This document shows, piece after piece, positions 1 to 64,000 of a stretch of 64,000 nucleotides of DNA. A program made the translations under genes and the position numbers. Position 1 is the first letter of the stretch, and each line of letters opens with the position of its first letter. The notes beneath the pieces are model-generated. The model made no database searches. It had not been told where the DNA came from and was given only the letters and a program-made list of their open reading frames with translations. This DNA is from Herbiconiux ginsengi (GTDB lineage: Bacteria > Actinomycetota > Actinomycetes > Actinomycetales > Microbacteriaceae): positions 1,522,960 to 1,586,959 of the forward strand of contig NZ_FNPZ01000001.1 of the NCBI RefSeq assembly GCF_900107435.1, given 5' to 3'.

Positions 1-318
1 CCCGTAGCGCTCGAGATCCTCGATGCCGCGCGCGGCACCTTCCGTGACGATTTCGACGGTGTGCGGGTTGGCGAGCAGATACGACTCCTTGAGCGTGTCG
101 GCGGCGTGCTGCTGCCAGCTGTCCTCGACGTCCATCGTGCCGAGGGCCGCGTTGATGCCGCCGGCCGCGAGCGAGGTGTGCGCATCCGACTTCGGGCGCT
201 TGCCGACGGCGAGCACGTCGACGCCCTGCTCGGCGAGTTCGATCGAGGCGCGGAGGCCCGAGCCACCGGTGCCGATCACGAGCACGGTGGTGGAGAGCTG
301 TCGTTCTGAATGACTCAT
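1..318 (-). CDS. Succinate dehydrogenase/fumarate reductase-type flavoprotein subunit (5' part only)
   Basis: Only the first 106 codons lie in the window; the gene runs off the left edge. The protein begins MSHSERQLSTTVLVIGTGGS and carries the Rossmann FAD-binding glycine motif (VIGTGGSGLRASIE, residues 14-27). It then has AHTSLAAGGINAALG (about residues 47-61), which matches the region of SdhA/FrdA proteins where the histidine that binds FAD covalently sits. Such subunits oxidise succinate or reduce fumarate with an iron-sulfur partner at the membrane. L-aspartate oxidase (NadB) shares the fold, but the histidine-containing motif favours the SdhA/FrdA group. The gene is divergent from the LysR regulator at 396, which may control it. 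Confidence 0.8.
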   Translation of the reverse strand, partial: MSHSERQLSTTVLVIGTGGSGLRASIELAEQGVDVLAVGKRPKSDAHTSLAAGGINAALGTMDVEDSWQQHAADTLKESYLLANPHTVEIVTEGAARGIEDLERYG

Positions 319-362
319 GCGTTCCACGGTAGGCAGCCACCTGGAATTACTCCAATGCATAT

Positions 363-384
363 ATCTGCTCATATCGATGCAGAT
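363..384. promoter_or_regulatory. Candidate LysR-type operator between divergent genes
   Basis: In the 77-base divergent gap there is an inverted repeat ATCTGC-N10-GCAGAT, close to the usual LysR-box geometry (T-N11-A). The word TATCGATG also occurs twice as a direct repeat (372-379 and 389-396), the second copy touching the regulator's GTG start. The position suits autoregulation and control of the flavoprotein gene. Binding by this particular LysR protein is inference. Confidence 0.5.
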
Positions 385-395
385 AAGCTATCGAT

Positions 396-1337
396 GTGAA
401 CCTGGAACAGCTGCGGAGTTTCGTCGAGGTGGCCCGCGTGGGCAACTTCACCCAGGCCGCCGAACAGCTGCATCTCGCCCAACCGTCGCTGAGCCGCCAG
501 ATCTCGTCGCTCGAACAGGATCTCGGGGCCGAACTCTTCCACCGCGCCCGCGCCGGGAGCACGCTCACCACGGCGGGCGAGTCGCTGCTGCCCCTGGCGC
601 GACGGATGCTCGCCGACGCCGACTCGGTGCGCCGCGAGTTGAACGAACTGGCCGGCCTTCAGCGCGGGCGTGTGCGCCTGGGCGCCACCCCTACGCTCTG
701 CATCAGCCTGGTGGCCGAGGTGCTGAGCACGTTCCGCGCCGCGCATCCGGCCATCGAGCTGCACCTCTCGGAGCAGGGATCGCGGCGGCTGCTCGATGAA
801 CTGGCCGCCGGAGAACTCGACCTCGCCCTCATCACGACGTCGGACTCCTCGTCGGCCGAGCGGTTCACCGTGACGCCGCTCCTCGTCGAGGAACTCGTCG
901 TGATCTCATCGGCCGGCGCGCAGCCCGTCACGAGCCGGGCGGCCATCGGTCTCGCGGATGTCGCGACCCTGCCGCAGATCGTCTTCAGTTCGACCTACGA
1001 CCTCCGCAGCACCACGGATGCCGCGTTCCAGGCGGCCGGTCTCACGCCCGAGGTGATCCTCGAGGGCGCGGAGATGGATGCCGTGCTGCGCTTCGTGGAA
1101 CGCGGGCTCGGCGTCGCGATCGTGCCCGCCATGGTGCTCATCGACCGCCCCGGCCTCCGCTCGGTGCGCCTGGACAGTCCCACCCTCACCCGCACGATCA
1201 GCCTGGCGCGCCCCTCTGACGTGGCGCCCACCGCGGCGGTGCAGGTCATGCAGCGCACCATCGCCACCACCGCCACCGCATTCGCGGCCCGCGCCGGCGC
1301 TACGATGCGCCTCGCCGCCGCGCGGCCTCCCTCCTGA
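396..1337 (+). CDS. LysR-family transcriptional regulator
   Basis: A 313-residue protein of normal LysR length. Residues 1-60 form the winged helix-turn-helix (LRSFVEVARVGNFTQAAEQL followed by LAQPSLSRQISSLEQDLG). Residues about 90-300 form the periplasmic-binding-like effector domain, with GRVRLGATPTLCISL as its first strand. The start is GTG; an ATG two bases upstream is out of frame. The gene is divergently transcribed from the flavoprotein gene at 318, the usual arrangement for a LysR regulator and its target. The effector cannot be read from sequence; the redox context suggests a metabolite signal, but this is a guess. Confidence 0.9.
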   Translation: MNLEQLRSFVEVARVGNFTQAAEQLHLAQPSLSRQISSLEQDLGAELFHRARAGSTLTTAGESLLPLARRMLADADSVRRELNELAGLQRGRVRLGATPTLCISLVAEVLSTFRAAHPAIELHLSEQGSRRLLDELAAGELDLALITTSDSSSAERFTVTPLLVEELVVISSAGAQPVTSRAAIGLADVATLPQIVFSSTYDLRSTTDAAFQAAGLTPEVILEGAEMDAVLRFVERGLGVAIVPAMVLIDRPGLRSVRLDSPTLTRTISLARPSDVAPTAAVQVMQRTIATTATAFAARAGATMRLAAARPPS

Positions 1338-1550
1338 CTCGCGCGAGGTCGCGCAAAGTGTTGCTTGCGGCTCCGCGAGAGGGCACTTCGTGCTACCTGG
1401 CGTGCACCCGCACGGGTTGGAGGGAGTGGAGGGTGCGCGGATGGCGTCCGGGCTGTGCGGTCTGGGGGTGGAACAAGAGGGGTGGAGCGGGGCCCGGCGC
1501 GCGGGCGGGGCTCGGCGCGCGAGAGGCGCGGCCCGTGCGGCGTGCCCGCC

Positions 1551-1961
1551 TCAGGCGCGGAGGGTGTGGCTGCGGCCGCGGAACTCGGCCACGACCTCGC
1601 CCGCCTCATCTGTGACCCGCACGTCGTAGAGGCCCGTGCGCCCGCTCCGGATGCGCCGCTCGGCCGTCGCGGTCAGCGTCTGCCCCAGTCGCACCGGCCG
1701 CAGGAAGCTGATCTCGGCGCCGGAGGCCAGCGTGGTCTCCGCCCCTTCGTTGCAGGCCACGGCGAAGGCCGTGTCGGCCACGCAGAAGATGATGCCTCCG
1801 TGCACCACATCGAAGCCGTTCAGCATGTCTTCGCGGATGCGCATGCTCACCACGCCGTGGCCCGGCCGGGACTCGTGCACGGTCATCCCGAGCGCGGCGG
1901 AGGCCCGGTCGCGCTCGATCATCGCCTCGGCGGCGGGGTTGGGCGCATCCGTCGTGTCCAT
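1551..1961 (-). CDS. paaI: PaaI-type hotdog acyl-CoA thioesterase
   Basis: The protein resembles PaaI, the thioesterase that relieves CoA trapping by hydrolysing stalled phenylacetate-pathway CoA esters. Diagnostic segments are MLNGFDVVHGGIIFCVADTA (the HGG catalytic loop plus helix) and the terminal FRGRSHTL. The start is ambiguous. ATG at 1961 gives 136 residues and would be leaderless, since no ribosome site precedes it. GTG at 1991 gives 146 residues and has AAAGGCGG upstream. The ATG overlaps a PaaR-like operator (1960-1981), whereas with the GTG the operator would lie within the coding region, so I prefer the ATG. The operator places the gene in the phenylacetate regulon although it lies about 5 kb from the rest. 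Confidence 0.85.
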   Translation of the reverse strand: MDTTDAPNPAAEAMIERDRASAALGMTVHESRPGHGVVSMRIREDMLNGFDVVHGGIIFCVADTAFAVACNEGAETTLASGAEISFLRPVRLGQTLTATAERRIRSGRTGLYDVRVTDEAGEVVAEFRGRSHTLRA

Positions 1962-1981
1962 GAACTGAACGTACGGTAAGT
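1960..1981 (-). promoter_or_regulatory. PaaR-like operator upstream of paaI
   Basis: Read on the minus strand the site contains ACTTACCGTACGTTCAGT, nearly the same as the sites in front of paaA (11345), paaZ (14309) and paaF (16504). The shared core is ACTTACCG-NN-CG-NN-CAGT, an imperfect palindrome of TetR type. It agrees with the 22-bp PaaR motif I recall for Corynebacterium (ACTNACCGNNCG and mirror image). It overlaps the preferred paaI start codon. Confidence 0.7.
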
Positions 1982-2032
1982 AATCCGGCACGGCAAGCCG
2001 CCTTTCGGATGCGCCGACGGTAGCCTGATGCG

Positions 2033-2509
2033 ATGAACGTCGACCGCGTCGATCGCGCCATCATCTCGGAGTTGAGTCAGGACTCGCGCCTGTCGATCCG
2101 CGAGCTCGCCGGGCGGGTGCACATCTCACGCACGGCCGCGCACAACCGCGTGCAGCGGCTGATCGCCGACGGGGTGGTCTCGGGCTTCGTCGCCACCGTC
2201 GACCGCAAGGCGCTGGGTCTGCACGTCACGGCCATCGTGATCGTCAAGGTGGGCGACGTGGTGTGGTCGGAGCTCGCCGAGGCGCTCGCCGAACTGCCCT
2301 ATGTCGAGAACGTGCAGGCCGTGAGCGGTGACATCGACTTCGTGCTCACCGTCAGCGCCCCCGATCACGAGCGGTTGAGCGAGGTCATCATGCGCCAGAT
2401 CCACGCTATGCCGGGCGTCGCCTCGACGCGTTCGTATGTCGTGCTCGACGAGCATCCGGGAACCGCGCCCGGCGTGATGATGGACGTCTGGCCCATCCAG
2501 GCCCCCTGA
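2033..2509 (+). CDS. Lrp/AsnC-family regulator, probable regulator of the bkd operon
   Basis: A 158-residue Lrp/AsnC protein. An N-terminal helix-turn-helix (RLSIRELAGRVHISRTAAHN, residues about 21-40) is followed by the RAM ligand-binding domain (residues about 68-145), with the usual VENVQAVSGDIDFVLTV strand-turn. It is immediately upstream of, and in the same direction as, the branched-chain 2-oxoacid dehydrogenase genes, with a 99-base gap. Lrp proteins typically sense amino acids such as leucine, so control of that operon is a reasonable inference (BkdR role). A TAGCCT element 11 bases before the ATG suggests a leaderless transcript. Confidence 0.88.
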   Translation: MNVDRVDRAIISELSQDSRLSIRELAGRVHISRTAAHNRVQRLIADGVVSGFVATVDRKALGLHVTAIVIVKVGDVVWSELAEALAELPYVENVQAVSGDIDFVLTVSAPDHERLSEVIMRQIHAMPGVASTRSYVVLDEHPGTAPGVMMDVWPIQAP

Positions 2510-2608
2510 AACAGGACGAATGGCACGGATTTCGAGCCGTTCCGACCGTCTGTACCGACCTTCTCCGCGGCTCTCGCGTCGCCCGCCGCGCTGCTGCACG
2601 ATGACACC

Positions 2609-3775
2609 ATGAACGACGTTGTCGCCGCTCGCGCCGAGCCCGTGCGCCCCACCCTGAAGCCGATCCGCCTGATCGACGAGAAGGGCGCGCCGGTGAAGGG
2701 CGCCGAGCGCGCCGGCTTCACGCTGCCCTCGCCCGAGGTGCTGCTCGGGCTCTACCGCCGCATGGTGATGGCGCGTCGCTTCGACGTGCAGGTCACCGCC
2801 CTCACCCGGCAGGGACGACTGGCGACCTACCCCTCCGCGCTCGGCCAGGAGGGCTGCGAGATCGGCGCGGTGAGTTCGCTCGGCGAGAACGACTGGCTGT
2901 TCCCCACCTACCGCGACAGCGTGGCCCTCCTCACCCGCGGCGTTCCGCCGGTGCAGATCCTCTCGTCGTTCCGCGGTGAATGGCACATGGGGTTCGACCC
3001 CTACGAGCACCGGATCTCACCCCAGGCCACCCCGCTGGCGACCCAGGCTCTGCACGCGGTCGGCTTGGCCACCGGCGCAAAGCTCAAGGGCGACGAAGTG
3101 GTGGCGCTCACCCTGCTCGGCGACGGAGCCACCAGCGAGGGCGACGCGCACGAGGCTTTCAACTTCGCCTCGGTCTGGCAGGCGCCGGTGGTGTTCGTGG
3201 TGCAGAACAACGGCTACGCCATCAGCGTGCCGTTCTCGAAGCAGTCGCACGCGCGCACCCTGGCCGATCACGCCATCGGCTACGGCATGCCGGGCTACTT
3301 CGTCGACGGCAACGACGTGGCGGCGATGTACGCGGTGACCTCGGCGGCCGTGCAGAACGCGCGCGCCGGGGGCGGGCCCACGCTCATCGAGGGCCTCACC
3401 TACCGCATCGAGTCGCACACCAACTCCGACGACCCGACGCGCTACCGCTCGCCGCACGAGGTCGCGCAGTGGCGACAGCGCGACCCGATCGCGCGGCTGG
3501 AGACGTACCTGCGCGCATCCGGCGCGCTCTCCGACGCGCTGTTCGACGAGATCGCGGCTGCCGCAGAGCAGCTCGCGGCCGCCACCCGCGATGCGATGAA
3601 CACGGAGCCGGTGCTCGATCCGCTCGAGCTCTTCGACCACGTGTACGCCACCGAGCGGCCCGCGTTGCGGGAACAGCGGGAGTACCTCGCCCGTGAGCTG
3701 GCAGCGGCCGAGCCCGCCCCCGCCGACGTCTCCTCCACCGAATCCATCTCGACCGCATCGGGGAGCATCGCATGA
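2609..3775 (+). CDS. bkdA: Branched-chain 2-oxoacid (or pyruvate) dehydrogenase E1 component, alpha subunit
   Basis: A thiamine-diphosphate enzyme subunit of 388 residues. The TPP/Mg motif is GDGATSEGDAHEAFNFASVW (starts near residue 171), ending with the QNN of FVVQNNGYAIS. The phosphorylation-loop-like YRIESHTNSDDPTRYRS is also present. E1alpha/beta heterodimers decarboxylate 2-oxoisovalerate-type acids and pass the acyl group to lipoyl-E2. The gene overlaps E1beta by ATGA. The adjacent Lrp regulator and the near phenylacetate and beta-oxidation genes favour branched-chain substrates over pyruvate, but sequence alone does not settle this. No E3 gene is nearby, so a shared lipoamide dehydrogenase is expected. 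Confidence 0.88.
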   Translation: MNDVVAARAEPVRPTLKPIRLIDEKGAPVKGAERAGFTLPSPEVLLGLYRRMVMARRFDVQVTALTRQGRLATYPSALGQEGCEIGAVSSLGENDWLFPTYRDSVALLTRGVPPVQILSSFRGEWHMGFDPYEHRISPQATPLATQALHAVGLATGAKLKGDEVVALTLLGDGATSEGDAHEAFNFASVWQAPVVFVVQNNGYAISVPFSKQSHARTLADHAIGYGMPGYFVDGNDVAAMYAVTSAAVQNARAGGGPTLIEGLTYRIESHTNSDDPTRYRSPHEVAQWRQRDPIARLETYLRASGALSDALFDEIAAAAEQLAAATRDAMNTEPVLDPLELFDHVYATERPALREQREYLARELAAAEPAPADVSSTESISTASGSIA

Positions 3776-4878
3776 CGATCGTCGACCGCACCGCACTCGG
3801 TTCGCCTGCGGGGCCGACACCGGCCGGGTCCGCCGACTCCGGGTCCGCCGACTCCGGGTCCGCAGACGCCTCCGGCGCGCCGCACCCAGCCGCTCCGGCG
3901 CCCGCCCTCATCTCGCTCAGCATCGCCGGCGCGCTCAACGCGGCCCTCCGCGACGCGCTCGCCGACGACCCGTCCGTCGTGGTGTTCGGCGAAGACGTCG
4001 GCCCGCTCGGCGGGGTCTTCCGCGTGACGGATGCGCTGCACGCGACCTTCGGCGAGTCCCGCGTCTGGGACTCCCCGCTGGCCGAATCGGGCATCGTGGG
4101 CACCGCGATCGGCATGGCGATGTACGGCCTGCGCCCGGTGATCGAGATGCAGTTCGACGCCTTCAGCTATCCGGCGTTCGAGCAGATCACCTCGCACCTG
4201 GCGAAGATGCGCAACCGGACCAAAGGCCGGGTCTCGCTGCCCGTGGTCATCCGCATCCCCTACGCCGGCGGCATCGGCGGTGTCGAGCACCACTCCGACT
4301 CCTCGGAGGCGTACTGGACCCACACCCCCGGCCTCACCGTGGTGACCCCGTCGAACCCGGCGGATGCCTACTCGATGCTCCGCGAGGCGATCGCGAGCGA
4401 CGACCCGGTGATCTTCCTCGAGCCGAAGAGCCGCTACTGGGCGAAGGACACGCTGGTTCTCCCGGTGCGCACCGCCCCGATGGCGCGGGCCCAGGTGCTC
4501 CGCGAGGGCGCCGACGTGACCCTCATCGCTTACGGCCCGACCGTGAAGACGGCCCTCGAGGCGGCGGCGCTCGCCGAACTGGAGGGCCTCTCGGTCGAGG
4601 TCGTCGATCTGCGCAGCCTCTCGCCCTTCGACGACGAGACGGTCGGCGCGTCGGTGCAGAAGACCGGCCGGGCCGCCGTCATCCACGAGGCCGCGCAGTT
4701 CGGCGGCTACGGCGCCGAGGTGGCGGCACGAGTGACCGAGCGGCAGTTCTTCCACCTTCAGGCGCCGATCCTCCGCATCGCGGGATTCGACGTGCCGTTC
4801 CCCTCGCCCAAGCAGGAGGAGCACTACCTGCCCACCGCCGAGCGCGTTCTCGCCGCTCTCGACACCTGGGAGTGGTGA
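3772..4878 (+). CDS. bkdB: Branched-chain 2-oxoacid dehydrogenase E1 component, beta subunit
   Basis: A 368-residue transketolase-like beta subunit. VVVFGEDVGPLGGVFRVTD (about residues 62-80) is the typical E1beta N-terminal motif, and FDAFSYPAFEQITSHLAKMR the helix that packs against alpha. The C-terminal transketolase domain includes EVVDLRSLSPFDDETV. It starts inside the E1alpha stop (ATGA), so translation is coupled. Family members usually begin close to the LSIAGALN segment. Here about 40 extra residues rich in Gly, Ser, Ala and Asp come first, produced by a 15-base tandem repeat, which looks like a recent low-complexity expansion. Confidence 0.9.
   Translation: MTIVDRTALGSPAGPTPAGSADSGSADSGSADASGAPHPAAPAPALISLSIAGALNAALRDALADDPSVVVFGEDVGPLGGVFRVTDALHATFGESRVWDSPLAESGIVGTAIGMAMYGLRPVIEMQFDAFSYPAFEQITSHLAKMRNRTKGRVSLPVVIRIPYAGGIGGVEHHSDSSEAYWTHTPGLTVVTPSNPADAYSMLREAIASDDPVIFLEPKSRYWAKDTLVLPVRTAPMARAQVLREGADVTLIAYGPTVKTALEAAALAELEGLSVEVVDLRSLSPFDDETVGASVQKTGRAAVIHEAAQFGGYGAEVAARVTERQFFHLQAPILRIAGFDVPFPSPKQEEHYLPTAERVLAALDTWEW
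3826..3870 (+). repeat. 15-base tandem repeat, three units, in the E1beta 5' end
   Basis: The unit GGGTCCGCCGACTCC occurs twice exactly and a third time with changes. It encodes GSADS repeats. Being a multiple of three, copy changes keep the frame. It explains the unusual N-terminal extension of the E1beta subunit. Confidence 0.85.
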
Positions 4879-4882
4879 CCGG

Positions 4883-6427
4883 ATGCCCGGCGAATTCCTG
4901 CTGCCGGATCTCGGTGAGGGCCTGACCGAGGCGGAGATCGTCTCCTGGCTCGTCGCCCCCGGAGACGTGATCGCCATCGATCAGCTCGTGGTGGAGGTGG
5001 AGTCGGCCAAGTCGGTCGTGGAGCTGCCGTCGCCCTATGCGGGCCGGGTCGCCGAACTGCACGGAGCGCCCGGTGACGTGGTGCAGAAGGGGTCGCCGCT
5101 CATCACGGTGGTGCCGGTGGATGCGGAGGTGGCGGCGGATGCCGTGCCCGTGCCCGTGCCCGCGCCCGCGCCCGTGCGGCCGAGCGACGCGGTGCGTGCC
5201 GACGTGCCCGTGGCGGTCGGTGCATCCCTAACCGATTCCGCGCCGGGCGGGGTCGACTCCGCGGATGCCGGCGCGCGAGCCGACAGCGTCGAGCTGGTGC
5301 CCGGCACCGCCGTGCGTGCTCCGGATGCGCGGCCCGCCGCCCCCGGGTCGGGCGCCGTTCTCGTCGGCTACGGCACGAAGGAGTCGACGGTGCGCCTGCG
5401 CCGCCCCGACGGTGGGCGCTTCGGGCGCCGGGCCGCCCCGCAATCGACGCCGGCCACGGCGGCCGGGGCCCTGCTCGACCCCGCGCGGCGCTCGCCGGTG
5501 GTCTCACCGATCGTGCGCAAGCGCGCTCGCGACCACGGCTTCGACGCGAGCCAGCTGCTCGGAAGCGGCGTGGGCAACCTCGTGCTCCGCCAGGATGTCG
5601 AGGCCGCCATCGCCGCGGGCGTCGTGCTCCCCGCCGTGGCACCTACCGACTCGTCCCACATCGGGCAAAGCTCCGCCTCGTACCCCGATACAGGACGAGT
5701 GGAGGAGGGGGCAGCGCCGCACACGAGCATCGGGGCGGCTGACCTGCGCATCCCGATCACGGGGCTCCGGAAGGTGGTGGCGGCGCGCCTCGCGCAATCG
5801 CGCCGTCTCATCCCCGAGGCCACGATCTGGCTCGACGTCGACGCCACCGAGCTGTTCGCCGCGAAGGAGCGACTGCAGAAGTCGACGGGTGAGCGGTTCA
5901 GTCTGACGGCGCTCCTCGCGCGCTTCGTGGTGGCGGGGCTGAAGCAGTACCCGATCCTCAACTCCTCGGTCGACGACGAGACGAACGAGATCGTGCAGCA
6001 CGGCTCGATCAACCTCGGTCTCGCCGCTCAGACCCCGCGCGGCCTGATGGTGCCCGTGGTGCACGGCGCGCACGACCTCACCACGCGCACCCTGCGCGAC
6101 GAGATCGCCGCGGTGGTCACCCGGGCCGAGAAGGGCGACTTCCCGCCGAGTGCGCTCTCGGGCGGCACCTTCACGCTCAACAACTACGGTGGCTTCGGCG
6201 TCGACGGATCGGCCGCCATCATCAACCACCCCGAGGTCGCGATGCTCGGCGTGGGCCGGGTGATCGACCGGCCCTGGGTGGTGGACGGCGAGATCGTGGT
6301 GCGCAAAGTGGTGGAGCTCACGCTCGTGTTCGATCACCGCGTGTGCGACGGCGACGTGGCATCCGGGTTCCTGACCTACGTGGCGCGCTGCGTCGAGGAG
6401 CCGCTGCTGCTGCTCGGCAACCTCTGA
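4883..6427 (+). CDS. bkdC: Branched-chain 2-oxoacid dehydrogenase E2, dihydrolipoamide acyltransferase
   Basis: A 514-residue E2 with the standard order. A lipoyl domain occupies residues 1-78, with the lipoate-accepting lysine in VEVESAKSVVELP. A long Ala/Pro/Val linker follows. The peripheral subunit-binding domain is at about residues 205-245 (SPVVSPIVRKRARDHGFDAS). The CoA acyltransferase core (about 285-514) ends with the catalytic HRVCDGD. The core transfers the acyl group from lipoate to CoA. The gene starts 4 bases after the E1beta stop. The lipoyl lysine would be served by lipB-lipA at 38.6-40.3 kb. The usual motif is DKA; the ESAKS form here is a common actinobacterial variant. Confidence 0.92.
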   Translation: MPGEFLLPDLGEGLTEAEIVSWLVAPGDVIAIDQLVVEVESAKSVVELPSPYAGRVAELHGAPGDVVQKGSPLITVVPVDAEVAADAVPVPVPAPAPVRPSDAVRADVPVAVGASLTDSAPGGVDSADAGARADSVELVPGTAVRAPDARPAAPGSGAVLVGYGTKESTVRLRRPDGGRFGRRAAPQSTPATAAGALLDPARRSPVVSPIVRKRARDHGFDASQLLGSGVGNLVLRQDVEAAIAAGVVLPAVAPTDSSHIGQSSASYPDTGRVEEGAAPHTSIGAADLRIPITGLRKVVAARLAQSRRLIPEATIWLDVDATELFAAKERLQKSTGERFSLTALLARFVVAGLKQYPILNSSVDDETNEIVQHGSINLGLAAQTPRGLMVPVVHGAHDLTTRTLRDEIAAVVTRAEKGDFPPSALSGGTFTLNNYGGFGVDGSAAIINHPEVAMLGVGRVIDRPWVVDGEIVVRKVVELTLVFDHRVCDGDVASGFLTYVARCVEEPLLLLGNL

Positions 6428-6445
6428 CGCGCTGGCGCTCTCGTC

Positions 6446-6501
6446 GAGTCGCCAAGACACGCCGCAACGAGCTCGCGGGTAGCGGCGTGTTGTGGCGAAT
6501 C
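6446..6501 (+). repeat. 56-base palindromic element, copy 1 (intergenic)
   Basis: The element begins GAGTCGCCA and ends TGGCGAATC, with an inner inverted repeat ACACGCCGC/GCGGCGTGT. It lies between the convergent ends of bkdC and paaG, so it could also act as a bidirectional terminator hairpin. Its right half (GTAGCGGCGTGTT then TGGCGA) matches copy 2 at 27532 almost base for base. Length and end sequences match copies 2-4. Confidence 0.75.
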
Positions 6502-6517
6502 GGTGAGGGTGGCGGCG

Positions 6518-7297
6518 TCAAGCGCGAGCGGCGCCGAAGACGGGGCGGCGCTTCTGCTGGAAGGCGGCGAAACCCTCGCGGTAGTCGTCGCTGAGGCAGA
6601 GGGCGCCCTGCGCCTCGTTCTCGTCGTCGAGCGACGCCCAGAGGCCGATCCGCTCGTCGCGGAGGCTCTGCACGAGTTCCTTGCTCGCCAGGAACGCGCC
6701 CGTCGGGCCCTGCGCCACCCGGGCCACGCGCTCGCGGGTGAAGGTATCGAGCTCGCCGGCGGGCACGACGCGGCTGAACAAGCCGGATGCGACGGCCTCC
6801 GCCCCCGACATCAGCTCGCCCGTGTAGACGAGGTCGAGCGTGCGGTGGGCGCCGAGCCGCTCGAAGAAGAGGGCGTGGCCACCAGAGTCGAGCGTGGCGC
6901 CGAGGTTCGCGAAGGGCGAGCCGATCTTCGCCGTGTCGGCCACGTAGACGACGTCGGTCGCGATGAGGAGGCCGAGGCCCACGCCGAGACAGGCGCCGGT
7001 GGCCATCGCGAAGGTCGGGGCAGGGAAGCCTGCCATCCGGCGCAGCACGGGAGTGACGACGTCGGCGAGGTAGCCGCGGGCGTCATCGGTCGCCGGGTCG
7101 ACCTGCGAGATGTCGCGGCCGGCGGAGAACGCCCGGCCCTCGCCGCGGAGGAGAAGGGCGCGCACGCCGGCCGCCTCGGCCTCGGCGTAGGCCGCCGCCA
7201 GTTCGGCCAGGGCGGTCTCGTCGACGGCGTTGAGCTTCGCCGGCGCGTTCAGCACGACCTCGGCGATGTCGTCGGCGATGGTGAGTTCGACTGTCAT
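6518..7297 (-). CDS. paaG: Enoyl-CoA hydratase/isomerase, probable 1,2-epoxyphenylacetyl-CoA isomerase
   Basis: A crotonase-fold protein of 259 residues. The CoA-binding/oxyanion segments are AFSAGRDIS (about residues 59-67) and GACLGVGLGLLIATD. PaaG-type isomerases use an aspartate in a PDAGG-like motif; here TLDSGGHALFFERLG keeps that aspartate. A hydratase would be expected to have glutamates at these positions. PaaG turns ring 1,2-epoxyphenylacetyl-CoA into the oxepin. It follows paaABCDE in the same direction after 81 bases, with a GAGGAG ribosome site, supporting the assignment. An ordinary enoyl-CoA hydratase remains possible. Confidence 0.78.
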   Translation of the reverse strand: MTVELTIADDIAEVVLNAPAKLNAVDETALAELAAAYAEAEAAGVRALLLRGEGRAFSAGRDISQVDPATDDARGYLADVVTPVLRRMAGFPAPTFAMATGACLGVGLGLLIATDVVYVADTAKIGSPFANLGATLDSGGHALFFERLGAHRTLDLVYTGELMSGAEAVASGLFSRVVPAGELDTFTRERVARVAQGPTGAFLASKELVQSLRDERIGLWASLDDENEAQGALCLSDDYREGFAAFQQKRRPVFGAARA

Positions 7298-7378
7298 GAC
7301 GCTCCTCGGTGTGGCGGTGGTGCGCGTGGTGGTGGTGCGGGATGGCGACGGTGCGGTGCGATGCGATCGGGCGCCTCG

Positions 7379-8509
7379 CTAGGTGTCGTAGTCGACGCTC
7401 ACCGCGGCCGAGACGGGGATCGACTGGCAGGTGAGTACGTAGCCGCGCGCGAGCTCGTCGGGTTCCAGCGCGTAGTTCTCGACCATGTCGACCTCACCCT
7501 CGACGAGCTTGGCGCGGCACGTGCCGCACACCCCGCCCGCGCAGGCGAAGGGCACGTCGCGGCGCACCCGCAGGGCCGCGTTGAGGATGCTCTCCCGCGA
7601 GTGCTCCGGACTCGTGACGGTGGCGGTGGTGCCGTCGAGACGGAACCGGATGGTGTGCACGGCGTCGCCCGCATCCGTCGTCACCGGCCGGCCCGCTTGA
7701 CCGGTGGGGCGCTCCGGCCGCCCCGTGGTGAACAGCTCGTAGCGCACGGCGTCGGGCGGCACACCGAGGGCCGCGAGCTCGTCGCGACACAGCTGCACCA
7801 GATCGAACGGCCCGCAGAGGAACCACTCGTCGACCGTGGCCGGCTGCAGCAGCGACGTGAAGACGGCCCGCACCCGCGCGGCGTCGAGGCGCCCGGAGAG
7901 CAGCTCGGAACTGCGCTTCTCCCGCGTCAGCACGTGATGCAGGGCGAGCCGGGCGGTGTAGCGGTCTTTGAGGTCGGCGAGTTCGTCGACGAACATCGTG
8001 TCCATCGTCGTGCGGTTCGTGTAGACGAGCTCGAACACGGAGGCCGGGTTCTCCTGCAACGTGTGCTCGATCAACGACATCATCGGCGTGATGCCCGACC
8101 CCGCCGCCACGCCGACGAAGTGCCCCGGGGAGTCGAGCGGGGCGTGCGCGGTGAAGCGCCCCTCCGGGCTCATCACCTCGAGCTGCATCCCCGCGGCGAG
8201 GTTGTCGACGGCCCAGGTGGAGAACACCCCACCGAGGTCGCGCTTGATGCCCACCTTCAACGATCCGCGGCCGGGCGCCTGGCAGATCGAGTAGCTTCGG
8301 CGCACGTCTTCACCCTCGAGGCTGGTGCGGATGGCGATGTACTGCCCGGGCGCGTAGTCGTAGGCGTCGGCGAGATCGGCGGGCACCTCGAACGACACCT
8401 CGATCGCGTCGTCGGTGAGCGGGCGCACCTCCGAAACGGTGAGGGTGTGGAAGTCGGCACGGCGGCGCCCGGTCGGAGGGGCCTCGGCCGGGGTCTCGGT
8501 GAGCGACAT
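7379..8509 (-). CDS. paaE: Phenylacetyl-CoA 1,2-epoxidase, reductase subunit PaaE
   Basis: A 376-residue electron-transfer protein. An FAD-binding and NAD(P)H-binding ferredoxin-reductase region (YAPGQYIAIRT, then RSYSICQAP; later GVAAGSGITPMMSLIEHTL) is followed by a plant-type [2Fe-2S] ferredoxin domain. The ferredoxin cysteines are in CAGGVCGTC and LTCQS near the C terminus. It passes electrons from NADPH to the PaaA di-iron centre. The start codon overlaps the paaD stop (TGATG), so I use the ATG at 8509 rather than longer in-frame alternatives. Confidence 0.93.
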   Translation of the reverse strand: MSLTETPAEAPPTGRRRADFHTLTVSEVRPLTDDAIEVSFEVPADLADAYDYAPGQYIAIRTSLEGEDVRRSYSICQAPGRGSLKVGIKRDLGGVFSTWAVDNLAAGMQLEVMSPEGRFTAHAPLDSPGHFVGVAAGSGITPMMSLIEHTLQENPASVFELVYTNRTTMDTMFVDELADLKDRYTARLALHHVLTREKRSSELLSGRLDAARVRAVFTSLLQPATVDEWFLCGPFDLVQLCRDELAALGVPPDAVRYELFTTGRPERPTGQAGRPVTTDAGDAVHTIRFRLDGTTATVTSPEHSRESILNAALRVRRDVPFACAGGVCGTCRAKLVEGEVDMVENYALEPDELARGYVLTCQSIPVSAAVSVDYDT

Positions 8510-9105
8510 CAGTGTTCCTTGAAGTGGTCGAACGGCTCCTGGCAGCGCTGGCAGACGTAGAGCGCCTTGCACGAAGTGGAGCCGAAACGGGAGAGCTGGC
8601 GGGTGTGCATCGACCCGCAGCGGGGGCAGCGGATGCCGAGCCCGAGACTCACGGTGCCGCCGCCCCGGCGAGGGCCCGGGGCCGCGATGCCGTACTCCTC
8701 GAGCTTGGTGCGGCCCTCGTCGCTCAGCCAGTCCGTGGTCCACGCCGGGGCGAGCACCACCTTCACCGAGACGTCGTCGTAGCCGTTGCCGTGCAGCACA
8801 CCCACGATGTCGTCGCGCATGGCGTCGACGGCGGGGCAGCCCGAGTAGGTGGGTGTGATCTCGACCGTGACCGAACCGGAGGCGGTGGCGAAGGTGACCC
8901 CGCGCAGCACGCCGAGGTCTTCGATGGTGAGCACGGGCACCTCGGGGTCGACGACCGTGGCCGCCAGATCCCAGATGGCGCGCTCGGCCTCGTTCAACGG
9001 GCGGGGCCGGGCCTGACGCTCGAGGACGGCGTCGGCGTGCACGATGTGCCCGCGCTCCACCCCTCCGTGCCCGCGTGTCTCGCCCAGGGTCGACGCGGAA
9101 GTCAC
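8509..9105 (-). CDS. paaD: PaaD, maturation factor of the phenylacetyl-CoA epoxidase (DUF59/MIP18 type)
   Basis: A 198-residue protein. The MIP18/DUF59 domain is at about residues 40-125 (VVDPEVPVLTIEDLGVLRG and TYSGCPAVDAM). A C-terminal zinc-ribbon-like region with CPRC, SCKALYVC and QRC follows. PaaD is thought to help assemble the iron centres of the epoxidase. The GTG start overlaps the paaC stop (GTGA) and the stop overlaps the paaE start. The conserved Cys in YSGCPA matches the family's iron-sulfur transfer site. Confidence 0.9.
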   Translation of the reverse strand: MTSASTLGETRGHGGVERGHIVHADAVLERQARPRPLNEAERAIWDLAATVVDPEVPVLTIEDLGVLRGVTFATASGSVTVEITPTYSGCPAVDAMRDDIVGVLHGNGYDDVSVKVVLAPAWTTDWLSDEGRTKLEEYGIAAPGPRRGGGTVSLGLGIRCPRCGSMHTRQLSRFGSTSCKALYVCQRCQEPFDHFKEH

Positions 9106-9971
9106 CAGGTCACCCCCGGATGTGCGCGGGCCAGCACCTGCATCTCGGCCAGCATCGGGCCGAGCGCCTCGGTGTGCCGGCCCTCGCGGCCGCCGCCGCG
9201 CGCGAACGGGACGGTGGGCACGGTCAGGCCGGCGTCGGTGATGAGGCGGGGAACGATCTCGTCGAAGGCGGAGCGCAACGGTTCGAGATCGACGACGACA
9301 CCGCCGAGAGTGCCGCCGTCGGTGACGTCGAGCGGCACGTGAGCCACGCCGCCCTCCGGCAAGCCGGTCTCCGCCCGGAAGAGCTCGCCCACGAACGGCC
9401 ACATCGCGTCCAGCCCCCGCTGCATCCGCCGGTGCGACTCCTCGGTGCCGAGACCGAGGCGCAACAGCCACTGCACGCTGTGGTCGAGGTGGTAGTCGAC
9501 CTCCTTGGTGGCCTTCGCGGCGATGGCCGCGAGCGTCGGGTCGGTCGAGCGCCGTAGTGCTCGGTAGAGCCCGTCGAAGTAGACCGAAGCGAAGAGCTGC
9601 CGCGCGATCGTGTGCGCGAAGTCGCCGTTGGGCTGCTCGAACAGCTGCCGGTTACGGAATTCGGATTCGCCGCGGAAGTAGGCGAGGTCGTCTTCGCTCG
9701 TGCCCCACGCCGAGCCGGCGTAGGTCAGGAGACTGCGGGCGTGGCCGAGCAGGTCGAGCCCGATGTTGCCGAGCGCGACGTCTTCTTCGAGCTCGGGAGC
9801 GTGGGTGATCCACTCCCCGAGGCGGTGCGCCAGCACGAGCGCGTCGTCGCCGAGACCCAGTGCATAGAGAGCGACCGGTTCGGACGCGACCGTCTCGTCG
9901 GCCGCGATCGACTCGGCGATGGCTTCGGGGGTGAGTGCCGTGGAGGCAGACCGATTGGTCGTGGGGATCAC
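9102..9971 (-). CDS. paaC: Phenylacetyl-CoA 1,2-epoxidase, structural subunit PaaC
   Basis: A 289-residue ferritin-like helical subunit that pairs with PaaA. Recognisable stretches are LGDDALVLAHRLGEWITHAP, ALGNIGLDLLGHARSLLTYA and KEVDYHLDHSVQWLLRLG. PaaC lacks a complete di-iron site and acts as the structural partner. The GTG start overlaps the paaB stop by four bases (GTGA) and its stop overlaps the paaD start, so the operon is translationally coupled throughout. Confidence 0.93.
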   Translation of the reverse strand: MIPTTNRSASTALTPEAIAESIAADETVASEPVALYALGLGDDALVLAHRLGEWITHAPELEEDVALGNIGLDLLGHARSLLTYAGSAWGTSEDDLAYFRGESEFRNRQLFEQPNGDFAHTIARQLFASVYFDGLYRALRRSTDPTLAAIAAKATKEVDYHLDHSVQWLLRLGLGTEESHRRMQRGLDAMWPFVGELFRAETGLPEGGVAHVPLDVTDGGTLGGVVVDLEPLRSAFDEIVPRLITDAGLTVPTVPFARGGGREGRHTEALGPMLAEMQVLARAHPGVTW

Positions 9972-10276
9972 AGGTGCGGCACCGCCTCGGACGCGGTGTA
10001 GTAGACGGCGTGCCGGTATTCCTTGCCCTCGGGCGACTCGAAGAACTCGCCCTTCGCATCCGGATCCGACGCCGTGATGGCGGAGGCGGGCACGACCCAG
10101 ATGGAGACCCCCTCGCCGCGGCGGGTGTAGAGGTCGCGGGCATTGCGCACGGCCATGGTGGAGTCGGGCGCGTGCAGCGAACCGGCGTGCACATGGGAAA
10201 GGCCGCGCGAGGGGCGGAGGAAGACCTCCCAGAGCGGCCAGATCTCGCGGGTGCCGGAGTCGCCAGGGCTGGTCAT
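9968..10276 (-). CDS. paaB: Phenylacetyl-CoA 1,2-epoxidase subunit PaaB
   Basis: A small subunit of 102 residues that bridges PaaA/PaaC pairs in the epoxidase. The hallmark [20 protein letters not shown] lies near residues 14-33, followed by [14 protein letters not shown]-type sequence (here [14 protein letters not shown]) and the Val-Pro-Ala strand. The start ATG overlaps the paaA stop (ATGA) and the stop overlaps the paaC GTG. Length is typical of the family. Confidence 0.93.
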
Positions 10277-11310
10277 GACGCGATCTTCTCCGGTGCCGCG
10301 GACGCACGCGAGGCCGCGGATGCCGTCGCCTGCTTGTCGGCGTAGGCGCGGGCCGCTTCGCGCACCCAGGCCCCGTTCTCGTGAGCGGTGCGGCGGCGCG
10401 ACACGCGAACGGCGTTCGCCGGGCCGCGACCCGCAAGCACCTCGGAGAACTCGGTCCAGTCGAGATCGCCGAAGTCGTAATGGCCGCGCTCCTCGTTCCA
10501 CCGGATGGCCGGATCGGGCAGGGTGACGCCGAGGATCTCGGCCTGCGGCACGAGCATGTCGACGAAGCGCTGCCGCAGCTCGTCGTTCGAGAAGCGCTTG
10601 ATGTTCCAGGCCATCGACTGCTGCGAGTTGGGCGAGTCGGCATCCGGCGGCCCGAACATCATCAACGCCGGGGCGTACCACCGGTTCACCGACTCCTGGG
10701 CCATCGCCCGCTGCTCCTCGGTGCCGTTCATCAGGGCGAGCAGGATCTCGAAGCCCTGTCGCTGGTGGAACGACTCCTCTTTGCAGATGCGCACCATCGC
10801 CCGGCCGTAGGGCCCGTAGGAGGCGCGGCACAGGGGCACCTGGTTGCAGATCGCCGCGCCGTCGACGAGCCAGCCGATCGACCCCATGTCGGCCCAGGTG
10901 GGGGTGGTGTAGTTGAAGATGGACGAGTACTTCGCGCGGCCCGTGATGAGCTGGTCGAACATCTCCTCGCGGTCGATGCCGAGCGTCTGCGCGGCGGAGT
11001 AGAGATACAGGCCGTGGCCGGCCTCGTCTTGCACCTTGGCCATCAGGATCGCCTTGCGCTTGAGGCTCGGGGCGCGGGTGATCCAGTTGCCCTCGGGCTG
11101 CATGCCGATGATCTCCGAATGGGCGTGCTGGGAGATCTGGCGGATCAGCGTCTTGCGATAGGCCGCCGGCATCCAGTCGGTCGGCTCCACCCGGCTCTCA
11201 CTTGCGAGCAGCTCTTCGAAACGACGCCGACCGTCTCCCTGGGGGTCGTCGTCGGCGTCTCGCACGCCGCCGGTCTCGGTCGCGGCCGCCCGCGCGGTGG
11301 GGGTGACCAT
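10273..11310 (-). CDS. paaA: Phenylacetyl-CoA 1,2-epoxidase, catalytic subunit PaaA
   Basis: The catalytic subunit (345 residues) of the multicomponent monooxygenase that epoxidises the ring of phenylacetyl-CoA. The two di-iron ligand motifs are visible as [15 protein letters not shown] (about residues 91-105) and [14 protein letters not shown] (about 170-183). It is first in the paaABCDE operon, with a GAGGAG ribosome site before the ATG. A PaaR-like operator lies 35 bases upstream in the gap shared with the divergent tetR-type gene paaR. Confidence 0.95.
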
Positions 11311-11344
11311 GGAGCCTCCTCGTCGGCGACGAACTCATCACCGT

Positions 11345-11366
11345 ACTTACCGATCGTTCAGTAAAC
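11345..11366. promoter_or_regulatory. PaaR-like operator in the paaA-paaR divergent gap
   Basis: The site ACTTACCGATCGTTCAGT (followed by AAAC) is an imperfect palindrome and the best match among the four sites in this island. It sits between paaA and the divergent TetR gene, so the repressor would control both the catabolic operon and itself. Release by phenylacetyl-CoA is known for PaaR homologues and inferred here. Confidence 0.78.
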
Positions 11367-11421
11367 GATAACACCGTCGGATGCGCGGGACAAGCGTCGT
11401 CGTCGGCTAAAGTCGGGAGCC

Positions 11422-12060
11422 ATGAGCCAGCCACTTCCCGCCGATCAGCCCGCACCGCGCGGCGGCAACGGGCGTTCGGGCCGGGCTCCCTACGACCTCG
11501 CGACGGTGCTCGACATCGCGGTGGCGGCGTTCAACGAGTTCGGCTACGACGCCACCTCGATGGGCACGCTCGCGGAACGGCTCGGCACCAGCAAGTCGGC
11601 CATCTACTACCACGTCAGCGGCAAGGCAGACCTGCTGCGGCTCGCGCTCGAACGCGGACTCGGCGAGCTGGAAGGGGTGCTCTCGTTGCCCGGCGCGCAA
11701 GAGGGACCGGCGGATGCGCGACTCGAGTTCGTGCTGCGCGGCGCAGTTCGTGTGCTCTGCGAAGAGCTGCCCTCGGTGACGTTGCTGCTGCGCCTGCGCG
11801 GCAACACCGATCTCGAGCGGGAGGCCCTCGCCCGGCGCCGCGAGTTCGATCATGCCGTGGCGGCGCTGGTCGACGAGTCGCGTGCCGACGGCACCTTGCG
11901 CGCCGACGTCGATGCCCGCACCACCACGAGGCTCATCTTCGGCATGATCAACTCGATCGTCGAGTGGTACAAGCCCGGTGGGCCGCTCACGCCGGAGCAG
12001 CTGGCCGACGACGTCATCACCGTCGCGTTCGAGGGCCTGCATCCGCGCCCCTCGGCCTGA
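11422..12060 (+). CDS. paaR: TetR-family repressor of phenylacetate catabolism
   Basis: A 212-residue TetR protein. The DNA-binding helix-turn-helix is at about residues 27-72 (ATSMGTLAERLGTSKSAIYY then HVSGKADLL). The C-terminal helical ligand domain ends in FGMINSIVEWYKPGGPLTPE, typical of the acyl-CoA-responsive FadR/PaaR/KstR-like branch. It is divergent from paaA with a palindromic operator between. The same motif precedes paaI, paaZ/thioesterase and paaF, so this protein is the likely regulator of all four units. Effector (phenylacetyl-CoA) is inferred from characterised PaaR proteins. Confidence 0.88.
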   Translation: MSQPLPADQPAPRGGNGRSGRAPYDLATVLDIAVAAFNEFGYDATSMGTLAERLGTSKSAIYYHVSGKADLLRLALERGLGELEGVLSLPGAQEGPADARLEFVLRGAVRVLCEELPSVTLLLRLRGNTDLEREALARRREFDHAVAALVDESRADGTLRADVDARTTTRLIFGMINSIVEWYKPGGPLTPEQLADDVITVAFEGLHPRPSA

Positions 12061-12091
12061 ACCGTCGCCGCGTGCCGCGGCGGTGGGCCTG

Positions 12092-14290
12092 CTACTCCTT
12101 GGCCACGAGGGTGAGCACGTCGTAGGTGGCCACGACGTCGTCGCGCTGGTTGTGCAGCACCGCATCCCAGCGCACCTCGCCGTAGTCCTCGTTCTCCCGC
12201 GGGGTGATCTCCTTCGCCGTGAGGGTGACGCGGATCGAGTCGCCGGGGGAGACGGGTGTGAGAAAACGCAGGTTCTCGAGTCCGTAGTTGGCGAGCACCG
12301 GCCCCGGCGCCGGGTCGACGAACAGGCCCGCGGCCCAGGAGATGAGCAGGTAGCCATGGGCGACCCGGCCGGGGAAGAAGGGATTCGCCGCTGCGGCCTC
12401 CTCATCGGTGTGCGCGTAGAAGGTGTCGCCTGTGAACTCGGCGAAGTGACCGATGTCGTCGAGGGTGATCTCGCGGGCCTCCGATGCGATGGCGTCGCCG
12501 AGCCGCAGGCGCGAGAGCGGCTTGCGGAACGGGTGCTCGCCGACCGGGTCGGCGGGGTCGACCTCGCCGACGGACGCGCTGGGTGCGGTTGGCGCGGTGG
12601 ACGGGTACGCGGCAGCGCTCGACGGAGCGGCCTGGACTCCCGCCCCCGCGCGCCATTGGCCGGTCAGCGCGGTCAGCACCGCGGGCGAACCCTGGAGGGC
12701 GGTGCGGCGCATGTAGTGCTTCACGGCGCGGATGCCGCCGAGTTCCTCCCCGCCGCCCGCGCGGCCGGGCCCGCCGTGCACGAGGTGGGGCACCGGGGAG
12801 CCGTGGCCCGTGCTCGATCGGGCGTCGTCGCGGTCGAGCACGAGCACCCGCCCGTGGAACGGTGCGATGCCCGAGACGAGCGTCGCGACGACCGACGGAT
12901 CGGCGCTCGCCACGGTGGCGACGAGCGAGCCGCCACCGCGGTTGGCCAGCCGCACGGCGTCAGCCAGATCGCGGTAGCCGAGCACCGAGGCGACCGGCCC
13001 GAACGCCTCCACCTCGTGCACGGCATCCGCATCAGCGTCGTCGAAGCGCAGCAGCACCGGGGAGAAGAACGCACCCGACGGCGCCGGGCCCACGGTGCCG
13101 TCGGCTCGGGTGACTCGGGGCTCCTCGAGTGAGCCGTAGGCGATCCGCCCGCCGCCGGCCAGCAGCGCCTCGACGCTGCGGCGCACCTCGGCTTTCTGCT
13201 CTCTGCTCGCCAAGGGACCCATCGTGACCCCGTCGGCGCGCGGGTCGCCCGACGTCACCCGCGCATCGAGACGGGTGCCGATCGCCGCGACCACCGCATC
13301 CAGGGCATCGGCCGGCACGATGACGCGACGGATGCTCGTGCACTTCTGCCCGGCCTTGGCGGTCATCTCGGTGACGACCGAGGCGATGAAGGCGTCGAAC
13401 TCGGGCGTGCCGGCGACGGCATCCGGGCCCAGGATCGCGGCGTTCAGCGAATCCGTCTCGCAGGTGAGCCCGACCCCGCCGCTGAGCACGTTCGCGTGCC
13501 CGGAGAAGGCCGAAGCGGTCGAGGCCGAGCCGGTGAACCCGACCACGTCGCGCACGTCGAGCAGGTCGAGGAAACCGTGCACCGATCCGCACACTAGCTG
13601 CAGCGAACCCTCGGGCAGGAGGCCGGAGTCGACGATGGCGCGCACGGCGGCCTCGGTGAGGAAGGCCGTGGGGGTGGCGGGCTTGACGATGCTCGGCACG
13701 CCCGCCAGGAAGGCCGGCGCGAACTTCTCGAGCATGCCCCAGACCGGGAAGTTGAAGGCGTTCACCTGGAAGGAGACGCCCGGGATGCGCACGTAGAGGT
13801 GCTGACCGCCGAACGATCCGTCGCGGGCCAGGTTCTCGGGCGCTCCGTCGACGAGAGCGAAGGCGTTCGGCAGCTCGCGCCGCCCTTTCGAGGCATAGCT
13901 GAAGAGCACGCCGATGCCGCCGTCGACGTCGACCAGGCTGTCGCGCCGTGTCGCTCCGGTGCGCGCGCTGACCTCGTAGAGGTCTGCCTTCACCTCGTCG
14001 GAATTCAGGTGCTGCGCGAGGGCCTTCAGGATCAGCGCGCGCTGATGGAAGGTGAGACGCCCGAGCGCACCCTGCCCGACCGTGCGGGCGTGGTCGACCG
14101 CTGCGGCGAGGTCGAGCCCGTCGCTGCTGACGAGGGCCACCGGTTCGCCCGTCGAGGCGTCGAGGGCCGCGATCCCCGTCGCCGAGCCCTCCGTCGGCTG
14201 CCGCCATTCCCCCTGCAGATAGCTCGGCAGCGTGCGGGGCGACGAGGATGTCGCGGAGGCGGTTGGGGAGGCCGGGGAGATCGTGGACAT
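12092..14290 (-). CDS. paaZ: PaaZ, bifunctional oxepin-CoA hydrolase / 3-oxo-5,6-dehydrosuberyl-CoA semialdehyde dehydrogenase
   Basis: A 732-residue fusion. Residues about 15-530 form an aldehyde dehydrogenase with catalytic Cys in KAGQKCTSIRRV, the glutamate in GLTCETDSLNAAI and the PFHGRV segment. Residues about 590-732 form an (R)-hydratase hotdog domain (FAEFTGDTFYAHTDEEAAAA, GRVAHGYLL) that opens the oxepin ring. The start at 14290 follows an AAAGG site. The gene is divergent from the second thioesterase, with a PaaR-like site between them. It does not share an operon with paaABCDE, being on the other side of paaR. Confidence 0.93.
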   Translation of the reverse strand: MSTISPASPTASATSSSPRTLPSYLQGEWRQPTEGSATGIAALDASTGEPVALVSSDGLDLAAAVDHARTVGQGALGRLTFHQRALILKALAQHLNSDEVKADLYEVSARTGATRRDSLVDVDGGIGVLFSYASKGRRELPNAFALVDGAPENLARDGSFGGQHLYVRIPGVSFQVNAFNFPVWGMLEKFAPAFLAGVPSIVKPATPTAFLTEAAVRAIVDSGLLPEGSLQLVCGSVHGFLDLLDVRDVVGFTGSASTASAFSGHANVLSGGVGLTCETDSLNAAILGPDAVAGTPEFDAFIASVVTEMTAKAGQKCTSIRRVIVPADALDAVVAAIGTRLDARVTSGDPRADGVTMGPLASREQKAEVRRSVEALLAGGGRIAYGSLEEPRVTRADGTVGPAPSGAFFSPVLLRFDDADADAVHEVEAFGPVASVLGYRDLADAVRLANRGGGSLVATVASADPSVVATLVSGIAPFHGRVLVLDRDDARSSTGHGSPVPHLVHGGPGRAGGGEELGGIRAVKHYMRRTALQGSPAVLTALTGQWRAGAGVQAAPSSAAAYPSTAPTAPSASVGEVDPADPVGEHPFRKPLSRLRLGDAIASEAREITLDDIGHFAEFTGDTFYAHTDEEAAAANPFFPGRVAHGYLLISWAAGLFVDPAPGPVLANYGLENLRFLTPVSPGDSIRVTLTAKEITPRENEDYGEVRWDAVLHNQRDDVVATYDVLTLVAKE

Positions 14291-14308
14291 CAGAGGGCCT
14301 TTCTCAGA

Positions 14309-14330
14309 GCTTGCCGAACGGTCAGTAGCA
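14309..14330. promoter_or_regulatory. PaaR-like operator between paaZ and a divergent thioesterase gene
   Basis: The site CTTGCCGAACGGTCAGTAG keeps the CCG-NN-CG-NN-CAGT core of the other paa operators, with one change in the left arm (ACCG to GCCG). It lies 18 bases upstream of the paaZ start and about 30 bases upstream of the divergent gene, so it can control both. Confidence 0.65.
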
Positions 14331-14361
14331 TGGAGTGACCCCCCAGAGACGAGGACGCGGG

Positions 14362-14772
14362 ATGACCGGCAGCGACAGCCTTCAGCCATGGACGATCGAG
14401 CTCGGCGAACTCGACCGCACGATGGGTGTGGTGGTGCTCGAGCAGTCGGCCGAGCGCGTGGTGGCGACGATGCCGGTCGCGGGGAACACGCAGTCGTTCG
14501 GGCTGCTGCACGGCGGGGCGTCGATGGCGTTCGGCGAGGCGCTCGGCTCGTGGGCCGCCGTCATCCACGCCTCCACTCTCGGCAAGACGGCGGTGGGCCT
14601 CGACATCAGCGGCACCCATCACCGCGGCGTGCGCACGGGCCTGGTGACCGGAACGGCGACGGCCCTCCACCTCGGCCGCACCACGACCTCGCACGAGGTG
14701 GTGCTGGCCGACGAGGAGGGCGACCGGATCTGCACGATCCGCATCACGAATCTGATCGTCGACAGGCGCTGA
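14362..14772 (+). CDS. Hotdog-fold thioesterase (PaaI/MenI-like)
   Basis: A 136-residue single hotdog domain with LLHGGASMAFGEALGSWAAV, the HGG loop and helix of PaaI/YdiI-type thioesterases, and DISGTHHRGVRTG on the next strand. It differs from the PaaI at 1551 and looks closer to MenI/YdiI proteins. I chose the ATG at 14362 (GACGAGG upstream) over a GTG at 14335. It shares a PaaR-like operator with paaZ, so it probably hydrolyses phenylacetate-pathway CoA esters rather than a menaquinone intermediate. That role is inferred from context. Confidence 0.8.
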   Translation: MTGSDSLQPWTIELGELDRTMGVVVLEQSAERVVATMPVAGNTQSFGLLHGGASMAFGEALGSWAAVIHASTLGKTAVGLDISGTHHRGVRTGLVTGTATALHLGRTTTSHEVVLADEEGDRICTIRITNLIVDRR

Positions 14773-14822
14773 GCGGCGCTCGGCCGGCGCAACGAGCGCG
14801 ACGCCGAGCCTGGTCGCGGTGT

Positions 14823-15704
14823 TCACTCCGGCCACGTGAAGAACCCCTCGCCGCTCTTGCGCCCGAGCTTGCCCTCGGCCACCTTCTCGCGCAGTAGAGC
14901 GGGCGCCGCGAAGCGCTCGCCGAGCGTCGACTCGAGGTAGTCGGCGATGCCGAGCCGCACATCCAACCCCACCAGATCGGTCAGGTGCAACGGGCCCACC
15001 GGGAACTTGTAGCCGAGCACCATCGCGGTGTCGATGTCGTCGGCGCTCGCGACACCCTCTTCGAGCATCCGGATCGCCTCCAGCGCGAGCACGACGCCGA
15101 GCCGCGAACTCGCGAAGCCGGGCGAGTCCTTCACCACGATCGGAGTCTTGCCGATGGCCGCGACCCAGCCGCGCGCCGCCTCGATGAGGGAGGGTGCGCT
15201 GCGGGCGCCGCGCACGATCTCCACCAGGCTCGAGGCGGGCACGGGGTTGAAGAAGTGCAGGCCGCAGAAGCGGTCGGGGCGGTCGAGGGTGGCGGCGATG
15301 TCGTCGATCGAGAGCGAAGAGGTGTTCGAGGCGAGCCAGGCGTCGCCCGGCAGTACCGCTTCGACGCGGGCGAGCACTTCGAGCTTCAGCACCAGGTCTT
15401 CGGGCACGGCCTCGATCACGAGCCCGGTGCCGGCGAGCGGGTCGGCCGAGGCGGTGAACGACATCCGTGCCTCGAGGGCGTCGAACGTCTCCGGCGTGGC
15501 GCCCCGGTCGATGCTCGCCCGGGCGGCGCGCAGCAGGCCGACTCGCGCTTGAGAGGCCGCCTCGTCGTCGCGCTCGAGCACGATGACCGACGCCCCGGCC
15601 AGCAGGAACGCGTGCGCGATGCCCACTCCCATCCGGCCGCCCCCGGCCACGCCGACGACGTCGGGAATCGCGGGATCGTCGGTGCCGTCGGCCGAACCGG
15701 TCAT
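14823..15704 (-). CDS. paaH: 3-hydroxyacyl-CoA dehydrogenase
   Basis: A 293-residue NAD-dependent dehydrogenase. The Rossmann motif VVGVAGGGRMGVGIAHAFLL is near residue 15, and the catalytic His lies in RFCGLHFFNPVPASSLVEIV. SNTSSLSI lies in the active site and the C-terminal helical domain contains KDSPGFASSRLGVVLALEA and GPLHLTDLVGLD. It oxidises the 3-hydroxyadipyl-CoA intermediate in PaaH proteins. It starts inside the upstream enoyl-CoA hydratase stop (ATGA), and its 3' end converges with the thioesterase gene. Confidence 0.9.
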   Translation of the reverse strand: MTGSADGTDDPAIPDVVGVAGGGRMGVGIAHAFLLAGASVIVLERDDEAASQARVGLLRAARASIDRGATPETFDALEARMSFTASADPLAGTGLVIEAVPEDLVLKLEVLARVEAVLPGDAWLASNTSSLSIDDIAATLDRPDRFCGLHFFNPVPASSLVEIVRGARSAPSLIEAARGWVAAIGKTPIVVKDSPGFASSRLGVVLALEAIRMLEEGVASADDIDTAMVLGYKFPVGPLHLTDLVGLDVRLGIADYLESTLGERFAAPALLREKVAEGKLGRKSGEGFFTWPE

Positions 15705-16483
15705 CTCTTCCTCTTCTCCAGGAACGCGGTCATCCGCTCGAACTTCGCCGGCGACTCGAAGAGCACCGACTGCGCGATCTCGTCGACCTCCGGATGCGCC
15801 GAGCGCGGCGCGCGGAACACCGCCTTCGTGAGGCGGACGGCTTGGGCATCCTGCATGGCGATGCGGTCGGCCAGGGCGTCGGCCGCCGCATCGAGGTCGG
15901 CGGAGTCGTGCACCTCGGTGACCAGGTGCAGTGCGAGCGCCTCCTCGGCATTCAGCACGCGGCCGGCCAGCAGGATCTCTTTCGCCACCGGTTCGCCGAC
16001 CAGTTCGGCCAGCCGCCAGCTCGCCCCCGCGGCTGCGATGATGCCGAGCGAGGTCTCGGGGTTGCCGATGCGGGCGGTGGTGCCGGCGATGCGGAAGTCG
16101 GCGGCGTAGGCGAGTTCGGCGCCACCACCGAGAGCCCAGCCGTCGATCGCCGCGATCACGGGCATCGGCAGCGCGGCGATGCGCGTGAACAGGCGCGAAT
16201 TGATGCCGGCCAGCGCATCCGCCCGCCGCCGCTCGCGCAACTCGGCGATGTCGGCCCCCGACGCGAACACGCCTCCGGCGCCGCTGATGATGAGGATGCG
16301 CGGGGCCGCCTCGAGCTCGGCGCACACGGCGTGCAGCTCGTCGACCAGCCCGCGGTCGATCGCGTTGCGCACGGCAGGCCGGTCGATCCGCACGTGCAGC
16401 CGGTCGGCTCGGTCGTCGACCCGCCGGAGGGCCGTGGTCGGCAGGGCGGAGGGGGTGACTCTGCCCGCGAGACCGTCTGGCAT
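15701..16483 (-). CDS. paaF: Enoyl-CoA hydratase, probable PaaF
   Basis: A 260-residue crotonase. GVFASGADIAELRER forms the oxyanion loop, and the two catalytic glutamates are retained in LGGGAELAYAADFRIA and IGNPETSLGIIAA, as in hydratases and unlike the PaaG-type protein at 6518. PaaF hydrates 2,3-dehydroadipyl-CoA. I chose the ATG at 16483 with GAGGAT upstream; a longer form would run through the operator. It is translationally coupled to paaH and preceded by a PaaR-like site. Confidence 0.85.
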   Translation of the reverse strand: MPDGLAGRVTPSALPTTALRRVDDRADRLHVRIDRPAVRNAIDRGLVDELHAVCAELEAAPRILIISGAGGVFASGADIAELRERRRADALAGINSRLFTRIAALPMPVIAAIDGWALGGGAELAYAADFRIAGTTARIGNPETSLGIIAAAGASWRLAELVGEPVAKEILLAGRVLNAEEALALHLVTEVHDSADLDAAADALADRIAMQDAQAVRLTKAVFRAPRSAHPEVDEIAQSVLFESPAKFERMTAFLEKRKR

Positions 16484-16503
16484 GGGATCCTCGTGTGATT
16501 CGT

Positions 16504-16529
16504 ACTTACCGACCATTCGTTCAGTAAGG
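16504..16529 (-). promoter_or_regulatory. PaaR-like operator of paaFH, with a longer spacer
   Basis: The left arm ACTTACCG and right arm CGTTCAGTAA are identical to those of the paaA site. They are separated by six bases (ACCATT) instead of two. The site is 21 bases upstream of the paaF start. The altered geometry may weaken binding or alter how repressor dimers sit. Confidence 0.65.
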
Positions 16530-16578
16530 ATGTCATGGAGTACTGAGACGGTCAAGACCGGCGGCCCCGAGACGGAGA

Positions 16579-16611
16579 ACGGCCCCTCCCCGGCGAGGGA
16601 AGGGGCCGTTC
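16579..16611 (-). terminator. Hairpin terminator after the large HtaA surface protein gene
   Basis: AACGGCCCCT and AGGGGCCGTT form a perfect stem of ten pairs around a C/G-rich loop. It lies 16 bases beyond the stop of the gene ending at 16627. There is no clear T-tract, so efficiency is uncertain. Confidence 0.6.
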
Positions 16612-16626
16612 CGTGGAGGAGCGCTT

Positions 16627-19600
16627 CTAGCTGCGCCGCACCCGGCGGATCGCCACCGCGCCCGCTCCCGCGACCAGCAGGAACAGCGCTCCGGCGAGCC
16701 AGCCCGCCGCCTCGAACCCGGTGTCCGAGAGTGCGACGGCGCCCGACCCGCCGGCCGGACGTGTCTCGCCCGGATCGATCGGCGTCACCACGGTCTCGTC
16801 GGCCGCGGTGAACACCGCCCAGCCGATGACGCTGCCGTCGGCGGCGCGCACCACCAGGTGGTGCTCACCCGCCGGCAGATCGGCCGGCAGGGTCGCCGTG
16901 GTGGTGCCGGCCGATGAGACCGCCGACCAGCCGAGGAACGCGGGGGCCGAGTGCACCTCGGTACCCACGAACGAGCCGGCGTGCTCGGTGCCCACCGAGA
17001 TCGTGACGACGTCACCGTCGATTCCGAGGATCGACACCGTTCCCTGAGGGGCTGCGGCCAGCTCCTCGTCGGTCAGCGGAATCAGCGGGGCGCTCGGCTC
17101 GACCGGGTCGACGGGATCGACCGGGTCGGGCGTGACCGTCAGCACGGCGGCGTCTGAGGTGACCGAGCCGAGGCCGTTGGCGACGACCGCGCGAACACTC
17201 ACCCCGTCGTCACCCGCCGCGTAGGGCAGCGCGAGCGTGGTCGAGGTCGCACCCGCGACATCCGCCCAGTCGCCGTCGACGGCTTTGCTCTGCCACTGCA
17301 CGGTGGGTGCGGGGGCACCGGTGACGCCCACGGTGAACAGCGCCACCGGATCGCCCGCGGCCGGGGTGGCCGGAACGGCGAGACCGCTCGGCTGAGCCGT
17401 GACGGCCGGAGCCGCCTCGTTCAGCGTGACCGGGTTCGCGGTCTCGAACGGTGCGTAGATCGCTCCGCCACCCGCGTAGGTGTAGACGCCGTAGCTGCCC
17501 TCCTTGTCGAACGCGCCGCTCTTCACCGTCAGCGTCGTCTCGAAGGTACCGTCGGCCGTGATCTCGATCGCACCTCGGCTCGCACCGCCGATCGTCTCCA
17601 GGTCGGCCGCGTGCACGCCCCAGCGGATGTCGATCCCGGGGCGCGCCGACGAGGGCGCCCCCGCGCTCGGCTGCCAGGCGTCGGCGAACTTGCCGAACAC
17701 GACGTAGGCGCCGCCGAAACCGCTGAGCGGCTGGCCCGCCCCATCGGTGTCCGGGGCGTGGGGCAGGAAGCCGGAGCCCGTGACGGTGATGGTCTCACCG
17801 TTCGGATCTAACCCCGAGGTCTTCGACACCGTCACCGTCGGCACGGCGGGCTGAGCCACCGTGATCGGCACGTACAGGTCGAACTGGGGGAGGGCATCCG
17901 ACCCACGGCGCGGCTCGAACATCATCGCCACGCCATACTCCTTCGCCGGGTCGAGCGACCCGGCCGGCACCACGATCTCGCCGGTGGCGAACGACAGGTC
18001 GCCGGCCGAGTAGTTGCCCACCGCGAGCGGCACGAAGCTCGAGTAGTCGATCGGGTCGTCACCCGGCTGCCAGACCGACTTCTCGACCACACCGATATGG
18101 AACAACCCGGAGGCGCCCTGCGGCAGGGCCGGCAGCTTGCCGAGCGCGAAGCGCAGCGTGTTGTCGACCGCCGGGTCGAGGTTCTCGCCGGGCGTCACGA
18201 AGATCGGCGTGTCGGACGTGGGCAGGATGGTCACCGTCGCCGCGTCGGTGACGACCGAGGCGAGCCCGTTCGTCGCCGTGAGGCGGTAGCTGTACGACGC
18301 GATCTCCGGCGTGATGAGGCCGAAGTCGAGCACGTTGTCGATGGCGCCCGGAACCTGCTCCCAGGTGGTGCCGTCGGTGCTCCGCTCCCACTGGAAGCGG
18401 GGGTAGGGAGCGCCGTCGATCCAGGCCGCGAGCCAGCCGCTGCCGCCCTCGAAGACCGTGAGGCTCTTCGGCTGCGCGGTGATCGTGGCGGGCAGGGTCG
18501 AGACGCTCAGGTGCACCTCGTCGGAGGTGACGGAGCCGGTGGCATTGGTGGCGATCACCCGGATGCCCGTTCCGTCGTCGGCCAGCGTGATCGGGTAGAG
18601 GTTGTACCAGGAGTAGGTGCCGTCGGAGGCCACGTTCTCCCACTCCCCGCCGGGCAGCTGGCGCTGCCATTGGTAGGTGGGCGCCGGATATCCGGTGACC
18701 TCGACCTGGAAGTACGCGCTCTGATCGACTAGCGCCGAGACATCCGTCGGCTGCGTCGTGAAGACGGGCGCGGCGGAGGCGGTGACCGACAGGGTCGCGG
18801 CGACCGAGGTGGCCGTGCGGTCGCCGAGAGTGGCGACAGCGCGAACGAATGCGCCGTTCCAGTCGGCGACGGTGACGCCGGTGAGCGCGAGCTCGTCATC
18901 CGTCTCGCCGTCGAGGTCGGCCCAGTCGCCGTCGGCCTTCTTCGCCTGCCACTGCAGGGTCGGCGTGCCGCTCTGCCCGATCGCCTCGGCCTCGAAGGTC
19001 ACGTCGTCGCCCTCGGAGAGGGTGGCCGAGACCGGTTCCTTCGTGAACAGCACGCCGTAGTCGGGGGCGGAACCCTCGAATGCGACGTCGATGGGCATCG
19101 GCGGCTTCAACGGGTCGGCGGTCAGGCCGCTGGTGTGCCAGTAGCTCGAGAGGCCGGTGGCGTACTGGAAGTCGACGAACGACTCCGGCCAGGAACCCCA
19201 GTTCGGGTTCGCATCCTTCGCCGCCTGCGGGATGGCCGAGGTGGTGGAGCGGGCCGAAGTCGGATCCTGCGCGTCGGTGAGCGGGAAGTAGTCGACGTTC
19301 TTCCAGACCGGGTCGATGGTCAGCCGGCCGTCGACGATCGTGGCGCCGCGAACGGTGGCGATCTCCACGTTCTCCCGCGGGTCGAGCGGCACCTTCACGG
19401 TCGGGTCGTCCATCGAACTGCCGAAGCCGCCGACGCGGGCCGTGATCGAGCCGTCGCCCTCGGCATCCAGCACCAGGCGCGGGTTCTCGAAGTACCAGCT
19501 GACGAGTCCGCCGTACGCGTTCACGGTGCCGGCGCCGGACCACCGGATGTCGGTGCTGCCGTCGGTCGAGGTCGAACCCGTGCCCTCGGTGAAGAGGAAC

Positions 19601-20790
19601 CGCTGGTCGATCAGGTCGGAGCCCTCGGCGGGGGTGCAGCGCGTTCCCACGCTCACCACCTCCGAACTCCCGTCGGCGTGCTTCTTCACCACGAAGACGT
19701 CGCCGTCGATCGAGCGGTAGTCGCTGCCGAGTCCCTGCACCTTGCCGGCCACGAAGTAGTTGCAGCCGCCCGCGGGCGACGCGCCCTGGTGCACGTCGTT
19801 GAACCCGAACTCGACGGTCGCGCTGGTGATGGGCGTCGCACCCGGCTCGCTGGTGCCCGGCCCGCTGGTGCCCGGGTCGGGGTCGGACTCGGGGAACGCG
19901 ATGGTGATCGGCTGCGCGACCTTGGCCGCATCCGCCGCTCCTCCGCTGGAATACCAGTAGGAGGCCTGGCCGGTGCCGAGCTGGTAGTCGACGAACTCCT
20001 GCGGGAAGGCGCCCCAGTTCGCTCCGGTGGTGCTCTGCGCGGTGGCGCCCTCGGGGAGCGTCAGCTGAACGCCGGCGTAGTCGGGGGCGATCACGATGCC
20101 GTCGGCGGTCACGTCGACGGGCACGGTGAACACGGCGATCTGCGCCTCCTCGGCCGGCAACTCGGTGAACGCGCTCGAGTCCTCCATGCTCGTGCCGTAG
20201 CCGCTGAGCGTGCCGACCACCGCGCCCTGGCCGCTCGTGACGGTGAGGGAGGGATCGCTGACCGTGAACTGCGTCAGACCGCCGTAGTAGGCCACGGTGA
20301 AGTCGCCGTGCCACTGGATGTCGGCCGAGTCGGTGGCGGGGTCGTAGGAGCCGGTGCCGCCCGAGATGCTCACGCGGTTGCCGGTGTACCTGCCGGCGGT
20401 GGGGCTCGTGATGGTGGCGCCGGTGGGATCGGTCTTCGTGCCGGCCCAGGTGGCCGTGGAGTAGTTTCCCTCGGCATCGGGCTTCTGAATGGTGACGTTG
20501 CCGTCGGTCGCGCGCCATTCGCTCTCGGCGATGGTGTCCGAGGCATCCGACTTGGCGATCGCGCCGGCGCTCAGCACGTTGTAGGCGCCCGAGTAGGAGC
20601 GGTTGCCGGTCTCCTGGTTGAGCGACCACGCGAAGACGGCGTCGTCGACGCTGATCTCGGTGGAAGCGGGTGCCGGCTCTGCCGGCGCTGCGAACGCCGG
20701 TGTCGCCACCAGGCTGCCGAAGGCGAGGGCTGCTGACAGCCCTGCCGCGACGGACGCGCCCAGACGCGTCCGACTTCGATGTGACTTCAC
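16627..20790 (-). CDS. HtaA-domain surface protein with Ig-like domains and a sortase-like C terminus
   Basis: A secreted protein of 1387 residues. A signal peptide (residues 1-34, ending ATPAFA) is followed by two HtaA-like heme-binding domains (about 40-310 and 320-590), recognisable by AYYGGLTQF, GYGTSMED, PQEFVDYQLGTGQASYWYSS and a second, divergent copy with YWHTSG. Three to four Ig-like domains, a TGSGF/YVVFG module (about 970-1110) and another Ig-like domain follow. The end is LSDTG, a hydrophobic helix and RRVRRS, a sortase-type wall-anchoring signal. The GTG at 20790 has an AGAGGAG ribosome site. A DtxR/IdeR-type box lies 56 bases upstream. Role in capturing heme is inferred from domain and context. 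Confidence 0.8.
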   Translation of the reverse strand: MKSHRSRTRLGASVAAGLSAALAFGSLVATPAFAAPAEPAPASTEISVDDAVFAWSLNQETGNRSYSGAYNVLSAGAIAKSDASDTIAESEWRATDGNVTIQKPDAEGNYSTATWAGTKTDPTGATITSPTAGRYTGNRVSISGGTGSYDPATDSADIQWHGDFTVAYYGGLTQFTVSDPSLTVTSGQGAVVGTLSGYGTSMEDSSAFTELPAEEAQIAVFTVPVDVTADGIVIAPDYAGVQLTLPEGATAQSTTGANWGAFPQEFVDYQLGTGQASYWYSSGGAADAAKVAQPITIAFPESDPDPGTSGPGTSEPGATPITSATVEFGFNDVHQGASPAGGCNYFVAGKVQGLGSDYRSIDGDVFVVKKHADGSSEVVSVGTRCTPAEGSDLIDQRFLFTEGTGSTSTDGSTDIRWSGAGTVNAYGGLVSWYFENPRLVLDAEGDGSITARVGGFGSSMDDPTVKVPLDPRENVEIATVRGATIVDGRLTIDPVWKNVDYFPLTDAQDPTSARSTTSAIPQAAKDANPNWGSWPESFVDFQYATGLSSYWHTSGLTADPLKPPMPIDVAFEGSAPDYGVLFTKEPVSATLSEGDDVTFEAEAIGQSGTPTLQWQAKKADGDWADLDGETDDELALTGVTVADWNGAFVRAVATLGDRTATSVAATLSVTASAAPVFTTQPTDVSALVDQSAYFQVEVTGYPAPTYQWQRQLPGGEWENVASDGTYSWYNLYPITLADDGTGIRVIATNATGSVTSDEVHLSVSTLPATITAQPKSLTVFEGGSGWLAAWIDGAPYPRFQWERSTDGTTWEQVPGAIDNVLDFGLITPEIASYSYRLTATNGLASVVTDAATVTILPTSDTPIFVTPGENLDPAVDNTLRFALGKLPALPQGASGLFHIGVVEKSVWQPGDDPIDYSSFVPLAVGNYSAGDLSFATGEIVVPAGSLDPAKEYGVAMMFEPRRGSDALPQFDLYVPITVAQPAVPTVTVSKTSGLDPNGETITVTGSGFLPHAPDTDGAGQPLSGFGGAYVVFGKFADAWQPSAGAPSSARPGIDIRWGVHAADLETIGGASRGAIEITADGTFETTLTVKSGAFDKEGSYGVYTYAGGGAIYAPFETANPVTLNEAAPAVTAQPSGLAVPATPAAGDPVALFTVGVTGAPAPTVQWQSKAVDGDWADVAGATSTTLALPYAAGDDGVSVRAVVANGLGSVTSDAAVLTVTPDPVDPVDPVEPSAPLIPLTDEELAAAPQGTVSILGIDGDVVTISVGTEHAGSFVGTEVHSAPAFLGWSAVSSAGTTTATLPADLPAGEHHLVVRAADGSVIGWAVFTAADETVVTPIDPGETRPAGGSGAVALSDTGFEAAGWLAGALFLLVAGAGAVAIRRVRRS

Positions 20791-20845
20791 GTTGTCTCCT
20801 CTGGTGAGGGCGCAGCCGGATGCGGCGAATCCCCCCAGCGTTAAC

Positions 20846-20864
20846 TTAGGTAAGGCTAACCTAA
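20846..20864. promoter_or_regulatory. DtxR/IdeR-type iron box upstream of the HtaA-Ig surface protein
   Basis: TTAGGTAAGGCTAACCTAA differs at one position from the 19-bp DtxR/IdeR consensus. It lies 56 bases upstream of the GTG start and downstream of the terminator of the preceding gene, so the gene should be a separate transcription unit derepressed under iron limitation. Confidence 0.85.
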
Positions 20865-20870
20865 AAAGCA

Positions 20871-20903
20871 AGAGGGGCCCTCCGGAATCCGGAAGGCCCC
20901 TCT
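20871..20903 (-). terminator. Intrinsic terminator of the HtaA-CWB2 gene
   Basis: On the minus strand AGAGGGGCC pairs with GGCCCCTCT around a nested TCCGG/CCGGA stem. It is followed by TTGCTTTTT. It stands 19 bases after the stop of the gene ending at 20923 and just before the iron box of the next gene. Confidence 0.8.
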
Positions 20904-20922
20904 GGGCGGTTTCAGGCGAGCG

Positions 20923-23148
20923 TCAGGGGGCGCAGGCCGTGAGCGACTGCACCGCCGGCGACAGTGATGCCGGGCCACCGAGGAGCGTGACGCGGTCGGG
21001 GTTGAGGGCCGCGATGTCGTCGAGCGCGGCTTGCGGCACGCAGGTGCTCGGCACCACGTAGAGCGGGGCCGTCGACGAGGCGGCGAGCGCCGCGCCGGCC
21101 AGCGCGTCGGGGAAGTTCAGCCCTGTCGCGATGAACACGTCGTCGGCGCGCGTGAACGCGTCGCGGTTGATGGCGATCGAGGCCTCGAACCGGTCGGCGC
21201 CGGAGAGACGCGTCACCGGAGCGACCGCGGCGAGTGACGACTCGATGCCGGGAGAGACGGAGTTCGGGCCGCCCGCGATCTTCAGCGTGGTGACGCCGAG
21301 GTCGTCGAGGGTCGCCTTCGTGGCGACATCCGCAGCTGCGGCGGCGCCGTAGACGAGGAGCACCGGGGCTCCGGACGATCCGCCCGCGGCGCTCGCCGAG
21401 AGCGCGTCGGGGAAGTTCGTGCCGGTGGCGAGGTAGGCGCTCGTCGCACCCGTCTCGCCGAAGGCGTAGTCGACCACATTGCGGGAGGCTTCGTAGCGGT
21501 CGGCGCCGCCGATGCGGATCGCCGACTCTCCGGCGAGCGACTGAAGGGTGGAGAACACGGCGGGCGACACGGAATTCGGGCCGCCGACCACCACGATCGT
21601 CTTCGGCGCCAGGCGTTTGATCTCCTCGGAGACGACGGGCAGGAGCTGATCGGGAGGGGTGAGCAGCAGTGGGGCGTCGTCGCTCGCGGCGGCGGGCGCG
21701 GCGCTCAGGGCGTCGGGGAATCCCGCGCCGTTGGCGATGTAGACCGTGTCGGAGTTCGCCGGATGCGAGGTCTGCGAGATCTTCACGGCCACGTCGTAGC
21801 GGTCGGCGCCTTCGATGCGCGCGGCATCCGGCAGCTCGAAGCTCAGCGGGGTGTACGTCTCGAAGGGCGCGTAGACCGCGCCGCTGCCCGGATAGGTGTA
21901 GATGCCGTAGTTGCCGGCGGCGAGGGCGCCGGTGAAGTCCTTCTGCACGGTGAGCTGCACGCTGAACGAGCCGTCGGGGTTGATCGGGACGGCTCCCGCG
22001 GCGGCGCCGCCCACCGACTGTACGTCGGCCGCGTCGATCGCCCACTTGGTGGAGAACGTCTTGCGGGCCGAGGAGGGGACACCCTCGGACGGCTTCCAGG
22101 CGTCGAGGAAGGTGCCGAACGCCACGTAGACCCCGCCGAACTTGCCGGCGAGCGGTGGTCGGGAGCCACTGGTCGCCGGTGCGTTCGGCACGAAGCCGCT
22201 GCCGGTGACGGTCACGACATCGGTGGCCGGGTCGAGCCCCGTGGTCTTCGACACGGTGATCGTCGGCGCGCCGGAGAGCGTGACGCTGATCGGCAGGGCG
22301 ACCTTGCCGGCATCCGACGACCCTCCGCTGGAGTACCAGTAGGAGGACTGGCCGGTGAGGCCCTGGAAGTCGACGAAGCTCTGCGGGAACGCACCCCAGC
22401 TGTCTCCGGTGGTGACCTGCGGGGCGGCACCCTCCGGAGTCGTGATGCTCACGCCGAGATACTCGGGGTCGACGGAGAAGCCGGTCTGGGTGACGTCGAC
22501 GCCGGTCAGGTCGGCGAGGGTCACCTCGGTGGCGGGGAGGGAGGTGAACTCGTCGGGGTTCTCCATGCTCGTGCCGTAGCCGCTCAACGTGGCCGTGATG
22601 GTGCCGCTCCCGTTGTCGAGCACGAGGTGGGGGTTGCTCACGGAGTACTGCGTGAGGCCGCTGTAGAACGCGACGGTGAAATCGCCCGTCCAGCTGATGT
22701 CGGCGTCATCCGCGGCGGCGTCGGCGGTGCCGGTTCCGGAGGCGATGGAGACCCGGTTGTCGCTGGGCTTTCCGCCCGTGGTGAGCGCCGCTCCGGTGGA
22801 GTCGGTCGAGAGACCGGCCCAGGTCGACGTCGCGTAGCCGCCGTCGGCCTGCTTCTTCTGGATGGTGGTGTTGCCGGCCTGGGCGAGCCACTCCGCCTGT
22901 GAGATCACGTCGCCCGCGCTGGTCTTCGCGATCGTGCCGGCGCTCAAGAAGTTGTAGCCGGGGCCGAACGCCTTGCTGCCGGCCTCATCGCTGAGGCCCC
23001 AGGTGAAGACGGCGCCGGAGACGGCGGCCGGCGTCGGGTCTGCGGCGAGAGCCGGGGTGGCGGACACGGCGGAGAGCGCCAGGGCTGCGGTGACGCCGGT
23101 CGCCAGGGCTGCGCCCGTGCGCGACCGGATGGGGTGGTGTGTTTTCAC
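20923..23148 (-). CDS. HtaA-domain protein with cell-wall-binding repeats 2
   Basis: A secreted protein of 741 residues. A signal peptide (residues 1-35, ATPALA) precedes one HtaA-like domain (about 40-290: AFYSGLTQYSVSNP, GYGTSMEN, SYWYSSGGSSDAGK). A TGSGF/YVAFG beta module (about 295-420) follows. Three cell-wall-binding repeats 2 make up the C terminus (from RIEGADRYDVAVKIS; also RIGGADRYEASRN and RLSGADRFEASIA, each followed by FPDAL and GGPxSVSP). These repeats hold proteins non-covalently to the wall. The start is GTG (GGAG upstream). Tandem iron boxes precede it. Heme binding is inferred from the HtaA domain. Confidence 0.82.
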   Translation of the reverse strand: MKTHHPIRSRTGAALATGVTAALALSAVSATPALAADPTPAAVSGAVFTWGLSDEAGSKAFGPGYNFLSAGTIAKTSAGDVISQAEWLAQAGNTTIQKKQADGGYATSTWAGLSTDSTGAALTTGGKPSDNRVSIASGTGTADAAADDADISWTGDFTVAFYSGLTQYSVSNPHLVLDNGSGTITATLSGYGTSMENPDEFTSLPATEVTLADLTGVDVTQTGFSVDPEYLGVSITTPEGAAPQVTTGDSWGAFPQSFVDFQGLTGQSSYWYSSGGSSDAGKVALPISVTLSGAPTITVSKTTGLDPATDVVTVTGSGFVPNAPATSGSRPPLAGKFGGVYVAFGTFLDAWKPSEGVPSSARKTFSTKWAIDAADVQSVGGAAAGAVPINPDGSFSVQLTVQKDFTGALAAGNYGIYTYPGSGAVYAPFETYTPLSFELPDAARIEGADRYDVAVKISQTSHPANSDTVYIANGAGFPDALSAAPAAASDDAPLLLTPPDQLLPVVSEEIKRLAPKTIVVVGGPNSVSPAVFSTLQSLAGESAIRIGGADRYEASRNVVDYAFGETGATSAYLATGTNFPDALSASAAGGSSGAPVLLVYGAAAAADVATKATLDDLGVTTLKIAGGPNSVSPGIESSLAAVAPVTRLSGADRFEASIAINRDAFTRADDVFIATGLNFPDALAGAALAASSTAPLYVVPSTCVPQAALDDIAALNPDRVTLLGGPASLSPAVQSLTACAP

Positions 23149-23173
23149 AGTGACTCCGAGTCGAGGGATGAGA

Positions 23174-23192
23174 TATGGGTAGCCTATCCTTA
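23174..23192. promoter_or_regulatory. Weak second DtxR/IdeR-type box
   Basis: TATGGGTAGCCTATCCTTA agrees with the 19-bp consensus at 14 positions by my count. It is 20 bases centre to centre from the better box at 23194, a spacing that could let two repressor dimers bind side by side. It lies 26 bases before the start of the HtaA-CWB2 gene. Confidence 0.45.
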
Positions 23193-23193
23193 A

Positions 23194-23212
23194 TGAGGTT
23201 AGGCATACCTAA
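23194..23212. promoter_or_regulatory. DtxR/IdeR-type iron box upstream of the HtaA-CWB2 gene
   Basis: TGAGGTTAGGCATACCTAA matches the consensus at 16 of 19 positions by my count and lies between the gene starting at 23148 and the end of the hmu operon at 23235. It implies that the HtaA-CWB2 gene has its own iron-regulated promoter. Confidence 0.75.
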
Positions 23213-23234
23213 TTAAACAAGCCTGCTCATCCGG

Positions 23235-26200
23235 TCAGAGACGTCGCGAGGTCGCCCCCAGCAGGACGAGTCCGCCGCCGGCTCCGGCGATCACGACCAC
23301 GAGTCCGAGCAACGCGATCAGTGCGGCGAGCAGCAGGATCACGTCGTCTCCGAGAGCCGCGGATGTCGCGGACTCCACGATCACCACAGAGGAGCTCCGG
23401 GCATCCGTCGTCACCGCCTCGGTCGCCACCGGGAGTGCGCTCAGCACCGCGGCGGCCGGCAATCGCGGCGGCGGGAGCTTGCCCGCCGGAACCCGCGCGC
23501 TCGCCTTCACCGCCGTCTCCGGCGGGGCGGTCGGTGCGGCGAACGTGGCCGCGTCGTAGCCCACCGTGAACGGTTGGGCGGCCTTCGCGGCATCCGCCTG
23601 TCCGCCGCTCGAATACCAGTAGGCGGCCTGCCCCGACTCGAGATGGAAGTCGACGAAGCTCTGCGGGAAGGAACCCCAATCGGGGCCCGACCGTGCCTGC
23701 GCGGTCTGGCCCGGCGGCAGCGCGACGGTGACGCCGCGGTAGTCGGGCGTCACGGTGAACCCGTCGGCTCCCACCTGCGCGCCGCTGAACACCGCGAGCG
23801 TGACCGTGCGGTCGGCGAGCGGCACCCAGGTGGCGAGGTCGTCCATGTCGGTGCCGAAGCCCCCGACGGTCGCGGTCAGGGTGCCGGTGCCGTTCTCGAC
23901 CGTGAGGACGGGATCGCTGAGATACCAGAACGAGAGGCCGCCGTAGTAGACGACGGTGACATCGCCCGTCCAGCGGATGGTCGCCGTGCCGGTGGCCGGG
24001 TCGACCCGGCCGGCGCCACCGGTCATCACGAACTGGTTGCCGCCGTAGGGCGTCGCGGTTCCCGAGCTGAGGGTGGCGCCGGTGCGGTCGAGGCATTTCG
24101 TGGTCCAGGATGCGCGCACGTAGCGGCCCGAGGCATCCGGTTTCTCGATGGTGACGTTTCCGGCGGACTCGGCGTACTGCGCCGGGCCGAACACGGCCGA
24201 ACCTCCCGGATCGGGGGTGCGCCCGGCGGAGAGGTAGTTGCAACCGCCGAAGTAGGCACCGTTGTTGGTCTCGTCGTTGAGTCCCCAGCGCAGCACGGCG
24301 TCGTCGAGGGTGAGGATGCCGCCGCCGGCTCCTCCTCCGACGACGTCGACCGTGACCACGGTGGCCTCGGCGCCGGCCGGGGCGGCTCCTCCGTCGAGCT
24401 CGCTGTCGCTGACGAAGAGCAGGTAGTGGGTGCCGGGGCCGAGGCCTTTCGTGGAGACCGTGAGGCTGGGACGGGCGGATGCGCTTTCGCTCGCGCCGCC
24501 CGTCGAGACGGTCGTCGCGAACGTGGCGTCGCCGTACCACCAGGCCTCGCCGCTCTGGATGCCCGTCCACGGGACCGTGACCGTGGCGTCCTGACCCTGG
24601 TCGACGGTCACGGGGCCGCCGACGGTCGCGGTGGCGTCGGCGACGATGCCGGCCGAGATCGCCGTCTGGAGTGCGGCGCGGTCGGCGTAGGCCGGCGGCC
24701 GGCTGCCGGGAGAGGAGCCCGTCGGGGTCGTGACCAGTGGGCTGAAGTCGGAGCGCTCGCCCACGCCGGTGGCGTTGATCGCGGCGACGCGCACAGAGTA
24801 TGCGGTGCCCGGGGTGAGGCCGCCGAACCGGGTCGCGGGTGCGGAGTCGCGGTCGTCGACACTGATCTCCGAGGTTGCGACGAGGCCCGCGCCCGGGGTG
24901 AAGAGGTCGATCCGGTAGCCCGTCACGGCGGAGCCGCCGGTGTAGCGACCGGTGGTGGGTGCGCCCTGCCAGGTGAGCGACCGAGCCGAGTCGGCGGTGG
25001 GAGCGGCCGGAGGGTTCGACCACTCGGTGGTGGGGGCGCGCTCGCCGAGGGTTTGGGCGACGTAGTCGGCCGACCAGGCCGGCACGGTGCTCGTGGCCGA
25101 CGACGGGCGGAACCGCTTCACGCCGTCGACGAGGTCGTAGGCGACGACGCCGGCGAGGTAGCGGCTCGATCCCTCGAGCCCGGTGACGACGGCCGAGGTC
25201 GTGGCGCCGACGTCGAGGGTGGTGGTGACGAAGGAGTTGGCGCTCGTGGCCGCCTGGTCGTGGCGCCGTTCCAGGATGCGCACGGCGTAGCCGGCCGGGG
25301 CGGGGTCGCCGGATGCGGCATCCCAGGTCACGGTGAAGCCGTCGGCGGTGGGAGCGCTCAGCGTCGGCGTGCCTGCGCGGCTCAGCGAGAGTGCCCCGGC
25401 ACTGGCGGCGGGCAGCGTGACGGATTCGCTGACGAGGGCATCCGGAAGGGCGGATGCCCCGTCGATCAGCGTGACCCGGGCCGTGACGGTGGTGGCGCCG
25501 AAGCCGACGCCTTCGATGCGGTAGCGCGTCGCGGTCGCATCGACCTCGGCCCGCGCGATGAGCGTGGCGGTGTTGGACACGGAGCGGCCCGAGAAGAGCT
25601 CGACCCGGTAGCCCAGCGGAGTCACGGATGCGGGCGGAGCCCACGCGATGTCGACGGCGTAGTCGACGGCGGCGGGATCGGTCTGCACGAGCACCTGGCC
25701 GGGTGCGGGGGCGGTGGTGGCCGCCCAGGTCGAGGCGGGCAGGGGGGTCGGAGAGGGTGGTGGGATGGTCGCCGCGACCTCGGCGGCGGTCGTGGGTGGC
25801 GCGGGCTCGGGGGTGGCGGTGGGCGGGGCATGGTCGGACGCCGCCGGATCGAGCGGGGCCGGCGGGGCGGCGGTGCCCTCGGTGGTGCCCTCGGCGGAGT
25901 CGGTGGAGTCGGCGGCGGGTCCCTGTGTGGGCGGGGTCGGGGGTGCGGCCGGCGTGCCCGCCGCGGGGTCGGCCTCCGGCGTGGGCGGCGAGTCGACGGG
26001 AGGCACGGGCTCGCCTGCGAACGGGGTGGTGGCTTCATCCGGTGCGGCCCCGGGGGTGGGCGCGGGAGTGTCGGTGTGGGCGCCGGAGACCGCGCGAGTC
26101 GTGACGGTCGCGGCCGCGGCGCTGGCGGAGATCGCGGGGGTGGCAGCGCTGGTGGTGGCTGCGGGGGCGCTGGCGGAGATCGCGCGAGTTGTGACAGTGG

Positions 26201-26444
26201 CGCTGCCGGCGCTCGTGGAGTTCGTGGAAGTGGCCCCGTCGGCGCTGGTGGAGTTCGTGGAAGTGGCCCCGTCGGCGCTGGTGGAGTTCGCGGTAGCGGC
26301 GGTGCTGGTGGCGGCGGGGGGCGCGTAGGGCGAGGGGGCGGCGGCGAAGGCCGCCGTCGGGACGAGCGCCGTCGTGAGGCACGCGGCGGTGAGGGCGGCC
26401 GCCACGACCGCCGCCCGCATCCCGGATGCTGATCCGCGTCTCAC
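23235..26444 (-). CDS. HtaA-domain protein with fibronectin-III-like domains and C-terminal membrane anchor
   Basis: About 1069 residues. The signal peptide (residues 1-34) is followed by a long Ala/Thr/Ser/Pro low-complexity stalk (about 35-230), partly made by a 33-base tandem repeat. Three to four fibronectin-III-like domains (about 235-610), a linker, and one HtaA-like domain (about 720-990: GGCNYLSAG, VYYGGLSFWYLSDP, SYWYSSGG-like AYWYSSGGQADAAK) follow. A transmembrane helix (about 1035-1063) ends in TSRRL. The GTG at 26444 follows the upstream stop after one base and has GGGGAG, so it is coupled to the hmu operon. Unlike its paralogues it would be fixed in the membrane. Confidence 0.78.
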   Translation of the reverse strand: MRRGSASGMRAAVVAAALTAACLTTALVPTAAFAAAPSPYAPPAATSTAATANSTSADGATSTNSTSADGATSTNSTSAGSATVTTRAISASAPAATTSAATPAISASAAAATVTTRAVSGAHTDTPAPTPGAAPDEATTPFAGEPVPPVDSPPTPEADPAAGTPAAPPTPPTQGPAADSTDSAEGTTEGTAAPPAPLDPAASDHAPPTATPEPAPPTTAAEVAATIPPPSPTPLPASTWAATTAPAPGQVLVQTDPAAVDYAVDIAWAPPASVTPLGYRVELFSGRSVSNTATLIARAEVDATATRYRIEGVGFGATTVTARVTLIDGASALPDALVSESVTLPAASAGALSLSRAGTPTLSAPTADGFTVTWDAASGDPAPAGYAVRILERRHDQAATSANSFVTTTLDVGATTSAVVTGLEGSSRYLAGVVAYDLVDGVKRFRPSSATSTVPAWSADYVAQTLGERAPTTEWSNPPAAPTADSARSLTWQGAPTTGRYTGGSAVTGYRIDLFTPGAGLVATSEISVDDRDSAPATRFGGLTPGTAYSVRVAAINATGVGERSDFSPLVTTPTGSSPGSRPPAYADRAALQTAISAGIVADATATVGGPVTVDQGQDATVTVPWTGIQSGEAWWYGDATFATTVSTGGASESASARPSLTVSTKGLGPGTHYLLFVSDSELDGGAAPAGAEATVVTVDVVGGGAGGGILTLDDAVLRWGLNDETNNGAYFGGCNYLSAGRTPDPGGSAVFGPAQYAESAGNVTIEKPDASGRYVRASWTTKCLDRTGATLSSGTATPYGGNQFVMTGGAGRVDPATGTATIRWTGDVTVVYYGGLSFWYLSDPVLTVENGTGTLTATVGGFGTDMDDLATWVPLADRTVTLAVFSGAQVGADGFTVTPDYRGVTVALPPGQTAQARSGPDWGSFPQSFVDFHLESGQAAYWYSSGGQADAAKAAQPFTVGYDAATFAAPTAPPETAVKASARVPAGKLPPPRLPAAAVLSALPVATEAVTTDARSSSVVIVESATSAALGDDVILLLAALIALLGLVVVIAGAGGGLVLLGATSRRL
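26215..26290 (+). repeat. 33-base tandem repeat in the stalk of the HtaA-FnIII protein
   Basis: Two identical 33-base units and the start of a third (from GTGGAGTTCGTGGAAGTGG). On the coding strand they encode repeats of TSADGATSTNS. Frame is kept whatever the copy number, so stalk length could vary between strains. Confidence 0.85.
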
Positions 26445-26445
26445 G

Positions 26446-27501
26446 TCAGGCTCCCCGCCCGGAGTCCGCACCGGCGCCGTTACCGGGGCCGGAGCCAGAA
26501 CCAGTGCTGGAGCCGCTCCCGCCGGCGGTCCGCGCGTTCACCCCGCCACCGATGCCACTCGCGGGCGGCGATCCGGCTCCGGCTCCGGCACCGGCATCCG
26601 TCGCCGCCATCGCCGCCGCCGGGGCGGGCGCGGGGAGCACCGCGCGCCTGCGCGAGCTGAGCACCGCCCACACCAGGAAGCCGATCGCCGCGAGCGCCAG
26701 AACGCCCACGCCGCCGACCGCGCCGAGCAGGATCGGCACGAGGTTGCCGTCGTCGGAGGCAGCCGTGGGCGCCGCGATGATCGTGGTGGAGACCGGTGCG
26801 GGGGCATCCGTCTCGAGCGAGGTGTTCGCGCTTCCGGCGGCGGCCGCGGCGGCAGCTGCGGCATCCGCGGCCGCCTTCTCCGCCTCGGCGGCTGCCGCGG
26901 CATCCGCGTCGCCGGAGTAGAGATGCTGGAACGAGATCGGCGTGAAGCTCTCGTTGCTCGGATTCACCACGCCGTGCGCCCCGATGGTGATGATGCCGCA
27001 CTGCACGGCGAGACAGTCGACCGTGGTGACGTCGCCGTTGCGGTCGTAGGATTCGAAGGAGGCGCCCGGGATCTTCATGGAGGCCGACCAGCTGCCATCG
27101 GCCGACACCTCGCCGCCGTTCGCGGCGTACTCGGTCGAGGAGCCCGGGAAGCTGACGAACACCTGGTACCCCACCGGGTTCGCCTCGTCGTCGTAGACGT
27201 AGCGGTAGGTCGATCCGGTCGCGCCGCCCTGGCTGGGCGCCCACGCGCCGCCGTCGACCCAGCCGAAGAACACGTAGATGCCGCCGAAGCCGCTCGGGAT
27301 CGACTGGAATCCGCTGCCCGTCACCGTCACGTCGGTGAGGTAGTCCGGATCGGCGACGCCCACGAGCTCGGGCTGTCCGGTCACGGAGACGCGCACCGAC
27401 CCGGCCGCCTGCGCCGGCGCCGCGGGCCCGGCCACGGCCGTCCCGAGCACGGCCGCCACCGCGACTCCCAGTGCGGCGAGCATCTTCGTCGGTCGGTTCA
27501 T
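26446..27501 (-). CDS. Secreted, membrane-anchored HtaB-like protein of the heme uptake operon
   Basis: A 351-residue protein. A signal peptide (residues 1-32, ending AQA) is followed by a beta-rich domain (about 35-190) with VTVTGSGFQSIP, GGIYVFFGWVDGGAWAPS and a Cys pair in DCLAVQCG. An Ala-rich coiled segment (about 195-225), a transmembrane helix (LLGAVGGVGVLALAAIGFLV) and a Gly/Ser/Ala-rich tail follow. The TGSGF/YVxFG module recurs in the two separately transcribed HtaA proteins. The gene overlaps hmuV by ATGA with a GAGGAG site. Heme-binding or docking at the membrane is inferred from the operon; no function is proven by sequence. Confidence 0.72.
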   Translation of the reverse strand: MNRPTKMLAALGVAVAAVLGTAVAGPAAPAQAAGSVRVSVTGQPELVGVADPDYLTDVTVTGSGFQSIPSGFGGIYVFFGWVDGGAWAPSQGGATGSTYRYVYDDEANPVGYQVFVSFPGSSTEYAANGGEVSADGSWSASMKIPGASFESYDRNGDVTTVDCLAVQCGIITIGAHGVVNPSNESFTPISFQHLYSGDADAAAAAEAEKAAADAAAAAAAAAGSANTSLETDAPAPVSTTIIAAPTAASDDGNLVPILLGAVGGVGVLALAAIGFLVWAVLSSRRRAVLPAPAPAAAMAATDAGAGAGAGSPPASGIGGGVNARTAGGSGSSTGSGSGPGNGAGADSGRGA

Positions 27502-28502
27502 GGGGTCTCCTCGAGAGTGGACACGCACATCGACTCGCCAGATTCTGACGGAATGGCGGCGGTCGTAGCGGCGTGTTTTGGCGATTCGATTGCGGGCTCG
27601 GTGGCGCGACGGGGCAGCACGATCGCGGTGCCCGTGACGGGATGGCGGATGACCTCGACCTCCACCTCGTAGACGGAACCCAGCAGGGCCGGCGTGAGCA
27701 CCGCATCCGGCGCCCCGTCGGCGACCACGCGACCCGCCGAGATCAGCACGATGCGGTCGGCGTAGGCGGCGGCGAGGCTGAGGTCGTGCAGCACCACCAC
27801 CACGCAGTCGCCCGCGCGGGCACGATCCCGCGCGATGCGGAGCACGTCTTCCTGGTGCCGCAGGTCGAGCGCGGCGGTGGGTTCGTCGAGCAGCAGGATG
27901 CCCGTCTCCTGCGCCAGGATGCGCGCCAGCGACGCCCGCGCCCGCTCGCCGCCCGAGAGCGACGGCAGCGGCCGATCGCGGAACCGGGTGGTCTCGGTGA
28001 GCGCGATCGACTCCTCCACCACGCGGTCGTCGTCGGCGTCGCGGGGCGTGCCCTGCCAGGGCGCCCGCCCCATCGCCACGACCTCGCGCACGGTGAAGGG
28101 GAAGAACACGCCGTTCTGCTGCTGCAGCACCGCGCGCCGCCGCCCGAGTTCGCGCAGGCTCCAGTCGGCGAGCGGGCGCCCGGCGATCTCCACCGCTCCG
28201 GTCGTCACGGCCTGATCGCCGGTCACCACCGAGAGCAGCGTCGACTTGCCGGCGCCGTTCGGCCCGATCAGCGCCACGACCTCGCCCGGCGCGGCGTCGA
28301 ACGACACGTCGTCGAGGATGCGGGTGCCGCCGATCTCGACGCTCGCCCGCTGCACCCGCAGGGCCGGTTCGCCGGAGCCGAGCGGCGCATCCGTCGCACC
28401 TGCCATCGAATCGCCGATGATCGCGCTTTCACGGCCCGCCATTCCGACGAATTCTGGCGACTCGACGGATGCGGTCGCTGCGCGACGCGAGAACACGCTC
28501 AT
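27498..28502 (-). CDS. hmuV: Heme ABC transporter ATP-binding protein
   Basis: An ABC ATPase of 334 residues with Walker A GPNGAGKST, signature LSGGERARASLARI, Walker B GILLLDEPTAALD and switch VLHDL. The FhuC/HmuV-type family is usually about 260 residues. This one has about 50 extra residues at the N terminus and about 35 at the C terminus. Both extensions contain a 56-base palindromic element read in frame (28408-28463 and 27532-27587). It energises heme import by HmuTU. Both ends overlap neighbours by ATGA. Confidence 0.93.
   Translation of the reverse strand: MSVFSRRAATASVESPEFVGMAGRESAIIGDSMAGATDAPLGSGEPALRVQRASVEIGGTRILDDVSFDAAPGEVVALIGPNGAGKSTLLSVVTGDQAVTTGAVEIAGRPLADWSLRELGRRRAVLQQQNGVFFPFTVREVVAMGRAPWQGTPRDADDDRVVEESIALTETTRFRDRPLPSLSGGERARASLARILAQETGILLLDEPTAALDLRHQEDVLRIARDRARAGDCVVVVLHDLSLAAAYADRIVLISAGRVVADGAPDAVLTPALLGSVYEVEVEVIRHPVTGTAIVLPRRATEPAIESPKHAATTAAIPSESGESMCVSTLEETP
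27532..27587 (+). repeat. 56-base palindromic element, copy 2 (inside the hmuV 3' end)
   Basis: The element begins GACTCGCCA and ends TGGCGATTC. It shares its left half with copy 3 (GAATGGCGG and flanks) and its right half with copy 1 (GTAGCGGCGTGTT). Read from hmuV it encodes the tail AIESPKHAATTAAIPSESGE near the C terminus. Confidence 0.75.
28408..28463 (-). repeat. 56-base palindromic element, copy 3 (inside the hmuV 5' end)
   Basis: On the minus strand it begins GAGTCGCCAGAATTCGTCGG and ends CGGCGATTC; it aligns with copy 2 over the left 30 bases. In hmuV it encodes ESPEFVGMAGRESAIIGDS within the extra N-terminal tail, just ahead of the conserved ATPase domain. Confidence 0.75.
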
Positions 28503-29623
28503 CCCCAGCCCCCTGCCTTCTTGCGGGTGCGGCGGAGCAGCCAGAAGAAGAAGGGTCCGCCGATGAGTGAGGTGAGCAGGCCGATCGGCAGGTCGGCCAT
28601 CGGGATGGCCGTGCGCGCCACCAGGTCGGCGGCCACGAGCAGCACCGCGCCGCCGAGCGTCGAGGCGATGAGCAGCGGGAGATGCGCCGGGCCGATGATC
28701 ATGCGCATGAGGTGCGGGATGACGAGACCCACGAACGCGATGATGCCCACGAAGGCCACCGCCCCGCCCACGAGCAGGGCGACGAGTACGATCGACACGA
28801 TCCGCAGCGCCTCCACGTTCACGCCGAGGTGCCGCGCCGCCTTCTCGCCGAGCGAGAGCAGGTCGAAGCGGCGCGAGAGCACGAGGGCGACCGCGATGCC
28901 GACCACCACGACCGGGAGCACCACGAGAACGTCTTGCCAGCGCGACCCGTTGAGGCTGCCGAGCTGCCAGAACACGATCGCCTCGCGCGACTGCGTGTCG
29001 GCCAGGAACATGAACAGCGCCAGCCCCGCCCCCGCGAAGGCGTTGACGGCGATGCCCGTGAGCACGAGGGTCACCACCTCGGTCTTGCCGTTCGCGCGCG
29101 AGACGGCGTAGACGAGCAGGGTGGCGAGGAGGCCAGTCACGAAGGCGGCGAACGCGATGGTCCAGTCGCCGAGGAAGTTCAGGCCCAGCACGATCGTGGC
29201 GGCCGCCCCGAGCGCCGCGCCCGAGCTCACGCCCACGACGCCGGGCTCGGCGAGCGGATTGCCGAAGATGGCTTGCATGATCATGCCGCTGGCCGCGAGC
29301 GCGGCGCCCACCAGCACGGCCATGGCCACGCGGGGGAAGCGGATGGTCCAGAGCGCGCTGTCGCCGTTCGGATGCGACGGCAGCGGCCAGATCGTCACGC
29401 CGATGCGGTGCAGGATCGAGCCGAGCACCTCGTCGGGAGCGATGGCGAGCTGCCCGGTTCCGGCTGCCACGAGCGAGACGACCACGAGGGCGACGCCCAG
29501 CACCACGAACAGCACCGCCCGCCGCCCCACGCCCGCGCGCCGCGGCAAGGGGTCGACGCGCGCCTCGAGGCTCCCGCCCGCGCCGACCCCGTCGCCGCCC
29601 ACCGTGGGAGTGACGCGCGTCAT
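28499..29623 (-). CDS. hmuU: Heme ABC transporter permease
   Basis: A 374-residue FecCD-family permease with about ten hydrophobic segments. Family motifs are RFPRVAMAVLVGAALAASGM, then FGNPLAEPGVVGVSSGAALG, and near the C terminus FVGLVIPHLMRMIIGPAHLP, which couples to the ATPase. The N terminus has a 35-residue Gly-rich cytoplasmic lead. It overlaps hmuT and hmuV by ATGA at each end. It forms the membrane channel for heme delivered by HmuT. Confidence 0.94.
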   Translation of the reverse strand: MTRVTPTVGGDGVGAGGSLEARVDPLPRRAGVGRRAVLFVVLGVALVVVSLVAAGTGQLAIAPDEVLGSILHRIGVTIWPLPSHPNGDSALWTIRFPRVAMAVLVGAALAASGMIMQAIFGNPLAEPGVVGVSSGAALGAAATIVLGLNFLGDWTIAFAAFVTGLLATLLVYAVSRANGKTEVVTLVLTGIAVNAFAGAGLALFMFLADTQSREAIVFWQLGSLNGSRWQDVLVVLPVVVVGIAVALVLSRRFDLLSLGEKAARHLGVNVEALRIVSIVLVALLVGGAVAFVGIIAFVGLVIPHLMRMIIGPAHLPLLIASTLGGAVLLVAADLVARTAIPMADLPIGLLTSLIGGPFFFWLLRRTRKKAGGWG

Positions 29624-30753
29624 CGGGCCGCACCCGACGCGTCCGGGGCGTAGATCGCACGGGCGAGGGCGTCGAGCACGGAGGCCGAACGCGGGCCGAA
29701 GCTGAGGATCTCGTAGTCGCTCATGTCGACGATGCGCCGGTTCGCCCCGGCCGGCGTCTCGGCGACCGCCGGGATGCGCTCGAGCAGTCCGTCGACGCCG
29801 CCCACCGACTCGAGGCCTTTCGTCATCATCAGCAGGATGTCGGGCTGCGCCTTCACGAGCGCTTCGGCCGTCATCGGCCGCATGCCCTGCCAGCCGATCT
29901 CGTCTGCGACGTCGATTCCGCCGAGCGCGCGGATCAGCGCATCCGCCCCCGACTCCTCGCCGAAGATGTAGTAGACGCCGGCGTTGCCGCGCACGTAGAG
30001 GAACAGGATGCGCGGCCGGTCGGCCGGGTCGGCCGGCGTCACCGCCGCGATCTCCGCGATCTCGGCCTCGATCTCCCCGGTCACCCGCGACGTCAACTCC
30101 GCGCCGGCCGCAGGAACCCCGAGCGCCGCCGCCACCAGACCCACGATCTCGCCCACGTTGTCGAGGTTGCGCTCGGGGGTCGTGACCACCACCGGGATGC
30201 CGGCTTCGCGCATCTGCAGCACGACGTCCCACGGCCCGATCGAGGAGTCGGTGATGATGACGCTCGGGTTCAGCCCGAGGATCGCCTCGCCGTTCAACTC
30301 GTGACCGTTCTGCGTGACCAGTGGCAGCTCGGATGCGCCGGCGAAGCTCGTCGAGGTGTCGCGCCCCACCACGCTGTCGCCGAGTCCCAGGCCGAAGACC
30401 GTGGCGGCGAGGGAGCCGTAGATGTCGAGTGCGAGGATGCGGCTGGTGTCGGTCACGGTGACCTCGGTGCCCTGGTTGTCGGTGACGGTCGCGGGGAGGG
30501 CGGGTGCGGCATCCGTCGTCACCGGAGTGACGCCCACGTCTTCGAGACAGGCGGTCGATTCGCCCTGGTGGGACTTCGGATCGGGCGTGAGCGGCAGGTC
30601 GGCCAGAGCGACGTCGCTCGAGACGCACTGCGCTCCGGCGGAAGCGCCGCTCGCGTTGCTCGAACAGGCGCCGAGGGTGACGGCGGTGGCGAGAGCGAGG
30701 GCGAACGCGACGCCGGAGCGGACGCGTCGGCGGAGGGGGGTGAGAGAGGTCAT
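29620..30753 (-). CDS. hmuT: Heme-binding lipoprotein of the ABC transporter
   Basis: A 377-residue lipoprotein: the signal peptide ends in the lipobox LGAC (cysteine at about residue 30). A class III (helical-backbone) binding-protein fold follows, with RILALDIYGSLAATVFGLGL, GLNPSVIITDSSIGPWDVVL, and FLYVRGNAGVYYIFGEES. The histidine in TQNGHELNGE and the tyrosines in GVYYIFG are candidates for heme ligands. It is first in the hmuTUV-htaB-like-htaA-like operon and lies downstream of a near-consensus iron box. Confidence 0.92.
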   Translation of the reverse strand: MTSLTPLRRRVRSGVAFALALATAVTLGACSSNASGASAGAQCVSSDVALADLPLTPDPKSHQGESTACLEDVGVTPVTTDAAPALPATVTDNQGTEVTVTDTSRILALDIYGSLAATVFGLGLGDSVVGRDTSTSFAGASELPLVTQNGHELNGEAILGLNPSVIITDSSIGPWDVVLQMREAGIPVVVTTPERNLDNVGEIVGLVAAALGVPAAGAELTSRVTGEIEAEIAEIAAVTPADPADRPRILFLYVRGNAGVYYIFGEESGADALIRALGGIDVADEIGWQGMRPMTAEALVKAQPDILLMMTKGLESVGGVDGLLERIPAVAETPAGANRRIVDMSDYEILSFGPRSASVLDALARAIYAPDASGAAR

Positions 30754-30808
30754 CAGTCCGAACTCGTGGGAGGGGCGGGGCGCCGTCGGGCGATCGTCAC
30801 GATCCTAG

Positions 30809-30827
30809 TTAGGTTAGGCTAACCTAG
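30809..30827. promoter_or_regulatory. DtxR/IdeR-type iron box upstream of hmuT
   Basis: TTAGGTTAGGCTAACCTAG matches 18 of 19 consensus positions. It is 56 bases upstream of the hmuT start, the same distance as the box at 20846 is from its gene. It marks the hmu operon as iron repressed. Confidence 0.88.
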
Positions 30828-31013
30828 TCAATTGGCCGGGGGCCTCGCATCCGGCCGCCTCTCGTGCACCGCGTGGAGGGTCCTCGTGCACCCTCCGGCG
30901 GGTTACACTCGTCACGTGGGCGCATCCGGGCGGATCCGGAATTCGTAGGGGATGACGAAGCTCTGCCCACGAGCAGGCTTGGTGGGGCTCTGCTCGGACG
31001 GAAAGAGACTGTC

Positions 31014-32603
31014 GTGAGCGACCCCTCTGAGCGATCCGCGATCTCCCAGGAACTGCAGGATGCCGTCTCCCGCGCCGATTGGGATGCCGTGCAGACGATC
31101 GTGGAGCGCAACTGGTCGGCACTCATCATCGCCGATCCCGCCGTCATCCGCGACGCCGTCGCCGCCCTGCCCGACGCCGTCGTGGCCGCCAACCCGCGCT
31201 GGATCTCGGCGCAGAACTACCTCAGCTATCTTCCTGTCGGCGACGCCCCGCGGCCCCTGCGCTTTCGCGACACCGCGCCACCCGGACTCTCCTCGGCGCT
31301 CATCGACGTGCTCGTGGAGCTCACCAGCCGAGCCGCCGCTGCGCGTGTCGCGGGGCGTCTGGACCGGGCCGTGCGGTGGGTCGACGAAGCGCGTGACGCC
31401 CTCGGCGACGCCACCGACGAGGCGGTCGTGGAGATGCAGTACTCCCTGCCCGACCTGCACAGCCAATGGGGCAAGGTGCGCGAGGCGGCCGGCCAGAGCA
31501 CCGAGGCGTTCCGCGAATACCAGGATGCCCACGACCTCGCCGCCGTGACCGGCAACGAGCTGATCTACCAGAGCTCGGCGGGCAGTCTCGCCTGGCTGCA
31601 CACCATCGCCGGCCAGACCGCCGAGGCGGAGGCGTGGCTCGACCGGGTTCCGCGCGGCGATCCGCCCGCGGAGGCGCCCGATTGGACCTCGAAGCGCTAC
31701 GGCATCACCGCTCACCTCAGCCGCGCCCTCGGACACATCGACCGGCTCGAATACGACGAGGCCCGCGAGGTTCTCGACGTCTACGCCGACGTGGCGAAGG
31801 CGCCCGACTACTGGGCCATCATCCTGTATCTGCGGGCCCGCCTCGCCCGGCACACGGGCGACGCCTGGCGGGTGCTCACGCAGATCGACTCGGCGGTGCA
31901 GAGCCGCCCGCCCGAGCTCACCGCGAACGGCATCAGCGCGCACTTCGTCGCCGTGGCGCGCGCCGAGCTGTACATCGAGCTGGAGCAGCCGGCGCGAGCG
32001 CGGCAAGCACTCGGCGGGCAGCGGTCGACGCCCCCGTCGACCTACTACCTGCAGCTCGAGCAGGCGAAGATCGACATGCTCACGGGCGACCTCCAAGCGG
32101 TGACGCGCATCGTCGAGCCGTTGCTCACCGTGGCGACGTCGGCGCAGCGGGTGATCGCCGAAGCCCTCGTGCTGCATTCCGTGACGCAGCTGCGGGGCGG
32201 ATGGGAACGGGAGGCGGGCGAAGCCTTCCAGCAGGCCCTGGCGCTGATCGAGTCGGCGCGGTTGTATTCGGCGCTGACCGTCATCCGCAGGGGCGACTTC
32301 GACGCGCTCGTGGCGCTGGTTCCGGCCGGGGCACTCGCCGGGGCGGCCGGGCCGGCGCTCGACCGGGTGCGGGAACGGGGGAGCTTCCTGCCCGAGATGG
32401 ACTCGACGGTTCCGCTCTCGCCGCGCGAACGATCGGTGCTCGCCGAACTGGTCTCCGGCGCATCCGTCGCCGAGATCGCGAACCGGCTGTTCGTGAGTCA
32501 GAACACCGTGAAGTCGCAGCTGCGGAGCGTCTACCGCAAGCTCGGTGTGGCGAACCGCGCCGAGGCCGAGCAGGCGGTCGGCCGCCTCGGCCTGCTCGAC
32601 TGA
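31014..32603 (+). CDS. LuxR-family regulator with TPR-like helical body
   Basis: A protein of about 529 residues (GTG start, GGAAAGAG upstream). The C-terminal LuxR helix-turn-helix is at about residues 465-529 (LSPRERSVLAELVSGASVAE, then LFVSQNTVKSQLRSVYRKLG). The remainder is helical and TPR-like, as in MalT-type regulators. It lacks the usual N-terminal NB-ARC/ATPase domain, so it resembles only the signal and DNA-binding end of that family. It is divergent from hmuT but has no iron box on its side. Target and ligand are not apparent. Confidence 0.82.
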   Translation: MSDPSERSAISQELQDAVSRADWDAVQTIVERNWSALIIADPAVIRDAVAALPDAVVAANPRWISAQNYLSYLPVGDAPRPLRFRDTAPPGLSSALIDVLVELTSRAAAARVAGRLDRAVRWVDEARDALGDATDEAVVEMQYSLPDLHSQWGKVREAAGQSTEAFREYQDAHDLAAVTGNELIYQSSAGSLAWLHTIAGQTAEAEAWLDRVPRGDPPAEAPDWTSKRYGITAHLSRALGHIDRLEYDEAREVLDVYADVAKAPDYWAIILYLRARLARHTGDAWRVLTQIDSAVQSRPPELTANGISAHFVAVARAELYIELEQPARARQALGGQRSTPPSTYYLQLEQAKIDMLTGDLQAVTRIVEPLLTVATSAQRVIAEALVLHSVTQLRGGWEREAGEAFQQALALIESARLYSALTVIRRGDFDALVALVPAGALAGAAGPALDRVRERGSFLPEMDSTVPLSPRERSVLAELVSGASVAEIANRLFVSQNTVKSQLRSVYRKLGVANRAEAEQAVGRLGLLD

Positions 32604-32765
32604 TCGCCCCGCCGCGCCGCGCCGGCGCCCCGTCGCGCGGTGGGCCGCCCGCCGCCCCGGAGGCAGATCGCGCTTCGGGAGGATGCTCCGTCCTCCCGAA
32701 CGTGCGGATGGCCGTGATCTCCTCCCGAACGGAGGCCGGGTCGAGGTGCCTCCCGGCGACCGAGG

Positions 32766-33794
32766 CTACTCGGCGGGGCCGTCGGTGGGGGCCGGAGTGG
32801 GCGCGGGGGTCGAGCCGGTGCCCGATCCGTCAGACCCGCCGGTCCCCGATCCGTCAGTCCCCGTCGCATCCTCACCGGCCGCCGCCGACGCCTTCGTGAA
32901 GACGTCGGTGATGAAGGTGTTCAGCGCCTCGGTGTCGTCGAGGGCTCCGGTGTAGGCGGTGCCGTCGATGACCACGAGCGGAACCGTGGTGAGAGACGTG
33001 ACGTCGGAGTTCGGGATGGTCTTCTGCGCCCGCGCGGTGGAGTTCGCCACCCAGTCGTCGAACTCGTTTCCCGTGATGCAGCTCGCGACGGCGGGATCGG
33101 TGACCCCCGCCTTCTGCACGAGCGCGACGAGGTCGTCGTTGCTCAGGCCGCCGTCGGGCAATGTGGATTGCGCGGCGACCAGTGCGTTGTGCACGACGAG
33201 CGTCGCATCCGGAGTCGTGTTCGCCACGCAGGCGATGGTGTTCGCGGCGCGGGTGGCGTAGCTGTCGGAGCTGCCGGCGCCCTCGAGGGCGACAGGGTGC
33301 AGCTCGAGGCTCGCGTAGCCGGCAGAGACGTACGACTGCAGGGCCGATCCGTTCGCGGTCTCGAACTTCGCGACGTCGGGGCTCGAGTAGTCGACGTATT
33401 CGGTGACCCGCAGCACGGTCGAGGTGTCGAGGTCGGAGGCGACGGGCTGCGCATCCGGCTGGATGGCAGCGGTTCGGGTGGCGGTGGCCGGCGGTGGCGT
33501 CGCCCCTTCGGCCGTCGAGGCGGCCGACGGATCGCCGGTGAAGAGGATGCCGTCGCTCAGCATGTTGAGCGGTCCGACGAAGGTGGCACGGATGCCGCTG
33601 TAGACCGCCCAGCCGGTGCCGGCGAGTGCGAGCACGCCGACCGTGATGAGGCTCGTGATGAGCACGACGCGGTTGCGCTTCTTGCGCCGCTGCTCCTCCT
33701 CGCGACGGATGCGTGCGATCTCGCGGGAGAGCGCCTGGCGGTCCTTCTTCGAGAGCCCCTCGTACATGCTCTTGTCGGACTTCGCTGGGCTCAT
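32766..33794 (-). CDS. Membrane-anchored DsbA/thioredoxin-fold protein lacking the CxxC
   Basis: A 342-residue protein. The charged cytoplasmic head (residues 1-43, SKKDRQALSREIARIRREEE) is followed by one transmembrane helix (about 44-66) and an extracytoplasmic DsbA-like domain (about 115-300), then a Gly/Ser/Thr/Pro tail. The strand and helix where DsbA proteins have CPxC reads VTEYVDYSSPDVAKFE, so both active-site cysteines are absent. The cis-proline region is kept (TTVPLVVIDGTAYTG). Two other cysteines (IACVAN, ASCITG) are present. Oxidoreductase activity of the normal kind is unlikely; a binding or chaperone role is possible. Confidence 0.8.
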   Translation of the reverse strand: MSPAKSDKSMYEGLSKKDRQALSREIARIRREEEQRRKKRNRVVLITSLITVGVLALAGTGWAVYSGIRATFVGPLNMLSDGILFTGDPSAASTAEGATPPPATATRTAAIQPDAQPVASDLDTSTVLRVTEYVDYSSPDVAKFETANGSALQSYVSAGYASLELHPVALEGAGSSDSYATRAANTIACVANTTPDATLVVHNALVAAQSTLPDGGLSNDDLVALVQKAGVTDPAVASCITGNEFDDWVANSTARAQKTIPNSDVTSLTTVPLVVIDGTAYTGALDDTEALNTFITDVFTKASAAAGEDATGTDGSGTGGSDGSGTGSTPAPTPAPTDGPAE

Positions 33795-33902
33795 GCCGCG
33801 GGTGCTCCTTGCTCGCTGGGATCGACGGCCGGTGTCGTGCCGGATGCGACGGATAGACGCTAGGGAGGCAGTCTATGAGCCCGCTATGGATTGAGTGGGA
33901 AA

Positions 33903-35204
33903 ATGGCGCACATGGTTCTTCCGCGCGTCGACACCGTCGTCACCTATCCCTCCGGTGCTGTGGCCTCCTCGGGGGTCGTGGTTCACGTCTCGGCTCTCGA
34001 CGCCGGGCGCACGGCGGTGCTGCTCGACGAGACGGCGTGCCATCCGGTCGATGCGGCCTGGCCCGACCAGGGGGCGGATCGGGCGACGCTCACGGTGGGC
34101 GATCGGGTCTTCCCCGTCGTCAACTGCGTGGTGGGGGCGACGGATGGAGCGCAGCTGTTCCTCGGCTCCGCTGTTCCGGTGCGCCCCGGCGCCGAGGGCT
34201 GGGCATTCGTGGTGGCGCACGTGCTCGACGCCTCGTCCGCTCCTTCCACCCAGTCGCCAAGAAGTGACGGAATCACGCCGTCGAATGCGGCGGATTCTGG
34301 CGACTCGACGGCGCCAGGCGGCGACGATTCGGGTGGGCCGCTCGCGGAGGGCGCGACGGCGCGCGTCGAGGTCGACGCCGCGTATCGGCGTGGGCTGTCG
34401 GCGGGGCACACCGCCTGCCATCTGGCGTCACTCGCGCTCAACGAGGCGCTCGCCGGTGCCTGGACCAAGGATGTCGCGCGCGACGGCCGCGGCAATCCGA
34501 ACTTCGACCAGCTCGCGATCGAGTCGTCGACGATCGAGGAGAACGGATCGCTCGACGTGTACCGCGTCGGCAAGTCGCTCCGCAAGAAGGGCTTCGCACC
34601 GGCGGTGCTCATGGAGGGTGTGGTGGTTGCCGGGCCCGCCTCCGCGTCCGACCCAGGAGTGGCGTCGGGTGCGTCGGGCACGTCGGGCACGTCGGGGGAG
34701 TGGGGTGCGTCGGGCACGTCGGGTGGGTCGGGCACGTCGGGTGGGTCGGGTGCGTCGGGCACGTCGGGTGGGTCGGGCACGTCGGGCACGTCGGGTGCGT
34801 CGGGCACGTCGGGTGGGTCGGATGCGTCGGGTGCGTCGGGAGAGTCGGGTGCGTCGGGCACGTCGCGAGAGTCGGGTGCGTCCGGCCCGCTCGCCGCGCT
34901 GGCCGCCGAGGTCGACGCCCGACTCGCGGAGTGGTGCGCATCCGGAGCCCTGGTCGAGGTGCGGCAGGATGGCGACGCACGCGGCCTGAGCGGGCGCCGC
35001 ACCTGGACGTGCCACCTTCCCGACGGCGCCGTGAGCATCCCATGCGGCGGGACGCACGTGTCGTCGCTGGCCGAGTTCGCGTCGATCCGGGTCGCATTCG
35101 ACCTGGTCGAGCAGCCCGGCGCCCTCGAACTCCGGATGTGCACGACGGCGACCCTCGCCCCCACCACGTCGCCCGGGGCGACGCTTGCGCCGACGGCGGG
35201 GTGA
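33903..35204 (+). CDS. AlaX-like alanyl-tRNA editing protein with low-complexity insert
   Basis: A protein of about 433 residues related to the AlaRS/ThrRS second additional domain that hydrolyses mischarged tRNA. Both halves of the zinc site are visible: HxxxH in SAGHTACHLASLAL and CxxxH in PCGGTHVSSLAEF. An N-terminal barrel-like part (YPSGAVASSGVVVHV) corresponds to that of AlaX. Between the metal motifs is a run of some 24 Ser-Gly-x triplets (about residues 255-327). A 56-base palindromic element lies earlier in the gene (about 117-135). The NUDIX gene starts three bases after its stop. The start could also be ATG 33912. Confidence 0.78.
   Translation: MAHMVLPRVDTVVTYPSGAVASSGVVVHVSALDAGRTAVLLDETACHPVDAAWPDQGADRATLTVGDRVFPVVNCVVGATDGAQLFLGSAVPVRPGAEGWAFVVAHVLDASSAPSTQSPRSDGITPSNAADSGDSTAPGGDDSGGPLAEGATARVEVDAAYRRGLSAGHTACHLASLALNEALAGAWTKDVARDGRGNPNFDQLAIESSTIEENGSLDVYRVGKSLRKKGFAPAVLMEGVVVAGPASASDPGVASGASGTSGTSGEWGASGTSGGSGTSGGSGASGTSGGSGTSGTSGASGTSGGSDASGASGESGASGTSRESGASGPLAALAAEVDARLAEWCASGALVEVRQDGDARGLSGRRTWTCHLPDGAVSIPCGGTHVSSLAEFASIRVAFDLVEQPGALELRMCTTATLAPTTSPGATLAPTAG
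34251..34306 (+). repeat. 56-base palindromic element, copy 4 (inside the AlaX-like gene)
   Basis: The element begins CAGTCGCCA and ends TGGCGACTC. Like copies 2 and 3 it has a GACGGAAT-type left part and is read in frame, encoding QSPRSDGITPSNAADSGDS. It lies in a Ser/Thr/Asp-rich linker between the N-terminal barrel and the first metal motif. Confidence 0.72.
34664..34885 (+). repeat. 9-base repeat tract (Ser-Gly-x) in the AlaX-like gene
   Basis: About 24 units of TCGGGNNNG type (TCGGGCACG, TCGGGTGGG, TCGGGTGCG and variants). They encode Ser-Gly followed by Ala, Thr, Gly or Glu. The units are multiples of three, so copy change would lengthen or shorten a flexible linker without breaking the frame. 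Confidence 0.9.
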
Positions 35205-35207
35205 CGG

Positions 35208-35672
35208 ATGCCGGTGCTGAGCGCGGGCATCCTGCCCTGGCGGCGTCGCGATGGCGGCGTCGAGGTGTGGATCGCGCACATGGGCGGGCCGTTCTGGGCG
35301 CGTAAAGACGAGGGCTCGTGGTCGGTGGTGAAGGGCGAGTACGACACCGAGGAGGAGGCGCTCGCCGCCGCCCGGCGCGAGTTCGCCGAGGAGACGGGTG
35401 CGCCGGCGCCGGAGGTCGACTACGTGCTGCTGGGGGAGTTCCGGCAGCCGTCGCGCAAGGTGATCGCCGTGTTCGCGGCGGAGACGTCGGCGGTGCCCGA
35501 CGCGGTCGTGAGCAACACCTTCGAGCTGGAGTGGCCACCGCGGTCGGGCCGCCGGCAGCAGTTCCCCGAGATCGACGACGCCCGCTGGTTCCCGCTCGCG
35601 GAGGCACGCGTCAAGATCCTGGCGGGCCAACGCCCCGCCCTCGACGCCCTCGAGCGCCTCGCCGCCGGCTGA
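35208..35672 (+). CDS. NUDIX hydrolase
   Basis: A 154-residue NUDIX protein. The NUDIX box runs GEYDTEEEALAAARREFAEE then TGA (about residues 43-65), with the expected Gly, Glu and REFAEE positions for metal binding. SAGILPWRRRDGGVEVWIAH and MGGPFWARKDEGSWSVVKGE place it in the group of putative DNA mismatch-type or nucleotide pyrophosphohydrolases with an N-terminal LPWR strand. The substrate is unknown. It begins 3 bases after the AlaX-like stop, so the two are probably cotranscribed. Confidence 0.85.
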   Translation: MPVLSAGILPWRRRDGGVEVWIAHMGGPFWARKDEGSWSVVKGEYDTEEEALAAARREFAEETGAPAPEVDYVLLGEFRQPSRKVIAVFAAETSAVPDAVVSNTFELEWPPRSGRRQQFPEIDDARWFPLAEARVKILAGQRPALDALERLAAG

Positions 35673-35894
35673 CACCCTCGCGCCTCCGACAGCCCCGCGC
35701 CCTCGCTGGTGCCACGCGTTCCCGCCCCGCATCCCCCCACCGAGGCGCCGCGCCTCCTCCTCACCGCTATGCCGGGGGCCCGCGCCGCCACGCCGCCCGG
35801 CGCGAGCGCTCATCCGCACGGATTTGCGGAATGGGCGGCGAGGGAAGCGCCAGAACGTGCGGGTCAGCGCGCTGCGCTGGGCCGCACGGCCCCG

Positions 35895-36857
35895 CTACGC
35901 CGGGACGGGCGCCGACGCGAGCGGGAGGGCCTCGAGGCCCGCGCGCAAGCGGATGAGGTCGAGCGCGTGCGCGTCGAGCCGTCGGTCCTCGTCGGAGACG
36001 AGGGGCAGGGCGGGCACCGGCCGGGAACGCCCGGATGCGGCATCCAGATCGACGAACACGCTCATGCACTGGGTCGTGAGCTCCAGCGCCTGCGGCGTCT
36101 CCGGCGATCCCGACCGCACGTGGATCGCGATGTGCATGCTCTGCGGCCCGGTGTGGATGAGGCGAGCGGCCACCTCCACGATGTGCCCGATCCGGATCGG
36201 GCGGTAGAAGTGGATGCCACCCGAATACACCGCGACGGCCGAGGCCGACGTCCATCCGGCGGCGCACGCGAACGCCGCCTCGTCGATCCACCGCATCACC
36301 GTTCCCCCGTGCGCGTTGCCGCCCCAGTTCGCGTCGCCGGGCGCCGCCAGGAAGCGGAACACGGTCTGCGGGGTCGTTCCCGACTCCGAGTAGGTCTGCT
36401 GCTGCATCGCATCCCGGATGGCACGGCGCGGGGCGAGCCGCTCCTCGGCGCGGGCGTTCAGCATCCGATCGCTCGACGACGTCGGCGACCACGGCGGCAC
36501 GGCTTGCGGCCGCCCGGCGTCGTCGACCGCGACGAACACGAGGATGCAGTGCGTGGCCGGTGCGAAGTCGCGGCTGCGCACATCCGCCGACTCCACGGTG
36601 ACGAGAACCTGCATGCTGGTGCGTCCGGTATGGATGATGCGCGCGTGCGCCTCGATGATCTCACCGGATGCGATGGGCCGGGTGAAGTGCACGTTGCCCA
36701 CGTAGGCGGTGACGCAGTAGGAGGAGCTCCAGCCGACGGCGCAGGCGTAGCCCGCCTTGTCGATCCACTCCAGCACCCGGCCGGCCGCGACTGTGACGCC
36801 GCCGGCCGCCGCATCCTGCGGGGCGGCCATGAAGCGGAGCGTGATTCTGTCGTCCAT
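35895..36857 (-). CDS. Double-hotdog acyl-CoA thioesterase
   Basis: A 320-residue protein made of two tandem hotdog domains (about 1-125 and 155-290). Each has the acyl-CoA hydrolase pattern: GGVTVAAGRVLEWIDKAGYA in the first, WGGNAHGGTVMRWIDEAAFA in the second. Each is followed by VGNVHFTRPI or SGGIHFYRPI and a SMQV/SMHI strand. This is the ACOT/YciA-type group that hydrolyses medium or long acyl-CoA. The neighbours give no clue about the pathway. Confidence 0.85.
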   Translation of the reverse strand: MDDRITLRFMAAPQDAAAGGVTVAAGRVLEWIDKAGYACAVGWSSSYCVTAYVGNVHFTRPIASGEIIEAHARIIHTGRTSMQVLVTVESADVRSRDFAPATHCILVFVAVDDAGRPQAVPPWSPTSSSDRMLNARAEERLAPRRAIRDAMQQQTYSESGTTPQTVFRFLAAPGDANWGGNAHGGTVMRWIDEAAFACAAGWTSASAVAVYSGGIHFYRPIRIGHIVEVAARLIHTGPQSMHIAIHVRSGSPETPQALELTTQCMSVFVDLDAASGRSRPVPALPLVSDEDRRLDAHALDLIRLRAGLEALPLASAPVPA

Positions 36858-36966
36858 GTTGTCAGGATGACAGGCTGCGAGAGCACCTTTCCGGGATTCG
36901 TAGCGCGAAGAATCGCCGATCTTTCGTTTGGGGCAAGAGCTGGGCGGCGCGCGCCCAGCCGGCCGC

Positions 36967-37755
36967 TCAGGGCTTGCGTGCCTCGATCAGCGCACGCTCG
37001 CTGTGCGACACGAACGAGCCGGTGGCCTGGATGCGCGCGTGCACGGCCGCGAGCCGGTCGCGGTAGCGCTCCACGGTGAAGCCGGGCACGGTCCAGAGCA
37101 CTTTGCGCAGGAAGTACACCACCGCTGCCACGTCGAAGAACTCGACCTTCGTCGACTCGTGCAGCGCATCCACCACCCGCAATCCGGCCGCCCGAGCCCC
37201 GGCCACGAGGTTCTCGAGGCTGCGCGAGGTGTTCTCGGCGGCGGGTTGCGGCCCGAGGAAGAACTCGTAGAGCTCGCGGTTCGAGCCGGCCGCGACCTGC
37301 TGGGTGAGGAAGGTGCCGCCGGGGTGCAGCACACGCGCGACCTCGGCCCAGTCCGTGGACTGCGGATGCCGGCTCAGCGCCAGATCGAAGCGCTCCGCGG
37401 CGAACGGCAGCGCTGCGTCCTCGGCCACCTGCACGACCTCGCCGCGGAAGAGCTCGAGCCGCTCCCGGGCCAGCGCGAGGTTCGGCGTGTGACCCTCGGT
37501 GGCCCAGACGGTCGACGGCATGCGGCCGGTGCGGGCGCCGGCTTCCGCGAGCGCGCCGGCGAACACCTCCCCGCCACCGGTCTGGATGTCGAGCACCGAG
37601 TCGGCGTCGGCGATCCGCTCGGCGGCGATGCCCGCGTAACCCCACGACGGACGCTCCTCGGTGGCGCGCCCCTCGAACCACGAGAAGTCCCAGCCCGCGG
37701 TCGGCACGGCTTCGCCCTCGGCGAGCAACTCCTCGAACTCCGCATCGGCTCCCAT
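36967..37755 (-). CDS. SAM-dependent methyltransferase (class I)
   Basis: A protein of about 262 residues with a class I fold. The SAM-binding motif I is SVLDIQTGGGEVFAG (about residues 53-67), then ATEGHTPNLALARERL, and motif for strand 4 FDLALSRHPQSTDWAEVARV. VLHPGGTFLTQQV is the usual post-motif strand. The acceptor is not recognisable. I use the ATG at 37755 with AGGA seven bases upstream. Its 3' end faces away from the thioesterase; the toxin pair lies upstream on the same strand. Confidence 0.82.
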   Translation of the reverse strand: MGADAEFEELLAEGEAVPTAGWDFSWFEGRATEERPSWGYAGIAAERIADADSVLDIQTGGGEVFAGALAEAGARTGRMPSTVWATEGHTPNLALARERLELFRGEVVQVAEDAALPFAAERFDLALSRHPQSTDWAEVARVLHPGGTFLTQQVAAGSNRELYEFFLGPQPAAENTSRSLENLVAGARAAGLRVVDALHESTKVEFFDVAAVVYFLRKVLWTVPGFTVERYRDRLAAVHARIQATGSFVSHSERALIEARKP

Positions 37756-37812
37756 CCCTCCATCCTGCCCCGCCGGCGGCTCGAGCACCCTCGGCGTCTC
37801 GCACCCCAGGGC

Positions 37813-38223
37813 TCAGACGCGCACGACCGCCGGGCCGCCGAGGTCGAGCAGCGCCTCGAAATCGCCATCCTGCGTCACGACCGGAAGATCGTGGGCGAGG
37901 GCGACGGATGCGATCCACAGGTCGTTCACGTTCGCCTTCCGCCCTGCCTCGACGAGTCGGAAGCGCAGTCGCGCCCAGTGGGCTGCGGCACGATCGTCGA
38001 CCACCAGAGCCTCGACGTCGGCGATGCCTTCGAGGGTGGCGAGCCGTCGTGCCCGGGTGTCGGTGTCGCGGGCCGCGAGAACCCCGGCGCGCAATTCGGC
38101 CAGAGTGACGACCGAGACGGAGGACCGCTGGGGCAGTCTCGCGTGGTCGAGCGCTCGACCTGATTCGGTGGCGATGAAGACGCTGGTGTCGAGCAGCCCG
38201 CGCTCGGGGCGGTCGCCGCTCAC
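37813..38223 (-). CDS. PIN-domain toxin (VapC type)
   Basis: A 136-residue PIN-domain ribonuclease. The acidic metal-binding residues are seen in LLDTSVFIATE (Asp near residue 12), VTLAELRAG (Glu), NVNDLWIASVAL (Asp) and VTQDGDFEALLDLG (Asp). The GTG start overlaps the antitoxin stop by GTGA. It would cleave RNA when freed from the antitoxin. Length and order are typical of VapBC modules. Confidence 0.88.
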   Translation of the reverse strand: MSGDRPERGLLDTSVFIATESGRALDHARLPQRSSVSVVTLAELRAGVLAARDTDTRARRLATLEGIADVEALVVDDRAAAHWARLRFRLVEAGRKANVNDLWIASVALAHDLPVVTQDGDFEALLDLGGPAVVRV

Positions 38224-38477
38224 GCGATCGGGCCGAGATCGTCGGTGGTGTCTCCCGCGAGATCGGCGAGCTCGTCGCGGAGCCCGGCGTCGGCCGGGGT
38301 GCCGAGCAGTGTGATCAGGTCGACCGGCCCGATCCACTCCCGTCTGCCGGCCCGCACCGGCACGAGTGATGCCACCGCCACCCCGTTGGCGGTGATCGTG
38401 ATGTCTTCGCCGCCCTGCACGCGGCGCACGACGTCGGCAGTGTTGTTGCGCAACTCGCGCACCGGGACGGCGGTCAT
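38220..38477 (-). CDS. Phd/YefM-type antitoxin
   Basis: An 85-residue antitoxin. The N-terminal Phd/YefM fold contains VPVRELRNNTADVVRRVQGG and DITITANGVAVASLVPV, which binds DNA. The C-terminal part (LAGDTTDDLGPIA) would mask the toxin. I chose the ATG at 38477. TACACT ends nine bases upstream of it, suggesting a leaderless transcript. It is translationally coupled to the VapC-type toxin. Confidence 0.85.
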   Translation of the reverse strand: MTAVPVRELRNNTADVVRRVQGGEDITITANGVAVASLVPVRAGRREWIGPVDLITLLGTPADAGLRDELADLAGDTTDDLGPIA

Positions 38478-38564
38478 GAGCTCAGTGTAGCCGTCTGTAG
38501 CACTCCGTAGCAAGAATGTCATCGATCGGCGGACGCGCCGGATGCTCCCCCGGAAAGAGGATTG

Positions 38565-38579
38565 TTGGACTCAGTCCAA
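38565..38579. promoter_or_regulatory. Short palindrome in the lipB promoter region
   Basis: TTGGACTCAGTCCAA is a perfect inverted repeat with a 3-base centre, 19 bases before the lipB start. TATGCT near 38587 could be the -10 element of a leaderless lipB transcript, with TTGGAC as the -35, so the palindrome would overlap the promoter. The binding factor is unknown. Confidence 0.4.
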
Positions 38580-38597
38580 TTAACCTATGCTTGCCCC

Positions 38598-39278
38598 ATG
38601 ACAGACTTCGTCGTGGAAGGCGTGGGGCGGCGGCTCGTCCCCTACGCCGAGGGTCTCGAGCTGCAGGCGCGCCTGCACGACCAGGTGGTGGCGGGGCAGG
38701 CCCCCGACACCGTGATCCTGCTGGAGCACGAGGCCGTGTACACCGCGGGCAAGCGCACCGAGGACTCCGAGCGGCCCGTCGACGGCACGCCCGTGGTCGA
38801 GGTGGATCGCGGCGGCAAGATCACCTGGCACGGGCCGGGGCAGCTCGTGGGCTACCCGATCCTGCGGCTGCCCGATCCGATCGACGTGGTCGCCTATGTG
38901 CGCTCGCTCGAGAGCCTGCTGCTCGACGTGGTGATCGAGCTGGGCGTCGTGGCGCATCGGGTCGAAGGGCGCTCCGGCATCTGGACCACCGTCGACGGCA
39001 CCACCTCGAAACTCGGTGCCATCGGCATCCGCGTCGCCTCCGGGGTCACCACGCACGGTTTTGCGCTCAACTGCAGCAACAGCCTCGAGCCCTACGAGCG
39101 GATCGTGGCGTGCGGCATCCGCGACGCCGGTGTCACCACGATCAGCGAGATCCTGGGGCGCCGGGTCGATCCGGTCGACGTGGTCGACTCGGTGATGGCG
39201 AAATTCGAATCGCCGGGCGACCGGATGCGCGACCTGGTGCGCGTGGGCCACGAGGTCGTCGCGGCGGGCGCCCGATGA
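38598..39278 (+). CDS. lipB: Octanoyltransferase LipB
   Basis: A 226-residue enzyme that moves octanoate from acyl carrier protein to lipoyl domains. Motifs are [19 protein letters not shown] (about residues 73-91), [13 protein letters not shown] and THGFALNCS, with the catalytic Cys in IVACGI. I use the ATG at 38598; an upstream in-frame start would put the promoter-like region in the coding sequence. It overlaps lipA by ATGA. It serves the E2 protein at 4883 and other lipoyl proteins. Confidence 0.95.
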
Positions 39279-40273
39279 GCGCGCCCCACATCCCCGAGGG
39301 CCGCAAGCTGCTGCGCCTCGAGGTGCGCAACGCCGAGACGCCGATCGAGCGGAAGCCGTCGTGGATCAAGACGAAGGCCAAGTTCGGCCCCGAATACCGC
39401 GAACTGCAGGGCCTCGTGAAGGAGAAGGAACTCCACACGGTGTGCCAGGAGGCCGGCTGCCCCAACATCTTCGAGTGCTGGGAGGACCGCGAGGCGACGT
39501 TCCTGATCGGCGGATCGCAGTGCACCCGGCGTTGCGACTTCTGCCAGATCGACACCGGCAAGCCCGCCGACTACGACACCGACGAGCCGCGCCGGGTGGC
39601 GGAATCCGTGGTGTCGATGAACCTGCGCTACGCGACGGTCACCGGGGTGGCGCGCGACGACCTGCCCGACGAGGGGGCGTGGTTGCACGCCGAGACCGTG
39701 CGGAAGATCCACGAACTCAACCCGGGCACGGGCGTCGAGATCCTCGCCACCGACTTCTCGGGCAACCCGTCGCTGCTGCAGGTCGTGTTCGACTCGCGCC
39801 CCGAGGTCTTCGCCCACAATGTGGAGACGGTGCCGCGCATCTTCAAGCGCATCCGCCCTGCCTTCCGCTACGAGCGCTCGCTCGACGTGCTGACGCAGGC
39901 GCGGGATGCGCGGCTCATCACGAAGTCGAACCTCATCCTCGGCATGGGGGAGACCCGCGCGGAGATCTCGCAGGCGCTGCAGGATCTGCACGACGCCGGC
40001 ACCGACATCATCACCGTCACGCAGTATCTGCGGCCGTCGCCGCGGCACCTGCCCGTGGCGTCGTGGGTGCGGCCGGAGGAGTTCGTGGAGATCAAGGAGG
40101 AGGCGGAGGAGATCGGCTTCCTCGGCGTGCTGGCCGGCCCCCTCGTGCGGTCGTCGTACCGCGCGGGACGCCTCTGGGCACAGTCGATGCGGCGCAAGGG
40201 CTGGGAGATCCCGGCCCCGCTCGCCCCGCTCGCCGACGCCGCCGCCCCCGCGGGCTTCGCCCAGGCGGTCTGA
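39275..40273 (+). CDS. lipA: Lipoyl synthase LipA
   Basis: A radical-SAM enzyme of 332 residues that inserts two sulfurs into octanoyl-E2. The auxiliary cluster cysteines are in [12 protein letters not shown]. The radical-SAM CxxxCxxC is CTRRCDFC, and the terminal RSSYRAG holds the third auxiliary ligand Ser. GMGETRAEI and [11 protein letters not shown] are also typical. It is coupled to lipB by ATGA. Confidence 0.96.
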
Positions 40274-40283
40274 CGCGGGCGGG

Positions 40284-40433
40284 ATGCCGATGTCGGGCGG
40301 TGGGGTCAGCATGGCGGGCATGGATCAGCGGGAGATGGCGCACAACTCCGGCTGGAGCGTCGACGCCGGCGGCACCGTGCGCCTCGACGCGGTGGATCAG
40401 CCCGAGCAGGACGCGGTCGACCAGCCCGAGTAG
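40284..40433 (+). CDS. Possible small ORF, 49 residues, doubtful
   Basis: An open frame begins ten bases after the lipA stop (MPMSGGGVSMAGMDQREMAH) and ends in VDQPEQDAVDQPE. No known domain is visible. Its end lies in a 24-base tandem repeat that continues past the stop, which argues that the repeat was not shaped as coding sequence. It could still be a small Met/Gly-rich protein cotranscribed with lipBA. Confidence 0.2.
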   Translation: MPMSGGGVSMAGMDQREMAHNSGWSVDAGGTVRLDAVDQPEQDAVDQPE

Positions 40434-40460
40434 CCCGCGCTGGATCAGCCCGACCAGCGC
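40389..40460 (+). repeat. 24-base tandem repeat, three units, downstream of lipA
   Basis: Three units of 24 bases share the core CAGCCCGA, beginning GCGGTGGATCAGCCC, GCGGTCGACCAGCCC and GCGCTGGATCAGCCC. A stop codon in the small upstream frame falls within the second unit. Confidence 0.75.
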
Positions 40461-40467
40461 CGCTGCA

Positions 40468-40734
40468 CTATTCGCCCGTGCGCGCCCAGTGCGCGAAGCG
40501 CTGCATGGCCAGTTCGGGCGTCGGGAACCGTCCGAACCGCTCCATCGAACGCGCATCCGGCGGCATCACCGAGTGGGCCACGACGAACCCGTCGCCATCG
40601 GCCCAGATCTCGGCCTGCGGCTGCCAGCCCCGCTCGGTCAGCCGCTCCACCAAGAACTCCGCCTCATCGCCCAGTGCGAGCAGCCGGTAGTCGCCGAGCG
40701 CCGGGTCGGACGCAGAGGCGGGCAGAGCGGACAT
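40468..40734 (-). CDS. Conserved-looking small protein of unknown function
   Basis: An 88-residue protein without a family I recognise. Its composition and codon use look genuine: DYRLLALGDEAEFLVERLTE, then RGWQPQAEIWADGDGFVVAH and FPTPELAMQRFAHWARTGE. No signal peptide or membrane segment is seen. It is convergent with lipBA, and faces the same way as the DUF1622 gene, 62 bases downstream of that stop. Mainly an alpha/beta soluble domain, judging by the residue pattern. Confidence 0.6.
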   Translation of the reverse strand: MSALPASASDPALGDYRLLALGDEAEFLVERLTERGWQPQAEIWADGDGFVVAHSVMPPDARSMERFGRFPTPELAMQRFAHWARTGE

Positions 40735-40796
40735 CCGGCAACGCTAAGCCGCCCGCGTGAGCCTCGGTGCGGAGCGGGCCCGATTCACCCGCACAT

Positions 40797-41189
40797 TCAC
40801 CCGTCCTGCCCCTGCGCCGCGCCGCCCGCCGGGTCCCCGCCCGCCGGCACCGCCGAAGGCTTCTGCCAGGGCCACCGCCCCGTGATCTCGAGCTCGAGCG
40901 AGAAACTGAGGAAGGTGCGGATGAGCACGATCGCCCCCAGCACCGCGACGCTCTCGAGCGTGGGCGTCACCGCCACCGTGCGGATGATGTCGGCCGCCAC
41001 CAGCAACTCCAGCCCGAGCAGGATGGCGCGCCCGAGCAGCCGCCGGAACTGCGTGTACACGGGCCGCTGACGCCGCAGCCCGCGCGTCAGCGCGTTGAGC
41101 GAGGCGTACAACGCTCCCACCACGATCGCCGCCACCCCCGCGGCGTCGATCACCTTGCCGACGATCTCGATGATCCCGTAGAAGTCCAT
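40797..41189 (-). CDS. DUF1622-type membrane protein
   Basis: A 130-residue protein with three probable membrane helices ([59 protein letters not shown]). It resembles the DUF1622 family by the combination [24 protein letters not shown] helix and [11 protein letters not shown] end. The tail is hydrophilic, Pro/Gly-rich and charged. The function is unknown. The ATG at 41189 with GAGG is preferred over a GTG at 41195. The 261 bases between it and the next gene contain no element I can name. Confidence 0.7.
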
Positions 41190-41450
41190 GCCCACCTCGC
41201 CGCTGCGCCGTCGCGCGTCCTGTCGTGTCAGAAGCGTGGCAGCGCGCGCCCGCCGAAGGCAAGGACGAAGAGTTCGGCGGCCTCAGTACTGGAGCCGCTC
41301 GCTCGGTTCGCACCCAGTGGAGGTCTCGACGTCGAGGCAGTGGATGACCGTGCTCCTCCACCAGAGATCGCTCGTTTCGGTGACTTTCATGCTCTCAGCG
41401 TGGGCACGACCGAGCGGAATGCACAGAGCGGATGCCCGGTTCACCTCTGC

Positions 41451-42323
41451 ATGACGTCGAACGACACCGCACCGCCCGCTGCCGCATCCGGAACCTTCAC
41501 GATCGGCGGCGATCTCACCGTCAACCGACTGGGCTTCGGCACCATGCAGCTCACCGGTCCGGGCGTCTGGGGCGACCCCGCCGACCGATCCGCCGCCATC
41601 GCCGTGCTGCGCCGCGCGGTCGAACTCGGCGTGAACCTCATCGACACCGCGGATGCCTACGGCCCGTTCGTGACGGATGCGCTCATCCGCGAGGCCCTGC
41701 ATCCGTACGCCGACGGGGTGGCGATCGCCACGAAGGTCGGCTTCACCCGCCAGGGCCCCCACCGGTGGACCCCGGTCGGCCGACCCGAATACCTCCGGCA
41801 GCAGACCGAGCTCAACCTGCGGCACCTGGGTGTCGACCGCATCGACCTGCTGCAGCTGCACCGCATCGACCCCAAGGTGCCGCTCGAAGATCAGATCGGC
41901 GAGCTCGCAGCGCTGCAGAGCGAGGGCAAGGTGCGCCACATCGGACTCTCGGAGGTGACGGTCGACGAGGTGGTGGCGGCGCGCGCCATCGCTCCGATCG
42001 TCTCGGTGCAGAACCTCTTCAACCTCACGAGCCGCAGTGCATCGGAGTTGCTCGACTACTCAGCGGCCGAGGGGATCGCCTTCATCCCGTGGTTCCCCCT
42101 GGCCACCGGAGCGCTCTCGGGCGAGGGGTCGCCGCTGGCGAAGCTGGCGGCCGCGCACGGCTCGACGCCCGCCCAGCTCGCCCTCGCCTGGCTGCTGCAC
42201 CGCTCGCCGGTGATGTTGCCGATCCCGGGCACCTCCTCGGTGGTGCACCTCGAGGAGAACGTGGATGCCGCGCTCATCCACCTCTCGCCCGAGGAGTTCG
42301 AGGCGCTCGACTCCCTGAGCTGA
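41451..42323 (+). CDS. Aldo/keto reductase
   Basis: A 290-residue TIM-barrel oxidoreductase. Typical elements are [13 protein letters not shown], then [20 protein letters not shown] with catalytic Asp and Tyr, [12 protein letters not shown] (Lys) and LLQLHRID (His). NADPH-binding residues are in [19 protein letters not shown]. It reduces an aldehyde or ketone of unknown identity. It stands alone, ahead of the ygiC/ygiB-type pair, which starts 49 bases later. Confidence 0.88.
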
Positions 42324-42371
42324 GCGCATCGGGGGCTCGCTCGGCGAGAGTGCGGGCTAGGCTCGGGGATC

Positions 42372-43598
42372 ATGCGTCGTGTCGAGATCACCCCGCGCCC
42401 GAACTGGCGGGAGCGCTTGGACGAAGTGGGGTTCAGCTTCTACGACCTCGAGTCGGAGGGCGGCCGGCCGTACTGGAGCGAGTCGGCCGCATATGTCTTC
42501 CGGATGCCGGAGATCGAGCTGCTCGAACAGGCGACGGCCGAGCTCTTCGCGCGCTGCATGGACGCTGTCGAGTTCGTGGTGCGACAGGGGCGCTTCGACG
42601 AGTTCGGCATCCCGGAACGCTTCCACGAGCTGGTGCGCGCGTCGTGGGACGACGACGATCCGACCGTCTACGGGCGCTTCGACCTGGCCTACGACGGCGA
42701 CGGCACCGTGAAGCTGCTCGAGTTCAACGCCGACACTCCCACCTCGCTCGTTGAGACCGCGGCGGCGCAGTGGCAGTGGCTCGAGGAGCAGACCGCGCGG
42801 GGCGTCCTGCCGGCCGAGGCCGATCAGTTCAACGGCCTGCACGAGCTCCTGATCGAGCAGTGGGAGCACGTCCGCACCGCCCGCTGGGGCCTCGCACCCG
42901 GCGCGCGGCTGCACCTCGCCTCGCTGCACGACACGGGTGACGGCGAGCTCATCGTCGAGGACTTCGACACCGTGGCCTACATGGCCGAGACGGCCTCGGC
43001 AGCGGGTTTCGACCCGAAGCTGATCTTCATGGAAGACGTGCGCTGGAGCGTCGACGACGCGACGTTCCTCGATGCCGACGACGAGCCGATCCGTCGCATC
43101 TTCAAGCTGTATCCGTGGGAGTGGATGCTCGCCGAGCAGTTCGGCGGGTTCCTGCCGGCCAGTCGCGGGGCGACGCAGTGGGTCGAGCCGGCCTGGAAGC
43201 TGCTGCTCAGCAACAAGCAGTTGCTGGTGGTGCTCTGGGAGCTGTTCCCCGGGCATCCGAACCTCCTGCCCGCGTTCGCCTCGGCGGATGCACTGGCCGG
43301 TTGCGCGCACGTCGCGAAGCCGCGGCTCGGCCGCGAGGGGGCGAATGTGCGCCTCATGGACGCGTCGGGTGTCGTCATCGCCTCAGCGGAGGGGGCGTAC
43401 GGCGACGAGGGCTTCGTCTACCAGGAGCGGGCGCGGTTCGCGCCGATCCCCGGTAAGACAGCGGTGATCGGCAGCTGGATCGTGGGGGAGACCCCGGCCG
43501 GCATCGACCTTCGCGAGACCAGCGGCCCGATCACGGGCGACCTCGCCGAGTTCGTGCCGCACTACATCGAGCCGGACCACACCCAGGAGGCCTCGTGA
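42372..43598 (+). CDS. YgiC/YjfC-type ATP-grasp protein (glutathionylspermidine-synthase C-terminal family)
   Basis: A 408-residue ATP-grasp ligase similar to E. coli YgiC/YjfC. Marker segments are RFDLAYDGDGTVKLLEFNAD then TPTSLVETAAAQW, IFKLYPWEWMLAEQFGGFLP, and AHVAKPRLGREGANV with FVYQERARF (nucleotide and metal sites). The family is homologous to the amide-ligase domain of glutathionylspermidine synthase, but its substrate is unknown. It overlaps the ygiB-like lipoprotein gene by GTGA, the same pairing as in enteric bacteria. Confidence 0.85.
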   Translation: MRRVEITPRPNWRERLDEVGFSFYDLESEGGRPYWSESAAYVFRMPEIELLEQATAELFARCMDAVEFVVRQGRFDEFGIPERFHELVRASWDDDDPTVYGRFDLAYDGDGTVKLLEFNADTPTSLVETAAAQWQWLEEQTARGVLPAEADQFNGLHELLIEQWEHVRTARWGLAPGARLHLASLHDTGDGELIVEDFDTVAYMAETASAAGFDPKLIFMEDVRWSVDDATFLDADDEPIRRIFKLYPWEWMLAEQFGGFLPASRGATQWVEPAWKLLLSNKQLLVVLWELFPGHPNLLPAFASADALAGCAHVAKPRLGREGANVRLMDASGVVIASAEGAYGDEGFVYQERARFAPIPGKTAVIGSWIVGETPAGIDLRETSGPITGDLAEFVPHYIEPDHTQEAS

Positions 43599-44185
43599 AA
43601 TCCGCCCGATCCGCCCGGCTGACCCTCTCGGGCATCGCCGCCGGTCAGCGCGCCGGTCTCGCCCGGCCCTCGCGCGCCGCCGTGCAGCGCGGGGTCGCCG
43701 TCGCGTCGATCGCGGGCGCCGTGCTGGCGCTCTCGGGGTGTGCGCCGACCGAAGAGGGCATCGTGCTCGAGGGCGCCGACGGCGAGAAATACGTGGTGCC
43801 TCAGAACGCCGAGCGGCCCATGTACGACTCGAAAGAGGACTGCATCGCGGATGTGACGGAGCAGATCGCCGTGCTGGAGCGCCAGGGCGAAGACATCGTC
43901 GACACCCCGGAGGATCTCTGCGAGCCGTCGTCACGGTATCCGTCGGCCCACTATTCGGGCTTGTGGCTCGGCCCACTGCTGTTCGCGGGTTCGCGCTGGG
44001 CTTCGCCGCGGGTCTCCGGATGGGCGCCGGTGCCGAGCGGCGGCTTCGCGGCGCCGGGCTCGAAGCTGCAGTCCGACGTGGTCTCGCCCGCACCGGCCGG
44101 CGCGAAGGCGGGCGATCGTGCGCCCCTGAAGGGCGGCTTCGGCGGTTCGGGCAAATCGGGCTTCGGTTCCTCCGCCGGCGGCTGA
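43595..44185 (+). CDS. YgiB/DUF1190-like lipoprotein
   Basis: A 196-residue protein. Its 45-residue N terminus ends with a lipobox-like LALSGC, suggesting a lipoprotein with a long basic leader. After this come MYDSKEDCIADVTEQIAVLE, YPSAHYSGLWLGPLLFAGSR, and a Gly/Ser/Lys-rich tail ending GGSGKSGFGSSAGG. These features and the coupling to the ygiC-type gene match YgiB. Function unknown; the pair may modify an envelope component. Confidence 0.75.
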   Translation: MKSARSARLTLSGIAAGQRAGLARPSRAAVQRGVAVASIAGAVLALSGCAPTEEGIVLEGADGEKYVVPQNAERPMYDSKEDCIADVTEQIAVLERQGEDIVDTPEDLCEPSSRYPSAHYSGLWLGPLLFAGSRWASPRVSGWAPVPSGGFAAPGSKLQSDVVSPAPAGAKAGDRAPLKGGFGGSGKSGFGSSAGG

Positions 44186-44273
44186 TCGTCTGCACCCGGC
44201 CAGTGCGGTGGTGCGCGCACCCGGGGTGTAGTGCGGCCACGCGGATGTCGCCGGCGCCTGAGAGGATCGACGC

Positions 44274-44864
44274 ATGAGCGAACTCCCCGGCCCCGGCACC
44301 CCCGACCCGCACGACGGCACCTGCCCCTGGGCCACGGGATCGCCCGCGATGCGCGCCTATCACGATGCCGAGTGGGGCGTGCCGAGCCGCGACGACCATT
44401 ACCTGTTCGAGTTCCTCGTGCTCGAGGGGGCGCAGGCGGGGCTCTCGTGGTCGACGATCCTGAACCGGCGCGCAGGGTATGCGCGGGCGTTCCACGATTT
44501 CGACGTGGAAGCGGTCGCGGCGATGGGCGACGACGAGCTCGAGGCGCTCATGGGTGACGAGGGCATCATCCGCAACCGCCTGAAGATCTTCGGCACGCGC
44601 AAGAACGCGCTCGCATTCATCGGTGTGCAAGAGGAATTCGGCAGCTTCGCCGACTACCTCTGGAGCTGGGTCGACGGCGAACCGGTGGTGCGACCTGCTG
44701 ATGCCACCGGCTTCACCGCCACCACCGAGCTCTCCGACCGCCTCAGCAAAGACCTGAAGAAGCGCGGCTTCACCTTCGTCGGCTCCACCATCATCTACGC
44801 CTACCTCCAGGCCGTCGGCGTCGTCGACGACCACGTCGCCACCTGTCCCGCGAGGCGGCGGTGA
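44274..44864 (+). CDS. tag: DNA-3-methyladenine glycosylase I
   Basis: A 196-residue base-excision enzyme. It has the CPWATGSPAMRAYHDAEWGV start (Cys and His zinc ligands), FEFLVLEGAQAGLSWSTIL, and the helix-hairpin-helix region DEGIIRNRLKIFGTRKNA. FVGSTIIYAYLQAVGVVDDH near the end completes the zinc site with DHVATC. It removes 3-methyladenine from alkylated DNA. GAGAGGA upstream supports the start. Confidence 0.93.
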   Translation: MSELPGPGTPDPHDGTCPWATGSPAMRAYHDAEWGVPSRDDHYLFEFLVLEGAQAGLSWSTILNRRAGYARAFHDFDVEAVAAMGDDELEALMGDEGIIRNRLKIFGTRKNALAFIGVQEEFGSFADYLWSWVDGEPVVRPADATGFTATTELSDRLSKDLKKRGFTFVGSTIIYAYLQAVGVVDDHVATCPARRR

Positions 44865-44911
44865 ACACGACCGAAACAGGAGTGAAACACCCGAGCGGTT
44901 AGGCTCGGAGT

Positions 44912-46261
44912 ATGCCCACTTCTGTCGACACCTTCTCCGTTCCGCAAGCCCGCAAGCTCGTCACCGAACTGCCCGGGCCGAAGTCGCGCGAGCTGCACGA
45001 ACGTCGCCGCAAGACCGTCTCTCGCGGCGCCGGCACCCTCGCCGACATCTACATGGACCACGGATCAGGCGCCATCCTCGTCGACGTCGACGGCAACCAG
45101 ATCATCGACCTGGGCTGCGGTATCGGCGTCACCACCATCGGCCACGCGCATCCGGCGATCGCCGCAGCCGCCGCCGAGCAGGCCGGCAAGCTCACCCACA
45201 CGCTCTTCACGGTCACCCCCTATGAGAACTACCTGAAGGTGGCCGAGAAGCTCGCCGAGATCACCCCCGGTGACTTCGAGAAGCGCTCGATCCTCGTCAA
45301 CTCCGGTGCCGAGGCCGTGGAGAACGCCGTGAAGATCGCCCGCAAGTACACCGGCCGCCGCGTCATCGCCACGCTCGACCACGCCTTCCACGGCCGCACC
45401 AACCTCACCATGGCCATGACCTACCGCCCCTGGCCCGAGCGCGCCGGGATGGGCCCGATGCCGGGCGACATCTACAGCGTGCCGATCAGCTACCCCTTCC
45501 GCGACCCCGACGGCATGACCGGCGAAGAAGCCGCCGAGCGCACCATCGACTACATCACCACCCACATCGGGGCGACCGAATTGGCGGCTCTGTTCGTCGA
45601 GCCGATCCAGGGCGACGGCGGCATCGTCATCCCCGCCCCCGGCTTCTTCAAGCGCCTCAGCGAGTTCTGCACCGAGAACGGGATCGTGTTCGTGGCGGAT
45701 GAGATCCAGGCCGGCATCGCCCGCTCCGGCGCCTGGTACTCCATCGAGCACCACGGTGTGGTGCCCGACCTCGTCACCAGCGCGAAGGGCATCGCCGGCG
45801 GCTTCCCGCTCGCGGCCGTCACGGGCCGCGCCGAGATCATGGATTCCGTGCAGCCCGGTGGCATCGGCGGCACCTTCGGCGGCAACCCGGTCTCCACCGC
45901 GGCGGCACTCGCGGTGTTCGACCTGATCGAGCGCGACGGCCTGATCGCCGAGGCGCAGCGCGTCGAGCACGCCTTCTTCGCGCGCATCGGCGACTGGGCG
46001 TCGAAGTACTCCGTCGTGGGCGAGGTGCGCGGAAAGGGCGCGATGTTCGGTGTCGAGCTCGTGCATCCGGGCACCAAGAAGCCCAACCCCGAGGCTCTCA
46101 CCGCCGTCATCAAACACGCCACCTCGAACGGCGTGATCGTGCTGGATGCCGGCAGCTGGGACAGCGTGCTCCGCTTCCTCCCCAGCGTCGTCATCAGCGA
46201 GGAGCTGATCGACGACGCCGCCACGGTCATCGAGCAGAAGCTGGCCGAACTCTCCGCCTGA
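44912..46261 (+). CDS. gabT: 4-aminobutyrate aminotransferase
   Basis: A 449-residue class III PLP aminotransferase. Key segments are NQIIDLGCGIGVTTIGHAHP, VNSGAEAVENAVKIARKYTG, HAFHGRTNL, AALFVEPIQGDGGI, the PLP Asp in VFVADEIQAG and the Schiff-base Lys in LVTSAKGIAGGFPLAAV. GabT moves the amino group of GABA to 2-oxoglutarate. No succinate semialdehyde dehydrogenase is next to it. A long hairpin follows the stop codon. Confidence 0.9.
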   Translation: MPTSVDTFSVPQARKLVTELPGPKSRELHERRRKTVSRGAGTLADIYMDHGSGAILVDVDGNQIIDLGCGIGVTTIGHAHPAIAAAAAEQAGKLTHTLFTVTPYENYLKVAEKLAEITPGDFEKRSILVNSGAEAVENAVKIARKYTGRRVIATLDHAFHGRTNLTMAMTYRPWPERAGMGPMPGDIYSVPISYPFRDPDGMTGEEAAERTIDYITTHIGATELAALFVEPIQGDGGIVIPAPGFFKRLSEFCTENGIVFVADEIQAGIARSGAWYSIEHHGVVPDLVTSAKGIAGGFPLAAVTGRAEIMDSVQPGGIGGTFGGNPVSTAAALAVFDLIERDGLIAEAQRVEHAFFARIGDWASKYSVVGEVRGKGAMFGVELVHPGTKKPNPEALTAVIKHATSNGVIVLDAGSWDSVLRFLPSVVISEELIDDAATVIEQKLAELSA

Positions 46262-46283
46262 CCGGCGAGCCGCGCGCCGATTA

Positions 46284-46358
46284 GGTTCGAAACCGCAAAC
46301 GTCGCGCCGACCTCCGCGAATAGCGGCGAGGTTGGCGCGACGTTTGCGATTTCGAACC
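46284..46358. terminator. Very long hairpin between convergent gabT and PBP genes
   Basis: GGTTCGAAACCGCAAACGTC and its continuation pair with the right arm ending GTTTGCGATTTCGAACC, giving about 34 paired bases of 36 around CGCGAATAGCG. It lies between two converging genes, 22 bases after gabT and 5 bases from the PBP stop. It may terminate both. It is longer than most intrinsic terminators and could be a palindromic repeat. Confidence 0.7.
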
Positions 46359-46363
46359 GACCG

Positions 46364-48673
46364 CTACGGGGACTCGGCCGCCGGTGTCGACGTGGGGGTC
46401 GGGACCGGGGTGACCGGCGGCACCGGGTCGACCGGCGCGGGCGGGGCCGGGGCCTCCTGCGTGGGTGTCGGCGTCGGTGTGGCGGTGGGGCTCGGCGAGG
46501 AGCCGGACTCCGAATCCGAGCCGGAGTCATCGAAGCGCGACGACGAGCCGTTCACCAGCGCCCGGTCGGGGTCGGGGAAATCGCCGCCGCTGAGGACGTC
46601 GTCATTGGCCGTCATCACGGAGCGCCAGATGCGGTGCCGCACCGTGCTTCCGGCGTAGCCGTTGGGTTCCACCTCGGTCATCGACACGTTGCCGTTGACG
46701 TTGCCCACCCACACCGCGGTGGCGGCGGTGGTGGAGGCGCCCACCATCCAGGTGTCCTTCTCGTTGTCGGTGGTGCCGGTCTTGCCGATGTGGGTGATGC
46801 CGTCATCCGGATCGGAGGCGGTGGCAGTGCCGCTCTCGATCGGCCCCAGCATGGCGTAGGCGAGGGTCGACGCGATGTTCGGGTCGAGGGCCTGGGTGCA
46901 GTTCGCCTGCGGCGGCGTGAGTTCGGTGCCGTCGGGTCCCTCGATCTTGTCGATCGCCACCGGAGCACAGAACAGGCCGTTCGCGGCGATGGCCGCGTAG
47001 GAGGCCGCCATCGTCAGCGGCGCGATCTCGTTGGTGCCGAGCACCGAGGAGGGCTGGGTGTCGAGCTCGCCGCCGTCGGCGCGGTGCACGCCCAGGGAGG
47101 CTGCGGTGTCCTTGATCTGGCAGAGGTCCATCTGCTGGGCCATGGCCACGAAGGCGTTGTTCACCGAGTTCGTCAGGGCGCTCTGCACCGACATCGTTCC
47201 GGGGCGGGCGCTGCCGTCGTTCGCCGGCTCCCAAGGTCCGCCGAGCGTCTGGCAGGAGTTCGGGAAGGTCGACATGTCCCACTCCTTCTCGTTGCCGCTC
47301 ACGCGGTCGGAGAGGGTGTGGCCGTCTTTCAGCCACTGCGCGAGGGCGAACACCTTGTAGGTCGAGCCCACCTGGAACCCCGACGATCCGCCGTAGTCGA
47401 TGTCGGTGTTGTAGTTGACCGCGGTGGCACCCGGCGCCACGGTGTCGGGGTCGTCGTCGAAGGTGGTGTTCTGCGCCATCGCGAGGATGCGTCCGGTGCC
47501 GGGCTCCACGGTCACGATCGTCGAGCCGAGGTCGGCGCCGTCGTAGGCGGCCGGGATGTACTCCTTCATCGTCTCGTCGGCGTTGGCCTGCAGATCGGTG
47601 TTGAGGGTGGTGTAGATCTTGTAACCGCCCTGCTTGAAGTTCGACCAGCGCTGGTCGGCGGTGTCGCCGAAGCTGGGGTCGTTCTTCACGATCCAGGTCA
47701 CGTAGTCGCAGAAATAGGCCGCCCCGTTGGCTGCGGCCTGGCATCCGGTGGTGGGCTGGGTGATGTTCGGAGTGACCGGTGTCGCCACGGCCTCGTCGTG
47801 CTGCTGCTGGGTGATGGACTTCTGCTTCAGCATCGAGGCCAGCACGTCTTCGTTGCGGCGGGCCTGGTTATCGGGGATGTTCTCGGGCTCGTCGATCCGG
47901 AGGCCGTTCGGCTCGTTCACGGTGGCGGCCAGGGTCGCTGCCTGGGGGAGCGTGAGGTCTTTCGCGCTCACGCCGAAGTAGTACTCGGCGGCCGCTTCGA
48001 TCCCGTAGACCGAGCCGCCGAAGTTCGCGATGTTGAGGTAGCCGAGCAGGATGTCGTCTTTCGAGTACTGCTTCTCGAGCGCGATCGCGAGCCGCATCTC
48101 CTGCAGCTTGCGGTCGAGCGACTCGGTCGTGGCCGACTCGTAGGCGGCTTCGCGCTGGGCGGGGTCGTCGATCATCTCAGCTTGCTGCACCAGGATGTTG
48201 CGCACGTACTGCATGGTGATGGTGGAGGCGCCGCTCTCGACGCCGCCCGAGGTGACGTTGCCGACGGCCGCGCGGAGGGTGGAGGCGATGTCGACGCCGT
48301 GGTGGTCGTAGAAGCGCGGGTCTTCGGTGGAGACCACCGCATCCTTCACATACTGCGAGACGTCGTCCCAGCCCACTTCCTGCCGGTTCTGGTCGAAGAC
48401 GGTGGCCAGCAGGGTGTTCGACCCGTCGCTGTTGGTGGCGTAGATCTCCGACTTCTGGGCGAGCGTCGACGGGCGGATGTAGTCGGGCAGGCTGTCGAGC
48501 ACGTCCACGGAGCGGGACGCGTACACGCCGGTGACGGCCATCGCGGGCACGGCCAGCACGGTGACGAGGAGGGCCGCCACCACGCTGAGCAGGGCGATCA
48601 TTCCGACCGGGCGTTTTGTGCCGTCGACGACGCGCTGGAAGCGGTCCGTGAAGCGGTTGAGACGTGCGGGCAT
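46364..48673 (-). CDS. Class A penicillin-binding protein (transglycosylase/transpeptidase)
   Basis: A 769-residue bifunctional murein synthase. A cytoplasmic start and transmembrane helix (about residues 25-47) are followed by the GT51 glycosyltransferase domain (about 75-270; catalytic Glu in VSTEDPRFYDHHGVD, and GASTITMQYVRNIL). The transpeptidase domain (about 370-690) has SxxK in VGSTYKVFAL, SVN, and KTG in IGKTGTTDNEK. A Pro/Thr-rich tail ends the protein. It polymerises and crosslinks peptidoglycan. Confidence 0.93.
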   Translation of the reverse strand: MPARLNRFTDRFQRVVDGTKRPVGMIALLSVVAALLVTVLAVPAMAVTGVYASRSVDVLDSLPDYIRPSTLAQKSEIYATNSDGSNTLLATVFDQNRQEVGWDDVSQYVKDAVVSTEDPRFYDHHGVDIASTLRAAVGNVTSGGVESGASTITMQYVRNILVQQAEMIDDPAQREAAYESATTESLDRKLQEMRLAIALEKQYSKDDILLGYLNIANFGGSVYGIEAAAEYYFGVSAKDLTLPQAATLAATVNEPNGLRIDEPENIPDNQARRNEDVLASMLKQKSITQQQHDEAVATPVTPNITQPTTGCQAAANGAAYFCDYVTWIVKNDPSFGDTADQRWSNFKQGGYKIYTTLNTDLQANADETMKEYIPAAYDGADLGSTIVTVEPGTGRILAMAQNTTFDDDPDTVAPGATAVNYNTDIDYGGSSGFQVGSTYKVFALAQWLKDGHTLSDRVSGNEKEWDMSTFPNSCQTLGGPWEPANDGSARPGTMSVQSALTNSVNNAFVAMAQQMDLCQIKDTAASLGVHRADGGELDTQPSSVLGTNEIAPLTMAASYAAIAANGLFCAPVAIDKIEGPDGTELTPPQANCTQALDPNIASTLAYAMLGPIESGTATASDPDDGITHIGKTGTTDNEKDTWMVGASTTAATAVWVGNVNGNVSMTEVEPNGYAGSTVRHRIWRSVMTANDDVLSGGDFPDPDRALVNGSSSRFDDSGSDSESGSSPSPTATPTPTPTQEAPAPPAPVDPVPPVTPVPTPTSTPAAESP

Positions 48674-48822
48674 ATGGGCCAGGGTACGGCGTCGCGATTT
48701 GAAGACCCTGAATCAACCTGGGTGTTGCGTGTACGGGCGGTGAAGAGTAAGCCCGAAGGGGTGACGAGAGATGCGCGCGACGAGCGTCGAGCCGCCGAGA
48801 ACGCCGTGACGAGAGGAAGCGC

Positions 48823-49338
48823 ATGACCACGAGCATCGACCTGCTGGAGGATGCGTTCACGCGCATCCGTGACACCGTCCGCCGGGCCGTCGGCGGCCTG
48901 AGCGAGGAGGAGCTGGCCGCCCGCGTCGATCCGGAGGCGAACTCGATCGCCTGGCTGGTCTGGCACCTCACGCGGGTGCAGGACGACCACGTCGCCGACG
49001 TCGCGGGCACCGAGCAGGTGTGGACGGGGGAGGGCTGGTTCGAGCGCTTCGCCCTGCCGTTCGACCCGGATGCCACCGGGTACGCGCAGTCGGCGGCCGA
49101 GGTGGGGCAGGTGGCCGGCGTCTCGGCCGAGCTGCTGGTCGGCTACCACGAAGCGGTCTACGCGGCCACGGTCGCGTACCTGCGCGCGCTCGGCGAAGGA
49201 GACCTCGAGCGCGTGGTCGACACGAACTGGAACCCGCCCGTGACCCTTGCGGTGCGTCTCGTGAGCGTCATCGCCGACGACCTCCAGCACGCCGGCCAGG
49301 CCTCCTTCGTGCGGGGCATGCTGGGCCGACGCGCCTGA
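48823..49338 (+). CDS. DinB-like protein (DUF664)
   Basis: A 171-residue four-helix protein of the DinB/DUF664 group, which includes thiol-dependent transferases. Candidate metal-binding histidines occur in WLVWHLTRVQDDHVADVAG and DDLQHAGQASFVRGML. GAGAGGA precedes the ATG. Mycothiol-linked enzymes use this fold in actinobacteria, but the substrate is not known here. It lies divergent from the PBP gene. Confidence 0.75.
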   Translation: MTTSIDLLEDAFTRIRDTVRRAVGGLSEEELAARVDPEANSIAWLVWHLTRVQDDHVADVAGTEQVWTGEGWFERFALPFDPDATGYAQSAAEVGQVAGVSAELLVGYHEAVYAATVAYLRALGEGDLERVVDTNWNPPVTLAVRLVSVIADDLQHAGQASFVRGMLGRRA

Positions 49339-49414
49339 GCCGTCGTTCCCGATCGGCCCGGCCATGCCGGCCGGGTCGGGCCGGCTTCTCGGTGTCATGC
49401 CCGCACGACCGGAG

Positions 49415-49426
49415 TACAACGTTGTA
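49415..49426. promoter_or_regulatory. LacI-type operator upstream of the arabinan-locus regulator
   Basis: TACAACGTTGTA is a perfect 12-base palindrome 33 bases upstream of the lacI-type gene. The same word recurs in front of the importer and the secreted arabinanase, so the regulator probably controls itself and the locus. Confidence 0.85.
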
Positions 49427-49458
49427 GTATCGAGTACTGCCAGGCCGAGAGGATACGC

Positions 49459-50520
49459 ATGGCCGCAACACTGCACGACGTCGCCCACCTCGCCGGCGTG
49501 TCGATCAAGACGGTCTCGAACGTGGTCAACGACTACCCGCACGTGCGACCGGAGACCCGCCACAAGGTGCAGCGGGCGATCGACGAGCTGGGCTACCAGC
49601 CCAACGCCACGGCCCGGAGTCTTCGCTCCGGCCGAAGCGGAGCCATCGGCCTCGTTCTTCCCGAACTCAGCCTGAGCTACTTCGCCGAGCTGGCCGACGA
49701 GGTGATCGCCGAAGCCGAGAAACACGGTCTGGTGGTGCTGATCGAGAAGACGGGCGCCAGTCGCGAGCGGGAGATCGCCGTGCTCTCCAGCCCCCGGATG
49801 CGGTTGACCGACGGTCTGATCTTCAGCCCTCTGGGCATGGGGCAGGACGACGCAGAGCTGCTCGCCGTCGACTATCCGCTGGTTCTGCTCGGCGAGCGGA
49901 TCTTCGGCAGCCCCGTCGATCACGTCACCATGCGCAACGTCGAGGCGGCGAGGGCCGCGACCGAGATGCTCATCGGGCTGGGGCGGCGGCGGATCGCCGT
50001 CGTCGGCGCGCACGTGGACGAGGGTGTCGGATCGGCCGCGCTGCGTGTGCAGGGCTATCAGGACGCGCTGGCCGCCGCCGGCATCCCTTTCGACCCCGCC
50101 CTGGTCGCCTATACCACCCTCTGGCACCGGGCCAACGGCGCCGCCTCGATGCGCGAGCTCATCGACAGCGGCGTGCACTTCGATGCGGTGTTCGGGCTCA
50201 ACGACGCACTCACACTGGGTGCCATGAGGGTGCTGCAGGAGGCGGGCTTCCGTGTGCCGGATGACGTCGCCGTCATCGGTTTCGACGACATCGAGGAGTC
50301 GCGCTACGCCGTGCCGAGCCTCACCAGCGTCGACCCCGGTCGCGCCTCGATCGCGCGCACCGCGGTCCAACTCCTCGTGCGCCGGATCGGCGAGCAGGGC
50401 GGGCGACCCGCCGACCCTCAGGAGGTGCTCGTCGACTTCGAGATCGTTCCCCGGGAGTCGACAGGGACCGGCTCGCTCGCCGTCGCGTCGTCGTCCGCCG
50501 CCACACCGGCGGCCCGCTAG
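49459..50520 (+). CDS. LacI-family regulator of the arabinan locus
   Basis: A 353-residue LacI repressor. The DNA-binding part is TLHDVAHLAGVSIKTVSNVV then YPHVRPETRHKV (residues 3-35), with the hinge NATARSLRSGRSGAI. The ligand-binding domain (about 60-335) has VAVIGFDDIEESRYAVPSLT. Its promoter holds the TACAACGTTGTA palindrome that also occurs before the ABC importer and arabinanase genes. The inducer is probably arabinose or an arabino-oligosaccharide, by context. Its stop overlaps by two bases the stop of the convergent GH1-like gene. Confidence 0.88.
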   Translation: MAATLHDVAHLAGVSIKTVSNVVNDYPHVRPETRHKVQRAIDELGYQPNATARSLRSGRSGAIGLVLPELSLSYFAELADEVIAEAEKHGLVVLIEKTGASREREIAVLSSPRMRLTDGLIFSPLGMGQDDAELLAVDYPLVLLGERIFGSPVDHVTMRNVEAARAATEMLIGLGRRRIAVVGAHVDEGVGSAALRVQGYQDALAAAGIPFDPALVAYTTLWHRANGAASMRELIDSGVHFDAVFGLNDALTLGAMRVLQEAGFRVPDDVAVIGFDDIEESRYAVPSLTSVDPGRASIARTAVQLLVRRIGEQGGRPADPQEVLVDFEIVPRESTGTGSLAVASSSAATPAAR

Positions 50521-51758
50521 GACGCCTCCGAACCGGCGAGACGCCGGAAGCTGTCGGCCACCGGCGTCTTCACCCGGTGCAGCACTCCGTCGGCGTCCTC
50601 CTCCAACGACCACAGCCCCATCCGGAGCCGGTAGTCCATCGCGTCACCGGCGCCTGGTCGATACGACCACTCCACCATGTCGGTGATGCACCACCAGGTG
50701 TAGCCGATGACGTCGACGCCGGCCGCGCGGAGGTCGTGCACGGCGGCGACGGAGGCCTCCATCCAGGAGATCCGCTGCTCCACCGTGCCGGTGTAGCTCG
50801 TCTCGGTGAGGTAGACCGGCTTTCCGTAGCGCGCCGCGAACGAGGTCAGAACATCTTTCAACCCGTCGGTGCCGGCGTCTTCGCGGGGGCGCAGATCGTT
50901 GGGGCCGCCGCCGAGCTCGGCCCCGGCCTCGAACACCTCGGTGGAGTGCTGCGGGTAGTAGTTGACCCCGATCACGTCGGGCTGCGCGGTGTTCTCGCGA
51001 GCCCAGTTCAGGTCGTCGTCGCTGAAGCCGTTGCGTTCGAGGTAGGGAACGAGCGGATGCGCGGGGTCGACGCGCCCCATCACCAGGTCTTGCACGAGAT
51101 AGGCCCGGTGTTTGAGGTGCTCGTGCGTCTCCTGGTGTGCGTCGAGGTCTCCGGAGAACCGGAACGACGCCTCCACGTGCACGAAATCGGCCGCGGGATC
51201 GACCGAGGCGATGGCGCTCTGGGTGGTGACAAGGCCGCGCGACACCCCGCGGAGCACCTCCACGAAGCCGGTGTCGCCGGTGCGATAGGGCGGCCACTGG
51301 CCGAACTCACCGCAGTACATGATGTTCAGCAGGGGTTCGTTGAGCGGTGTGTAGTGCTTGATGCGGCCCCGGTACCGCTCCGCGACGGCGGCCGCGTAGT
51401 CGGCGACACGCTTCGGGTAGTCGGGGTTCACGAACTCCCGCTCGAGCCACAGGGGAGTGCCGTAGTGCACCAGGTCGGCCACGAGATCGAGGCCGGTCTC
51501 GTCGAAGTGGTCGATCACCCGATCGAGCCAGCTCCAGTCCCAGGTGCCAGGCTCCGGGTTCACGCGATACCAGGGGATGCCCCAGCGCACCTGCTCCGCC
51601 CCGGCCTCGGCACAGTAGTCGAGATCGTCTTTCCAGAAGCGGTAGTGCTGCATGAGGTCGTATTCGTCGAGGGCCCGCTCGCCGGGCCTCGTCTGCGGGA
51701 TGAAGGTGTCCTCCACCCCGACCGCGAATCGGAGCACGCCGTCGTCGAACCACTTCAT
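50517..51758 (-). CDS. GH1-like glycoside hydrolase
   Basis: A 413-residue TIM-barrel hydrolase related to family 1. The acid/base is in HYTPLNEPLLNIMYCG (TLNEP-like) and the nucleophile in KPVYLTETSYTG. WGIPWYRVNPEPGTWDWSWL and VIGVNYYPQHS also match the group. It lacks a signal peptide, so it acts on imported sugar. In this locus a beta-glycoside or arabino-oligosaccharide substrate is possible. The ATG at 51758 (AAGGACAGG upstream) is preferred to one 18 bases earlier. It follows the binding-protein gene after a strong hairpin. Confidence 0.78.
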   Translation of the reverse strand: MKWFDDGVLRFAVGVEDTFIPQTRPGERALDEYDLMQHYRFWKDDLDYCAEAGAEQVRWGIPWYRVNPEPGTWDWSWLDRVIDHFDETGLDLVADLVHYGTPLWLEREFVNPDYPKRVADYAAAVAERYRGRIKHYTPLNEPLLNIMYCGEFGQWPPYRTGDTGFVEVLRGVSRGLVTTQSAIASVDPAADFVHVEASFRFSGDLDAHQETHEHLKHRAYLVQDLVMGRVDPAHPLVPYLERNGFSDDDLNWARENTAQPDVIGVNYYPQHSTEVFEAGAELGGGPNDLRPREDAGTDGLKDVLTSFAARYGKPVYLTETSYTGTVEQRISWMEASVAAVHDLRAAGVDVIGYTWWCITDMVEWSYRPGAGDAMDYRLRMGLWSLEEDADGVLHRVKTPVADSFRRLAGSEAS

Positions 51759-51809
51759 GCCCTGTCCTTCTTTCATCGATCGATCGTCCCGTTCATCATC
51801 GGGCAGACG

Positions 51810-51854
51810 CACCGCGATCCGCATCCCGCCGGTGGCCGGATGCGGATCGCGGTG
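51810..51854 (-). other. Strong hairpin between the binding-protein and hydrolase genes
   Basis: CACCGCGATCCGCATCC pairs perfectly with GGATGCGGATCGCGGTG, a 17-bp stem with an 11-base loop. There is no T-tract. It lies 8 bases after the stop of the sugar-binding protein. Such hairpins often protect the upstream message or reduce read-through, keeping the binding protein in excess over the downstream enzyme. Confidence 0.7.
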
Positions 51855-51862
51855 TGCTGCGG

Positions 51863-53125
51863 TTACTTGGCGAGGGTCGCCGTCATCTCGTCCTGCGCGG
51901 TGGCCAGGAGCGCGGACGGGTCGCCGCCCGACATCGCCTTCTGGGTCGCCGTGTCGAGCGAGGTCAGCACGTCGGTGGAGGGGATGACGCCGGGGAGCAA
52001 CGCCACACCGTACTGCGACTGGTCGGTCAGCGCGGCGACCACCGGGTTCTCGGCCACCTCGTCGGAGGTCACGTCGGTGGTGAGCGGTGGCCAGCCCGAA
52101 CCGAGCGACCAGGTGATCATGTTGTCGTGCTGGAAGAACCAGGTGAAGAAGGTCTCGGCGGCGGCCTTCTCCTCATCCGTCGAATCCGAGGTCACGCTCA
52201 TGTCGACCGCGAGAGCCGAGGCCGAGATGCCCTCGGGCCCGGCGGGCAGCGCGGCGATGCCGTAGTCGATCCCGGCCTCCTTCGACACGGTTGCGAGCCA
52301 CGGTCCGCCCAGGGTCATCGCGACCTTGCCGGCGCTGAACAGGCCGTCGGCGTCGGCGCCGGTGAGGCCCGTGGGCGAGATCTTGTCGTTCTGCACGGCA
52401 TCGGCCCAGAAAGCCAGGGTCTTCGCGTTCTCGGGGGAGTCGATGACGACCTCGCCGTCGGCGGTCACGACGTCGCCGCCTCCGCTCTTGAACAGCGATG
52501 GCCAGACACCGTTGCCCACGGTCACGTTGTCTTGCAAGGCGAGCCCGTACTGTTCGGGCGTGCCGTCGGAGTTCGAGTCGACGGTGAGCGCCTTGGCGGC
52601 GGTGACCCATTCATCCCACGTCGTCGGAACGGCGACTCCGGCGGCGTCGAACATCGCCTTGTTGTAGAACATGGTGAGCGGGGTGAAGCTGAGCGGCACG
52701 CCGTACTTCGTGCCGTCGACCGTTCCCGTGGCCACGGCCTCGGGGTTCAGGGCCGCTGCGCCGCTGTCGGGGTCGTCGTACCAGCTGTCGAGCGAGTCGA
52801 GAGCGCCCTTCGAGGCGAAGACCGGGATGTTCTCGGGCGGCATCGCCATGATCTGCGGCCCGTTGCCCGAGCTCAGTGCCGGCAGGGCCGTGTCGAGCAG
52901 GGTGGCCCACGGCTTCACCGACGGGGTGATCTCGATCGTGTCCTGCGACTTGTTGAACTGGGTGACCAGATCGTTCAGCACGTCTCCGTCAGCCTCGGTG
53001 TAGCCGTGCCAGAACGACAGTTCGACCTTGCCTCCGGAATCACTGCCCGAGTCGGCGGTTGAGCAGCCGGTGATCGCGAGCATCAGGGCGCCCACGATCG
53101 CTGTACCGGCGATTGCTTTCTTCAT
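51863..53125 (-). CDS. ABC transporter sugar-binding lipoprotein
   Basis: A 420-residue family 1 solute-binding protein. A lipobox lies in LAITGC (Cys near residue 21). The following VELSFWHGYTEADGDVLNDL, VPLSFTPLTMFYNKAMFDAA and KVAMTLGGPWLATVSKE match oligosaccharide-binding proteins. It is divergent from the two permease genes, with LacI-type operators in between. In this locus the ligand is probably an arabino-oligosaccharide. Confidence 0.92.
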   Translation of the reverse strand: MKKAIAGTAIVGALMLAITGCSTADSGSDSGGKVELSFWHGYTEADGDVLNDLVTQFNKSQDTIEITPSVKPWATLLDTALPALSSGNGPQIMAMPPENIPVFASKGALDSLDSWYDDPDSGAAALNPEAVATGTVDGTKYGVPLSFTPLTMFYNKAMFDAAGVAVPTTWDEWVTAAKALTVDSNSDGTPEQYGLALQDNVTVGNGVWPSLFKSGGGDVVTADGEVVIDSPENAKTLAFWADAVQNDKISPTGLTGADADGLFSAGKVAMTLGGPWLATVSKEAGIDYGIAALPAGPEGISASALAVDMSVTSDSTDEEKAAAETFFTWFFQHDNMITWSLGSGWPPLTTDVTSDEVAENPVVAALTDQSQYGVALLPGVIPSTDVLTSLDTATQKAMSGGDPSALLATAQDEMTATLAK

Positions 53126-53194
53126 TCGTCTTTCCCTCCACTTTGCGACTGCATTGTCGGTGCGGAGGACAATCGAGTCCTCGCAATCGCACTC

Positions 53195-53219
53195 TACAAC
53201 GTTGTAAGTAAACGTTGTA
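53195..53219. promoter_or_regulatory. LacI-type operators upstream of the sugar-binding protein
   Basis: A perfect TACAACGTTGTA (53195-53206) is followed by GTAAACGTTGTA (53208-53219), which keeps the right half and part of the left. They lie about 70-95 bases upstream of the binding-protein start. The paired sites could strengthen repression or loop with 53307. Confidence 0.82.
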
Positions 53220-53306
53220 GATTTTTATGGTCATCCATGCGCGCTCAGATGTCAATTGCTCGACACGACGATTTGACGCGGCAGAGAACATCTCCTTATC
53301 GTTCAC

Positions 53307-53318
53307 TACAACGTTGTA
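53307..53318. promoter_or_regulatory. LacI-type operator upstream of the permease-arabinofuranosidase operon
   Basis: A perfect TACAACGTTGTA, 32 bases upstream of the first permease start and 112 bases from the paired site at 53195. The divergent importer units would thus be controlled together. Confidence 0.85.
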
Positions 53319-53349
53319 GAAACATCGACCGTTTCGAAGGAATTCAGCA

Positions 53350-54300
53350 ATGAGCGCCAGCGCCACCGAGGCACCACGCCGCTATCGCCCTCCCGCGCAA
53401 CTCGGCGGCCGAGGCCCGATCCGTGGCAAGGCCAAACGCCGATTGACCATCATCGGCTTCCTCGTGCCGACCATGACCATCCTGGTGCTCTTCGTCTTCT
53501 GGCCCATGATCTCCGCCCTTCGGCTCTCGTTCACCGACGCGAGCGGATTCGGGCGGGAGGAGTTCATCGGCCTCGACAACTACGTCGAGATCTTCACCGA
53601 CCCGGGCATCCTCCGAGCCATGGGCAACACGGTGCTCTACACGGTGCTGTTCACGCCCACCGCCGTCATCCTCGCGCTCGTGTTGGCGCTCGCTCTGAAC
53701 AGCCCGAGACTGCCGTTCCGCGGCGTCTTCCGCACCTGGCTCTTCCTGCCCTTCATCGTGTCGTTGGCCGTCGCCGCCTTCGCCTGGCAGTACCTGCTCG
53801 ATCCGCAGGTGGGCCTGCTGAACTACTGGCTGCAGGGCTTCGGCGTGAGCATCGGCAACGTGCTGCAAGATCCGGTGCTCGCGATGCCGACCGTCGTGCT
53901 CGTGGCCGTGTGGAAGAACTTCGCCTTCTACATGATCGTCTTCCTGGCCGGATTGCAGGAGATTCCCACGAGTCTCTACGAGGCGGCGCGGATGGACGGC
54001 GCCGGTCCGTGGTCGCGCTTTCGCAACGTCACCATCCCGCTGCTCGGCAACACCACCGGCTTCGTGCTCATCATCGCCACCATCGCGGCGCTGCAGGCCT
54101 TCGACCAGATCTACGTGCTCACGGGCGGCGGGCCGTACCAGAGCACGCAGACCGTCGTCATGCAGATCTACCAGTCGGGCTTCAAGGATCTCGAGCTCGG
54201 CTTCGCCTCAGCGCTGTCGTACGTGCTCCTGATCGCGACCCTCATCCTCAGCCTCGTGCAATTCGTGGTCACGAGCCGCGGCGAGAAGGATGCCGGCTGA
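53350..54300 (+). CDS. ABC sugar transporter permease 1 (MalF type)
   Basis: A 316-residue permease with six hydrophobic segments (first, FLVPTMTILVLFVFWPMISA). The conserved cytoplasmic EAA loop, which meets the ATPase, is EAARMDGAGPWSRFRNVTIP. It also has SLAVAAFAWQYLLDPQVGLL typical of MalF/UgpA-like proteins. AAGGA precedes the ATG. The stop overlaps the next gene's start (TGATG). No ATPase gene lies in the locus, so a shared MsmK-type ATPase is expected. Confidence 0.92.
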   Translation: MSASATEAPRRYRPPAQLGGRGPIRGKAKRRLTIIGFLVPTMTILVLFVFWPMISALRLSFTDASGFGREEFIGLDNYVEIFTDPGILRAMGNTVLYTVLFTPTAVILALVLALALNSPRLPFRGVFRTWLFLPFIVSLAVAAFAWQYLLDPQVGLLNYWLQGFGVSIGNVLQDPVLAMPTVVLVAVWKNFAFYMIVFLAGLQEIPTSLYEAARMDGAGPWSRFRNVTIPLLGNTTGFVLIIATIAALQAFDQIYVLTGGGPYQSTQTVVMQIYQSGFKDLELGFASALSYVLLIATLILSLVQFVVTSRGEKDAG

Positions 54301-55166
54301 TGGCCGCCGTCGCGCTCGCTCCCCGTTCCCGCCCCCGCCGCTCACCGCTGCGACGCGTGGGCCCCTGGCTCTTCTTCGTGGCGATGCTCGCGGTGGCGCT
54401 GCTCGTGCTGCTGCCGATCATCATCATCGTGTTCACGGCGTTCAAGCCGGTGGCGGAGGTGAACGCGTTCCCGCCGTCGCTCCTGCCCACCGATTGGACT
54501 CTCGACAACTTCACCCGCATCTTCAACGAGCTGCCGTTCGGCCGGCTCATCCTGAACAGCTTCGTGTTCGCCGGCGGTGTGACCCTGTGCGCTCTCGTGT
54601 TCGACTCGCTGGCCGCGTACGTGCTGGCGCGTGTCGACTTCCGCGGCAGTCGCATCCTGCTGCTCGTCATCGTGGCGAGCCTGATGATCCCGTTCCAGGC
54701 CACCCTCATCCCGATCTATCAGCTCGTGGCCGACTTCGGCTGGGTGAACACCTTCTGGGGACTCATCATCCCGCGAGCGGCAGATGCGTTCGGCATCTTC
54801 TTCCTGCGTCAGTTCTTCCTCTCTCTCCCGCGCGATCTCGACAATGCGGCCCGCATCGACGGCGCATCCGAGTTCCGCATCTTCCGCAGCATCGTGCTGC
54901 CGAACGCGGTGCCCGCGCTGCTCACCCTCGGCATCTACACCTTCGTGAACAACTGGAACGACCTGCTCTGGCCGCTCGTGTTCACCACCGAGCAGGAGAT
55001 GGGAACCATCACCTCCGGCCTCACGCTCCTCACCGGGCCGAGCGGCATCATCCCCTACGGCGTGATGATGGCGGGTTCGCTGATCGCCGTCGTCCCGCTG
55101 GCCATCATGTTCCTCTTCGTGCAACGCCGCTTCATCGAGAGCGTCGCCAGCACCGGACTCAAATGA
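54300..55166 (+). CDS. ABC sugar transporter permease 2 (MalG type)
   Basis: A 288-residue permease with six membrane segments. The first is WLFFVAMLAVALLVLLPIII. The EAA loop variant is NAARIDGASEFRIFRSIVLP, followed by PALLTLGIYTFVNNWNDLLW, which is typical of MalG/UgpE proteins. The start overlaps the stop of permease 1. It is followed by the arabinofuranosidase gene after 32 bases, which fixes the importer's likely substrate. Confidence 0.92.
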   Translation: MAAVALAPRSRPRRSPLRRVGPWLFFVAMLAVALLVLLPIIIIVFTAFKPVAEVNAFPPSLLPTDWTLDNFTRIFNELPFGRLILNSFVFAGGVTLCALVFDSLAAYVLARVDFRGSRILLLVIVASLMIPFQATLIPIYQLVADFGWVNTFWGLIIPRAADAFGIFFLRQFFLSLPRDLDNAARIDGASEFRIFRSIVLPNAVPALLTLGIYTFVNNWNDLLWPLVFTTEQEMGTITSGLTLLTGPSGIIPYGVMMAGSLIAVVPLAIMFLFVQRRFIESVASTGLK

Positions 55167-55198
55167 CAAACGACCGCACACCACCCTCAAGGAATCCG

Positions 55199-56719
55199 AT
55201 GTCCACTGCACGACTGTTCTTCGACCCGCGACTCGCGATCGGCCCGGTGAACCGGCGGGTGTTCGGCTCCTTCGTCGAGCACCTCGGCCGCGCCGTCTAC
55301 GACGGCATCTACGAGCCCGGGCATCCGAGCGCCGACGAGCGCGGATTCCGCACCGACGTCATGGAGTTGGTGACCGAACTCGGGGTGAGCGCGGTGCGCT
55401 ATCCGGGTGGCAACTTCGTGTCGGGCTTCCGCTGGGAGGACAGTGTGGGTCCGCGTGACGAGCGCCCCACCCGGCTCGACCTCGCCTGGCACTCCACCGA
55501 GAGCAACGAGATCGGGTTGCACGAGTTCGCGTCGTGGTTGGAATCGGTGGGCAGCGAACTGATGCTCGCCGTGAACCTGGGCACCCGGGGCACGCTCGAG
55601 GCGCTCGATCTGCTCGAGTACTCCAACCGGGAATCCGGTTCCGCGCTCGCCGATCGACGCATCGCGAACGGCCGCACCGAGGCCTTCGACGTGCGGATGT
55701 GGTGCCTCGGCAACGAGATGGACGGCCCCTGGCAGCTCGGCCACCGCTCCGCCGACGACTACGGCAAGCTCGCCGCGCAGACCGCCCGTGCGATGCGGAT
55801 GTTCGACCCGGCCCTCGAGGTGGTGGTGTGCGGCTCGTCGAGCCGGCACATGCCGACTTTCGGCGAGTGGGAGCGGGTGGTGCTGTCGCACAGCTACGAC
55901 GACGTCGACTACATCTCCTGCCACGCGTACTACGAGGAGAAGAACGGCGACCTCGGCAGCTTCTTGGCATCGGCCGTCGACATGGATGCGTTCATCGAGT
56001 CGGTGGTGGCGACCATCGATCACGTCAAGGCCGTGAAGGGCAGCGATCACGTCGTCAACATCTCCTTCGACGAGTGGAACGTCTGGTATAACGACCGTTT
56101 CGAGAACGTCGACAAGATCACGGGGGCGCAGAACTGGCCGGTCGCGCCGCGTCTGCTCGAAGACTCCTACTCCGTGGCGGATGCGGTCGTGGTCGGCAAC
56201 CTACTCATCTCGTTGCTGAAGCGCGCCGATCGGGTGACCAGCGCATCCCTCGCCCAGCTGGTGAACGTGATCGCGCCCATCATGACTGAGCCGGGTGGCA
56301 TCGCCTGGCGGCAGACCACCTTCTTCCCGTTCGCACTCACGTCCGCGCTCGCGGCGGGATCGGCGCTGGCCACCCGGGTGGAGAGCGATTCGTATGACAC
56401 GGAGACCTATGGTCGGGTGCCCGTGGTCGATGCAGCAACCACCTTCGACGAGGCGACCGGGCGCACGAGCGTCTTCGTGGTGAACCGTTCGCAGAGCGAG
56501 ACGGTCTCCCTGGCATTCGACCTGACCGGTCTCGGTGCGGTGACGGATGCGAGGGCTCAGACCCTCACCGACGACGACGCGTACGCGGCGAACACCCTCG
56601 CCGATCCGGAGCGGGTGGCGATGTGCCCCAACGACACCCTGGTGCTCGCCGACGCGGCCGGCAGCATCGACCTGCCCCCGGTGTCGTGGACGGTCATCAC
56701 CTTGCAGACGGCACCCTGA
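55199..56719 (+). CDS. abfA: Intracellular alpha-L-arabinofuranosidase, family GH51
   Basis: A 506-residue GH51 enzyme. The acid/base glutamate is in MWCLGNEMDGPWQ (about residue 176) and the nucleophile in SFDEWNVWYNDRFEN (about residue 300). VRYPGGNFVSGFRWEDSVGP and EHLGRAVYDGIYEPGHP at the N terminus are diagnostic; a C-terminal beta-sandwich follows. It has no signal peptide, so it cleaves arabinose from imported oligosaccharides. AAGGA precedes the ATG at 55199, and a bidirectional terminator follows. Confidence 0.95.
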   Translation: MSTARLFFDPRLAIGPVNRRVFGSFVEHLGRAVYDGIYEPGHPSADERGFRTDVMELVTELGVSAVRYPGGNFVSGFRWEDSVGPRDERPTRLDLAWHSTESNEIGLHEFASWLESVGSELMLAVNLGTRGTLEALDLLEYSNRESGSALADRRIANGRTEAFDVRMWCLGNEMDGPWQLGHRSADDYGKLAAQTARAMRMFDPALEVVVCGSSSRHMPTFGEWERVVLSHSYDDVDYISCHAYYEEKNGDLGSFLASAVDMDAFIESVVATIDHVKAVKGSDHVVNISFDEWNVWYNDRFENVDKITGAQNWPVAPRLLEDSYSVADAVVVGNLLISLLKRADRVTSASLAQLVNVIAPIMTEPGGIAWRQTTFFPFALTSALAAGSALATRVESDSYDTETYGRVPVVDAATTFDEATGRTSVFVVNRSQSETVSLAFDLTGLGAVTDARAQTLTDDDAYAANTLADPERVAMCPNDTLVLADAAGSIDLPPVSWTVITLQTAP

Positions 56720-56754
56720 TCTCCCCCAGGGGTGGACGACAGAGCACCAACGAG

Positions 56755-56788
56755 CGAGGGCCGGCGCGGGAACGCGCGCCGGCCCTCG
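56755..56788. terminator. Bidirectional terminator between abfA and the arabinanase gene
   Basis: CGAGGGCCGGCGCG and CGCGCCGGCCCTCG form a perfect 14-bp stem with a 6-base loop. It lies 35 bases after abfA and 12 bases after the stop of the convergent arabinanase gene. Confidence 0.8.
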
Positions 56789-56800
56789 TGTGTGCGGGTG

Positions 56801-59041
56801 TTACTGGATGCCCTCCTTCACCAGTTGCCACTGCTGGCAGGCGGCCCCCGTCGGGCCCCACTGCTGAGCGACCGCGCCATCCGTCGTCAGGCAGGAGTCG
56901 ATCTCGAGCAGCTTGTCGCTGTTGGCATTCTTGATCGTCCAGAAGCCGCTGCTGTCCGGGGTGAGCGTCCAGCGCTGGGTCGCGTTGCCGGTCGGGCCCC
57001 ACTGGGCCGCGTCGATCCCGTCCGCCGTCGCGGCACCCGGGATCTCGAGCAGCTTGAGGCTGTTCTTGTTGACCAGTTGATGCGTTCCCGATGCGGCGGG
57101 CAGCACCTGCCAGATCTGGGTCGGGTTCGCCGTCGGGCCCCACTGGCCGGCCGGCGCACCGTCGGTGACGGCGGCCGAGGCGATCTCGAGCAGCTTGCCG
57201 CTGTTGCGGTTCTTGATCTGGAACTCCGGCGCCGGCGTCGTGCTCGACTGGTAGACCTGGATCTGGTCGAGCTCGGCATAGGTTCCCGAATAGCCGAAAC
57301 GGATGGTGTTGTTCCCGGCGTTCAGGGTGGTGGTGAGCTGCGCCCAGAGGTAGCGACCCCAGTCAGCCGTCGGCGGGTAGCTCAGCGAGGTCGCCGTACC
57401 ACCGTTCACCGACACCGCGTGGCTGCTCGTGGCACCGGTGCCGTTGGCGTAACGCACGTTCACCGTGTAGCTCCCGGCCGTGGGCGCCTTGACCGTGAAC
57501 GTGACGGTGCTGTTCGAGAAGTTGATGTTGCCCACCTTCGAACCGTTCGAGGCATCACCGTGCGTCACCAGCGTGGTGTTGACCAGCGCCGCCTTCTCCG
57601 CCTCGTACGTCGTCGCGTTCAGCGGAACCGTGCCGACCCGGATGTCGTTGTACAGGTAGGTCTCGCTGGGGTTGCTCGGATTCGGGCGGTAGTTCTCCAC
57701 GTTGGTGGCCTGGTAGAGTGTTCGGCCGTCGGGGCTGTAGTCGATCCCCTGCGCGAACCCGGTGATGGAGCTCGGCCCGTTGAATGTCACCGCGAACGGC
57801 AGGCGCTCCCAGGGTCCGGCTCCGAGGTTGTAGTTGACGAAGAAGTTCTGGCCTCCATCGAGATTGCCCGCGGCATCCAGCCCCCACTTCGAGGCCACGA
57901 CGACCATGCCCTTCGGGCCACCGGCCGGCACCCATTTCACGGTGGGCGACGATCCGATGCCGCGACCGTCGGCCAGCTCCACGGGCGTGCCGAGGCTACT
58001 GGTGGTGCCCCAGTTCAGGCCGTCGACCGACTTCTTGAAGAACACCGGTGAGGCGTTCGAGAAGGCGTAGCCCGTGGCATTCACCACCTCGTAGGTGGCG
58101 ATGTAGGTGCCGTCGGGCAGCTTGTCGACCGTGATCATGCCGGGTCGGTGCGTGGAGTCGGTGGGGGCCGACACGTTGGCCAGCGTGCCCCAGGTGAGGC
58201 CCCCATCGGTCGACCGCCGATACGACACCGCCTGCAGCACCCCGTTGGCCTTCTGCCGCTCGTCGGAGAAGTACGTCACCAGTCCGCCGTTCGCGTCGAC
58301 GGCCAGCGTCGGCTCCCAGACGGTGGTCGTGGTCGACGTCGGCGACGGGTCGTAGATGGCTGGGCCGCCGGTGTCGACGGTGCTGAGGTACGACCAGCTC
58401 GTTCCCTGGTTCGTGCTCTTGTAGACCACGAGCTTGGTGACGGATGCCGGGTTGTCGCGATCGGCCGGCCGCACCTGCCCGGTGAAGAGGAGGGTGCCCG
58501 CCGCGAGGGTGCCCACCGCCTGCGGGAGCTCGTAGAGGAACGGCTGCGCGGTGCGGTCGAGCTGGGTGCTGTCCTCCTGTCCTGGGGTTCCGGGGAACTG
58601 CAGGCCGGGGTTGATCGAGGAGATCTTCTGCCAGGTCGCGCCGTTGTCGGTGCTGCGGAAGAACGGCCATTCCTGATGGCAGGCCAGTGCCGGGTTCGCG
58701 AGGCAGGCCTGGGTGTCGGTGGTGGGGTTGGTGCTCGGACTCACGTCTTTGATGAGCCGGGCGTCGTCGAAGGTCGAGATCAGTGTGCCGTTCGAGGCGC
58801 CGCTGTACTTCAGCGCCACGATCTTGGCGTAGGCGGTGCCCGTCGCGTCGCCTCCTTCGTCGTTGAACGACGAACCGTTCGGCGGCGCGTAGACCAGAGC
58901 GCCGTTGCCGGTGGTGACGGCGAAAGCCGGCCCCGTGGCCGCTCCCACGGCCAGAGCGGAACCGATCAACGCCGTCGTCGCGACCAGTGCGACGAGGCCT
59001 CTCGACCGCTTTCGCACTGCCCGTTCGCGTGTGTGCTTCAT
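56801..59041 (-). CDS. Secreted GH93-like exo-arabinanase with CBM and ricin-type lectin domains
   Basis: A secreted protein of 746 residues. A signal peptide (1-41, PAFA) precedes a sialidase-like beta-propeller (about 45-445) with Asp-box motifs RSTDNGATWQKI, KSTNQGTSWSYL and RRSTDGGLTWGTL. A CBM35/CBM6-like beta-sandwich follows (about 470-600; YEAEKAALVNTT to YAELDQIQV). A ricin-B-type lectin follows (about 612-746), with three QWGPT-x-QxW units. In an arabinose locus the propeller suggests GH93 exo-1,5-arabinanase, not sialidase; no RIP motif of sialidases is evident. Two LacI-type operators lie upstream. Confidence 0.8.
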   Translation of the reverse strand: MKHTRERAVRKRSRGLVALVATTALIGSALAVGAATGPAFAVTTGNGALVYAPPNGSSFNDEGGDATGTAYAKIVALKYSGASNGTLISTFDDARLIKDVSPSTNPTTDTQACLANPALACHQEWPFFRSTDNGATWQKISSINPGLQFPGTPGQEDSTQLDRTAQPFLYELPQAVGTLAAGTLLFTGQVRPADRDNPASVTKLVVYKSTNQGTSWSYLSTVDTGGPAIYDPSPTSTTTTVWEPTLAVDANGGLVTYFSDERQKANGVLQAVSYRRSTDGGLTWGTLANVSAPTDSTHRPGMITVDKLPDGTYIATYEVVNATGYAFSNASPVFFKKSVDGLNWGTTSSLGTPVELADGRGIGSSPTVKWVPAGGPKGMVVVASKWGLDAAGNLDGGQNFFVNYNLGAGPWERLPFAVTFNGPSSITGFAQGIDYSPDGRTLYQATNVENYRPNPSNPSETYLYNDIRVGTVPLNATTYEAEKAALVNTTLVTHGDASNGSKVGNINFSNSTVTFTVKAPTAGSYTVNVRYANGTGATSSHAVSVNGGTATSLSYPPTADWGRYLWAQLTTTLNAGNNTIRFGYSGTYAELDQIQVYQSSTTPAPEFQIKNRNSGKLLEIASAAVTDGAPAGQWGPTANPTQIWQVLPAASGTHQLVNKNSLKLLEIPGAATADGIDAAQWGPTGNATQRWTLTPDSSGFWTIKNANSDKLLEIDSCLTTDGAVAQQWGPTGAACQQWQLVKEGIQ

Positions 59042-59091
59042 TGCATCCTCCCGTCGGTCGACGCACGAAGGCAGGCGGTCACCCACCGTTG

Positions 59092-59103
59092 TACATCGTT
59101 GTA
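59092..59103. promoter_or_regulatory. LacI-type operator upstream of the arabinanase gene (proximal)
   Basis: TACATCGTTGTA differs from the palindrome of the locus by one base and lies 51 bases upstream of the arabinanase start. A second copy is 24 bases away centre to centre. Confidence 0.75.
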
Positions 59104-59115
59104 AAAGGAGGTTTG

Positions 59116-59127
59116 CACAACGTTGTA
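59116..59127. promoter_or_regulatory. LacI-type operator upstream of the arabinanase gene (distal)
   Basis: CACAACGTTGTA keeps eleven of twelve bases of the locus palindrome. It overlaps the gap after the sigma-factor gene and places the arabinanase under the same regulator as the importer. Confidence 0.78.
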
Positions 59128-59147
59128 AAGAGGTCAAGAGGGGATGT

Positions 59148-60416
59148 TCAGCCCAGTGCCGCCGCCTTGTCCCGCAGCACCTGGCGTTCACGGGCGTTCG
59201 CGGCGAGGCCGGCCGCGGTCGTCAGCTCCGAGCGCGCCTCCGCGAGGCGGCCGAGGCGGGCGAGGAGCTCGCCCCGCACGCTCGGCAGCAGGTGCGAACC
59301 GCGCAGAGCGCCGGAGGCCGCGATCTCGTCCACGATGCGCAGACCGGATGCCGGCCCGACGGCCATCGACACCGCAACGGCCCGATTCAGGTCCACCACC
59401 GGGTTCGGCGCCAGACGGCCGAGGGCCTCGTAGAGAAGCACGATCCGTTCCCAGTCGGTCTCGTCGACCGAGGGTGCCACCGCATGGCACTCGGCGATCG
59501 CCGCCTGCAGCGCGTACGGCCCGCGCCCCCGTCCGAGCTCATCGGCCCGTGCCAGCGCCGCGACGCCTCGGCCGATCTGGGCGCGATCCCAGCGCGAGCG
59601 GTCCTGATCCGCCAGCAGCACCGGACTGCCGTCGGATCGCGTCCGTGCACCGAAACGCGACGCCTGGAACTCCATCAGCGCCACCAGCGCGTGCGCCTCC
59701 GCCTCACGCGGCACCAGCCCCGCCACCACGCGGCCGAGCCGGAGGGCCTCGAGGGCGAGCTCGGCGCGCATCCAGCGGTCTCCGGATGTCGCGGAGTACC
59801 CCTCGGTGAAGATCAGGTACACCACCCCCAACACCGACCCCAGCCGGGCCGACCACTCGCTCGGACCGGGCGTCTCGAACGGGGTCTTCGCGGCGGCGAG
59901 GGTCTTTTTGGCGCGCACGATCCGCTGCTGCACGGTCGCCACCGGAACGAGGAAGAGGCGCGCGATCTCTTCGGTGCTGAGTCCGCCGACCACGCGTAGC
60001 GTGAGCGCGACCTGCGCCTCGCGGCCGAGCACGGGGTGGCAGGCGGTGAACACCAGGCGCAGCACGTCGTCGTCGATCGCCTCGCCGCTGTCGGCCGCGC
60101 CGCCGTGTTCGTCGAGCCCGTGAGCCAGGGCGCGGTACCGGTCGTCGAGGCGCTCGCGTCGTCGCCAGCCGTCGATGGCCTTGCGCTTTGCGACGGCGGT
60201 GAGCCACGCGCCGGGGTTCTGCGGAACGCCCGTCGACGGCCACTGCGCGAGAGCGTCGACCACAGCCTCCTGTGCCAGGTCTTCGGCCCAGGCGAAGTCG
60301 CCGGTCACCTTCGCGAGTGTGGCGACGATGCGGGCGCTCTCGATGCGCCAGACGGCGTCGACGGTGCGGCGGATGCCTGCCCCGTCGACGCCTGGCGTCG
60401 CCGCGTCGGCGTTCAT
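59148..60416 (-). CDS. ECF sigma factor of the long (SigJ/ECF42-like) type
   Basis: A 422-residue sigma factor. Region 2 is about residues 24-80 (FAWAEDLAQEAVVDALAQWP), region 4 about 130-180 (LSTEEIARLFLVPVATVQQR). A long C-terminal TPR-like extension (about 190-422) contains FTEGYSATSGDRWMRAELAL and ALGRLAPNPVVDLNRAVAVS, which are typical of the ECF42 group. Such sigma factors are encoded with YCII/DGPF proteins, as here (5-base gap). No anti-sigma factor is present. Targets are unknown. Confidence 0.88.
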   Translation of the reverse strand: MNADAATPGVDGAGIRRTVDAVWRIESARIVATLAKVTGDFAWAEDLAQEAVVDALAQWPSTGVPQNPGAWLTAVAKRKAIDGWRRRERLDDRYRALAHGLDEHGGAADSGEAIDDDVLRLVFTACHPVLGREAQVALTLRVVGGLSTEEIARLFLVPVATVQQRIVRAKKTLAAAKTPFETPGPSEWSARLGSVLGVVYLIFTEGYSATSGDRWMRAELALEALRLGRVVAGLVPREAEAHALVALMEFQASRFGARTRSDGSPVLLADQDRSRWDRAQIGRGVAALARADELGRGRGPYALQAAIAECHAVAPSVDETDWERIVLLYEALGRLAPNPVVDLNRAVAVSMAVGPASGLRIVDEIAASGALRGSHLLPSVRGELLARLGRLAEARSELTTAAGLAANARERQVLRDKAAALG

Positions 60417-60421
60417 GGCGC

Positions 60422-60844
60422 TCAGCCCAGCGCGCCCTCGCCGCGCCACTCCTTCTCCTTCTGGATGTACTCGTTGTCGGCGAAGTCGGCGAAGTCGCTC
60501 TCGTCGGTGATGCGGCGCACCTCGAGCTTCGAGCCCGGTCCGAGCGGAGCCCGGCTCGCCCACTGGGCGGCTTCCTCGCGCGAGGACACGTCGACGATCC
60601 AGAACCCGTTGAACAGTTCGTGCACCTCGCCGTAGGGGCCGTCGGTGATGACGGGGGTCTCGGAGCTGAAGTCGACAACGAACCCCTCGGCGGCATCCGT
60701 CAGTCCGTCGCCGCCGATCAGCACGCCGGCCTTGATCATCGACTCGTTGTAGGCGCCCATCGCGTTGATGATCTCCTCGAAGTCCGTCGTCTTCGACGCC
60801 TCGATGGCCTCCGCGGTGCTGCGCATGATCAGCATGTACTTCAT
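60422..60844 (-). CDS. YCII (DGPF) domain protein, partner of the ECF sigma factor
   Basis: A 140-residue YCII-type protein (MKYMLIMRSTAEAIEA at the start, ITDGPYGEVHELFNGFWIVD with the DGPF-like motif as DGPYGE, and REEAAQWASRAPLGPGSKLE). It sits directly upstream of the ECF42-like sigma gene, an order conserved in many actinobacteria. DGPF proteins are thought to be partners or targets of these sigma factors; their reaction is not known. TATTAAG-like promoter was not seen; GGAGAGACACC precedes the ATG. Confidence 0.85.
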   Translation of the reverse strand: MKYMLIMRSTAEAIEASKTTDFEEIINAMGAYNESMIKAGVLIGGDGLTDAAEGFVVDFSSETPVITDGPYGEVHELFNGFWIVDVSSREEAAQWASRAPLGPGSKLEVRRITDESDFADFADNEYIQKEKEWRGEGALG

Positions 60845-60949
60845 GGTGTCTCTCCTCGTGTCGGCGGGGCTCTTTTCGACCCCTTCTGCTCAGGCGTCGA
60901 ACGGGAGCGACCGGGATCGACATCGCTCCCCAGAATTCTTTCCAGTCTT

Positions 60950-61417
60950 TCAGGACTCGAAGCGCGTGGCCCTCTCCTCGTCGAGGGCGTAGCGGATGCG
61001 CGCCCGCATGTCGGGTGACATCTCCGGAAGGTCGGCGGGGGCGAACCAGCGTGCCTCCGTGTTCTCGCCGTCGGCGGGGAAGGGGTCGCCCGACTCGTAG
61101 CGCATGCGGAAGGTGAGGTCGAGGTACTGCGACTGGTCGCCGTTGGGGTAAGTGACCATCGGGATCGTGTGCACCCAGGCCAGGTGCACCGGATGCGCCA
61201 CGACGTCTGCCTCCTCCAGCACTTCGCGTGCGGCCGCCACGGCGGGTTCTTCGCCCGGGTCGACGATGCCGGTCACGGGGGTCCACGCCCCGGTGTCGCT
61301 GCGCCGCACCAGCAGGAGGTCGTCGCCGCGGGTCACGACGGCGGTGATGCCGGTGAGCCATAGCGGAGCGTGCCCGATCTTCTCGCGGAGGGCCAGAACG
61401 AAGTCGGGGGTCGGCAT
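60950..61417 (-). CDS. NUDIX hydrolase
   Basis: A 155-residue NUDIX protein. The box is GIVDPGEEPAVAAAREVLEE then ADV (about residues 50-72). The preceding LLLVRRSDTGAWTPVTG and the later VTYPNGDQSQYLDLTFRMRY are typical of ADP-ribose/NADH pyrophosphatase-like members with an Asp-Gln-Ser segment. The substrate is unknown. It lies on the same strand as the sigma-YCII genes, 105 bases upstream of them, and is probably transcribed separately. Confidence 0.85.
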   Translation of the reverse strand: MPTPDFVLALREKIGHAPLWLTGITAVVTRGDDLLLVRRSDTGAWTPVTGIVDPGEEPAVAAAREVLEEADVVAHPVHLAWVHTIPMVTYPNGDQSQYLDLTFRMRYESGDPFPADGENTEARWFAPADLPEMSPDMRARIRYALDEERATRFES

Positions 61418-61451
61418 GATCCGAGCCTATCGAGCCGCCCCGACGCTGCGG

Positions 61452-61901
61452 CTAGGCGGCAGCGTGCAGCTTGATCCACACCACGCTGACGAGCCGCCCG
61501 GTGAAGTCGACGGTCACCGAGGCGGTGGGCTGGCCGTCGCGGCTGAGCACGAGACCGGCCTGACTGCCGACAGGGCGCTCGGCCACCACGACGCCGGCGC
61601 GCGGCGCCATCCCGTGCCGCAACAACGCCCCCGCTTCGTAGACGCCCTTCACGACCTTGATCGTCGGATGCGCTGGCTCGCCGGCCTCCACCACCACGGC
61701 GACGTCGGGGTCGAGCAGCGCCCCGAGCCTTACTTCGTCGCCGCTCTGGGCGGCGGCGCTGAAGCTGTGCACGGCTTTGACGTGGTTCGGTCGGGCGACC
61801 CATTCCCACACGGTCTGCCACAGCGATGGGCTGCCTGCCACCCTTTCCCCGCTGCTGAAGTAATTCCTGTTCCCGCCTCGGTCGGATGCTCTCATGCCCA
61901 T
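61452..61901 (-). CDS. SnoaL/NTF2-like protein
   Basis: A protein of up to 149 residues. After a non-conserved start, HVKAVHSFSAAAQSGDEVRL, then LLDPDVAVVVEAG, and LVLSRDGQPTASVTVDFTGR with LVSVVWIKLH match the SnoaL-like (NTF2) fold. This is the same module that ends ECF41-type sigma factors, so it could be a remnant or relative of such a domain. The start is uncertain (ATG at 61901 or 61895, with weak ribosome sites). Its function is unknown. Confidence 0.65.
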   Translation of the reverse strand: MGMRASDRGGNRNYFSSGERVAGSPSLWQTVWEWVARPNHVKAVHSFSAAAQSGDEVRLGALLDPDVAVVVEAGEPAHPTIKVVKGVYEAGALLRHGMAPRAGVVVAERPVGSQAGLVLSRDGQPTASVTVDFTGRLVSVVWIKLHAAA

Positions 61902-61971
61902 AAAGACCGGATCAGTGACGCGAATGTGACGTCTCCCCGCGCTTGCTTAATTAAATGATGTAAACTCAACT

Positions 61972-63036
61972 ATGAGATTTCGGAGAACTACATCACTAGG
62001 TCTCGCATCGGCGCTGCTGGTTGCGGCTTTCATCGGCACCGTGTCGGGGCCGACCGCGGCCGCCTTTCCTCTGGGCGGGGTGACGAAGAACGTCCCTGAA
62101 ACGTGCCCGGGACAGATTCATGACAACGACACGGGCGTTGAAAGGATTGCCGGCGCCGATCGGTACGCCGTGTCGGCGGCGATTTCAGCCCGCACGTTCG
62201 CACCGGGAGTGCGAGTCGCCTACATCGTCAGTGGCGCGACCTTCCCTGATGCGCTCTCGGCTTCCGCAGCCGCTGGAGTCGTCGGCAGCCCGGTATTGCT
62301 CGTGGCGCCGGATTCGATCCCGAAGGAGGTCGCCGATGAGTTGAAGCGACTCAAACCGAGCGACATCATCATCGTGGGTGGGCCGGCATCAGTCAGTCCG
62401 GCAGTTGAAAGTAGCCTCAAGGGTTTTGCATCCGCAGTCCAACGTTTCGGGGGTGCTGACCGATATGAGGTCTCGGCGAACGTCCTCAAAGGCATCTTCA
62501 ACATCGGTTCCGACAAGCTCTATGTCGCTTCCGGGGCAGGATTTGCCGACGCGCTCGCGGGGGCCGCGGCCGCGGGAGCGGTTGGTGGACCCGTTGCTCT
62601 CGTCACGAAGGACGATGTACCAGCGGGAGTCGACTACTTCTTCCTTCTGCGGACACCGAGAAGGATCGCCCTCCTCGGTGGAACGGATTCGGTGTCGAAT
62701 TCGGTCGCCCTGGAATTGGGTGAGACGGCCCGAACCAATCGGCTCGCTGGGGCGGACCGTTTCGAAGTCGCCGCGAAGGTGAGCTCCGACCTGTTCTGTG
62801 CCGAGACCCATACCGTCTATATCGCTTCGGGAACGACCTTCCCTGATGCACTGTCCGGTTCGGCGGCCGCCATCAAGAATGGCGGACCGATGCTCCTCGT
62901 GACCCGTGACGGCATCCCGGCGCCGATTGCCGCCGAGTTGCGGCGAATCGGGCCCGCGCACATCGTCGTTCTCGGGGGAACGGCGACGATATCCGAGGCA
63001 GTGGTAACCGAACTCGAGGGATACCTCGCCCACTGA
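61972..63036 (+). CDS. Secreted protein made of cell-wall-binding repeats 2
   Basis: A 354-residue protein. A signal peptide (1-31) precedes three cell-wall-binding repeats 2: RIAGADRYAVSAAISARTF, RFGGADRYEVSANVLKG and RLAGADRFEVAAKVSSD, each followed by FPDAL or FADAL and a GGxxSVS or GGTATIS strand. There is no other domain, so nothing but wall binding is apparent. Base use is less GC-biased than its neighbours (many GTT, ATC and TCG or AAG mixes), and the upstream AATTAAATGATG is AT-rich, so it may be acquired. It resembles the C-terminal half of the HtaA-CWB2 protein. Confidence 0.85.
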   Translation: MRFRRTTSLGLASALLVAAFIGTVSGPTAAAFPLGGVTKNVPETCPGQIHDNDTGVERIAGADRYAVSAAISARTFAPGVRVAYIVSGATFPDALSASAAAGVVGSPVLLVAPDSIPKEVADELKRLKPSDIIIVGGPASVSPAVESSLKGFASAVQRFGGADRYEVSANVLKGIFNIGSDKLYVASGAGFADALAGAAAAGAVGGPVALVTKDDVPAGVDYFFLLRTPRRIALLGGTDSVSNSVALELGETARTNRLAGADRFEVAAKVSSDLFCAETHTVYIASGTTFPDALSGSAAAIKNGGPMLLVTRDGIPAPIAAELRRIGPAHIVVLGGTATISEAVVTELEGYLAH

Positions 63037-63105
63037 TGTGGTCTGTGGTGGCGATGGTGTGGTGGGTCCCGGGAAGCTGACGGGCCGCAGCGCGCGGCAG
63101 CACCG

Positions 63106-64000
63106 TCAGCTCAGCTGATTGCGCTCCACCCACGCCAGATACTCCGGCGTCACCGTCCCGGTCACGTACTCGCCCGTGAAGCAGCTCATCTCCAGGTCGG
63201 TGATGTCAGACCCGAGCGTGATGGCACGACGCATGTCCTCGACCTCCTGGTAGATCAGGTGGTCGGCGCCGATGGCCTGCGCGATCTCGGGGATCTTGCG
63301 GTCGTGCGCCACGAGCTCGTGCCGCGACGGCATGTTGATGCCGTACACGTGCGGATACCGCACCGGGGGAGCGGCCGACGCGAACGTCACCTTGTTCGCC
63401 CCGGCGGCCCGCGCCATGTCCACGATCTCCTTCGACGTGGTGCCCCGCACGATCGAGTCGTCGACGATGAGGATGTTCTTGCCCTTGAACTCGCTCGACA
63501 TCGCGTTCAGCTTCTGCCGCACGGACTTCTTGCGTGCCGCCTGCCCGGGCATGATGAACGTGCGCCCCACATAGCGGTTCTTGTAGAACCCCTCGCGGTA
63601 CTCGACACCGAGCTTCTGGGCCACCTGCATGGCGGCCGGCCGCGACGAATCCGGAATCGGCATCACCACATCGATGTCGCCCATCGGCGTGTAGCGCGCC
63701 ACGGTGTCGGCGAGGTAGTTGCCGAGCCGCAGCCGCGCTTCGTACACCGAGATGCCCGACATCACCGAGTCCGGGCGGGCCAGGTAGACGTATTCGAACG
63801 AGCACGGCACCAGCACCGGGTTCGGCGCGCACTGCTTCGTGATCAGCTCGCCGTCGAGCGTGATGAACACGGCCTCCCCGGGCGCGACATCCCGCAGCAC
63901 CGTGTAGCCGAGGCTCTCCATCACGAGCGACTCGGATGCCACCACGTACTCCATCTGGCCGTTCTCGAGCAGACGGCTGCCGATGGTGAGCGGCCGGATG
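63106..64000 (-). CDS. purF: Amidophosphoribosyltransferase (3' part)
   Basis: The C-terminal 297 residues of PurF; the gene continues past the right edge. The PRPP-binding motif is NILIVDDSIVRGTTSKEIV. MPIPDSSRPAAMQVAQKLG and GFYKNRYVGRTFIMPGQ are typical of the enzyme. The final CFTGEYVTG is also standard. It makes phosphoribosylamine from PRPP and glutamine, the first step of purine synthesis. The N-terminal glutaminase domain is only partly included. Confidence 0.96.
   Translation of the reverse strand, partial: IRPLTIGSRLLENGQMEYVVASESLVMESLGYTVLRDVAPGEAVFITLDGELITKQCAPNPVLVPCSFEYVYLARPDSVMSGISVYEARLRLGNYLADTVARYTPMGDIDVVMPIPDSSRPAAMQVAQKLGVEYREGFYKNRYVGRTFIMPGQAARKKSVRQKLNAMSSEFKGKNILIVDDSIVRGTTSKEIVDMARAAGANKVTFASAAPPVRYPHVYGINMPSRHELVAHDRKIPEIAQAIGADHLIYQEVEDMRRAITLGSDITDLEMSCFTGEYVTGTVTPEYLAWVERNQLS

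Follow-up and report, generated by a model that had tools for sequence, protein, structure and literature searches.

F1, a dispersed REPIN-like dyad of Herbiconiux ginsengi, is a candidate recognition element of AbiEi-Vsr/EDxHD nucleases

In this study, we describe F1, a dispersed family of REPIN-like dyads in Herbiconiux ginsengi, and consider it slightly favoured (probability about 0.52) that F1 serves as recognition element for nucleases of one family, which combine an AbiEi-like and a Vsr/EDxHD-like domain and would bind it. The evidence is computational and comprises the anatomy of the dyad, the independence of its arms, its conservation, presence/absence differences between species, the bracketing of nuclease genes by repeats above control levels and the domain architecture of the nucleases. 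It suggests a mobile-element partnership distinct from the known one between REPs and transposases. The origin of many short bacterial repeats is an open question, to which nuclease genes bracketed by their own repeats bring a different and testable partner.

F1 elements in the analysed window

The window is a 64,000-nucleotide stretch of the H. ginsengi genome, in which the original prediction had placed four 56-bp elements with common ends; all four were recovered, including the changed end base of copy 4, which starts with CAGTC instead of GANTC. Allowing at most one mismatch, the pattern GANTCGCC-N40-GGCGANTC has 4 matches in the window against 0.19 expected, and 4 or more matches were reached in none of 100 dinucleotide shuffles. 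Copy 1 (6446..6501, or 6442-6505 with the outer bases described below; none of the four is assigned a strand) lies in the 90-bp gap between the convergent genes 4883-6427 (+) and 6518-7297 (-) and has an ortholog in the sister species (L108). Copies 2 (27532..27587, extended 27528-27591) and 3 (28408..28463, extended 28404-28467) are both in frame within a gene at 27498..28502 (-), which matches Pfam ABC_tran, adjoins a FecCD permease gene and is labelled here an HmuV-like ABC ATPase; the former lies at the C-terminus and is missing in 4/4 aligned congeners, whose C-termini are divergent, and the latter lies near the N-terminus and is missing in 5/5. Copy 4 (34251..34306, extended 34247-34310) is in frame within the gene 33960..35204 (+), and its ortholog in the sister species is L105. 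The interior homology previously noted among the copies is real, although it is better described as alternative half-site words, A (AARACACGCCGCAACG) and B (AGATTCYGWCGGAATG) plus intermediates, combined as A-A, A-B or B-B: copy 1 is of the A-A type, copy 2 of the A-B type, and copy 3 has one atypical arm.

Size and anatomy of the F1 family

As anticipated, a scan with a sequence-only profile (R1) found further copies, with 104 strand-hits at E<=1 representing about 50 places, part of which belong to a related 47-bp family (F2); these and poorly ended R1 matches (e.g., L034) were excluded from F1. Curation left 31 copies in H. ginsengi (G000) and 23 in a sister species (G001), and a further F1-carrying genome, Root180, was represented by 23 of its 24 places (all except C3:573018). 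The exact pattern GANTCGCC-N30..50-GGCGANTC has 22 matches in H. ginsengi compared with 2 for the reversed control, and their lengths are 56 nt in 19 cases, 55 nt in two and 64 nt in one. F1 profile matches of any kind occur in 6/16 genomes of the genus, and F1 was found in at least 4 of 299 genomes of a family sample, whereas the exact pattern was missing in viral contigs.

Each F1 copy is built as a dyad, with two half-sites, each about 24-28 bp long (CRYCGANTCGCCA......G.CG..A), flanking an unconserved 8-bp centre that is random between copies. Conservation extends four bases further outward on each side (CRYC...GRYG), which corrects the 56-bp bounds to about 64 bp; at both ends these outer bases read C (0.88), A/G, T/C and C (0.91). 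Across 52 copies (L109, of 57 nt, was excluded from column counts), at no column does pairing between the arms depart far from the independent-arm expectation, with a slight excess at columns 10-12 and a deficit at columns 20 and 23. The term palindrome, under which the elements were first described, is thus misleading, and F1 is read here as a double-stranded recognition site rather than a hairpin. An RNA hairpin was rejected on the same grounds, and also because no Rfam family reached the gathering score within the window. No lone arms occurred among the 78 half-site matches listed for the two genomes (controls 1 and 0), all of which fall within dyads.

Genomic setting and conservation between species

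Intergenic copies tend to lie shortly past stop codons, at median distances of 14, 11.5 and 13.5 bp in H. ginsengi, the sister species and Root180, respectively, and 21/24, 12/16 and 20/22 scored copies have a stop codon no more than 50 bp away. According to a purpose-made codon-usage gene caller, nine copies (5/31 and 4/22) lie within open genes, and a tenth, L008, was added by inspection. A role as promoter regulator was rejected, as only 2/31, 2/22 and 1/23 copies are located in divergent gaps, which make up 6249 of the 20607 bp of gaps of at least 64 bp (in 224 kb). The related F2 family is found mostly between convergent genes, and both of its arms, judged by eye, often change together.

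At 12 orthologous F1 positions (of 13 pairs, L108, at 55 nt, being excluded from the F1 table and the ortholog count), the motif bases have been preserved, whereas drift is seen in the centre and at the N of GANTC. Whole arms are 87% identical between orthologs, which does not exceed the identity of the 300-bp flanks (71-89%); only the motif columns stand out. At three orthologous positions F1 is replaced by another dyad type (F3). Empty sites are represented by one well-aligned case (L008 versus L059) and by the nuclease unit described below; at several other sites, differences in the intergenic DNA, or a dyad of another type in it, prevent alignment at base resolution.

Nuclease genes bracketed by repeats

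In H. ginsengi (C2:1379931-1381005) and in the sister species (C1:191586-192661), two F1 copies bracket a nuclease gene; the two places are non-orthologous, the encoded proteins are 79.6% identical, and where the H. ginsengi site measures about 1.1 kb, its sister-species counterpart measures about 35 bases. Among nuclease genes encoding 100-600 aa, examined with 300 bp on each side, 21/58 have a repeat common to both flanks, compared with 0/71 neighbours, 2/329 other genes and 49/3306 mismatched flank pairs, at a threshold chosen after the scores were seen; 37/58 have no common repeat at this threshold, and about 6 of the 21 share short stretches only. The sample drew on 61 of 71 PF18741 matches, the other 10 lying in frames of more than 1000 aa, and no PF18741 match was found beside the Root180 dyads. 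The bracketing repeats differ from gene to gene. Those of the F1, F4, L198 and L220 families are dispersed in their own genomes, the H. ginsengi sample being biased to F1 through its inclusion of the window and of stretches chosen near F1 sites, while 6 of 10 tested non-F1 flank repeats (L240, L204, L208, L154, L156, and L239) had no match in the own-genome sample; the L240 repeat had two matches in each of the samples of two other genomes. Palindromes at the 3′ side, considered as a mark of nuclease genes in their own right, were dropped after showing no enrichment (7/31 versus 7/30), start choices differing between this test and the flank-repeat test.

The nucleases are small, with an AbiEi-like N-terminus and a C-terminus resembling Vsr/EDxHD homing endonucleases. 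Homology of the catalytic domain is indicated by the 3r3p profile (E 4.1e-7) and by a Foldseek match (probability 1.00, TM 0.71 by target, E 0.015), and PADLOC assigned 11/31 members to homing endonucleases. Pfam MTES_1575 matched 31/31 members at E<=0.1, with L010 itself under the Pfam cut-off, and AbiEi_4 matched 15/31 at E<=0.1; the PADLOC AbiEi value for L010 is 3.8e-15. One neighbour, L011:1683-2123, was scanned for an AbiEii toxin and gave no Pfam match.

Relation to known systems and alternative explanations

The original prediction of a REP/MITE-like or Rickettsia-palindromic-element (RPE)-like mobile unit holds as far as a dispersed REP/RPE-like family with in-frame coding copies and presence/absence differences is concerned, but REP/RAYT and classical MITE membership fail for want of a RAYT, a target duplication or lone arms. 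The suggested RAYT-type partner was not found: neither H. ginsengi nor the sister species has a Y1 match (PF01797, E<=0.01), while controls were positive in 6/14, and AbiEi-Vsr/EDxHD nuclease genes are the better-supported partner. Flank matches indicating target-site duplication were not in excess for k=2-10 at four offsets, and no longer element with F1-type terminal inverted repeats, as expected of a MITE's autonomous transposon, occurred among the half-site matches listed for the two genomes. F1 has the two inverted conserved sequences and variable spacer of a REPIN, and further resembles REPIN-RAYT systems (PMC3116915) in its mostly intergenic dispersal, long persistence and related repeats flanking a partner gene; it differs in lacking Y1/RAYT in both genomes and hairpin pairing between the arms, and in its fixed spacing, in-frame coding insertions and nuclease partner. 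GTAG-type REPs have RAYTs, and CGTC-type REPs are said to be without a dedicated transposase (PMC3733652); neither end tag characterises F1, CGTC being one variant of CRYC. In-frame insertion into protein-coding genes is shared with RPEs, which are about 150 bp long and known from Rickettsia (PMC10969869, PMC3733652), unlike F1, a mostly intergenic independent-arm dyad of 56 bp (64 with the outer bases).

An ordinary MITE/REP-like element that has lost its transposase, with nuclease genes as frequent passengers or sharing its insertion preference, would account for the dispersal, presence/absence differences and in-frame insertions, and the replacement of F1 by F3 resembles insertion hot spots; we nevertheless regard it as unlikely, given that target duplication, lone arms and a Y1 transposase are all lacking, that recent MITE copies should share their centre, and that different genes are bracketed by different repeats. 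Somewhat less probable still is a site for a host chromosome-organising protein, with a role like that of matS, SlmA or Noc, conserved for that reason and linked to the nuclease incidentally or through a domesticated relative of it. Fixed spacing, a free centre and motif-specific conservation agree with such a role, as does the uneven spread on the Root180 dnaA contig (all 15 sites lie within 505-1573 kb, the 0-505 kb part is free of them, and dnaA is at 1260 kb), where alone ori/ter organisation is suggestive; the spread is weak in the sister species (17 half-site-bearing places on the 2.40-Mb dnaA contig versus 5 on the second large contig, of 1.65 Mb), few genomes carry F1, and conservation of about 50 bits would seem to exceed what such a role needs. 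A family of bidirectional transcription terminators at gene 3′ ends is very improbable: the closeness of intergenic copies to stop codons in all three genomes and the habits of F2 speak for it, but F1 arms pair near independence, two columns favour unlike arms, and ten copies including L008 sit inside open genes.

A proposed nuclease-dyad system

Two reported systems bear on the preferred reading of F1 as a nuclease recognition element. AbiEi is reported to bind inverted half-sites of 23-3-23 bp at the abiE promoter (PMC3985639), and the EDxHD homing endonuclease I-Bth0305I is reported to dimerise on DNA, its target spanning nearly 60 bp (PMC3943268); both fit with the 24-8-24 layout of F1. 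Like F1, the AbiEi site has two long half-sites in inverted orientation that are best conserved in their outer part, and the nuclease N-terminus is AbiEi-homologous, but that site is a single operator of a toxin-antitoxin pair, whereas F1 is a dispersed family and its protein carries a nuclease C-terminus. The catalytic domain of I-Bth0305I is homologous to that of the F1-linked nucleases; it is an intron-encoded phage enzyme, whereas here the predicted nuclease genes are free-standing and often lie between gene-specific repeats. None of the papers listed by a literature search excluding subscription papers and preprints deals with the nuclease-dyad pairing.

In the system we propose, the inverted half-sites, each of about 24-28 bp, would be read independently at fixed spacing around the free centre. 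The nuclease gene often has a copy of its own specific dyad or repeat on either side: the 5′ copy is a plausible operator through which the gene may regulate itself, and the other is found just past the stop codon; this dyad-nuclease-dyad arrangement would form the autonomous unit and solitary dyads its non-autonomous companions. Once bound to both half-sites, the protein would break the DNA within or close to the dyad, and repair would then carry copies of dyads, or of the entire unit, elsewhere. Copies inserted after a stop codon, or in frame within a linker, would survive, and selection on the half-sites would subsequently retain many of them. Against this model, about 30 genomic targets should make the nuclease toxic unless it is restrained. 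We extend it tentatively, at less than even odds, to a further REP-like kind: long two-armed sites recognised by AbiEi-fused homing-endonuclease-like nucleases, each with its own site dialect on both gene flanks, and with break repair instead of transposase chemistry as the copying step. If true, this would place AbiEi-MTES_1575/DUF559 fusion genes, which were present in all 13 genomes searched, in a biological setting, yield naturally occurring site dialects for a single nuclease fold, and reveal one way in which short DNA can put in-frame linkers into proteins.

F1 dyads and their anatomy

The four elements of the original prediction, each 56 bases long, were found at 6446-6501, 27532-27587, 28408-28463 and 34251-34306 and belong to a family of dyads, F1, composed of two inverted half-sites. 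With one mismatch permitted, the window contains four such dyads where 0.19 would be expected, a count reached in 0 of 100 shuffles, and the exact pattern occurs 22 times in the 4.85-Mb H. ginsengi genome against twice for a reversed control. The genome scan suggested for further copies, run with a sequence-only profile, located about 50 places (104 strand-hits, E<=1), comprising F1 (31 curated copies) and a related 47-bp type, F2 (CGCCAAAATCCGCCC-N17-GGGCGGATTTTGGCG with outer CCTCCTCGCGACC arms; H. ginsengi stretches L036-L051, e.g. L038 2001-2047). Most F2 copies are flanked by convergent gene pairs, and their arms, unlike those of F1, seem to co-vary.

The half-site consensus, drawn from 104 half-sites (52 copies, two species), is CRYC-GANTCGCCA-RRW...-G.CG..A, about 28 bp in length, with two recurrent arm words, A (AARACACGCCGCAACG) and B (AGATTCYGWCGGAATG), as well as intermediates. 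The 8-bp centre is not conserved and is effectively random among H. ginsengi copies (identity 0.35 against 0.33 expected). At each column, arm-to-arm pairing is near the level expected if the two arms were drawn separately from the half-site profile (columns 3/54, 20 of 52 against 18.9). Columns 10-12 slightly exceed this level (36, 28 and 39 against 30.3, 24.2 and 34.9), and columns 20 (12 against 20.4) and 23 (19 against 25.6) fall short of it and favour unlike arms. Because pairing is close to independence, F1 is read as a double-stranded dyad rather than a hairpin.

Genomic position, conservation and turnover

Scored intergenic copies lie at a median of 14, 11.5 and 13.5 bp past a stop codon in H. 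ginsengi, its sister species and Microbacterium Root180, respectively; 21/24, 12/16 and 20/22 intergenic copies are within 50 bp of one, and divergent gaps hold 2/31, 2/22 and 1/23 copies. The gene caller places 5 of 31 copies in H. ginsengi and 4 of 22 in the sister species inside genes, to which inspection adds L008, read in frame into the N-terminus of an FAD enzyme. Host genes include a LuxR-type AAA regulator, the gene at 33960-35204 (window copy 4) and three named from their domains: a NadB-like FAD enzyme, an HrpA-like helicase and an HmuV-like ATPase, which carries window copies 2 and 3, one at each end. Among the HmuV-like proteins of congeners (77-83% identity), whose ends diverge, the N-terminal insert is absent from all five aligned and the C-terminal one from all four. 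The host of copy 4 also contains a tandem 9-bp repeat at 34618-34934, with at least 24 overlapping 101-nt registers and a weak collagen-repeat match.

Orthologous copies occupy 13 sites in the two species, window copies 1 and 4 among them. In the 12 compared gap-free, identity is 501/576 (87%) in the arms, 58/96 (60%) in the centres and 71-89% in the 300-bp flanks, so that whole arms are no more conserved than their gene-containing flanks. At columns 2 and 4-9, however, all 12 pairs agree, and at the mirror columns 48-53 and 55-56, 11 or 12 do; at the free base of GANTC just 7/12 agree on each side. This is the pattern of motif-specific purifying selection. Sites also undergo gain or loss: L008 corresponds to a net in-frame difference of 66 bases and is missing from the sister species, and at three positions, one within the HrpA-like gene, F1 in the sister species stands against another dyad, F3 (CATCCGCANG...), in H. 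ginsengi.

A nuclease gene bracketed by F1

In H. ginsengi, a 288-aa gene, L010, lies between two F1 copies (C2:1379931-1381005) and carries an MTES_1575/DUF559 domain (E 5.8e-8, below the Pfam MTES cut-off; DUF559 at its cut-off). The orthologous interval of the sister species has about 35 unaligned bases against about 1.1 kb. A 79.6% homologue, likewise between two F1 copies, is found there at C1:191586-192661; its positional counterpart in H. ginsengi shows only 45% identity and lies between an F1 and an F3 dyad. The F1-nuclease-F1 unit thus occupies different locations in the two species, as either transposition or horizontal gain might produce.

Across 31 aligned members, S188, E191 and D251 never vary, and D224 and E235 hardly do; the predicted structure has a mean pLDDT of 88.8. 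The N-terminal region resembles AbiEi (PADLOC 3.8e-15 for L010; Pfam AbiEi_4 in 15/31), and the C-terminal domain resembles the catalytic domain of I-Bth0305I, a homing endonuclease (profile E 4.1e-7; Foldseek probability 1.00, TM 0.71 by target, E 0.015). The top Foldseek match, Rv2827c, is weak (E 3.4e-3, TM 0.32), and none reached E 0.001 or better. MTES_1575 has been described as a Vsr-type REase domain (PMC3710099) and a Caulobacter DUF559 protein as Vsr-like (PMC12907096). AbiEi reportedly binds two inverted 23-bp half-sites, most conserved in their outer ~11 bp, with one monomer predicted per half-site (PMC3985639), and I-Bth0305I reportedly forms a dimer on a target that spans nearly 60 bp (PMC3943268). 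F1, with its 24-8-24 layout and strongest conservation close to its ends, would be the kind of site expected for such a fusion.

Repeats flanking related nuclease genes

Bracketing was examined, over 300 bp on either side, in 58 small nuclease genes taken from PF18741 matches in H. ginsengi and 12 further genomes. A repeat common to both flanks (score >=16, a threshold chosen once the scores were known) was found in 21/58 against 0/71 neighbours (Fisher 4.5e-9), 2/329 genes from other stretches of the two species and 49/3306 mismatched nuclease flank pairs. All 21 belong to the 38 genes of at least 230 aa, and alternative gene calls gave 15/31 against 0/30; 3′ palindromes as such were not enriched (7/31 against 7/30). 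The repeats are gene-specific, many being palindromes or dyads and about six short, and in 13/21 genes the downstream one begins 0-20 bp past the stop codon.

Samples of 200-240 kb per genome (~5%) were searched for dispersal. The F1 flank repeat recurred at seven places in H. ginsengi (an F1-biased sample) and, with the sister-species query, at one there; the F4 repeat recurred at six and three places, the L198-family repeat at four in the sister species and the L220-family repeat at two in genome G011. Repeats of L240, L204, L208, L154, L156 and L239 did not recur in samples of their own genomes, although dispersed copies may have been missed at ~5% sampling; that of L240 had two matches each in the G003 and H. 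ginsengi samples, and that of L154 one in the sister species.

F4 consists of 66-68 bp palindromes (TTTCGGGAGGAG...CTCCTCCCGAAA; in H. ginsengi L135 8374-8439, L139 1311-1376, L136 18681-18748 and others) and also brackets the nuclease gene L155. A 75-bp near-perfect palindrome (GGTTCGAAACCGCAAACGTCGCGCC...) occupies a gap between convergent genes at window 46284-46358, with similar ones at L136 4442-4516 and 3′ of nuclease gene L147. A ~165-bp intergenic repeat occurs in many stretches of both species, often near F1 loci (L095 101-300, L018 449-596, L032 2077-2243, others). In the sister species, the 574-aa gene at L145 14492-16213 has a long inverted repeat common to both flanks (score 65) and is perhaps part of an ordinary transposon.

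Proposed mechanism and known systems

We propose a REPIN-like system in which the AbiEi-nuclease would recognise the dyad specific to it and DNA breaks made at dyads would be repaired in a way that relocates dyads or whole dyad-nuclease-dyad units. The 5′ dyad may double as an operator. The order geneX-dyad-geneY-dyad-geneZ in Microbacterium Root166 (L166, L171), against geneX-dyad-geneZ in Root180 (L184), fits recombination between dyads; geneY is a single alpha/beta hydrolase gene, not a nuclease, and no PF18741 match adjoins the Root180 dyads. A nuclease with ~30 genomic sites is likely to be toxic, and old F1 sites may be kept through a host function or nuclease titration. The likely toxicity, the lack of PF18741 matches beside the Root180 dyads and the continued conservation of old sites are the weak points of the mechanism. 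The cross-genome matches of flank repeats, their missing dispersal and the whole-arm identity slightly lower the probability of the proposed system, also when it is read as a REP-like system of a new kind.

The REP- or Rickettsia-palindromic-element-like reading first offered holds in part. The proposed system would work like REPIN-RAYT (PMC3116915), yet lacks two of its defining features, the RAYT and the hairpin: the RAYT-type transposase expected as a partner did not appear, with no Y1/RAYT match in either species at E<=0.01. F1 is like Rickettsia palindromic elements (PMC10969869) in its coding insertions but unlike them in length. No target duplication was seen at F1; since all 78 half-site matches listed (40 + 38; controls 1 and 0) lie within dyads, no longer transposon with F1 ends was found among them. 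The literature searched yielded no description of a nuclease-dyad pairing.

Distribution among genomes

Profile matches (E<=0.001) occur in six of 16 genus members examined, the family being numerous only in H. ginsengi and its sister species. At least 4 of the 299 genomes in the family sample reach E<=1e-5; the count is a minimum because few candidates were scored per genome. An exact-pattern scan of named genomes, whose listing may omit records of the source genome or of one very close to it, gave four stretches, all from Microbacterium: Root180, Root166 and two of M. trichothecenolyticum. The Root180 dyads (23 of 24 places examined) have the form GAGTCGCCAAGACACGCCG-N17-CGGCGTGTCTTGGCGACTC, with arms little changed, a 17-bp centre in 21/23 and a centre identity of 0.37 against 0.32 expected. 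On its contig C3, which carries dnaA at 1260 kb, the dyads occupy the origin-proximal part, with 15 in 505-1573 kb and 0 in 0-505 kb.
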